A DNA stretch of 64,000 nucleotides from Enchytraeus crypticus (taxonomy: Eukaryota > Annelida > Clitellata > Enchytraeida > Enchytraeidae): contig CAJHZI010000780.1 of assembly GCA_905160935.1 (NCBI GenBank), positions 215,001-279,000 of the forward strand, written 5' to 3'. The notes beneath the pieces were generated by a model. It was given only the letters and a program-made list of their open reading frames with translations, was not told the origin of the DNA and searched no databases. Position numbers and translations under genes: made by a program. Shown here in pieces: positions 1-64,000 of this stretch; within the stretch, counting starts at the first letter, position 1; the number at the start of each line of letters is the position of its first letter.

Positions 1-2225
1 TTACTCTAGCTATCTAAAAAATAAGGCAGGAGTATCAAATTTTACTGTCCCATCTCATTACGAAGGCTACTGATCCACTAAGTACTGAATGCTGAAACTA
101 ATTCGCGAGACGGTGACAGTTTAAACCTTTATCCACTTTAAGAAATATACAAGCACAATATTCCATAGAAGTCGATCACGTAACATTTCGCGTGGCGACG
201 CTACTGCTGACATTTGCTCTATCGAAATAATACATCGTACATACAGTAATAATCTGTATTGACAATGCAAGTAATATTATCAAATGTTTATTAAATTTAA
301 ATTAGCATTTATTCCGTGGAAGTTGATGATTACATCGAGCGGCAAAGCAATTACAATTTTGTAACTTCTACTGAGAAATAAATACTTTGAAAACGATTAT
401 GTTGTATTTCTAAAATTAACAATTCAATAACCACCTTTGTTTTTAAACAAACCGCGTTCGACCTTTACCTTGTTGTGTCTGTTTACTTATTTTCTATTGG
501 CTACACCGTTCGTTCTTGACCTTCAAAACGTCACACTTATCTGGACAATTTTGAAAACCTGAAACCCCGCTGATGGTAGCTCTGCGAGCCAGGATTCAAA
601 ACATAGACCTTGACCGCTGTGCGCTGGAACCCGTGCTGTGGAAAACCGTGATAGCGTTAAACCGAAGGGACAGCCACTGACCACCGTCAGTCTACCACTG
701 GACGTGTCTCTGCTCACTTGCCTTCTCTTATCTCGCTCACTACGTGCTCGGGTCTACGACGCCTACGTTCTGCTTTTACCGGAAAATTAGGTGAACAACA
801 TGTTGTTATGTGTAGCTGTTAAACTTAAGTTAATAAACTGTTAACTTTTCTTGTGCTTTGTTGCGTTATGTTGTTAATGACGCTGCCTGCGTGGTTATCT
901 TTTTAACTATAAAGTTTGGCAAAGTTACGTTGCTGTTAACGGATAGAAGTGTTAGACAAGGCATTCGTGTTTAGCCTAATCCGGCTATCGATATCCTAAT
1001 TAGGCAGAATCATGAAGAAAAATCATGTTGTCATTATCCGGGTCTGTAGTGGCATACCACATTTTATGGTGATAAACCATTCTGTGAAGTTTTGTCATGT
1101 TAATGTAGTGTTAAAATGTTCACTCTTAGATAATGTGTGTTTTTTTAGTCACATTTGCAACCAACGTTGTTTAACAGATTTGAGAGGGTACTTTATATTT
1201 CTATGCATCCTGATTCAATGCTTTGTCAACTACACACAATTAAGACGTAAATGCTGCAGTCTTCAGTACATATTGTCAAGCACTATGCAGATTTATTTTG
1301 GGAAAAGTCATTAAATACTGGTTTAAAACTAAAATTCAATTAACTCGTGTCAGTGACAAACGTATAACTATATATATATAGAAAACATTATTAATAGGCA
1401 TGTTGAAATGTGGGTGTGTGACAGATGTATAACTGTAAATGTATAGAAAACATTATTAATAGACACTTTGAAATGTGGGCGTGTCGCGTGCCTTGTTTAT
1501 TCTTTTTCCTATGGGGAAAACTTTACTGTGAAATCTTGTCTATGCACTTACCTGATGCTATTAAAATTATTGAATGATGTAAAAATATTAATATAAACCA
1601 TTAATAAGTACTATTAAAACTATTATTTAATATTATTGAATTAACTAAAACAATTAGTAAAAGACTATTAATAAAAATATTAAAACTATTAATTAAAATT
1701 ATTGAATTATGTAAAACAATTAATAAAAAACTATTAATAAAACTATTGAAACTATTAATTGAAATGATTGAATTATGTAAAACGGTGTGATATGCTATAT
1801 TGAGGTTCATGTTGTGCACTTTAAATGTAACTTTTAGTAATTTTAAAAATGATTTCTGTGCCATTTGTAAATAATATTGTACACGTTAAATTTTGTCGCA
1901 GTTTGACGGCTTATCAGTAAATTATCCTGGAAATTTGCATTGAAAGAAATTTGTATGTTTATCTTTTCTTCAACAAAATACCAAGAAATCTGACATATTT
2001 GTTGTTGATGAGATTTACTATCCCAATCATAGTTAAACTGGGATTTAAAAGAAGATGATGATGCTGATGATGATGATGGTGATGATGATGATGATGATGA
2101 TGATGCTGATAATGATGATGATGATGATGATGATGATGTAAGATTTATTAATTATGTTTTCTCAGAGTTCAATTCTGATTTATTAAATGTTTTCTCTGTT
2201 TCATGGTAAGACAAACAAAGAAGAA
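1..2225. other. Region upstream of the IGF2BP-like coding start
   Basis: No coding exon could be supported here. The region is AT-rich, with an ATT/AAT-rich tract at about 1560-1790. Any promoter, 5'UTR or first exons of the IGF2BP-like gene should lie here or further left, but I see no convincing core promoter. A short stretch near 2015-2060 resembles the dispersed element that ends in an AAACTGGGATT core followed by GATGAT. Confidence 0.4.
2051..2137. repeat. (GAT)n microsatellite
   Basis: An imperfect GAT/GCT trinucleotide run. It follows an AAACTGGGATT core that also precedes GATGATGAT at about 23690, 59270 and 61615, so the microsatellite looks like the tail of that dispersed element. 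Confidence 0.8.
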
Positions 2226-5200
2226 ATGGGTTCAGTGGAGAACTATGCTCCTGTCAAAATACACAAGTAAGTTGTAGCTTCAAGAATATTATATGTAATT
2301 TATTCAGATATAGTTAAACCTATTGTGGCGGATGAGGAAGTAGTAAAGAGAGTTTGGAGGGAAGAGCTGGATGTTAAGCAAGAGAGAGGTAGACCACAAC
2401 TGACATGGGATGCGATGATGAAGAAGGACGTAAAAAATAGGGAATTAACTGTTGTGTGGGAAACAATCTGCTGCCTGTACGTAAGAGGCGACTAAGGCAG
2501 GAGCTGAGGATAGAAGGAGGGGACTCGCCTCACCATGAAATATTTTACCCCTGGATTAAATGGTAATTAATTAGTATAACTGAGGAAGGCAATGGGAAAC
2601 TGCCTCAGAAGCCATACTTTTCCCAGGCTATAGGCTACATAAGGTATGGATAAGACATAGACTTTGTGAAGGGTTTAACTTATTGATCTAAGGAGTGCTC
2701 TTATGGAGTGAGAAAGCAGACTTTGAGTATGAATATATACCTTGAACCTGCCACTTGGCAGTGAACTGAAGAGAGAGAGATTATGTTTAGGTGTAATATG
2801 GTTTGATGGTTTTACTGCGACAGGTTTCACACGAAGCAGATCCTGATAAAGAATCTGCCGCAGCAGTGTGACAGAGAGGAGGTCAATAGTCTTGTCTCTC
2901 GCTTCGGCTCCGTCGAAAAGTTTGATCTCTGTAAGAGTTCTTGTTCTTTATTCTATGTTATCTATTGGTTCAATGGTTCAATCATGCTCTAGGTCTTATT
3001 CTTTATTCTATGTTCTCTAGGGGTTCAATCATGCTCTTATTCTTATTCTTTATTATGTGTTCTCTATCAGTTCAATTATACTCATGTTCTTATTATAAGA
3101 ACAAGAGCAATACTGTACGTAGTAGTTGTGAATAATTGTGTCTCATAAATCCCAGTCTCTTCGAGCATATGCGTACATGATCAGGCCTTTATGATTAACT
3201 TCTTGATTGATTGATTAATTTGTTGATTAATTTCTTGATTGATTGATTTGTTGTATATTTAATTGATTGATTGATTGATTAATTTGTTGATTAATTTCTT
3301 GATTGATTGATTTGTTGAATATTTAATTGATTGATTGATTGATTAATTTGTTAATTAATTTCTTTACTGATTAATTTGTTGAATTATTTGGTTGATTGAT
3401 TGATTGACTATGGTGTATGTATATTGTAAACAGTATCACAGGAGAAAGATTGTTCAGTGAGTATAACATTTCAGTCGGCTGATGAGGCTCAGAGGTTTGT
3501 AGTTTCACGCCTGACTGCATGTTCATTGTTAAGCCGTTAAACTGTTCACGAGAGAACGGGAGAAGTAGTTTTTTCCTCTAGGATGCTGCTGCCGTCGTAT
3601 TCTATAATATTATAAGCCTGCGAGGTTAAGTGTAGTCAGCTGATCTAGTAGAGAGAAGCTGTGATATGAACTAAAGTTTAAGTGGCATAACATAACATAA
3701 CCTAACATTACAGAGTCGGGAAGCAATTATATGCTTGTTTAAGACTCGTCAGGCTCTTAACTAAAACCAATTAATATTAATAACACATAGTTCAATGTGG
3801 CATGAATATTTGTGTTTTGTAACATATTCATAGAATCAGATTTGTGCTGAAACGGTTTTTATCTTTAAACAGTTGTCTAGTGTAAAATATGCCTGCTATT
3901 TTATTCATATTATTATTTTATCCTCCCTTTAATCCCAGTTTAACCAGGGCCGGGATACGAATAGACTATTTTCCATTCTTTTAAGTTTCTATAGCAATTT
4001 CTGGAGCCTAGGCGCTCGCCAACCATGCCCGCTATTTTATTAGTTCAAGAAAATGTACACTTTTAATTAAATTCTAAAATGTCTTAAAATTACATTTAAT
4101 TTAGTCCAAATCCTGTGTGTTAATTTTATTATTCTTGTCTAGAGTCACTGCTTGATTTATTGATGGATTAATAACTATCTAAGTGATTGATTATTTGACC
4201 ATGGTGCTTGAAGTATTAAATGTATGGGTTCTCAGCCATTTTCCAATGGATTGTTGTTGATATTTCTATTGAATGGGTGATTGATTGATTGATTAGTTGG
4301 TGGATGGATTAATCTTGCAATTGATTTAACTGATGATCATCCTTTATTCTCTGTTAAGATTGATGTAAGAGGACAATGGTTGATTGGTTGATTGATTGGT
4401 TGATTGATTGATTGATAAGGGCTCGCGAAGGATTGAACGGCGAGACTTTCCACGGAGCCATACTGAAGGTGGACTATGTGACAGAGAACGGCAGGCCGCG
4501 TGGCAGGTCCAGATCTGAGCCACGTACTTCCGTCGCAAACTCTCAGAAATCTGCTAATCTACCACTCAGGTACTCCTGTTGTTGTTGTTGTTGTTGTTGC
4601 AAACTCTCAGAAATCTGTCAATATTCTTCTCAGGTATTCCTGTTGTTGTTGTTGTTGTGAATTCTCAGAAATCTGCTAATCTACCCCTCAGGTATTTTTG
4701 TTGTTGTTGTTGTTGCAAACTTTCAGAAATCTGCTAATCTACCTCTCAGGTACTCTTGTTGTTGTTGTTATTGTTGTTGCAAACTCTCGGAAATCTGCTA
4801 ATCTACCTCTCGGGTATTCCTGTTGTTGTTGTTGTTGCAAACTCTCGGAAATCTGAGAGTTAACAGGGGACGCTACTCTAGCATCAGTCGTTGATTGTTG
4901 ACAGTGGACGCTACTCTAGCATCAGTTGTTGATTGTTGACAGTGGACGCTACTCTAGTATCAGTCGTTGATTGTGTTGTAGGATTCTGGTGCCCAGTCAG
5001 TTGTTGATTGTTGACAGTGGACGCTACTCTAGTATCAGTCGTTGATTGTGTTGTAGGATTCTGGTGCCCAGTCAGTTCATTGGAGCCATCATAGGCAAGA
5101 AGGGAGAGAGCATCAAATCCATCACCACCAAGTGCAAGGCTAGGTAATTAATAGATGCCTACTACTTTATCTCTCGTTTCTCTAAGTCAGCATTGACTTT

Positions 5201-8200
5201 GTCTTTTGTCTTTGACTTTGTCTTTTCTCTAGCTCTGGCTCCAGCCAGTGGCGATGTCAGTTAGATATCCGACGGCGAATCAGTATGTGCGGGGTTCAAA
5301 TCTTGTGCTCGCCCATCAGTGACATTGCTTTCGGTGAGGAGACTGATGTTAACATTAGCTTTACCATCTTTATCTCTCTCTCTCGGTTGTTCGTGGTTTA
5401 AACTCTACTACTTGTTATAGCCTCATTATTCTCTTCAGTGCGCTCTCTAAATATTGATATGGCTTTGTTAATGCAATGTTCCAACTTCTTGAATTTATAT
5501 ATATATAATAAGTTGACAAGTTTAAAGAAGTAACAAAAATCTGTTACTTCTTGGGACCCAAAAACTGAAGTGGCACCTAATGAGTCGTCGCTTGAGGTCT
5601 GGCCCTAAGCTGACTTGAGCCCTGCTATAGTGTAACTTCCTATCAGTCTTCTTCTCTAAGTGTCGTGCCTGTTCCAAGCCTGGGCGGTCATGGTCATATT
5701 CCTCCATATGTGTCTGCTCATTGTTGCTCTGATCATCTCTGTTTCAGTTAACTGCATCCATTTGCTAAGACTCTTAATAAACGTCATTCGTTGTCTACCC
5801 TTGCATGTTTTTCCTTCTGTTATTCCTGTCACTACAGTATTTTCAACTATTTTGTTCCGCAAAATGTGTCCGAAAAATTTCATCTGTTGTCGTCGTATTC
5901 GGTTCAAAAGGTCACGACAAGTTGACATTCTTTGTAGAACATCTTCATTTTTAACGTGGTCTTTATAAGATATCCTATCAGTACATGTAGACAAAGATAG
6001 CCATTTCGAATAATAATAGGTAATAGTTATATAATGATGTTATGAGGTTAGTGTAAATGTATAATAGTAATATCCCCACCCTAGCAAAACTGGGAGTCGA
6101 GTGTAGATGATGTTGATGAATATATGATAGTAGTATTTATTATAGTATTGTTAAGTAATTGTAACGTAATGATATTCAGCAGTAATATGATTTCAAAGCA
6201 TTGTGTGTAATAGTAATTACGATGGTGTAATGCTTGTAGGGTTGACGTGCATGGGAAGGAGAACAACGGACTGCTTGAGAAGGTAGTGAATGAGTTGTGC
6301 TATATTTCTAGAATGATTATATTATAGGTGGATTCGTTTGTAGATTCATCTGTATTTATGAGATTTTTTCGCTTGTTAGTATAGGGTTCTAATAAATGAT
6401 GTCGACTAAGCATTTGAATAACAAATTATTTTCTTTAAGTAGCACTGATATCTCTACATTTTTTATGACTTAACTTTTTTAACTTTTTATTGATTTATTA
6501 ACTTTCCATTCCTCTCCACTTTCCATTACAATAGAAAAATGTTTGAAAGTAAATACTTTCAAACATTAATCTATAGTAATGGAAAGTGGATTGCTTATTT
6601 ATTGATTTGTATTCTTGGATCCTCTTTAGTGTCTTAGTCACATCAGAGTTGTCGCTTGTAATTAGATTGACTATGGGATGGGATTGATTACTCCATAGAG
6701 TCTTGAGTGTAATTTATACTAGAGAACTGCTGTAAAGATTGATTGATTGACAGATTGATTGATTGATTGGTGCAGATCATATCTATCTATGGAAAGCCCG
6801 AGAACTGTTCGAATGCCTGTAGAGAAATACTTCAAGTCATATTGAACGAGACCAAGAACGGAGCTAAAACGTTTGTACTTCTACTCACTGACAGTTGTTG
6901 GGCATGCTAAAGTTATAAATGATGTGTTTATTAATTATCTATTATCAATAAAGTTAGTTTTTATGGACTATTTTATTGCGTTGCAGGAATATTCCGCCCA
7001 ATGGTAAGATTATTTAACTGTTACAGAGTTTGGTGTTTGGTTTAGGCCATCGTTCTTGGGTTTAGAACTATGTGCCTCAATATTCCTGTAACACAATAGA
7101 ATGATATTCCTGCAACACAATAAAATAATTCATAAAAACTAACTTTGTAGACGAAAAACATATTTTATAACTCTAGAATGCCAAATACAAATTGATTGGT
7201 TTATAGATTTTATTTAACTGAAATGATGGTTTTTTTTTTTTTTTTTTCTATAGCAGTGTCATGGCCTTAGATCGGCCCTATTATTCCCATAATTAATCCT
7301 TCTTTTCTTCGATAGCGCCAATACACAGGAAGCTTCGATACATGATTAACCTTCCAGGGTCCCTAGAGTAGTTATTGTGGACTAATTATTTATATTAGTT
7401 TATAATATAATTATTTTAATTTTATTATATATTATTAATAAATGTTATTAATTTATTAATAATATATTACTAATAAGTTAATATTTTAATAAGTTTTAAT
7501 AAGTTATTATTTAATTATTTTAGTTTGCCATGGAGGCCACATGATTCCTCGGCAAACACACTAACCATTATGCTGCAACCCCTAAGTGTTTGTATATACT
7601 AATTGATTGATTGATCGTGCAGAGAAGTGCCACTGAAGATGTTGACTAATGATCGTTACTGTGGTCGTATCATTGGTAAGGAGGGTCGCATGATTAAGAA
7701 GATAAGGGAAGAGACGTCTACCAAGATAGTTGTTAACAGGTAGCGACACTGTTGTTAAACATACATTGCTAGTTTTACTAGTCGTTTTATTAAACTATTA
7801 TACTGGCTGGAGCCAGTGGCGATATCGGTAGGATATTCGACCGCGGATCAGTATGTGCAGGGTTCAAATCCCGGGCTCGCCAGTCACTGACATCGCTTTC
7901 ACGACATGTCATCTCTCTACCCTGATCACGTGATATCTATCGTGACATTGTTATTTATTGTTGTTGTCATCCAGCGCTCACTCGTGACATAGTTATCTGT
8001 TGTTGTTGTTATCCAGTGCTCACTTGTGACATTGTTATTTGTTGTTGTTGTTATCCAGTGCTCACTCGTGACATTGTTATTTGTTGTTGTTGTTATCCAG
8101 CGCTCACAATATGTTATTTGTTGTTGTTGTTATCCTGCGCTCACGACGTGTTATTTGTTGTTGTTGTTATCCAGCGCTCACGACATGTTATTTGTTGTTG

Positions 8201-9346
8201 TTGTTATCCAGCGCTCACGACATGTTATTTGTTGTTGTTGTTATCCAGTGCTCATGACATGTTATCTCTCTACCCTGATCGTGTGATCTCCATCAAGGGG
8301 AACATAGATAACATGGTGCAGGCAGAGCTTGCTATTGCTGGTAAACTGGCTGAGTGTGTGGAACAGGATAGCAAGGTATGACTGCTCTCATAGCTCATTT
8401 TTACATCATCATCATCATCGCTCATTACATCTTTATGACAAGTTATGTAGCCGTCATGCAGACAGCGATGTTGCAAAATTGTTGTAAATTACCAAACTTT
8501 TGTTGGTCTGAGTCGTAATTAACCTGCAGATTGTTGTTTTGTTAGAGGAGACCGAAATATTAATATAGTGCGATAGTGTAGTTTTAATTGTATAATTTGC
8601 TTTCTTTTGCATTGAGTTTTTTGTGTAGCTTTTAAGCTGTGCATTAAAATTGTGTGATTAGTTGGTTTCTATGCTTGTAGATATGGACGACTTAAATTTA
8701 TTGTTTTGAAATATCTAAACGCTAAAGGTCTTCTAAATTCACTATCTTTTGACCTTGAATTGCCTGTCTATTGTCCTGACTATATTATATCTTGACTATC
8801 TATTGACTTGACTAGCTATCTATTGACTTGAATATCTATTACTTGACTATCTATTGACTCGACTATCTATTAACTCGGCTATCTATTGACTCGACCATCT
8901 ATTGACTCGACTATCTATTAACTTGGCTATCTATTGACTTTTCTATCCATTGGCTATCTGTTGACTTGACTATCTATTGACTAGGCTATCTATTACTTGT
9001 CTATCTATTGACTTGACTATCTAGTGACTTGGCTATTTATTGACTATATATTGACTGTCTATTGACTTGACTATCTATTGACTAGGCTATATATTGACTA
9101 GACGCTGTTTTGCTGTGTGCAGCACCAGGGCTACGTGGCGCCACATTTCATGACAGGCAGCTGTCAGTATGGATTAGCTCCTCCCACTGCTCCTGTAGCC
9201 GTGAGTGTCGCTAGCTTGTACATCTTCTGATTCTAAATTTGTTTTGAAGGATGACAGACGTCCTCTTCTGATTGATTGGATGCATAGATCAGTGCATTAT
9301 ATTTAACATGAAATTTTCTGACGGGAAGTATTATTAGCAAGTTTTT

Positions 9347-9416
<70 letters not shown>

Positions 9417-12293
9417 TCGATAGTTATATAGATTGATTAAATTATTTTGATTGATCGGTTGGTTGATGAATGGCATGATTGATTTATTTACTGATGGATT
9501 GGTATTTAGATTGACTGATTTAAGAATAGCTTGATTTTGATTGGTTAGGACCCTAAGTACTATGCACAGAACACTGGGACTCACATGTCCCGCTCGTGTC
9601 CCGCCAGTGTCGGAGGTCCCACGACAGCGGCGACCTTTCATGCGCCTAGGCACCACCAGGCTGTCGGTGTGACTGAGGTGGAGGAGTGCCAGGTGCTCGT
9701 GCCTAACTCTGCCGTCGGTGCCATCATCGGTGCTGCTGGTGCCAACATCAAACAAATGATGCGCTTCTCCGGGGCTTTCATCACGGTAAGATATGAACAG
9801 AAGAGAAGCTAACGTTAACGTCAGTTTACTCACTCAAAAGCGATGTCAGTGACGGGCGAGCCCATGATTTGAACCTCGCATATACTGATCCGCGGTCGAG
9901 TATCTTACCGACTTCGCCACTGGCTCGAGCCAGTGGAGAGATAACTATATATAGCTATTTTTATTTTTAAAACACTCAAATATGCAAGTACATAGAAGAA
10001 CTAATAAGATATTACGCAATGGTGCTTTCACAACAGTAAAATGTGATTCGCTGATGTTGAAGAGGTGAGGTCAGGGTTAGTGTAATTAGATGCTCTCATG
10101 GTGTTGACTACTCTACTCTACTACAAACTCTATGTACTGCAAGTTCAACGTTGCCTGCATCTGATGGTTTCTCTAAATCTCTTGAACTACTTCTACTAAA
10201 TTAGTAACGCAATCTCTTGAAGCCATCAAGTGTTTTGATTGATTGGTTGATTGATTGATTGAATTAATTGATTGATTACAGGTAGAATCAAGGAAGGACG
10301 CTGAACTGACACCGTCCTCTGAGCGCATCATTACCATACGTGGCACTCCTGATGCAAACTGGCGGGTTAGTGGTCGACACTTCTTCACTCTTCTCTGCAG
10401 CCGTTAATTAATTGATATGTTGTTTAGTGAATAACTTGGCTAGCACGTGGATTAGTGATAATTAATTGATATTTAGCGTCTAATTTAGCTCTCAGGGCTA
10501 TTATGGTGTGTATAGGGTAGCTTAGATGTTCATGAGTGGTCACTAATGTGTGTGTAGGGTAACTACTATGTTCCTATTGGTCACTAATGTGTGTGTAGGG
10601 TAACTACTATGTTCCTATTGGTCACTAATGTGTGTGTAGGGTAACTACTATGTTCCTATTGGTCACTAAGTGTGTGTAGGGTAACTACTATGTTCCTATT
10701 GGTCACTAAGTGTGCGTGTAGGGTAACTACTATGTTCCTATTGGTCACTAAGTGTGCGTGTAGGGTAACTACTATGTTCCTATTGGTCACTAAGTGTGCG
10801 TGTAGGGTAACTACTATGTTCCTATTGGTCACTAAGTGTGCGTGTAGGGTAACTACTATGTTCCTATTGGTCACTAAGTGTGTGTGTAGGGTAACTACTA
10901 TGTTCCTATTGGTCACTAATGTGCGTGTAGGGTAACTACTATGTTCCTATTGGTCACTAATGTGCGTGTAGGGTAACTACTATGTTCCTATTGGTCACTA
11001 AGTGTGTGTAGGAGAACTACGCCGTTCTCATTGGTCACTAATGTGTGTGTAGGGTAACTACTACGTCTTTGAGAAGATGAAGACGGAAGGATTCTCAGGC
11101 TTGGATGACGTACGGCTGATGACTATGATTAAGATTCCCAGAGCTGCCGTTGGCCGGGTAATTGGCAAAAACGGACGCAACGTGCGCGAAATACAAATCA
11201 ACACCAACACGATTATCAAGCTGCCGTTGGACAACAAGCCGCCAGCTGCTGCCTCGGCTGCTGCCTCAGTTGCTGAGCCAGAAAGCTCAGTCAGTGAGCA
11301 GCAGATTGACAGCAGCTCTCTTGTCGTCGTTGAGGTGCACGGAACATTCGTGTCTACCATGGTATGGACTGATTAATTGTAGCTTTACCATCGGTTCACG
11401 CTGATCGTTGTAAGGGTTAAGTTAATAACTAGCAAACAATAATACTATCGGTGATTAATGTTAAACTGTGAATATTTACTAGTTGTTTTATCGTTGCACT
11501 GAGCAGCATGGTCAATATTAGCCATTATTTCTGATATAATTTTGATCAATCTTCTTGTGGTGTTGAGTTTAAGACCTCGTCCATCAGACGCACAGGTCTG
11601 CAGGTTAATTTACCTTTCCTCGTACTAATGGACTCTGTACTAAGAACTATCAGTATCTCTCTAGCAGTGCTATCGCCTGCTTAGAGATGCTGAGCTTATT
11701 CTTCTTTACACACCCGGGTTTTGAACCTTTGCTGCTGCCAACAATTGATGCGGAAGGGCCTGGCTTAGCCAGTGGGCTGACACTCAGCGGCTAGACCTTT
11801 ACTAAACTATTTAGTTAATTACACTCGTGGTCTGGTTTATTATTTAGACTATTACTATTTCTTGGTCTGGTTTACTATTTAGACTATTGGTTTACTATTT
11901 AGACTATAACTATTTTGTTTACTTTTTTTCTGGAAATGTTAAAATGTTTCAATTTTGCCATGTTTAAGTTTGACGTATCCTGGCCTCAATTGTTTTCAGT
12001 AGTTTAATATCAATATTGGCTTTTAACATCTCTGAGTAAATTACTATGTTGTTGCCTGATGGATTGATGCTTCTTTGATTGATTGATTGACTGATTGATT
12101 GATTGACTGATTGATTGATTGATTGACGCAGGCTGCTCAACAGCGCATCAGGTACCTGGTGGACCTGGCTCTGAACGGCCCCGCTAGCAGCGGTGGAGGG
12201 GTGGGATCAAGCAACGCTGAGCTGGGGGGAGGTTACCACACCCACCCGAACCCCCGTCAGTCCCGTAGTGCCCCCAGGGTCAATACTGCTTGA
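2226..12293 (+). CDS. IGF2BP: IGF2BP/Imp-family mRNA-binding protein, 14 exons
   Basis: This protein binds mRNAs in cytoplasmic granules and controls their localisation, stability and translation. Coding exons: 2226-2266 (the exon may begin at 2211), 2824-2930, 3434-3494, 4420-4569, 5057-5143, 6240-6282, 6776-6870, 7623-7739, 8249-8375, 9123-9200, 9549-9785, 10282-10365, 11053-11361, 12132-12293. Phases match at every junction and give about 565 residues. Order: an RRM (QILIKNLP to LKVDYVTENG), an RS/RG-rich linker, KH1 (ILVPSQFIGAIIGKKGESIK), KH2 (GRIIGKEGRMIKKI), a linker, KH3 (GAIIGAAGANIKQMMRF) and KH4 (GRVIGKNGRNVREI), then a Gly/Ser/Pro tail ending in NTA. The start at 2226 (GAAGAAATGG context) is my choice; it gives one RRM, as in fly Imp, where vertebrate IGF2BPs have two. 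Odd points are the GAAG loop in KH3 and an Ala/Ser/Glu-rich insertion in KH4. The family is certain; the first exon is less so. Confidence 0.93.
2330..2780 (+). mobile_element. LINE 3' remnant with dispersed tail element E
   Basis: At about 2330-2450 the + strand reads as the C-terminal end typical of LINE reverse transcriptases, with a basic GRPQLTWD motif, and then decays. It continues into a tail (2572-2780) that recurs at 33200-33400 and, reversed, at 23270-23365: a GAGGAAGGCAA start, a CGAGAAAGCAGACTTTGAGT-like segment, a CTGCCACTTGGCAGTG palindrome, then GA repeats. It lies in the intron just upstream of the RRM exon at 2824. Confidence 0.6.
3186..3433 (+). repeat. (TTGA)n array ending at the acceptor at 3434
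   Basis: A degenerate TTGATTGA array fills the last 250 bases of the intron before the RRM exon. Similar arrays in sense orientation precede the acceptors at 4420, 6776, 7623, 9549, 10282 and 12132 in this gene. Confidence 0.75.
3927..3995. repeat. Dispersed element D copy
   Basis: CCCTTTAATCCCAGTTTAAC followed by a GGGATACGAATAGAC segment. Other copies are near 27655-27725, 30730-30800, 36240-36390 and, on the other strand, 23634-23710, 59225-59295 and 61565-61640. Confidence 0.6.
4533..4856 (+). repeat. Minisatellite of the exon end plus donor at 4569
   Basis: Units of roughly 57-66 bases, about six copies including the real one. Each holds the last coding bases of the RRM-KH1 linker exon (AACTCTCAGAAATCTGCTAA), the donor-like CTCAGGTA, then a GTT run. 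The first copy is the real exon end. Confidence 0.85.
4862..5056 (+). repeat. Tandem copies of the intron end and start of the KH1 exon
   Basis: A unit containing GGACGCTACTCTAG and GTTGATTG is repeated. At 4982-5000 the first 19 bases of the KH1 exon (GATTCTGGTGCCCAGTCAG) appear after a TAG acceptor, ahead of the real exon at 5057. Confidence 0.8.
5236..5371 (+). mobile_element. SINE-A copy (tRNA-derived)
   Basis: Near full length. It has a box A-like TGGCGATGTC and a box B-like GGTTCAAATC, then a CACTGACAT...GAAACTGA-type body and a CTTTACCA end. It lies within an IGF2BP intron. Confidence 0.8.
5645..5995 (-). mobile_element. LINE reverse-transcriptase C-terminal remnant
   Basis: The - strand reads as the tail commonly seen at the end of LINE ORFs (motifs LLNRIRRQQMKFFGHILR and GRQRMTFIKSLSKWM). 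There is no catalytic domain and it is open at both ends, so it is a dead fragment inside an intron. Confidence 0.75.
6515..6590. repeat. Hairpin, MITE-like
   Basis: Near-perfect inverted repeat: TCCACTTTCCATTAC with its complement GTAATGGAAAGTGGA outside, and AATGTTTGAAAGT with ACTTTCAAACATT inside. Confidence 0.7.
6897..7185. mobile_element. MITE-like inverted repeat
   Basis: Two arms of about 95 bases (about 6897-6994 and 7078-7185) are imperfect complements, for example TTGCAGGAATAT against ATATTCCTGCAA and AAAGTTAGTTTTTAT against ATAAAAACTAACTTT. The loop is about 85 bases and nothing is coded. It sits in the intron after the exon ending at 6870. Confidence 0.6.
7804..7900 (+). mobile_element. 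SINE-A copy, 3'-truncated
   Basis: tRNA-like half with GGCTGGAGCCAGTGGCGATA and box B GGTTCAAATCC. It breaks off at CATCGCTTTC and runs directly into a copy of the KH2 second-half exon border. Confidence 0.8.
7903..8248 (+). repeat. Minisatellite carrying the acceptor of the exon at 8249
   Basis: Seven or eight units of 35-40 bases with TTGTTGTTGTTATCCAG followed by a CTCACGACATG-like exon start. The first unit (about 7903-7945) also copies exon sequence further in (CTCTCTACCCTGATC). Every unit ends in an acceptor-like CCAG. Confidence 0.85.
8760..9110 (+). repeat. Minisatellite, CTATCTATTGACT unit
   Basis: About 20 imperfect copies of a 16-18 base unit containing CTATTGACT fill the intron up to the acceptor at 9123. 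Confidence 0.8.
9349..9413. repeat. (TA)n microsatellite
   Basis: About 32 TA dinucleotides in the intron before the KH3 exon. Confidence 0.95.
9806..9936 (-). mobile_element. SINE-A copy
   Basis: Full-length copy in reverse orientation, beginning about 20 bases after the KH3 exon donor. Box B reads as GGTTCAAATC on the - strand. Confidence 0.8.
10525..11052 (+). repeat. Minisatellite carrying the acceptor of the KH4 exon
   Basis: About 13 units of 40-42 bases. Each contains GTGTAGGGTAACTACTATGT, which copies the real acceptor and exon start at 11053 (GTAG then GGTAACTACTACG), followed by TCCTATTGGTCACTAA. Confidence 0.9.
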
Positions 12294-12590
12294 TTAACTT
12301 GTACCGTCTACACGCTCGTACAAGTTGTTTGATTAACTGTACCGTTCACACGCTCGTACATTTGTTTGATTAACTGTATCTCTTCTGTACCGTCCTCACG
12401 CTCGTACAAGTTGTTTGATTAACTGTACCTCTTCTGTACCGTTCACACGCTCGTACAAGTTATTTGATTAACTGTACTGTCCACACGCTCGTACAAGTTG
12501 TTTGATTAACTGTACCGTCCACACTCTCGTACAAGTTGTTTGATTAACTGTACCTCTTCTGTACCGTTTACACGCTCGTACGCATATTGT
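12288..12590 (+). repeat. Minisatellite starting at the IGF2BP stop codon
   Basis: Six or seven units of about 40-55 bases with TTGATTAACTGTACC and CACGCTCGTACAAG. The first unit includes the TGA stop codon itself. Confidence 0.85.
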
Positions 12591-12900
12591 GACCTATTCA
12601 TACTTCTATTGTGGTTGTTGTTATTGACCGTGCTTGTCTATAAAAGCACTTCGGTTTTATACGGCATTCCATAGTAATTTATTACAAGTAATACTGCATG
12701 TTATACCGTTCATCAGAGCTCGTATGAATAGTATCGTTTAATCCTATGTAAGTATGTAATTTACATCATTTACATATCTAGCAATGTACAGGTGTGTACA
12801 TTTCTTTATACATTTCATACTGTATACACCAGAATATCGACACATGAGTTTATGTGCTTGCATGTAGAAGCACATGTATGTGATTATGACAGACTTGTCA

Positions 12901-12950
12901 TACTTCACATGTGTACACACGTTTGTGTGTGTGTGTGCACATGTGAAGTA
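12901..12950. repeat. Palindrome with GT run
   Basis: TACTTCACATGTG pairs with CACATGTGAAGTA, with GT/CA tracts inside. It could fold as an RNA stem in the 3'UTR. Confidence 0.7.
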
Positions 12951-13784
12951 TATGCGGTGCAGTATTACACAATGTGAAGCTTTTCTGATTTCTTCAGGGA
13001 GCTGCGAGTGTTATAGTTATAGTGTATGTTGGTAAAGTTGGATGTGCGTAAGCCGATGCCCAGTTTAATGAAGTGACATTTAGCGAGTGAGTTAAGTTAT
13101 ACAGACAGTTTGTAGACTAAGATGTTTCAGTTAATGTACGATGAATTTTAGTTGCTTTGAGGTAGTTAAGATTTCATGGTAAAAGTATTTTACCTTTGTA
13201 AGACTTGTATTTGTCTGTTTTATTTCTTAATTGTAGATGTTAGAAAGGAGAAAATGCTTCTAGAGTTGTTTTGTTTAGTTTATATTCTTGTTTGTAGTAG
13301 GTAAAGATGAGAAATTCGTTTTATTTCATTTTATTGAGATTGTTGTTTGTTTCATAAAGAAAGTGACAAGCAACGTTATCCTAGAACTTAAGCGTTATGA
13401 GAATTTAATGCTCTTCTTTATGTTAAGGACTTTAACTTAAATAATTTAGGTTGTGATTATTATTTTAATGAAACTCAAATTTTACGTTTTGATATTTGAT
13501 GAAAGCATCTATGACTTGCCTTTTTAGCAGTTTTTTGTACTGGTTAATACCTATATGCAAGATTTGCGTGTATTTGAAGTATTTTTGTTGTTTTTCTGCA
13601 ATCTATTGCCAATATTGGGTGAGCACTGGTTTGATGATATTACGTGTAGCCGGATATTAAGTGTGCTAGTTGTCGTCTGTACTCGGTTGTGCTGTGTGCT
13701 GCTCTTTGTCATGATAAATTGGATGATAGAGACTTTATCAATTGCTCAGATATCAAAACACTGAATGCTTGCAAGTGAATCTTT

Positions 13785-13790
13785 AATAAA
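13785..13790 (+). terminator. Poly(A) signal AATAAA for the IGF2BP-like gene
   Basis: Canonical hexamer about 1.5 kb after the stop codon, with a GT-rich element about 20 bases further on. It is the best candidate seen in the 3' region; usage is inferred. Confidence 0.55.
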
Positions 13791-13884
13791 ACTCTTTACT
13801 GTAACAGAATCGTTGTGTCGTTATAGATATTACAGTGAAAGTTATTTAACGTCTGGTTCTACTTCGCAACTCGGTCGGTAACTC

Positions 13885-13974
13885 ACTTGGTTGGTAAGAT
13901 ACTCGACCGCGGATCAGTATGGGCGGGGTTCATATCCTGTGCTCGCCCGTCACTGACATCGCTTTCTAGTGAGG
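13885..13974 (+). mobile_element. SINE-A copy, 5' end diverged
   Basis: Shares GATACTCGACCGCGGATCAG, a degenerate box B and the CACTGACATCGCTTTC segment, ending at GTGAGG. It lies between the IGF2BP-like gene and the GPCR gene. Confidence 0.7.
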
Positions 13975-14142
13975 TTTTTTACTTCATCTCACGGCTCTAC
14001 TGCTAAATTGAGTCTTGTTCAAGAAGTATCTAAGCAGAATGGCTGTACGTATCCATACTTAACTATGTGACGTGCTTCCACACAAGATGTGAATCATTTC
14101 CAGCACGCCTTCTTAACTACGTAAGCTTCTGCAGCAGTTAAC

Positions 14143-14218
14143 AAAACTTAAACAAGCGTCTGGCCAACCTGGCCACATAATGATGTGGCTAGGTTGGCCA
14201 GCCGCTTGTTTAAGTTTT
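14143..14218. mobile_element. Near-perfect palindrome, MITE-like
   Basis: Arms of about 36 bases, for example AAAACTTAAACAAGCG against CGCTTGTTTAAGTTTT and TGGCCAACCTGGCCACAT against ATGTGGCTAGGTTGGCCA, with a 4-base loop. Confidence 0.75.
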
Positions 14219-14572
14219 GATGACAGTATGTCTAAAATTGAACCTCTAATCTCTTGATGTAAATAAGACATAAACTAATATCGGCATAAGGAAACATATT
14301 GCTCTATTTACAACAGTAAACGAATAAATGCTAGAATTTACAGCAAACTACTTGTTACAAAAACCCGTTTAATGTATGTCGAAACACCCAAATTTCTCGA
14401 CGTGAAATTTGTTATAATCTCACAAACAAGAATTGGATGTGCATAGGTATCCAATTTGTTCTAGAACATCGCTCTAATCGTTTTTACGTTTTGACTAGGC
14501 TCGATAGATTCGAGTACCTCGTAACGTCTTTAGCTTCTGACAATGACGTTAAGCTGCGCGGTATCTCAGTAG

Positions 14573-14803
14573 TTGCTAGATGGTCACTTATTAGGACAGA
14601 ATTATTTCCATCACCGCGGGCTCTTGTTTTGAGGTACTTTTTATTCTTTGAAGTTGGGACATGTTTAGCGTTAGGGTAAAGGGTAGCGGTTAGGGTTTTG
14701 GATAATTTAAAAGTTGCATTAAAATTACAAATTCCCGCGATGATGTAAACAAGAGCCCGCTATGATGCAAATAACTCTGTCCAAATAAGTGACCAGCTAA
14801 CCG
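14573..14803. mobile_element. MITE-like element with about 60-base inverted ends
   Basis: The left arm contains TGGTCACTTATTAGGACAGA and GCGGGCTCTTGTTT; the right arm contains their complements (AAACAAGAGCCCGC and TCTGTCCAAATAAGTGACCA). The interior (about 100 bases) codes nothing. It ends 15 bases from the GPCR stop codon and so may lie in its 3'UTR. A TTTATT at 14640-14645 (AATAAA on the - strand) lies in the interior. Confidence 0.65.
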
Positions 14804-14818
14804 CAAGTGGTTTCTCTG

Positions 14819-17800
14819 CTATGAAGTCAGCGGCACGACCTCCACGGCCACATCAGGAGAGACGGACTGAGACCTGGTGGTGGTGCAGCTCTGACTCGTC
14901 CTAGATGACATCCCTCTACCGCTCATCTGGTAGATCGAAGGCGGCAGACGTAACCTGAGCATGACGAGGAGTTCTCTGCGGAACTTCTGCCCCGAGAGGC
15001 AGTAGAGGAAGAAGTTGATGGCGTGGTTGAAGCAGGACAGCTGATGGGTGATTGCCCTAGCGAGGTAGTAAGCGTCTCTGTGAGGTTCCTCCGACCATCT
15101 CACCCGTCCTATCGTTAAAATGATGCTCGGGGTCACGCATACGAGGAAGGCAGCACTGGCGCTGAGGGACATCAACGTCGTTTGGGTGAAGACTCCCCTC
15201 GAGGCAGCTGAACCCTTAGAAGACTGGGGTGCCCTTGACGCGTGAGGGACCCCAGAACCCCGCTGAACCCTACCGTTAGAGGAGGCGTTCGACACGTAGC
15301 TTCGTTGACTGACAATCATCCGAGCGCTAGTGTGTCTACGTCTGTACCTAGCTCTCAGCAGCGTCCTTACTATCGCTATGTTACACGTCAGTATCACGCA
15401 GAAAGGAATGACACTGATCAACACGAAGGCAACCCACGGTCTTATCAGCTGCTCGTAGACGTAGTACGCCTCGGGGCGGCCACAGACAGCTAGCACGCTC
15501 TGATGGGGGCCCAGCACGGGACCTCGGGTCCAGAAGACGTGGAGGTTCTTGAGACAGGCGAGTAGGACGATGACCAGGCAGGTGATGTGGGCTCTGCGAG
15601 GGCGACCTGCCGCAGAGTGGCGCAGGAAGGGAAAACACACGGCGAGGAATCGATCGAAGGTGAAGGTCACTAGGATCCAGATAGCTACGTCGCTGGATGT
15701 GTAGAAGAGGAATTTCTCCAGCCTACAGGTCCACCTGGACATAGCAAGTAATGGAGTGGTTTATCCTTCCTGGATTTCTAAACCGTCTGAGATTAAAGAT
15801 CAATTCATGCATTCATTAGTTCTTTCATTTATTAATTCATTCATTCATTCACTCATTAATTTATTTGTTCGTTCGTTCATTTATTCTTTCAGTTATTCAT
15901 TCATTCATTCATTCATTCATTTATTCATTCATTCACTCATTCATTCTTTCGTTCGTTCATTCACTCATTCATTCATTCATTCATTAATTCGTTCATTCAT
16001 TAACTCATTCGTTCATTCATTAATTCATTCATCCATTCGTTCATTCATTCAACTCCACCCTCTAATTTATGTCGGAAGGCTTGAAGCAGTAACGAGTACC
16101 TATAATGTTTCAACTTGAGAAAAGTGCTTCTTAGGCCTGACATTAAGCAGACTATGTATTTGTAGAATAAGCAAAAGCTAATGTTAACGTCAGTGTCAGG
16201 GTTCGTGCTTCTATATATGTAAGTTTCTTTGCGTTTTCAATATGCTATATTGAATTACTGTAATGTTGTTGTTGTCGCGCGTAGCGGCAAAGAAGATGAT
16301 GCGGTTTGTTGTGAGTGCTATTTGAGGGACTTATAGAAGGTTTATATTAAGTAGCTAGTTTAGGATTAGCACGTTAGTTTTTAGTTCTAATCTCACTATA
16401 GCACCAGGCTGCATAATTTAGTTCTAATTAGTCGCCTAGTTCATAAATTAGTTATAGTGGTTGTTTTTTGAGTGTGGTTCTTTAAACGTCAGTTTTAAGT
16501 TTAGTTAGCTAGATTGTATTGAATAAAGGTTATGTGTTGAAGGTGATCTAAATATAATGATGTCTATTTTCGTGGTTAAAGTAATTTACTAAGTTCTGAT
16601 CGATGTTTGTTCTAGTTTAATTGTGCCCTAATTAATGTATTATTGTTCTTATTTTACTGTATTAAATTCTTCTTTCTTATTTAATTTCTACACGCTGATT
16701 TTGTCATGTGTTTAGTTAGTATAGACTTAAGTTATCGAAGCCAGAATAGGGTTTAACGTCCGTGTCTGGCAAGTGACGACTCAGATTTAGATCCTGTCCT
16801 GACAGTCAGTTTCCTCACTCGAAAGCGATGTCAGTGACGGACGAGCCCAGGATTTGAACCGCACATAGTGATCCGCGGTCGAATAACTTACCGACATCAC
16901 CACTGGCTCCAGCCAATGGAGTGGTTTATCTGTTCAAGCTTCCTCAACCGTCTAAGCTTAAGAATCAATTCATGTGTTAATTCGTTCATTCATTAATTCG
17001 TTCAGTCATTCATTAATTCATTTATTCATTCATTCATGCATTCATTCATTATTTCATTCATTCATTCAACTCCATCCTCTACTTCATATAGGAAAACTTG
17101 AAGCAGTAATGACTCTCTGGAATGTGTCAACGTTATAAAAGTGCTTCTGAAGCTTGACGTTAAGCAGACTACATGTGTGCACGAACCTGTTGAGTTCACT
17201 GAAGGTGAAGAGATGGATGGCACCGAAGAACTCTGGGCCAATGCGCGTGAATAGAGCCAATGTGTCAGCCACTGCCAGCCAACGTAGATACACACTCGTC
17301 GTTGTGCGCCGCATTCGTGGTCGACGCATGACTAGAAATGTAAGGGTGTTACCTGACAAATGTACACATATCGGTGCTATCAGTCAGGGTGTTACCTGAC
17401 ATATGTACAGATATTGCTGCTATCAGTCAGGCTGTTACCTGACAAATGTACAGATATTGCTACTATCAGTCAGGGTGTTACCTGACACATGTACATAATT
17501 ATATTGCTACTATCAATCAGGGTGTTACCTGACACATGTACACATATTGCTGCTGTTAGTCAGGGTGTTACCTTACACTTGCACACATATTGCTGCTATC
17601 AGTCGGGGTGTTACCTGATATATGTACAGATAATGCTGCTATCAGTCAGGGTGCTACCTGACACATGTACACATACTGCTGCCATCAGTCAGGGTGTTAC
17701 CTGACACTTACATGAATATTACTGCTATCAGTTAGGGTGTCAGTGACGGTCGAGCCCAGGATTTGAACCCTGCACTTACTAATCCGTAATCGAATATCTT

Positions 17801-18321
17801 ACCGACATCGCCACTGGCTCCAGCCAAAGAAATCACAATAAAGAATTATGAAGTAATCTAAATTCTCTCCAATTCTACGAAAGCTTATTAAATTCTATCC
17901 AATTCTACGTACAATTTTAAAACTCGTTGCAATAAATATTAATACCGTACATTTGTATATTAATACATTAAAATCTACATATTTTGAATGAAGGCATAGA
18001 TTTTAGCTTCAACTAGTCAAGTGAGGCTAATAGTATCTAGGTGTCGCATCGCTTTCGAGTGAGGAAACTGACGTTAACATTCGCTTCTTTTAGCTTTCAT
18101 AAAAGAAATAAGATGCTTGCATGGAATTGTAATAGTCTAGAAGAAGGTTTACCTATGACTCCGAGAGTGAAGAGGATGGGGGAGAAGTAGATCCAGACAG
18201 CCGGATAGTGTTCCTCGGGGGTCCATGCGTGATTGGATGCATTGGATGCCGTGGTATTACTGGAGTTGTAGAGGATACTGGAAAACTGGCTGATCTCATC
18301 CAAGTCCAGTGGTTGCATCAT
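14819..18321 (-). CDS. Rhodopsin-class (class A) G-protein-coupled receptor, 3 exons
   Basis: A seven-helix plasma-membrane receptor that should couple an extracellular ligand to G proteins. Exons in gene order: 18153-18321, 17187-17352, 14819-15734. Phases fit (1, then 2) and give 416 residues. The N-terminus has N-glycosylation sites (NSS, NTT, NAS). TM1 carries the GN motif (VIGNTLTFLV), TM2 has LAVAD, and exon 3 starts at the conserved TM3 Cys (RWTCRLEKFLFY). TM3 ends in DRF instead of DRY, TM5 has the Pro, TM6 has VCVTPS, and TM7 has NHAINFFLY, the form common in invertebrate peptide receptors, before a basic QKFRREL. The third loop is long and Ser/Arg-rich; the tail is Ser/Thr-rich. The ligand is unknown; a neuropeptide is the reasonable guess. 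The donor at 17186 was chosen to fit the phase. Confidence 0.88.
15752..16150. repeat. GPCR intron 2 terminal repeat, copy 1, with (ATTC)n
   Basis: Starts GAGTGGTTTATCCTTC, contains an (ATTC)n array (about 15805-16045), then CAACTCCACCCTCTA and TTGAAGCAGTAACGAGT and ends near TTAAGCAGACTA. A direct copy lies at 16919-17172 at the other end of the same intron. Confidence 0.8.
16804..16916 (-). mobile_element. SINE-A copy
   Basis: Reverse orientation, with the box B region slightly deleted (TTTGAACCGCACATAG). It abuts copy 2 of the intron terminal repeat. Confidence 0.75.
16919..17172. repeat. GPCR intron 2 terminal repeat, copy 2
   Basis: A direct repeat of 15752-16150, with a shorter (ATTC)n array. 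It stops about 15 bases from the exon 2 donor, whereas copy 1 lies about 20 bases from the exon 3 acceptor. Confidence 0.8.
17343..17735 (-). repeat. Minisatellite carrying the GPCR exon 2 acceptor
   Basis: Nine units of about 43-45 bases. On the - strand each reads TGTACATGTGTCAG then GTAACACC, copying the real acceptor and exon start at 17352. Because the exon begins GTAACA, each unit is an AG|GTAACA junction that looks like both acceptor and donor. Confidence 0.88.
17738..17825 (-). mobile_element. SINE-A copy, 3' truncated
   Basis: tRNA-like half only, reverse orientation, directly after the minisatellite in GPCR intron 1. Confidence 0.75.
18047..18099 (+). mobile_element. SINE-A 3' fragment
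   Basis: Only the CATCGCTTTCGAGTGAGGAA to CTTTAGCTTT tail of the family, just outside GPCR exon 1. Confidence 0.65.
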
Positions 18322-18359
18322 TGTTACAACACGCTGTAGTTAATTCTGTCTCAATCTTA

Positions 18360-18565
18360 TGGATTTAACACATTCGTAATGTTGCTTCTACACTGTGTGC
18401 ACATTTATAGTGTTGCTTCTACAGCGTGTGCACATTAATAATGCGGCTTCTACAGTGTATTCTCATTTATGATGTTCATACTACAGTGTGTGCACATTAT
18501 AATGTTGCTTCTACAGTGTGTGCACATTTATAGTGCTGCTTCTACAGTGTGTGCACATTTACAGT
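18360..18565. repeat. Minisatellite upstream of the GPCR start
   Basis: About six units of about 30 bases with TTGCTTCTACAGTGTGTGCA. They lie 40-240 bases upstream of the GPCR ATG, so in its 5'UTR or promoter. Confidence 0.8.
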
Positions 18566-19144
18566 TTTGCTTTAGTTTCAAAATTCGTCCACTGATTTTT
18601 GTTGCAGTGTAGACTACACATTAAATTTTGCTTCATAATATTATTCTCCGTACTGACTTCACGCTACTCATCCAGATGTCAGTCTCGATGTCTTAAGACA
18701 GAATTATTTAATAATTTATTTATTATGATTACTATATATTAATTTAACGTTCATCATTTTTATATCTAAAAAGCAAAATTTCAAAAGCTAAATTTACTAA
18801 TATAATTTGAGTCACACTTAAGTAGTCCTAGTAACAGAAAGATAAGGTTCTCTTTCTCGACAGTTCCCACTAATCCTGCGGAAAAAGCTCCATAGAATCT
18901 ACATACATGTAGGCCTAATAGTGTTTATAGGTTAAATGAATATGCTGTGCCGACATGTCTTAATTAAATGAATATGCTGTTGATTTATCCGTAGCATACG
19001 ATGCACTACAAACAGCATCAGGGCCAATTATTCAATTAATGCAGGCTGATAAAGCAAACATTCAGCCTGTATAATTAGTGACTGATAGACTGTTTAAGCC
19101 TATTCGTCATACTTTTCAGCTCTTTTATTAATTTATATCAATAT

Positions 19145-19147
<3 letters not shown>

Positions 19148-19180
<33 letters not shown>
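19148..19180. repeat. (CA)n microsatellite
   Basis: About 16 CA units. A second tract is at 19406-19436 inside a related duplicated segment. Confidence 0.9.
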
Positions 19181-19181
<1 letters not shown>

Positions 19182-19514
19182 CACACGTATATGAGTATAT
19201 TTCATTACACATCGTGTGTAATTAATTACTTTCGTCACACTTATCAGCTCTTTTATAAATGTATAAAAACAACAAGTATCTGTACAATTATTAAAGCATT
19301 TATTATTTTAAAGCGTTAATAAAAGCATTGTGCAACAAGCCTTAAACAAGCATCTATGCTTCCTGACCCAGTATACCGTTATGTTATATCAATAGATCTA
19401 TATAAACACACACACACACACACACACATACACACACATATGTACACATGTGAATATATTTCGTTACACATCGCTAGTTCCTGAATGAACTCGTATGATT
19501 TAATTTCTCGTGAA

Positions 19515-19639
19515 AAAGCTAAAGTAAACGTCAGTTTCCTCACTCGAAAGCGATGTCAGTGACGGGAGAGCCCAGGATTGGAACCTCGCACATACGTATC
19601 GTCGGTCGAGTATCTTACCGACGTCGCCATAGGCTCCAG
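19515..19639 (-). mobile_element. SINE-A copy
   Basis: Full length, reverse orientation, with substitutions in the anticodon-like region. Confidence 0.75.
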
Positions 19640-19764
19640 AAAGCGGCGACGTCGGAACAATTGCGCTGGAACAAGTTAACTAAGACCTAAGTGGCGAAAC
19701 CGAACAATTTTCAAAAAATGAATGAATTATCTTCTCTATAAGTGTAGGGTTACTATCTACTAAA

Positions 19765-19825
19765 CAACAACAACAACTTAATTAACTAAACAACAACAAC
19801 TAAAACTAAACAAAAACAACAACTA

Positions 19826-19857
<32 letters not shown>

Positions 19858-19945
19858 AAACAAAAAAAAACAAACAAAACAAAACAAAACAAAACAAAAC
19901 AAAACAAAAACAACAACTAAAACTAAACAAACTAAACAACAACAA
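19765..19945. repeat. (AAAAC)n / AAC-rich tract
   Basis: Runs of ACAAAACAAAAC and CAACAACAACT, consistent with an expanded poly(A)-type tail. Confidence 0.85.
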
Positions 19946-20354
19946 CTTAATTAATCAACATTCGCAGGCTGGTAAATCAACACGCAACCCTTGTAATTAG
20001 TGTTGATATCCTAGTTTAAGCATATTCATCATATATATCTTCTATAACTTTATAACTATATATAAACACACACATGTACACATATTTGAGTATATTTCAT
20101 TACACATCACTAGTTCCTGAATGAACTCAAATGATTTCATTTCTGCGGAAACCGAACAAATTTCATATAATACATCAATTAATTAATAATATATTAATAT
20201 TAATAATTTATTATATTTAAATTAATTTTCACATAATTAATAAATTATCTTCTCTGTCAGCGTAAGCTTAGGCTTACTCTCGACTAAACAATAACGACGA
20301 TTTAAGTGTTACTGTCGTCAATGACAACATCCAGCACTATCGTTATTAAGGCCA

Positions 20355-20462
20355 AGTTTAACGTCAGTTTCCTGATCGATAGCATATTAGTGATGCACTG
20401 GATTTGAAACCGAAACCCACAGATCCGCTGTCGAAAAACTTACCAACAAGCCACCGGCTCAG
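20355..20462 (-). mobile_element. SINE-A copy, degraded
   Basis: Recognisable by AACGTCAGTTTCCT, a broken box B (GATTTGAAACC) and CCGGCTCAG. It has several small deletions. Confidence 0.6.
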
Positions 20463-20491
20463 TTCATTACTCAATACTACTATTACTACTT

Positions 20492-20700
20492 TCGCTCTCT
20501 CTCTCTCTCTCTCTCTTAGTGCACTGCCAACTGGCAGGTCCCTGGTATATAACGCCTCCACTCTTCTCTGTCTTCCGTTTTCACTTCATGTCCACATATG
20601 AGTGGACCTTAAATCACCTAACATGATATACCATAATTCTTGGAATTCTGCTTATGACGAGGTGGGCCCATATGCCTTCCTCAGACTATTACTATATCAC
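20492..20700 (-). mobile_element. Dispersed tail element E, variant
   Basis: A (CT)n run, then GTGCACTGCCAACTGGCAGG, GCCTCCACTCTTCTCTGTCT and CCTTCCTCAG. Related copies are at 31480-31592 and 62735-62825; the core palindrome is shared with 2572-2780, 23270-23365 and 33200-33400. Confidence 0.6.
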
Positions 20701-20800
20701 TCATTTAATATTACTATCGCTTTGTCACACTAGTTATATAGTTCAGGCTTTCCGCGTAGTCGGTCCAGTGAACAAATTCCATTTGAATATACAATGATGA

Positions 20801-20935
20801 CTGGAGCCAGTGGCGGTGTCAGTAAGCTACTCGACCGCGGATCAGTATGTGAGGGTTCAAATCCTGGGCTCGCCCGGCACTGACATCGTTTTCGAGTGAG
20901 AAAACTGATGTTAACCTTAGCTTTTTTAGTTTTAC
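20801..20935 (+). mobile_element. SINE-A copy
   Basis: Full length, with an intact box B GGTTCAAATCC and a CTTTTTTAG end. Confidence 0.8.
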
Positions 20936-21400
20936 AATGAGCAAGTGATACTTCCTATCTGCTCTCATCATATCTGCGGCCCCAGTACTTCGCTGTGTCT
21001 GTATCGATTCCTGCAAAAACGACAAACGACTCAACAGAGACCCGCTAATTAAGCCAGTCCATCGCCTTCTAGTTAACACTTCATACTATTAGACTCTCCC
21101 AGGCTTTATTCGTTTAGAATTCATTCATTAATAATTCACTTGTTACCAGTCAAGCCTTAACCATAAATAACGTCACTGTTTCAGCGTATACACAAGCCTA
21201 CCAACACACTCCTCCAAGCATGCGGAGCTCTTTTAGATGATAGATCCAATGCGCTAATTTATATGGTATACAGTCGATAGTGATTTGTTAATTAAAACTG
21301 ATCAAATCTATTAATCCAACTTGTGATATAATTGTGTAAATGAGTTAACACAGATCTAAATCAGATGTAACCTACTCAATTTTGTAACATGATACACAAT

Positions 21401-21537
21401 GGCTGGAGCAAGTGGCGAAGTCGGTAGGATACTCGACCGCGGATCAGTCTGTGCGGGGTTTAAATCCTGGCCTCGCCCGTCACTGACAACGCTTTCGAGT
21501 GAGGAAACTGACGTTAACCTTAGCTTTACCAGCTTTA
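21401..21537 (+). mobile_element. SINE-A copy
   Basis: Full length: GGCTGGAGCAAGTGGCGAAG start and CTTTACCAGCTTTA end. Confidence 0.8.
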
Positions 21538-21862
21538 TAGTATGATGTCGACAGTAATCAGTAGATATATCAGTATCAGATATATGCTTATAGATGCCAA
21601 ACTGAATCCAGTATATCCAATCTTGCCGGCTTATTACTTTGTCCAACACCAATCAATTCATTATGCCACGTTATAATCTGAATTAATCCTAGTTAATTAA
21701 ACGATATAACAGGAATTAACGACTAGAACGTCAGTCGGTTTGACTTTAGTTTACTATCACGTTAGCGTGTCAATTGAATTATCACTCAGTAGTGGCGGGT
21801 TGATAGGAAATTTAGAAGAGGGAGTCGCATGCGTTACAAAATAATAGATGAAATGTAATATT

Positions 21863-22088
21863 AGAATGTCTTATTAGCGTAGGGGTAACGTCATGAAGTT
21901 TTAAGCTACGGATCCTTAGGTGAATTGAATCCTCGCGTGTTCGAATCACAGCCGCGCTGATCTGAGAGTAAAATCTCGGACATTCACTGGACTGGTTATA
22001 CGGAAAATGGACTAAATTGCCTAACGATTTAAACATGTGGTATTAAAAGTGATAGATATCAACCTAGCTGATCATTTCACTACAATGC
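21863..22088 (+). mobile_element. SINE-B copy (second tRNA-derived family)
   Basis: About 225 bases with a box B-like TGTTCGAATCACAGCCGCGC, then CATTCACTGGACTGGTTATA, AAATTGCCTAACG and GATAGATATCAACCTAG. Other copies: 29932-30158, 36730-36876, 37231-37465, 38246-38336, 49702-49920, 51131-51245, 55846-55912. Confidence 0.75.
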
Positions 22089-22980
22089 GCATCAAGATAG
22101 TCACAAATAGGCCTAATAAATGAAATTTTTCCAATTTTAAAATTAAGTCTTCCTCATTTTAGTCAAATCTGTTTTCCATTCTAGAGAATTTTCGGGAAGG
22201 AATTTTGCCTTGTACTAATAGAGACAATATAGTATCTTTGACCAAGTGACATCTCCTGTGAAGAGGAAACGGGATAGAGAATGTTTCCCTAAAGCGACTT
22301 CAAAAATGTAAGCTATAAAATTATTCCAACATCTGCGTGTTTTAAGAAAAATAGTGGTTGAATGAAAATTCAGTTGAGTTAATTAAAATGTATGGGTCAG
22401 AATTCTGGAATGAGATGGTGAGAAAATGAGATTAAAGTTGGGTTTTAGAATCAGTTATTTTTTTAAATTATTATTAACAACGAAAACTTATATAGGAATG
22501 TTATGGCCGAACTCGGTCTTCGAGACTAATTTACAGAAAGAGATTACATTTTAGATTGGGGCTTCGAGGTCCCCACTAATATTTCCTGGCGCCTACAGTA
22601 GCTCTACTAGGGTAGCAGATAACATAGTGACAACAGCTCTAAGGCTAGTGTACATCATAGCCTGATTCGATTCTAAATGACTTTGTAGGCTAACATATAG
22701 CGGTATTCACACTTGACCTTAACGTTACAAAACCTATGGGCAGAGTAGGCACAGCTTATGCCTATAGGCTTCACGAGCCTTGGTATAGAAACCAAATAGA
22801 ACAGGTAGAACTTATAAACGGGGTTGAATAAAATAAGAAACTAAAAATTCTGTCATTGCCAAACAAATTGTGCATTTTATTAGTTAAAAAGAAAAAGAAA
22901 ATTCTATGAACTGTGGTTAGTTCTGAAACGGGCAGAAGGATGGGAGTGATAGGAAGTTAGGAACATTTAGAGAGAGAGAG

Positions 22981-23611
<631 letters not shown>

Positions 23612-23724
23612 TTAAACCGAACGGAAAAGCCTCAAAAGAGAGGAGTGATGACGGTCTTCTATTCGTACCCCAACCCTAGTTAAAACTGGGATTCAAGGGA
23701 AGATGATGACGATTATATATGCAT

Positions 23725-23746
23725 GCTCTCTCTCTCTCTCTCTCTG

Positions 23747-23777
<31 letters not shown>

Positions 23778-23809
23778 ATCTCTCACTCACTATCTCACTC
23801 ACTCAGTCA

Positions 23810-23886
<77 letters not shown>

Positions 23887-23887
23887 A
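23725..23887. repeat. (CT)n microsatellite
   Basis: Interrupted CT run with CACTCACTAT patches. It may be linked to the E-type tails, which also end in CT/GA runs. Confidence 0.9.
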
Positions 23888-24790
23888 GGCTGGAACAGGC
23901 TAATCTTATCCAGGCTGACTCCAGCAGTATTGCAGATATGAGAGAATTCTCTCTTTAGATGGTCTCTAAACAATGCGTAGAAATCAGCATCAGCTCATGA
24001 ATTCCGCCCTTATCAATGTACCAGCGTATGATACAATTCCTCGTAAAAGTGTGACGAGTCATTGTCAAGGTTGAACGACATAGCCAATTGGAAATAAGTA
24101 AACAGACACTAGAAGGTGAAGGTTGCATGCAGTTTGTTGACACACAAATGCTGTTTTTGCGTTGCCGATCCTAGCAGTTTGATCTTAAAAGCACAAAATA
24201 ATCGTTTTCAATGTGTTTCTTTCTTATTAGAAGATAGGAAATTGCAAAATGCTTTACAATATGTAATCATCAGCTTCAACAGGTTAAATATCAAATAAAT
24301 GTCAATTTAAGCAACATTTAATAATTTTTTTAGTATTTATCACTGTGTTCAATGCATTGTTTGTCAACAAATGGCTATCAGCTGTAGCGTCGTCACGTGA
24401 ACTGTGACTCAATGACTTTTGCGCAGGATTGAGTTGCGACCATTTTGTAAATATTAAATAAGAAAACAGCGAAGATTTTACTTTGTATTTCTGTTACAAT
24501 CAATTCGAGCAGAACTAGCATCATGTGGGCTTAATTCTATTTAATTATGTCACAAGCAATTTACAGGCCTATGCTAAGTTCTGTCAAACATTCAGATTTA
24601 TATAGCTTTCTTATATATTTTCTTAAACATTCCTATAGTAATCTCTATCCGCTGCATCAACTCATTATCTTCATAAAAGCCTATATTGCCATCCTATAAC
24701 TTAGCAAATAGTGATTAATCGTGTCTCTAGGGCTTAGCTCCTACCGATTAATCGTGTATCTATAGCTTAGCTCCTACCGATTACTCGCGT

Positions 24791-48902
<24,112 letters not shown>

Positions 48903-48940
48903 TGTTCCTCTAGAAATCAATCAATCGATCGATCAGTCAG
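48903..48940 (-). repeat. (TTGA)n and acceptor before the matrilin-like start codon
   Basis: In gene sense: GATCGATCGATTGATTGATT, then TCTAG, then AGGAACA and the ATG. This implies a spliced 5'UTR. Confidence 0.6.
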
Positions 48941-49088
48941 GCAAAAAGAAGGTCCAAAAACGGTGCAAATCCAAAATCCAGAGAATCAGTCCAAAATAAC
49001 TTAGGCTTAGAGCTAGGACCTATACCATAGCATCGTGTTAAACCTTACCAATAAGACTTATAGCAAAGGCCTAACAGTGTATTAAAGA

Positions 49089-49247
49089 AGCTAAGGTAAA
49101 GCTAAGGTTAACGTCAGTTTCCTCACTCGAAAGCTATGTCAGTGACGAGCGAACCCAGGATTTGACCCCCGCATATACTGATCCGCGGTCCATTATCTTA
49201 CCGACGTCGCCACTGACTCCCGCCACGTCACCACTGGTTCCAGCCAA
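49089..49247 (-). mobile_element. SINE-A copy with duplicated end
   Basis: Full length. The CGCCACTGACTCC end is repeated as CGTCACCACTGGTTCCAGCC. Confidence 0.75.
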
Positions 49248-49701
49248 TAAACCTTATCAACTTCATTTGTAGGTAGGTCTAGCAGTGTGTTTATTGCATT
49301 TATCTAAAAGTGAGATCTAACAGACCTAATCTTTCACTCAGTATGGCTCAACACTTGAAGAGTTTGAGCTCTGATGATCCCAACGTGTTGAGATGACAAC
49401 CGGTCTCTCTGTTCACCCTCCAGCTTATGATGACTGAAAGCGACTCAGCCTAGACTAGAGTGACGCCATCAAATCCGCCATCTTTAAAACCCTCAGAGCA
49501 TTGATTGCAGGTTCAAAGAGTTGATTGGGTGACTGTGTCATTCAGATCAGAAAGGTTAAACACTGCTATATATCACTGGTGGTAATTAGTCAAGCAAGCC
49601 GTGGCGTAGTTTAGACTTCATCTCCGGGAGGCGCTTTAATCAAGGCCGGGGCAATTTAATCATGGCACTTTGGGAGCATCCACGTTGTAGTATAGTTAAC
49701 A

Positions 49702-49920
49702 CGAATTATAATGAAATAATCAACTATGTTGATATCTACCACTTTTTAGTACCACATGTTTAAACCTTAAGCAATTTAGACCATTTTCCGTATAACCAGT
49801 CCAGTGAATGTTCGAGATTTTACTCTGGATCAGCGCGACTTGGATTCGAATCCATGATAGTTCAATGCACCTCTGTCATATAAAGTTAATGACGGTACCC
49901 TACGCTTTTGAGACATTCAA
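49702..49920 (-). mobile_element. SINE-B copy
   Basis: Near full length, reverse orientation, with a few small deletions. Confidence 0.72.
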
Positions 49921-50861
49921 TATAATAGAATATGTATACTTGTATTTTAGGCTTAATACAAAAGTTTACATGACATTTTGGGCGGGGGCACATGCCTCCT
50001 GGCCCCTCGCTACGCCACTGCAATCAAGCCAAGTTTTGGCTAATAGCATCCTCATTAACCCTCAACCATATCCGCGTTGTGACTAAAGCTACAGTGTCAT
50101 GGCTTGGTCGGGTGTTGCGTTCAACTAAATAGAGAACGACTGATCTGAACTAGAAAATATGAATTTACAAATGAAACAATTAATGAACGAATAGGCCTAC
50201 TAAAACAATGTCATAAATATTGTCACACCATTGCTAAGTTACTAGCACTGTTGACAAATTATATAAGCAGAATGCCACCGGTTCAAATCCCAGACAGATT
50301 ATCACTAACAGAGTTCCTAGTTGTAGAAACAAACGTAATAGAAAGTAGTTGAAACAAAAGAAGTACAAACAAATGTAGTAGAAACAAAAGTAGTAGAAAC
50401 AAAAGAAGTAGAAACAAACGTTAAACTACCATAATTTCTTCTATATCGGGGTCCATTAGATGCGCTCAGAGCGAGATAATTCAGCTACAATTCATTATTT
50501 CATGCACTAATTGTTTATTCATTTCAAGCCTCAATTTACATTTTTAACCGTCGTAAGAAATGGCAAAGAGCCAAAGCAATAATTACATTTTAAAATTATA
50601 TTTAAATTGCTGTAATTATTTTAAATTACGAGGACTATAATTACAGTATAGTTTATTAGTATGGTTTCTGATAAATATCACCGAGTAGGACAGCTCATAT
50701 CAAAGTCCATGACACAAAGCGATAAAACTTTGATAGATAGTAGCCTAGTTTAAGAAAACGGACGTTAAAATACATAGAATTTATAAATGAAGAGACTATA
50801 TGAATCTTAGACAGTTTGAAACCAATATTTTCTCTATCTCTCTTTTTAATCTTTTCCACAA

Positions 50862-51035
50862 ACCTCCTTTTCTTTAATTCCCTTTATCTTAGGATTAGCT
50901 CATTACTGGATATTGGAATTTGCACCGTTTTGGACCTTCTTTTTTGCTCAAAGGCTTAGAATTTATCTCGACAGTGCTCGATGTTTTCATGGACGAAAGT
51001 AGCCCTCTTGTCGTTGATATATACGTTAAAAGAAT
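50862..51035 (-). mobile_element. Element K copy, reversed
   Basis: TTTCTTTAATTCCCTTTATC, TTTGCACCGTTTTGGACCTT and GACAGTGCTCGATG. Confidence 0.6.
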
Positions 51036-51130
51036 TTTTGCACTTTCAGAGAACCTTTGACTGCATCGTTTCAAGTCCATAAAGTTAAGCATTTTTATCT
51101 CCATTTAAAAGAAATTTAAAAAAGTAAACA

Positions 51131-51245
51131 CGCATTATAGTGAAATGATCAATTATGTTGATATCTATCACTTTTCATACCGCATGTTTAAACCGTTAGG
51201 CAATTTAGACCATTTTCCGTATAACCAGTCCAGTGAATGTCCGAT
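51131..51245 (-). mobile_element. SINE-B copy, 5' truncated
   Basis: Runs from CGCATTATAGTGAAATGATC to CCAGTCCAGTGAATGTCCGA and stops. Confidence 0.7.
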
Positions 51246-51934
51246 GTGAGACACTCGGGTGGGAATGGGCTGAGGCATACAGTTCGCTTGATAAGTATTA
51301 TTTTCACTCCGCATGCCTATAATTAGGTACGATACGTTCAAATTGTGTATAATTGCAGCGTCATTAACATAATTTTGTCGGACGCGAGTGTGTAGCTATT
51401 AGGCGGTCAATGTCGCCTTTGTAGTTCTGGTATATTCTAACAGACTCCCAGTGAATTATTACAACTCGCTTTCCTCTCTGCCTCCTACATACAATTCTCT
51501 AGCATCCTTCTAGAGCCATCTGTGAGCAGCGGCGTAATGGTGCCAGTGGTTAAACTGAGAATTCAGAGCTAGGGGAACGGTCAGAATTTTTCTGACCCTC
51601 CCTGTAATGTGTTTACAGGTCTCCTAGTATCTAGTATAGATCTCTAGCAGGGAAACGCACCTCAGAAAAAAAAGAGAGATAGGGGAACGCAGATCCCTTG
51701 CGTACCCCCCCCCCCCCTCCCACCAACTTTAATCACTAGCTTCTTCTGCTGACATAGATATCTGCTGTAACTTAAATCAACTTATGATGGAAACATTGAA
51801 TTTACGAAATCATAGAAAATAGCATGGACCTAAGATTTCGAAACAATAAAGTTTTGAAGAGGAAAGAGTGTTATATTAGCAAACTTCTTTTCGCTCCAGA
51901 AATTTTAAAAATTAATACATCTAGTTTATAGTAC

Positions 51935-52232
51935 TAAACACTCTAGATTATATAGTAGGTAATACATCTAGATAACATAGTAGGCCTAGTTAATTCGTCT
52001 AGTTACATAGTAGTTAATACATCTAGATTACATACTAGGTAATATATCTAGTTTATAAAGTAGTTAATATATCTAGTTTATAAAGTAGTTAATATGTCTA
52101 GTTTATAAAGTAGTTAATATATCTAGTTTATAAAGTAGTTAATACATCTAGTTTATAAAGTAATTAATATATCTAGTTTATAAAGTAGTTAATATATCTA
52201 GTTTATAAAGTAGTTAATATATCTAGTTTGTA
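51935..52232. repeat. Minisatellite, AGTTTATAAAGTAGTTAATA unit
   Basis: About 12 units of 24-25 bases with ATCTAG. Confidence 0.88.
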
Positions 52233-52399
52233 CAAAATTTTATCGACAATATATATTTATGAAAAAAGACTTTGGTAGCATTCAATGGCTTTAATTCTCT
52301 GATGGAAAACGATGCCCTATACAGTAGATCTAAGTTTTCAGGTAAGTTAAAGAAACACGATTACTCTACCAGACACATAGAATAGATCAACACAATGCA

Positions 52400-52745
52400 C
52401 CAGGCATGTATATTTATTTTATTCAATCACCAGGTGGAGCTGTATCTCCAGACTTGTTAGTCCCTAAAGCTTGTTATCTTCAGTCAGCAGGTGGAGCTGT
52501 GTACAATACTTTGTATATTTATTATTTAATTCCCAAGTACTGATATATACTGTCTAATACATTGTCATTAGTTATTTAATCACTAGGTGGAGATGTGTAT
52601 AATACATTGAATAAATATTATTTACTCACCAGGTAGTGATCTATACTGTCCCATACTTTGTATATTAGTAATTTAATCACCAGATGGACCTGCGTATAAT
52701 ACGTTGTACCACTAGAAATTATCATTAGTCACCAGGCGGCTCACT
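52400..52745. repeat. Degenerate repeat, CACCAGGTGGAGCTGTGTAT unit
   Basis: Five or six units of about 60 bases; diverged. Confidence 0.65.
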
Positions 52746-52924
52746 GGATAAAATAGTAATAGCATTCTGTAATAGATTATCAGAAAAACAAACAGGAGAG
52801 GTAATGTACATATTTAATGATCTGTCACCATGTGAGCAATCAATCAATCAATCAATCTGAAGCTTGGAAACAGAGAAATCATAACAAGTTTCATCAGGAC
52901 TATAAAGAGAGAGAGAGGCAAAGC

Positions 52925-53270
52925 AGTCAGAATCATTAGAAACCAGAACAGATGAAATACAGTATCTGTCAGTTAGATACCAGAACAGATGAAATACAGT
53001 ATCTGTCAGTTAGATACCAGAACAGATGAAATACAGTATCTGCCAGTTAGATACCAGAACAGATGAAATACAGTATCTGTCAATTAGATAACAGAGCAGA
53101 TGAAATACAGTATCTGTCAGTTAGATTTCAGAACAGAAGAAATACAGTATCTGTCAGTTAGATACCAGAACAGATAAAATACAGTATCTGTCAGTTAGAT
53201 ACCAGAATAGATGAAATACAGTATCTGTCAGTTAGACACCAGAACAGATGAAATACAGCGTCTGCCAGCT
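52925..53270. repeat. Minisatellite, CAGATGAAATACAGTATCTG unit
   Basis: Nine units of about 37 bases. ACAGTATCTGT is near-palindromic in each unit. Confidence 0.88.
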
Positions 53271-53306
53271 TGACATTTACTACAGATTGAACAACACTCC
53301 GCTCAT

Positions 53307-53312
53307 TTTATT
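53307..53312 (-). terminator. Candidate poly(A) signal for the ALYREF-like gene
   Basis: AATAAA on the - strand, about 1.08 kb after the stop codon. No other canonical hexamer was noticed nearer, but usage is unproven. Confidence 0.3.
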
Positions 53313-54179
53313 ATATAAAATACAAAACAATCGACTCTCAGACAGTCCATGAGCTCTATTTCATTTTAGGAGATATTCTAGTCCACTATCCGACTCAAAG
53401 CTTTAAAATTTAAAATATTAAGTTAGATCTCATAAAAACAATAACAAGACGCCGTTTCACATGTTACTATTGAGTTCAGTGCATCACACATACACGCACA
53501 CATACACTTAACCAGCTTTACACAAAGTGCTCAAATTTTTGTTTCTTTAACTAATTATAAAACTAATTAATATATATACCTAAGATATTGACGACAGAGA
53601 CTGAAATCTAAAACACTATGCATGTCAAAAGAGTTATGTTGAGATTTAATTTATGCTTCTAAGTAATACGTCTGTCGTACTGCTACGTTATATGACGTGG
53701 CCTCAATTTTATCTATGTATAATAGCAAGAACAGCCAGTGGCTTATTGGTTAAGCATCTAAATTACATTCATATAATTCAGAATTCATAAACAGGTTAAC
53801 CAACCACCAATGCACATGCACTTTGATAACGATGCAAGATAGAATATTTTGCTAGGCATCTACAAGTATGCTATGCTCAAAAATTATGAAAATTAGAAAA
53901 TTTTATCTGTTTTTGCCCTATAAAATTAATAACTTCACATTTAAAATCAATAAATACTTATTATCAGTTACAGAAGTTTTCTGATCTAGTATACTTCATA
54001 ACATTTACTCTTAAGATAGCTACACACTAAATAATCTCTTCATTGTCGCACACAGCGTTAACTCAACATGTATAACACCACGTGTAAACACCCCAATTCT
54101 CTCCACTCATCAACGACACAAATATGTTCAACATTGTCGTATACAGTGTTAACAAGTATTATACAACGTGTCAACATCC

Positions 54180-54390
54180 CAGTGCTCTCATCAACTCCAC
54201 ACAGAAAGACCACTAGAACAGGTTCTCTCACAACACAAGCAGTCCCACACAACTCCTAGCACACAGAGACCACTACAACAGGTTCTCTCACTACACAAGC
54301 AGTCCAACACAACTCCTAGCACACAGAGACCACTACAACAGGTTCTCTCACTACACAAGCAGTCCAACACAACTCCTAGCACACCCGCAC
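54180..54390 (-). repeat. Minisatellite just after the ALYREF stop codon
   Basis: Three and a half units of 60 bases (CACAGAGACCACTACAACAG, CACAAGCAGTCCAACACAAC) beginning a few bases after the stop, so part of the 3'UTR. Confidence 0.88.
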
Positions 54391-54393
54391 ACA

Positions 54394-56382
54394 CTACTCC
54401 GTGTCCATCTTAGCGTTATAGGCGTCCAGCTGAGCATCCAGATCCTCCTTCGTCAGGTTCTTCTTACGATCTCCGTCCCCCCTTCCTCTTCCACCACGGA
54501 ACCCACCCCCACCACGCCCCCTGCCTGCGCCTCCACGCCCAAACCCACCCCGGCCTCCCCTCGAAGAACGAAAGCCACCCCCACCGCTGGATCCCCGGGG
54601 CCTGAAAGAGCTTCTCTGAACCGGGATGGGTCCAATACGACTGGAGAGGGGCTGGGTGGGGGCCGGGTCTCCCCCCACCAGAACAATCTTCATGGGCTGT
54701 TGATCGAGCGGAACGTTGTTGTACTGTTTGTAGGCTCTGACAGCATCCGCGCTGTTCTCAAATATGATCTCAGCCGTGCCGAGAGATCTGCCTGATCTGT
54801 AATCAATTAATCAAAAATTTACAAGTAAATCAATCAATCAGTCAGTCACTCAATTAGAAGTAAATCAATCAATCAATTATTTATACTTCAATTAATCAAA
54901 GCTCTGACAGCGTCTTGACTGTTCTAAAATATGATCTCAGCCGTTCCAAGAGATCTGCCTGATCTGTAATCAATTAATCAACCAATTTGAAGTAAATCGA
55001 TCAATCAATCAATTAATTATTAAGAAATCAATTGAAGCTCTAAGAAGCATAAGAAAATTAAAGAAGCACAAGAAAATTAAAGAAGCACAAGAAAATTAAA
55101 GAAGCACAAGAAAATTAAAGAAGCACAAGAAAATTAAAGAAGCACAAGAAAATTAAAGAAGCACAAGAAAAGCACTTCTTTACAAGTTTTAAAAGACTTC
55201 TGGATATAATGGTTATACATGCAAATAATTAATTAATAGTTAGGTCACGTAAAGATTTTCATATCTAAGGCTACAACATAGTTTAACGTCAGTTTCTTGT
55301 CACGACAACATGTCACAGGAAAATTAAAAATATAAAGACACACAAGAACCTAGCTAGGTATTTATTAACTTTTATTTTAAAGTTGTACTAGAACCCAGCT
55401 AGGGGTTTATTAACTTTTTCACAAAGGCGCACTAGAACCTAGCTAGGCATTTTATTAACTTTTCTGAAGAGTGATAGAACTTGCAGCAATTTCTCTCTTT
55501 TAGACTAGACTATAATAAAAGTTACAGAACTTGACCCAGAGATGTATTGAGTAACTACATTAATCTTTAAATCTCAAATTTAAATTTAATTTAAATTTCA
55601 AATTTAAATGTCGTAGTATTTTGCATTTCATATTTTTTATTCAGACAAATTGATACAAAAAACATCAAAAGAAGGTCTAATCAAATCCTGATTCTAGTTA
55701 AACAGAGATGATGATATTTAACTATATAATTTAAGAGATGATGAAGATATTTAGAAAAATAGCTATTATAAATTTATTTTATTTACTAATAGCTTTTTTA
55801 ATTACAACATTAATGTAGACAAAGTCAATTAAAAATTAAGTAACACGAATTACAGTGAGATGATCAACTATATTGATAGATCTATCACTTTTAATACCAC
55901 ATTTTAAACCAATTCTTAATATTCAATTTTCAAGTACAACAATGATCTTACTTGTCATAGTGAACTGCGGCTTTCTTCAAGTATCCAAATTCACCGAATA
56001 ATTCGTTGATATCGGAATCGTTGACGGTGAAAGCCAGATTAGAGATCATTAGAGTGCCTTCCTTAGAGGAGGCTCTATCGAAAGCCGGCACGGCAGCCGG
56101 TGGTCTCGCTACAGGCCGACTGTTTGGTCCATCGTACATATCGTGCTGCCATACGTCAGGCATTTGAGTCGGTCTATTGTACGGCTGCTGTGGCCTTCTT
56201 GCCTGTACGCCGCCCCGAACTACCCCTCCTCCGAACCCCCGGCCCCCTCGTCCGCCACTTCTGAAGCCACCACGGGGCGATCGTCCACTGCCGCCTCCAC
56301 CCCGGCCTCTACTTCCACCGCCGGGCTTTCGGTTTGCCTTGATGATATCGTCCAAGCTCATATCCATCTTATCAGTAGCCAT
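54394..56382 (-). CDS. ALYREF: ALYREF/THOC4-type mRNA export adaptor, 2 exons
   Basis: A nuclear adaptor that joins spliced mRNA and the TREX helicase UAP56/DDX39B to the export receptor. Exons 55952-56382 and 54394-54796 join in phase 2, giving 277 residues. The N-terminal UAP56-binding motif is intact ([16 protein letters not shown]), followed by an RGG-rich arm, then the RRM ([34 protein letters not shown]), a second RGG-rich arm and the C-terminal UAP56-binding motif [15 protein letters not shown]. The intron cuts the RRM after HYDK, before SGRSLGTA. The length is near that of vertebrate ALYREF. The start is the first ATG of the conserved motif; codons upstream are in frame but lack an ATG. 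Confidence 0.95.
54797..54985 (-). repeat. Ghost copy of ALYREF exon 2 start
   Basis: About 54898-54985 repeats 54733-54815, including GAGATCTGCCTGATCTGTAA and the AATCAATTAATCAA tail. About 75 coding bases are copied behind the same acceptor and TTGA-type repeat. Confidence 0.87.
55038..55172. repeat. Minisatellite, AAGCACAAGAAAATTAAAG unit
   Basis: Seven almost identical 19-base units in the ALYREF intron; looks recent. Confidence 0.92.
55846..55912 (-). mobile_element. SINE-B 3' fragment
   Basis: CGAATTACAGTGAGATGATC to TTTTAATACCACATTTTAAACC, about 40 bases from the ALYREF exon 1 donor. Confidence 0.6.
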
Positions 56383-58424
56383 TCGATCGGATTTCTGATT
56401 CAAGTGTTAGGTAGAACTAGAAATAAAAGACTGCGAGTTAAAAAACACAAACAAAGCCTGAATGTTTTCAAACCCGGATGAGGCGAAGAACCGCAATAAG
56501 AATGGAGCAAAAACAACATGGATGCAAACATTTTTAATTTTTACCTAACTGCACGCAATTGTACTGGTTCAGATAGACATGAAGACTTGCAATTACAGTC
56601 ATTAACCGTTAAGTTCTTGATGCTTAAACATGTAATGTTATAATTCCATCATTTCAGCCGTATTCTAGAGCTGTATAGTAGTATAATTGTATATTTTAAC
56701 CAAAGAACATAACATGACAACAATTAGAGTGCAACTGTCGTACGTGACAACATCAAGCACTATTGAGACAAATCCTAAGTGGCGGAAATTCCAGAATCCA
56801 CAAAACTAGCCCAAAGATAGAGAATTAAAGAAAAAATGTTTACGTGCTGGTCGCAATTCATAAACATATCATGGACGGAAACGAGAGATGATACTTGTAA
56901 GGCATGGAATGTGTAAAGGTGGGTCTTTAATTGCCTATGGATGGCGAAAAAATCGATTAGATAGCTTAGAACATGAAGATAAGCTAGTCCTCACAAATAA
57001 TCTAGAAGACTGATTCACAGAAGCCTGCATCACTTTATTTAAGTGAGAGACACGCATTTCTTTAAAGTTTTCGTGGAAATGGATTTGTAGGTTGAAGATT
57101 TTCTTTCACCAATTGCAGATCCTTTACAAATAATAAAAAGGCGTCTATATCATGTACACCTGTCCGAACTTCCTTCATTTCATGACTAACTTGAACCGAT
57201 AATATTGTAAATTTATTTCCTTCTAATTAATGATCTTATTTAATACTTTGTTTTAGTATTGATCCATTACTTCTCTAATCGTATTGTTGTTGTTGTTCTC
57301 AGTGTCAAAATTATGCCGACACCAGATGGATGAATTTTATGGCTTTTCCATAAAAGGTTTAACGTTCAGACAAACAGCACAGCTTTATGAAAGATGCAAC
57401 TTAACAAGTTTTGTTTTGTTTATTTAACTTAATTATACTGGTTCAGGAAGCCATAAAGACTTGTAGCACCAGTCCAGCCGTAATTTCATACCTTAATACA
57501 TAGAGACTGTAAAGGAAAATTTTTTATAACAAAGCATATAATAAAAGATTTATTTTATCGTTTGCAAGAATTTAATAAATTTAATTATTTTATTTAAATT
57601 ATTAACAGTCAAGCTCACACAAGAGACGTATTTCACGAGAAGCATATGCAACTCATAAAAGTATTACAATAAGAAAGAGACAGAACAGCCTGCAATTTAT
57701 AATTTAAATCAAAACCAGATTAACCCATAAAACCTGGTCAATCTACAGAACCAAGACTACAAAGCGAAATTAACCAACAAAACCAGATTAACCCACAAAA
57801 GGCTTCAGTCTACAATTTAAAATCAGAAAAGCCAACAATTTATGTCAAGCATGCTATTCACTCGGCCATCCAAGAATTCATTCAGCCATAAACCTTTCAG
57901 TTAACTAAAATAAGAAATACAATTTTAATCTCTGACCTCGGATCTACCAAGAGAGATCAACAGATAGAAAGATAGAGAGAGACACAGAGAGATAGAGAGA
58001 CACAGAGAGATAGAGCGATACAGAGAAAAGAAAGAGATAGAGATATACAGAGAGATAGAGACACATATAGATACAGTGAGATAGAGACACACGAGAGAGC
58101 AGAAGTTTGACTCCTTCGATTGAATTCTGTTGAAAATCTCGAAATGACAGGTTGTCAAAAAACCCGAAAGTCACTACAGAATTTCTAAATTCTATAAACT
58201 GCAACTCCGACCTCCATTTTAATGTATTTCTATACAACAATAACAACTCCACAACAGTCTAAAACAGGACATTACTACAAAAATTAGTAGTTATACAGAG
58301 ATGAGTATTAAAACACCTTAGTAGTATTATACTCTACATGCAACAGTACATCATGATTATATCTATGAAATGGCATCTCCTAATATATAAATCAAATGAC
58401 ACGCTGGGAATAGGTCCAGGAGTA
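56383..58424. other. Intergenic region, ALYREF promoter side and kinase 3' side
   Basis: No exon found. 56716-56870 is an element K copy; 57950-58095 is a GA/GATA-rich tract. The ALYREF promoter and 5'UTR should be in about 56383-56600; I see no clear TATA box. Confidence 0.5.
56716..56870 (+). mobile_element. Element K copy
   Basis: ACAACAATTAGAGTGCAACT, CAAGCACTATTGAGACAAAT and AGAATTAAAGAAAAAATG; internal deletion. Confidence 0.6.
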
Positions 58425-61400
58425 TCAGCTGAGTCCTTGAAGGATCTTGGACTTGTGTTCCAGATAGAGCTCCTTCATTCCTTCCATGTCCCTACTCGCG
58501 TCCAACACCTGCACATGTGCAAAAAAGATGGATGCACAATATTAGCAATACAAATGAAATTTATTTTGCATTTTCTGGTGGAAAGTGTTAAATATATTTC
58601 TATCACTACTGTTAGGCATAGAACGTAGAGATGTAAAGCTAAAGCTAGGGTTAATGTCAGTTTCCTCACTCGAAAGCAATGTCGGTGATGGGCGAGCCCA
58701 GCATTTGAACCCCACACCATCTGATCCGTGGTCGAGTATCTTACCGACTTCGTCACTGGCTCCAGCCAAAAACTGTTACATTACTATGTTACATGTAACA
58801 AATACTAGTATTCATTTTCATAATCTTATACTATCTTTCATATCTATTTACAGTAATGTAACAGTTTTTAATAGAGTGATTACTCAGCTAATTATAATTA
58901 ATAATAAATTAATAATTAAATTATAATTAATTAATAATTGATAATATATTCATAATTTAGTAATAGCAAGCAATGATAATATAATAATATAATAATTAAG
59001 GACTTATTAATTATTATAAGGACTTCAATTAATCAATCAATATTAAGAAATAGTTAAATATTAAATACCTAATAAAAATGAATAGTAACTTGCTTTTGTA
59101 TCTACTACCAAAATAAATATATTTTTAAAAATATACAGCATGACTACGAGATTCTTTGCTAGTATTCGACTCAGACTAAGATTTAAATGAATGCAATGGT
59201 GTGGGCATATGTGATTGGTGTCAGACAGAGACGATTGAAGAAGGTCTATTTGTATCGCGACCCTGGTTAAACTGGGATTCTAGAGAAGATGATGATAATT
59301 TGACTAGACCAGGATAAGCTAGAAAGGCTCTCACCAGTAGGGGTCCAGGAGAACGGTGGGGTCCCTCTCCCATCAGCCAGTCCTCATGTAGATCATGTAG
59401 GTCCTTGATGAAATCCTGCCAGTACACAAACATACATCATGTGTTACATCACATCATATGTTAAATGCATAACAATGTGCACATCATCTTATGTGTTACA
59501 CCACATTATATCATGTGTTACAACACATTATCTTACGTGTAACACATCATCTCATGTGTAACATACACATTATATTATGTTTTACAACGCATTATCTAAG
59601 TGTTACACACATCACTTCACGAGTTGAATAAATGCATCTGTTACGATTGTGTATCGAGTAATTAACTGAACCAAAATTTACAAAATTAAATAAGAGACTT
59701 CAAATTAGAGGCTTTGCAGTTTATTAAAAAATATTATAAAGTGATGCATGACACAAACTCACAGCGACAAAGTGGAATAGAAACAGATGAAATAGCAGTA
59801 TACCACGCTCATTCACTAAATTACTCACGCGCTCACTTGCAGGCTACTTACATATGGCACTTGGGCTTCTTCTTTACGATCTCTCACTTTGATTCTCTCA
59901 AAACAAACCTCAGGACTTGCTCGTAGATACACTGAAAAACACCACAATCTTACTCGTTATTTTAAGAGAAACTGTAATACACTGCAAAACACCACAATCT
60001 TACTCATTATAGTTATTTTAAGAGAAACTGTAATACACTGCAAAACACCACAATCTTACTCATTATAGTTATTTTAAGAGAAACTGTCATACACTGGAAA
60101 AAATTCAATACCTTATTCATTATAGTTATTTAGTACACTGTGGCACGACAAAGAAAGTAAATAACTAGTACTCTAAATAAAATTTCATAACCTGAAAGAT
60201 GGAATCACAAAATTAAAATTCTTAGACAAGTACCAATGAAATAGCATTATAGAGAGAGTAATAAATTAATATGTTAATTTAATATCACTAATAGCAACAC
60301 CTCGTCCTATGTCTGAATTGAAGCATGAATGCAAATGGGTCAATATAGGACTCTACTGGATCGTAAAAATGAATACTAGTAATTAAATTTTAATTAATAT
60401 TAAATTTTCAATTAATTTTGAATGTTTAGAAATAAATCATCCTTAAGAGTTTGGCACATGTGCTGCATCAAATCATCCGTGAAGAGTTATTAACCAGTAT
60501 GCTACGAGCAAGAGTATGCAATGAGAATCCACCATTCTTAGTAAGGACAGGACGGTTAAAAGCAGAAGAGAAGACGATACCAAACAGATCGACTTTGATC
60601 CGATAGGCTGCGACAATGTTCTGAAACCATTCGTCAAAGACTGTGTGCTCAACAGCGCTCAGTGACCCTCTACAGAGAACAAACAAACAATACAAAGAAG
60701 CAAACAAACAATACCAACATTTAAATAAGTAACAATCCAACAAAAATTCTGTTAAAAGCCACATTTAATAATAATACAGAATTCGTTAAATTATTCTAAT
60801 TGTTATTTATTACATGTCTTTCATTTTATTACATTTAATACACTTTTGTTTTTACTTAGAATAATGGCAAAGAGAAGATTAAAAGCAGAAAAAACTTGGT
60901 CCAACCTTCTCAAAGCATTCTCAGCAAACAGATATCTGGTGCTAAACAGAGATCTCTCAAGCATTCGAACAGGAGCCTTCTGCAAATAAAAACAGCGAGA
61001 TATCGGATTGATTAACACAGGCATGATTAACACAGACATGATTAACACAGACTTGATTAACACAGGCATCAATAATAATATAATTTTAAATAATCATTAT
61101 TCGGGATCTCATCAGTGTACGAATCTACTGAGACAGGTGCAAGCCGTGCCAACTCAATTAATTATTTGATTAATGAGAAAATAAGAAATGCGAAGAAATT
61201 GTGAGAATACAATCAATAAAATAAGAATAGCGGAGGAGTAGAGGACGTACAACTGGAGAAGTGTGCATGCCAGTGCGTGTGAGACAAGTGAAGTGGTTGA
61301 ACATGTAAGTCCATCGCTCAGGCTTCTCATACAGGTATTGCTGTTGTATTAATCAATCGATCAGTCAATCAATCTATCTATTAATCAATCAATAAGTCAA

Positions 61401-63491
61401 CCAATCAATCTTTCAAGCAATCAATTCACCACACCATCTATCAGTCAATCAGTTATTCAAACAGTACACCTAAAGAATAACAATCGTTAAATGTACTAGA
61501 CTAGACTCCAGGAATAGCTACAAAAATTTTTACGAATGGAATGGTGTAGGCATTTTGTGATTTTGCGGACAGAGAAGATTGAAGAAGGTCCATTTGTATC
61601 ACAACCCTGGTTGAACTGGGATTCTAAGGAAGATGATGATGAAATGTACTGGATTATAAAATGCAGGAACAGCTTTAACATTACACTGAAACATCATAAA
61701 GCAAGTTTATCATACAAGTACATAAGAACAAATGGTGGCAATAAGAAAGAGAGGCTCAATCTACTATATTCCTAGGTAACTGTTCAATAAGAGTATTAAT
61801 TTATTATATTGTTAAACTAACGGTATAGCTACGTTTAATATCTTTATTCAAAATCAAACTAACATCAGTCAAAAATTAGTTTAACTAAAAATTTATTAAA
61901 ATATTAAATTTAAAAAATATTTCAACTTATAAACTATAATTTATTATTTAAAATTATTAATTATCAAATTCTTTTTCCACGTAACATATCGTTAGTGAGG
62001 CAGAATCAATTACACTTTGCTTTCACTATTTTAAATTTCATCAAATTAATGCTATATGATTTTATTTTCATCATATTAATAGCTAAATGCCAAAAAACTA
62101 CTTCAGTGTCACACCCAAGAGTTGATCAATACTGATAGCCAGTGGTTAAATTGAGAATTTAGAGCTACAAGAACGGTCAGAATCTTTCGTGCCCTCCTGT
62201 AATGTATTTACCATTCTCCTGGAATCTAATGCGGGCCCCTAGCAGGGGTAAGCACCAGAAAAAATGAATAGTAGTTGTAGAATGCACTTATGTGTACAAG
62301 CAACACTTGTAATCGTAGGTGCTGGAAAAAGAAGGCATCAAACTAGTCCCAATCCACTCCACTAAAAGTGATCTATGACTACGAGAGCTAGGAGAACTGA
62401 GTTCTCTTGCCTCCCCCCACCCACTTAAATCCCTGCTGATAGAGGTCTAGCTCACTTACAAGTCCATTGTGGCCTCTGATGTTAGTCCATGATTCCACAG
62501 GCTCCTTTACAACCTAACAAAAATTAGAATAGATATCATTACATTTGCTCTACTTATTTACTTCGTTCTACAACAGATCAAGAATGATAAATTTAATAGA
62601 TATAGTTTTAATAAACTATACAATAATAGTTTATTAAATAGTTTCAATAGTTTATAATAGAGAATATTAAATAGTTTACATTTCATTGTCTACAAAAACC
62701 TTGATTTACACTATAGAAGAGCACTTAGAAAGGGACTCTTAGTTCACTGCCCACTGGCAGGTCCATGGTAGATAATGCCTCCAATCTTCTCTGTCTTCCG
62801 CTTTCCTCTTCACAAGGAAAGGGACTAAGACAGAAATAAGTAAGACCCTGAAACTAGAATGTTCTAATAATCTCCTGATAATGCAATGTTCATCTAAAAA
62901 AGGCAAAGCGTAATATAAATACACTGAAGAAGTGAAGAGTCTACCTGAACTATGTCAGGAAATGCCTCAAAATAATTCAACAGCGTCGTCTTACCGCAGC
63001 CAATATTTCCCTCAATAGACACCTATAAAAACACAAGAAGTATAAAGTTATAAAACATTCATGAAGGTGGATTTTGGCTGTGCCGATACATTGCGCTTTT
63101 AAATGTCTCAGATCTTCCTACAGCAGCACCAAATTAAAATAATCGTATTATTTCATAATAATTGTTGTGTGTATAGTACTGTTGTAAGTTCTTATTTGTT
63201 ATTTTCTATAGTATAGTAATGACCTAGTGTGACAATTGCAAACACTAAAAAAATCTTTCAGCACTTTAACAAGGATGTCTCCATTTTGCCTTCGAGTGAG
63301 AAAACTTAAATAGTACGAAAATAGCAAATAAATCATATAGCTTAATTGAATACACTATAGAAATTTAAAATTTTGAAGAAAAATTACCAAATGAAGACAA
63401 TTCTAAACAACAGGAAACTATATGAGGATAGAAGTTACCGTAAACTGCTTTTGACTGAAATTAAGCTTTTTCATCATTCCATGTACGCCCT
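58425..63491 (-). CDS. dNK: Deoxyribonucleoside kinase (TK2/dNK family), first exon missing
   Basis: Phosphorylates deoxynucleosides for nucleotide salvage, in mitochondria (TK2) or with broad specificity (insect dNK). Exons in gene order: 63439-63491, 62945-63022, 62460-62513, 61251-61340, 60906-60979, 60581-60669, 59852-59931, 59335-59415, 58425-58508. Every phase fits; about 226 residues are covered. The P-loop GNIGCGKTT, the EPVESWTNIRGHNGL segment, the ERSLFSTRYLFAEN segment and the VYLRASPEVCFERI lid region are all present, then LHEDWLM and a short C-terminus ending GLS. The first exon found begins in phase 1, so at least one exon with the start codon (and any mitochondrial signal) lies upstream, in 63492-64000 or outside the window. 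TK2 against multi-substrate dNK cannot be settled from these motifs alone. Confidence 0.93.
58635..58768 (-). mobile_element. SINE-A copy
   Basis: Full length, in the last intron of the kinase gene, same strand as the gene. Confidence 0.8.
59416..59625 (-). repeat. ATCATGTGTTACA-type repeat before the kinase exon at 59415
   Basis: Imperfect units of about 25-30 bases (CACATTATCTTACGTGTAAC) in the intron; exon sequence is not visibly copied. Confidence 0.7.
59930..60110 (-). repeat. Minisatellite carrying the acceptor of the kinase exon at 59931
   Basis: Four units of about 53-60 bases. In gene sense each reads GTGTTTTGCAG then TGTATTACAG, copying the acceptor and first about five exon bases (TGTAT). 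Confidence 0.85.
61341..61460 (-). repeat. (TTGA)n array before the kinase exon at 61340
   Basis: AATCAATCGATCAGTCAATC on +; in gene sense TTGATTGA-type units running into ATACAACAG. Confidence 0.75.
61565..61640 (+). repeat. Dispersed element D, reversed copy
   Basis: GAAGAAGGTCCATTTGTATC, GGTTGAACTGGGATTCTAAG and GATGATGATG. A similar copy is at 59225-59298. Confidence 0.6.
62735..62825 (-). mobile_element. Tail element E variant
   Basis: TTCACTGCCCACTGGCAGGT and GCCTCCAATCTTCTCTGTCT, as at 20520-20580. Confidence 0.55.
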
Positions 63492-64000
63492 CTGCGGATT
63501 GTGAAATACAAATAATTGAAGACATCAAATACTTTAATATATAATTTTCTGTTTATCTACTAGATCTCTAACATTATACGAACAAACAATAAATGAATAA
63601 AGTACAATAAACACAAGTGGACTTCAAGGAGATATTGGTCTCTTAACCGAAAGCTGAGCAACAATACAACAACAATACGATTAGAGTGCTGCTGTTATCC
63701 ACGACAAAACTAAGCACTGTGGAACCAAATCAAAGCCGATGAGCAGAGTTAGAAGTCCATAAACCGTGCAAGCCAAAACCCCAGTATTCAGTTAAAGGAA
63801 GGGTACTAGCGGAATGGAGGTCTTTACGTGATGGTCTCAGTTCGTGGACATTCGATAGGAAAAATCAAGATCAAAAATGAAAAGCAAGCCTAGGAACAGA
63901 ACCTGCAAATTCTCATCAGAAGTGGGATACCTAACAGACCGGGTAACTGGCTGATCAGTAACTAAAAAGATGCCTTAAAATAGCCAAACAAAAGCTCTAA
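63492..64000. other. Window end, upstream of the kinase exon found
   Basis: 63673-63850 is an element K copy (TTAGAGTGCTGCTGTTATCC, AAGCACTGTGGAACC). No kinase first exon could be supported in the rest. Confidence 0.5.

Follow-up and report, generated by a model that had tools for sequence, protein, structure and literature searches.

Tandem arrays that duplicate intron-exon boundaries are known from amphioxus, where 'mirage' minisatellites have been described in globin (BflGb6 and BflGb9), Adh (Adh3), troponin C and PGBD5 genes, with units of 10-160 bp in the globin and Adh genes; the passages of these reports considered here record length polymorphism together with normal splicing (PMC3087553, PMC3902484). 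Three further systems bear a partial resemblance, judged from excerpts of the respective papers. The duplication in a potato RdRp gene also lies over an intron-exon border, but there the duplicate created a new intron, whereas the copies described below lie within an intron that already exists, usually at just one of its ends (PMC4974935). An annelid case is the earthworm metallothionein gene of clone Lr6F14, in which duplicated exon sequence is missing from the transcript and in whose family intronic minisatellites occur; the excerpts do not describe these duplications as border-spanning arrays of splice sites (PMC12783039). The C. elegans element CeRep25B is likewise an intronic minisatellite linked to splicing decisions, being found near alternative exons, but its members are dispersed and share a sequence particular to the family, whereas the copies studied here derive from the local splice junction (PMC4039745). 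No mirages outside amphioxus were found in the open-licence literature, which is no proof of their absence.

Here we describe such arrays in a 64,000-nucleotide stretch of the genome of the annelid Enchytraeus crypticus (the window) and in genes elsewhere in the same genome. Like the amphioxus mirages, they consist of border-spanning tandem units with the additional copies on the intron side, and many of the duplicated splice sites (ghosts) retain intact splice signals. Unlike them, they occur in an annelid, at about 30% of sampled acceptors and with a strong acceptor bias, while the amphioxus passages concern single genes and both 5' and 3' boundaries. The original prediction knew of no genome in which junction duplications recur at this density; the kind of array is already known, and what appears to be new is its occurrence in an annelid, its density and its bias towards acceptors.

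Junction copies within and outside the window

The five gene models of the window (IGF2BP-like, rhodopsin-type GPCR, VWA/EGF protein, ALYREF-like and deoxynucleoside kinase; Pfam check run on four of the five) were rebuilt by hand from the sequence and gave 43 introns, the number originally predicted, and hence 86 borders. Borders were scored with an ungapped junction test requiring at least 5 exon bases and at least 24 bases in total, with an arm limit of 60 bases and low-complexity matches discarded. Copies were detected at 20 of the 86 borders, and removal of the low-complexity donor at 31051 left 19, comprising 14 acceptors and 5 donors. All 18 borders listed in the original prediction, 14 of them acceptors, were recovered (the donor given as 34522 being placed at 34518), and a weak donor at 37088 was added. 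As anticipated, at least one junction copy was present in each of the five genes. The exon share of the copies ranged from 5 to 58 bases within the arm limit, their identity to their own junction from 84 to 100%, and the number of ghosts per border from 1 to 17, in close agreement with the predicted one to about 16. The exons themselves remain intact, as the reading frames cross the exon-attached copies (IGF2BP-like gene; L034, 10 exons with no stop).

On the plus strand, the IGF2BP-like gene carries a donor array at border 4569 (4535..4855), with units of 58-64 nt that include 35 nt of exon end plus the GT, which is kept in all four ghosts. It shares a 487-nt intron with an acceptor array at border 5057 (4859..5077; unit about 75 nt, 21 nt of exon). 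Acceptor arrays on the same strand are found at borders 8249 (7944..8265; unit 37 nt, about 8 copies, 17 nt of exon) and 11053 (10506..11063; unit 42 nt, about 13 copies, at least 11 nt of exon). The intron flanked by two arrays bears on the Rogers model, in which introns themselves are born from duplicated AGGT-type exon segments. Splice-site-containing duplications have made introns elsewhere, as the excerpted potato report describes, but an intron born in this way should have the same segment at both ends, whereas duplication here is mostly at the acceptor end; in the single both-end intron compared (4570-5056), the units of the two arrays differ in sequence. We regard this origin as exceedingly improbable.

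All remaining window features lie on the minus strand. The GPCR gene has an acceptor array at border 17352 (17343..17740; unit 43 nt, about 9 copies, 10 nt of exon), and the VWA/EGF gene an acceptor copy at border 26533 (26520..26753; shift 206, 14 nt of exon). Acceptor arrays follow at borders 29333 (29321..29524; unit 41 nt, about 5 copies, 13 nt of exon) and 31164 (31107..31324; unit 112 nt, with a TTGA microsatellite and 58 nt of exon), and an acceptor copy at border 31725 (31675..31900; shift 128, 51 nt of exon). The donor array at border 34518 (34322..34574) has a unit of 132 nt with 57 nt of exon. At border 34774 an acceptor array (34747..35301) reaches about 17 copies of a 32-nt unit with 29 nt of exon, the AG being kept in 14 of 16 ghosts. 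The weak donor copy at border 37088 (36879..37096; shift 187, 9 nt of exon) is mostly TCAA repeat on its intron side. Further acceptor copies occur at borders 39060 (39048..39165; shift 68, 13 nt of exon), 39605 (39572..39812; shift 144, 34 nt of exon) and 42814 (42752..42923; unit 89 nt, 56 nt of exon), and donor arrays at borders 41296 (41012..41328; units 53-64 nt, 25 nt of exon) and 43865 (43306..43890; unit 34 nt, about 16 copies, 24 nt of exon, GT kept in 15 of 17 ghosts). The ALYREF-like gene contributes an acceptor copy at border 54796 (54734..55011; shift 167, 45 nt of exon) and the deoxynucleoside kinase gene an acceptor array at border 59931 (59927..60131; unit about 50-56 nt, 5 nt of exon).

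The pattern recurs outside the window. In a second sample of seven genes unrelated to those of the window, all of the TCP1/HSP60 family (63 introns), 20 of 126 borders carried junction copies, and because these genes were chosen by family without regard to repeats, ascertainment, raised in the original prediction as a possible explanation, is ruled out. Pooling both samples (106 introns, 12 genes; a non-random draw) gave copies at 32 of 106 acceptors and 7 of 106 donors, with an acceptor mirage in 11 of the 12 genes and on several contigs. Frame consistency fails for ten of these introns, which account for 5 of the 32 acceptor matches; excluding them leaves 27/96. One acceptor triplet in the set reads AAC, and therefore at least one border is misplaced in the models. 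A third, small sample of VWA exons yielded 1/6 acceptors and 0/6 donors, with borders taken as program calls without hand check and L001 and L006 left out as they lie inside one long open frame. De novo gene finding in random stretches totalling 200 kb produced few confident genes and served only for background repeat density. The published assembly is a MaSuRCA hybrid of PacBio and Illumina data, and where long arrays consist of identical units the precise number of copies may be in error; that the arrays as such are an assembly artefact is nevertheless extremely doubtful, given that the window copies are mostly diverged, that 11 of 12 genes on several contigs are affected, and that such an artefact would not prefer acceptors over donors.

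Acceptors and donors compared with intron interiors

To what extent the borders exceed random placement depends on the choice of null. The one we argue to be appropriate asks how often interior points of the same introns fall in the last unit of an array, which holds for 170 of 4368 points (3.9%; points inside one intron are not independent). Against this rate the acceptors are in strong excess (p=6e-20) and the donors are not (p=0.12), and the two border types differ from each other (Fisher p=1.2e-5). A generous null, which asks merely for a copy on the tested side and ignores the other side, includes 599/4368 points (13.7%), and the acceptors exceed even this loose upper bound (p=9e-6). In the window alone, 81 of 2004 interior points (4.0%) lie in a last unit and the tested side holds a copy for 343 of 2004 (17%), compared to 19 of 86 borders (22%). 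A further expectation was obtained from array counts: the 43 fully intronic arrays lead to 2.9 expected crossings per border type, or 4.5 if units were as long as those of the acceptor arrays, placing the observed acceptor crossings at 7 to 11 times expectation and the seven donor crossings at p=0.03. The predicted excess over random placement therefore holds for acceptors, whereas donors are at most weakly above the null. Plain random tandem duplication with tolerance and no hotspot would account for some crossings, since intron interiors are themselves array-rich by the loose measure, and for donors lying close to the null, but the acceptor figures make it highly improbable, and it is already disfavoured.

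Several controls support the acceptor excess. In dinucleotide-shuffled introns (106 introns, two rounds) none of 212 acceptors and none of 212 donors gave a match, and the excess persisted at two stricter thresholds (31/106 and 23/106 acceptors). The right ends of arrays cluster at the acceptor: the 100-base interval between -20 and +79 contains 40 of them, compared to 9 between -100 and -21 and 8 in the 200-base interval between -300 and -101. Array coverage remains flat (10-17%) up to the acceptor in the 74 introns lacking an acceptor-crossing array. Among 432 interior YAG sites preceded by T-rich sequence, 1.9% lie in a last unit (12.3% have any copy on that side), and local sequence thus does not account for the acceptor excess. 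Left ends of arrays also gather near donors (19 within the 100-base interval between -60 and +39, 4 between +40 and +179), and a weaker version of the effect may be common to donors; the feature is nonetheless mainly a property of acceptors.

Sequence context and drift of the ghost sites

Most ghosts retain their splice dinucleotide, with AG in 111/122 acceptor ghosts and GT in 26/31 donor ghosts, and in a scan that ignores the dinucleotide when defining copies the figures are 70/81 and 7/7. The mean acceptor score of ghosts is 3.39, compared to 4.84 for real acceptors and 0.32 for random interior AGs, and in 24 of 32 cases the real acceptor is equalled or outscored by the best of its ghosts. 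The distance to the nearest ghost modulo 3 (0/1/2) is distributed 10/10/12 over the 32 pooled acceptors, showing no frame bias and bearing out the prediction that unit lengths are mostly not multiples of three.

A selected role for these sites, one form of which (a decoy or buffering function) had been suggested in the original prediction, would have the extra copies retained because they either make splicing more efficient, through additional branch points, tracts and AGs close to the exon, or serve as decoys. The bias towards acceptors is consistent with such a role, as is the sequence upstream of acceptors: the tracts are rich in T and G but poor in C, a possible sign of weak acceptors, branch-like YURAY motifs number 2.83 per 60 nt before acceptors vs 0.85 inside introns, and TTGAT is concentrated at -20 to -11. 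In a first, biased comparison, mismatches were also less frequent at ghost AGs than at the majority of positions in the intron (11/244), but the less biased, dinucleotide-ignoring scan revealed no such conservation. There, ghost AGs deviate from the array consensus at 7/118 sites (5.9%) vs 50/1239 (4.0%) for other sites (p=0.33), so that in this small sample they are neither purged nor conserved relative to their neighbours, leaving the decoy or buffering function unsupported. Nor are mirage acceptors weaker than others by pyrimidine content (0.545 vs 0.564, p=0.56), and copy number runs from 1 to 17 with no preferred value evident. Selection for extra 3' splice sites that did not need the AG itself would leave a similar ghost-AG pattern. 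Taken together, drift of ghost AGs at the background rate and the absence of frame bias favour a neutral duplication hotspot at used acceptors over selected decoys, and we consider selection unlikely.

The mirage introns were also compared with the others in further respects. TAG acceptors make up 17/32 of mirage and 25/74 of other acceptors (raw counts), and the median intron is somewhat longer in the mirage group (808 vs 589, p=0.051). Intron-side GC is higher in mirage introns (p=0.0007), as expected because the units carry exon sequence. Another tandem element, sense-strand (TTGA)n, is enriched at acceptors, being present in the last 80 nt of 29/105 introns and mid-intron in 5/105, which hints that something at 3' splice sites of the E. 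crypticus genome favours iteration. Simple repeats of this sort, (TTGA)n, (TG)n and (TTG)n, might seed slippage or breakage, the resulting duplications covering the nearby AG by chance. Such tracts lie inside several units, and simple-repeat coverage of the last 80 nt is 15% for mirage introns and 12% for the others, compared to 4.5% after donors and 3.6% mid-intron. However, the difference between mirage and other acceptors is not significant (p=0.15; any repeat in 17/32 vs 26/73), 15 of 62 acceptors with no simple repeat still have a mirage, and the introns lacking a crossing array show no rise of arrays near the acceptor. This makes seeding by simple repeats quite unlikely.

A proposed duplication hotspot at used acceptors

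We therefore favour, with a probability of roughly 60%, the interpretation that the arrays are mirage-type minisatellites that arise chiefly where active 3' splice sites act as duplication hotspots and whose ghosts drift neutrally. In this model, a local tandem duplication with a unit spanning the intron-exon border would give the intron from 1 to about 17 extra copies of its own splice site together with some exon sequence, and such events would fall mainly at active 3' splice sites. The first duplication would be tolerated, as the exon-attached copy would still function and the extras would remain intronic; the array would afterwards expand and contract as an ordinary minisatellite, with its ghost sites drifting neutrally. 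We infer that the excess stems from a mutational process linked to splicing or transcription at the acceptor, and not from selection. The bolder proposal, that used 3' splice sites are tandem-duplication hotspots at which a transcription- or splicing-coupled process has repeatedly acted and furnished about 30% of acceptors with tandem copies of themselves, largely sparing donors and unused acceptor-like sites, is offered tentatively, as something slightly short of an even chance.

Previously described in a few genes of lancelets, mirage arrays are now seen to recur across the genes of an annelid, and the polarity of acceptor over donor must be explained by any mechanism put forward for them. 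Gene prediction calls for caution in genomes that contain such arrays, from which new splice sites and introns may also be drawn. The arrays further provide natural tandem sets of comparable acceptors with which to test how the spliceosome chooses the correct one. With nearly one third of sampled acceptors accompanied by copies of themselves, the data point to a duplication hotspot at active splice acceptors and suggest that the sites of DNA duplication can be influenced by splicing or transcription.

Junction copies at modelled borders

Hand modelling of the window yielded an IGF2BP-like protein on the plus strand and, on the minus strand, a rhodopsin-type GPCR, an ALYREF-like protein and a deoxynucleoside kinase, all of whose exons read without internal stop, together with a VWA/EGF protein, also on the minus strand, that has a single frame break near 31.1-31.7 kb. 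Pfam domains agree with 4/4 submitted models, and the fifth gene has VWA matches. VWA-domain exons are numerous across many contigs (at least 155 matches, from 150 scored out of 317 candidates).

A border was counted as carrying a junction copy if a stretch spanning it, 24 bases or longer and including 5 or more from the exon, recurred ungapped in the adjacent intron; low-complexity matches were excluded. Applied to the 86 borders of the 43 window introns, this test found copies at 19, comprising all 18 borders named in the original prediction and a weak additional copy at 37088; a twentieth match, at border 31051, was discarded as low complexity. The acceptor array at 11053 contains about 13 copies of a 42-nt unit, the array at 34774 about 17 copies of a 32-nt unit and the donor array at 43865 about 16 copies of a 34-nt unit, while intron 4570-5056 (487 nt) consists mostly of a donor array and an acceptor array that are mutually unrelated.

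As the introns are rich in minisatellites, the fair baseline for their borders comes from positions within those introns themselves. Furthermore, because the exon is kept, a border can fall only in an array's last unit, the exon-attached copy, and the matching strict null therefore counts interior points that have a copy on just one side (81/2004 window points, 4.0%; 89/2364 second-sample points, 3.8%). A loose null, requiring a copy on the tested side regardless of the other, gave 343/2004 (17%) and 256/2364 (11%), and the window by itself, at 19/86, is little above it. Random, mostly intergenic stretches reach 4.3% loose and 1.4% strict (1936 points), so introns in general look enriched in arrays. 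By the loose measure, minisatellite-like repeats are about threefold denser in introns of the 12 modelled genes than in the random stretches L009-L028 (13.7% versus 4.3%, with search ranges of the whole intron and 700 nt, respectively).

The second sample comprises seven TCP1/HSP60-family genes (PF00118) picked without regard to repeats from a family with further members, including those on contigs C774 and C372, and modelled by a small homology-anchored gene finder followed by hand correction. Its 63 introns carry copies at 18 acceptors and 2 donors, ranging from 7/9 acceptors in gene L034, whose ten exons read without stop, to 0/9 in gene L032. A third, small set of 6 single VWA exons gave 1/6 acceptors and 0/6 donors. 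In the pooled 12 genes of the first two samples, on hand-made models with non-independent sites and at least one misplaced border, the predicted excess over same-intron points held for acceptors (32/106; p=6e-20 against the strict null, p=9e-6 against the loose null) and was weak at most for donors (7/106; p=0.12, strict). Junction-crossing arrays thus recur and are biased towards acceptors (acceptor versus donor rate, p=1.2e-5). Extrapolating from the 43 arrays that are entirely intronic gives 2.9 expected crossings per border type, or 4.5 with units as long as those of acceptor arrays, against 32 acceptor and 7 donor crossings observed (donor p=0.03 against the array-count expectation). Restricting the analysis to the 96 frame-consistent introns left 27 acceptors and 7 donors with copies; two stricter thresholds, whose strict nulls were 3.2% and 2.9%, left 31 and 23 acceptors and 6 and 4 donors. 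After the introns were shuffled, junction copies stood at 0/212 acceptors and 0/212 donors.

Array position and the sequence before acceptors

Right ends of arrays concentrate at the acceptor: the 100 bases between -20 and +79 hold 40 of them, against 9 between -100 and -21 and 8 over the 200 bases between -300 and -101. Left ends cluster more weakly at donors, where 19 fall within 100 bases (-60 to +39) and 4 between +40 and +179. Array coverage in the 74 introns lacking an acceptor-crossing array does not increase toward the acceptor, and interior YAG look-alikes with a T-rich lead (n=432) lie in a last unit in 1.9% of cases, 12.3% having any copy on that side. The array excess is tied to the acceptor that the gene models predict to be used. 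In the intron adjoining the mirage at 26533, a minisatellite whose unit spans the border, an inverted repeat is visible by eye at about 26580-26900.

The main rival explanation is selection for redundant 3' splice sites, and it draws support from a second repeat, since sense-strand (TTGA)n tracts are likewise concentrated before acceptors (last 80 nt in 29/105 introns; mid-intron in 5/105). Such tracts are present across all gene loci, as at 10235-10281 and 12057-12131 in the window, and when the first 80 nt past donors are divided into 20-nt bins, TTGATTGA occurs in 0/106 introns in every bin. TTGAT peaks at -20 to -11 and is compatible with the YURAY branch-point pattern; the tracts are possibly reiterated branch points. 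The pre-acceptor tract is T/G-rich with scarce C (3-15% at -20 to -6; 106 introns) and is not a classical polypyrimidine tract. Simple repeats are more frequent at acceptors, and mirage and other acceptors were not distinguished by them (p=0.15). Separately, the minisatellite arrays at 12290-12581, 54192-54384 and 24713-24792 start where a coding region ends or no more than about 20 nt away, and stop-codon ends may be another kind of site marked by array edges.

Genome composition, mitochondrial contig and dispersed repeats

The source assembly (G000) has 524,188,772 bases in 802 contigs, the window being C682:215001-279000, and four random stretches have a GC content of 33.6-36.2%; the published description of the Enchytraeus crypticus genome gives 525,192,231 bp and 35.41% GC, and reports that the mitochondrial genome, at 15,205 bp, keeps the gene order of Lumbricus except for a displaced non-coding segment (PMC8460440). 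Mitochondrial contig C802 is 15,205 bp long. Up to about 11,950, minus 7601-7615, and with the rRNA genes outside the order, it reads nad5-F-E-P-T-nad4L-nad4-C-M-gap-V-gap-L-A-S-L-nad1-I-nad3-nad2-cox1-N-cox2-D-atp8-Y-G, then an apparent cox3, based on ARAGORN tRNAs and table-5 reading frames named by eye except COX1. ARAGORN calls of Thr-agt, Lys, Ser-aga, Met-tat and Leu-cag were set aside as intragenic or on the opposite strand. Five other contigs (C361, C424, C796 and C373 above the family cut-off, C166 under it) carry broken, stop-containing COX1 fragments, likely nuclear mitochondrial copies.

Within an intron of the VWA/EGF gene, 45168-46546 holds reverse-transcriptase-like open frames that are LINE-like by eye. 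A dispersed repeat with the tRNA-like box GGTTCAAATCC, intronic and intergenic and on both strands (e.g., 7803-7890, 20805-20890, 21400-21490), looks by eye like a tRNA-derived SINE.

Ghost splice sites and the origin of the arrays

The extra acceptor copies within introns are here termed ghosts. An intact AG is present in 111/122, and a dinucleotide-blind scan found deviation from the array consensus at 7/118 AG positions and 50/1239 other positions (p=0.33). The distance from the real acceptor to its nearest ghost is 0, 1 and 2 modulo 3 in 10, 10 and 12 introns (n=32). Mean simple-matrix scores are 3.39 for ghosts, 4.84 for real acceptors and 0.32 for random interior AGs, and the best ghost equals or exceeds the real acceptor in 24/32 introns. 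AG positions deviate like their neighbours, and the best ghost often scores as high as the real site. Judged by sequence, then, ghosts appear to be neither conserved nor purged, and what singles out the real acceptor is probably something beyond local site strength, perhaps exon definition. No sequence-context effect was seen, and the ghost AGs carry no sign of selection.

Our best reading is a duplication hotspot that would be tied to active 3' splice sites, with ordinary minisatellite turnover and neutral drift acting after duplication. The cause would be mutational, and transcription or splicing would be involved in the duplication. We found no report in the open-licence literature of mirages outside amphioxus or of a genome-wide mirage count. 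On all features tested here, the Enchytraeus crypticus arrays belong to the amphioxus-type mirage minisatellites, and they are possibly related to the unexplained exon duplications, missing from transcripts, that one study mentions in earthworm metallothionein (PMC12783039).
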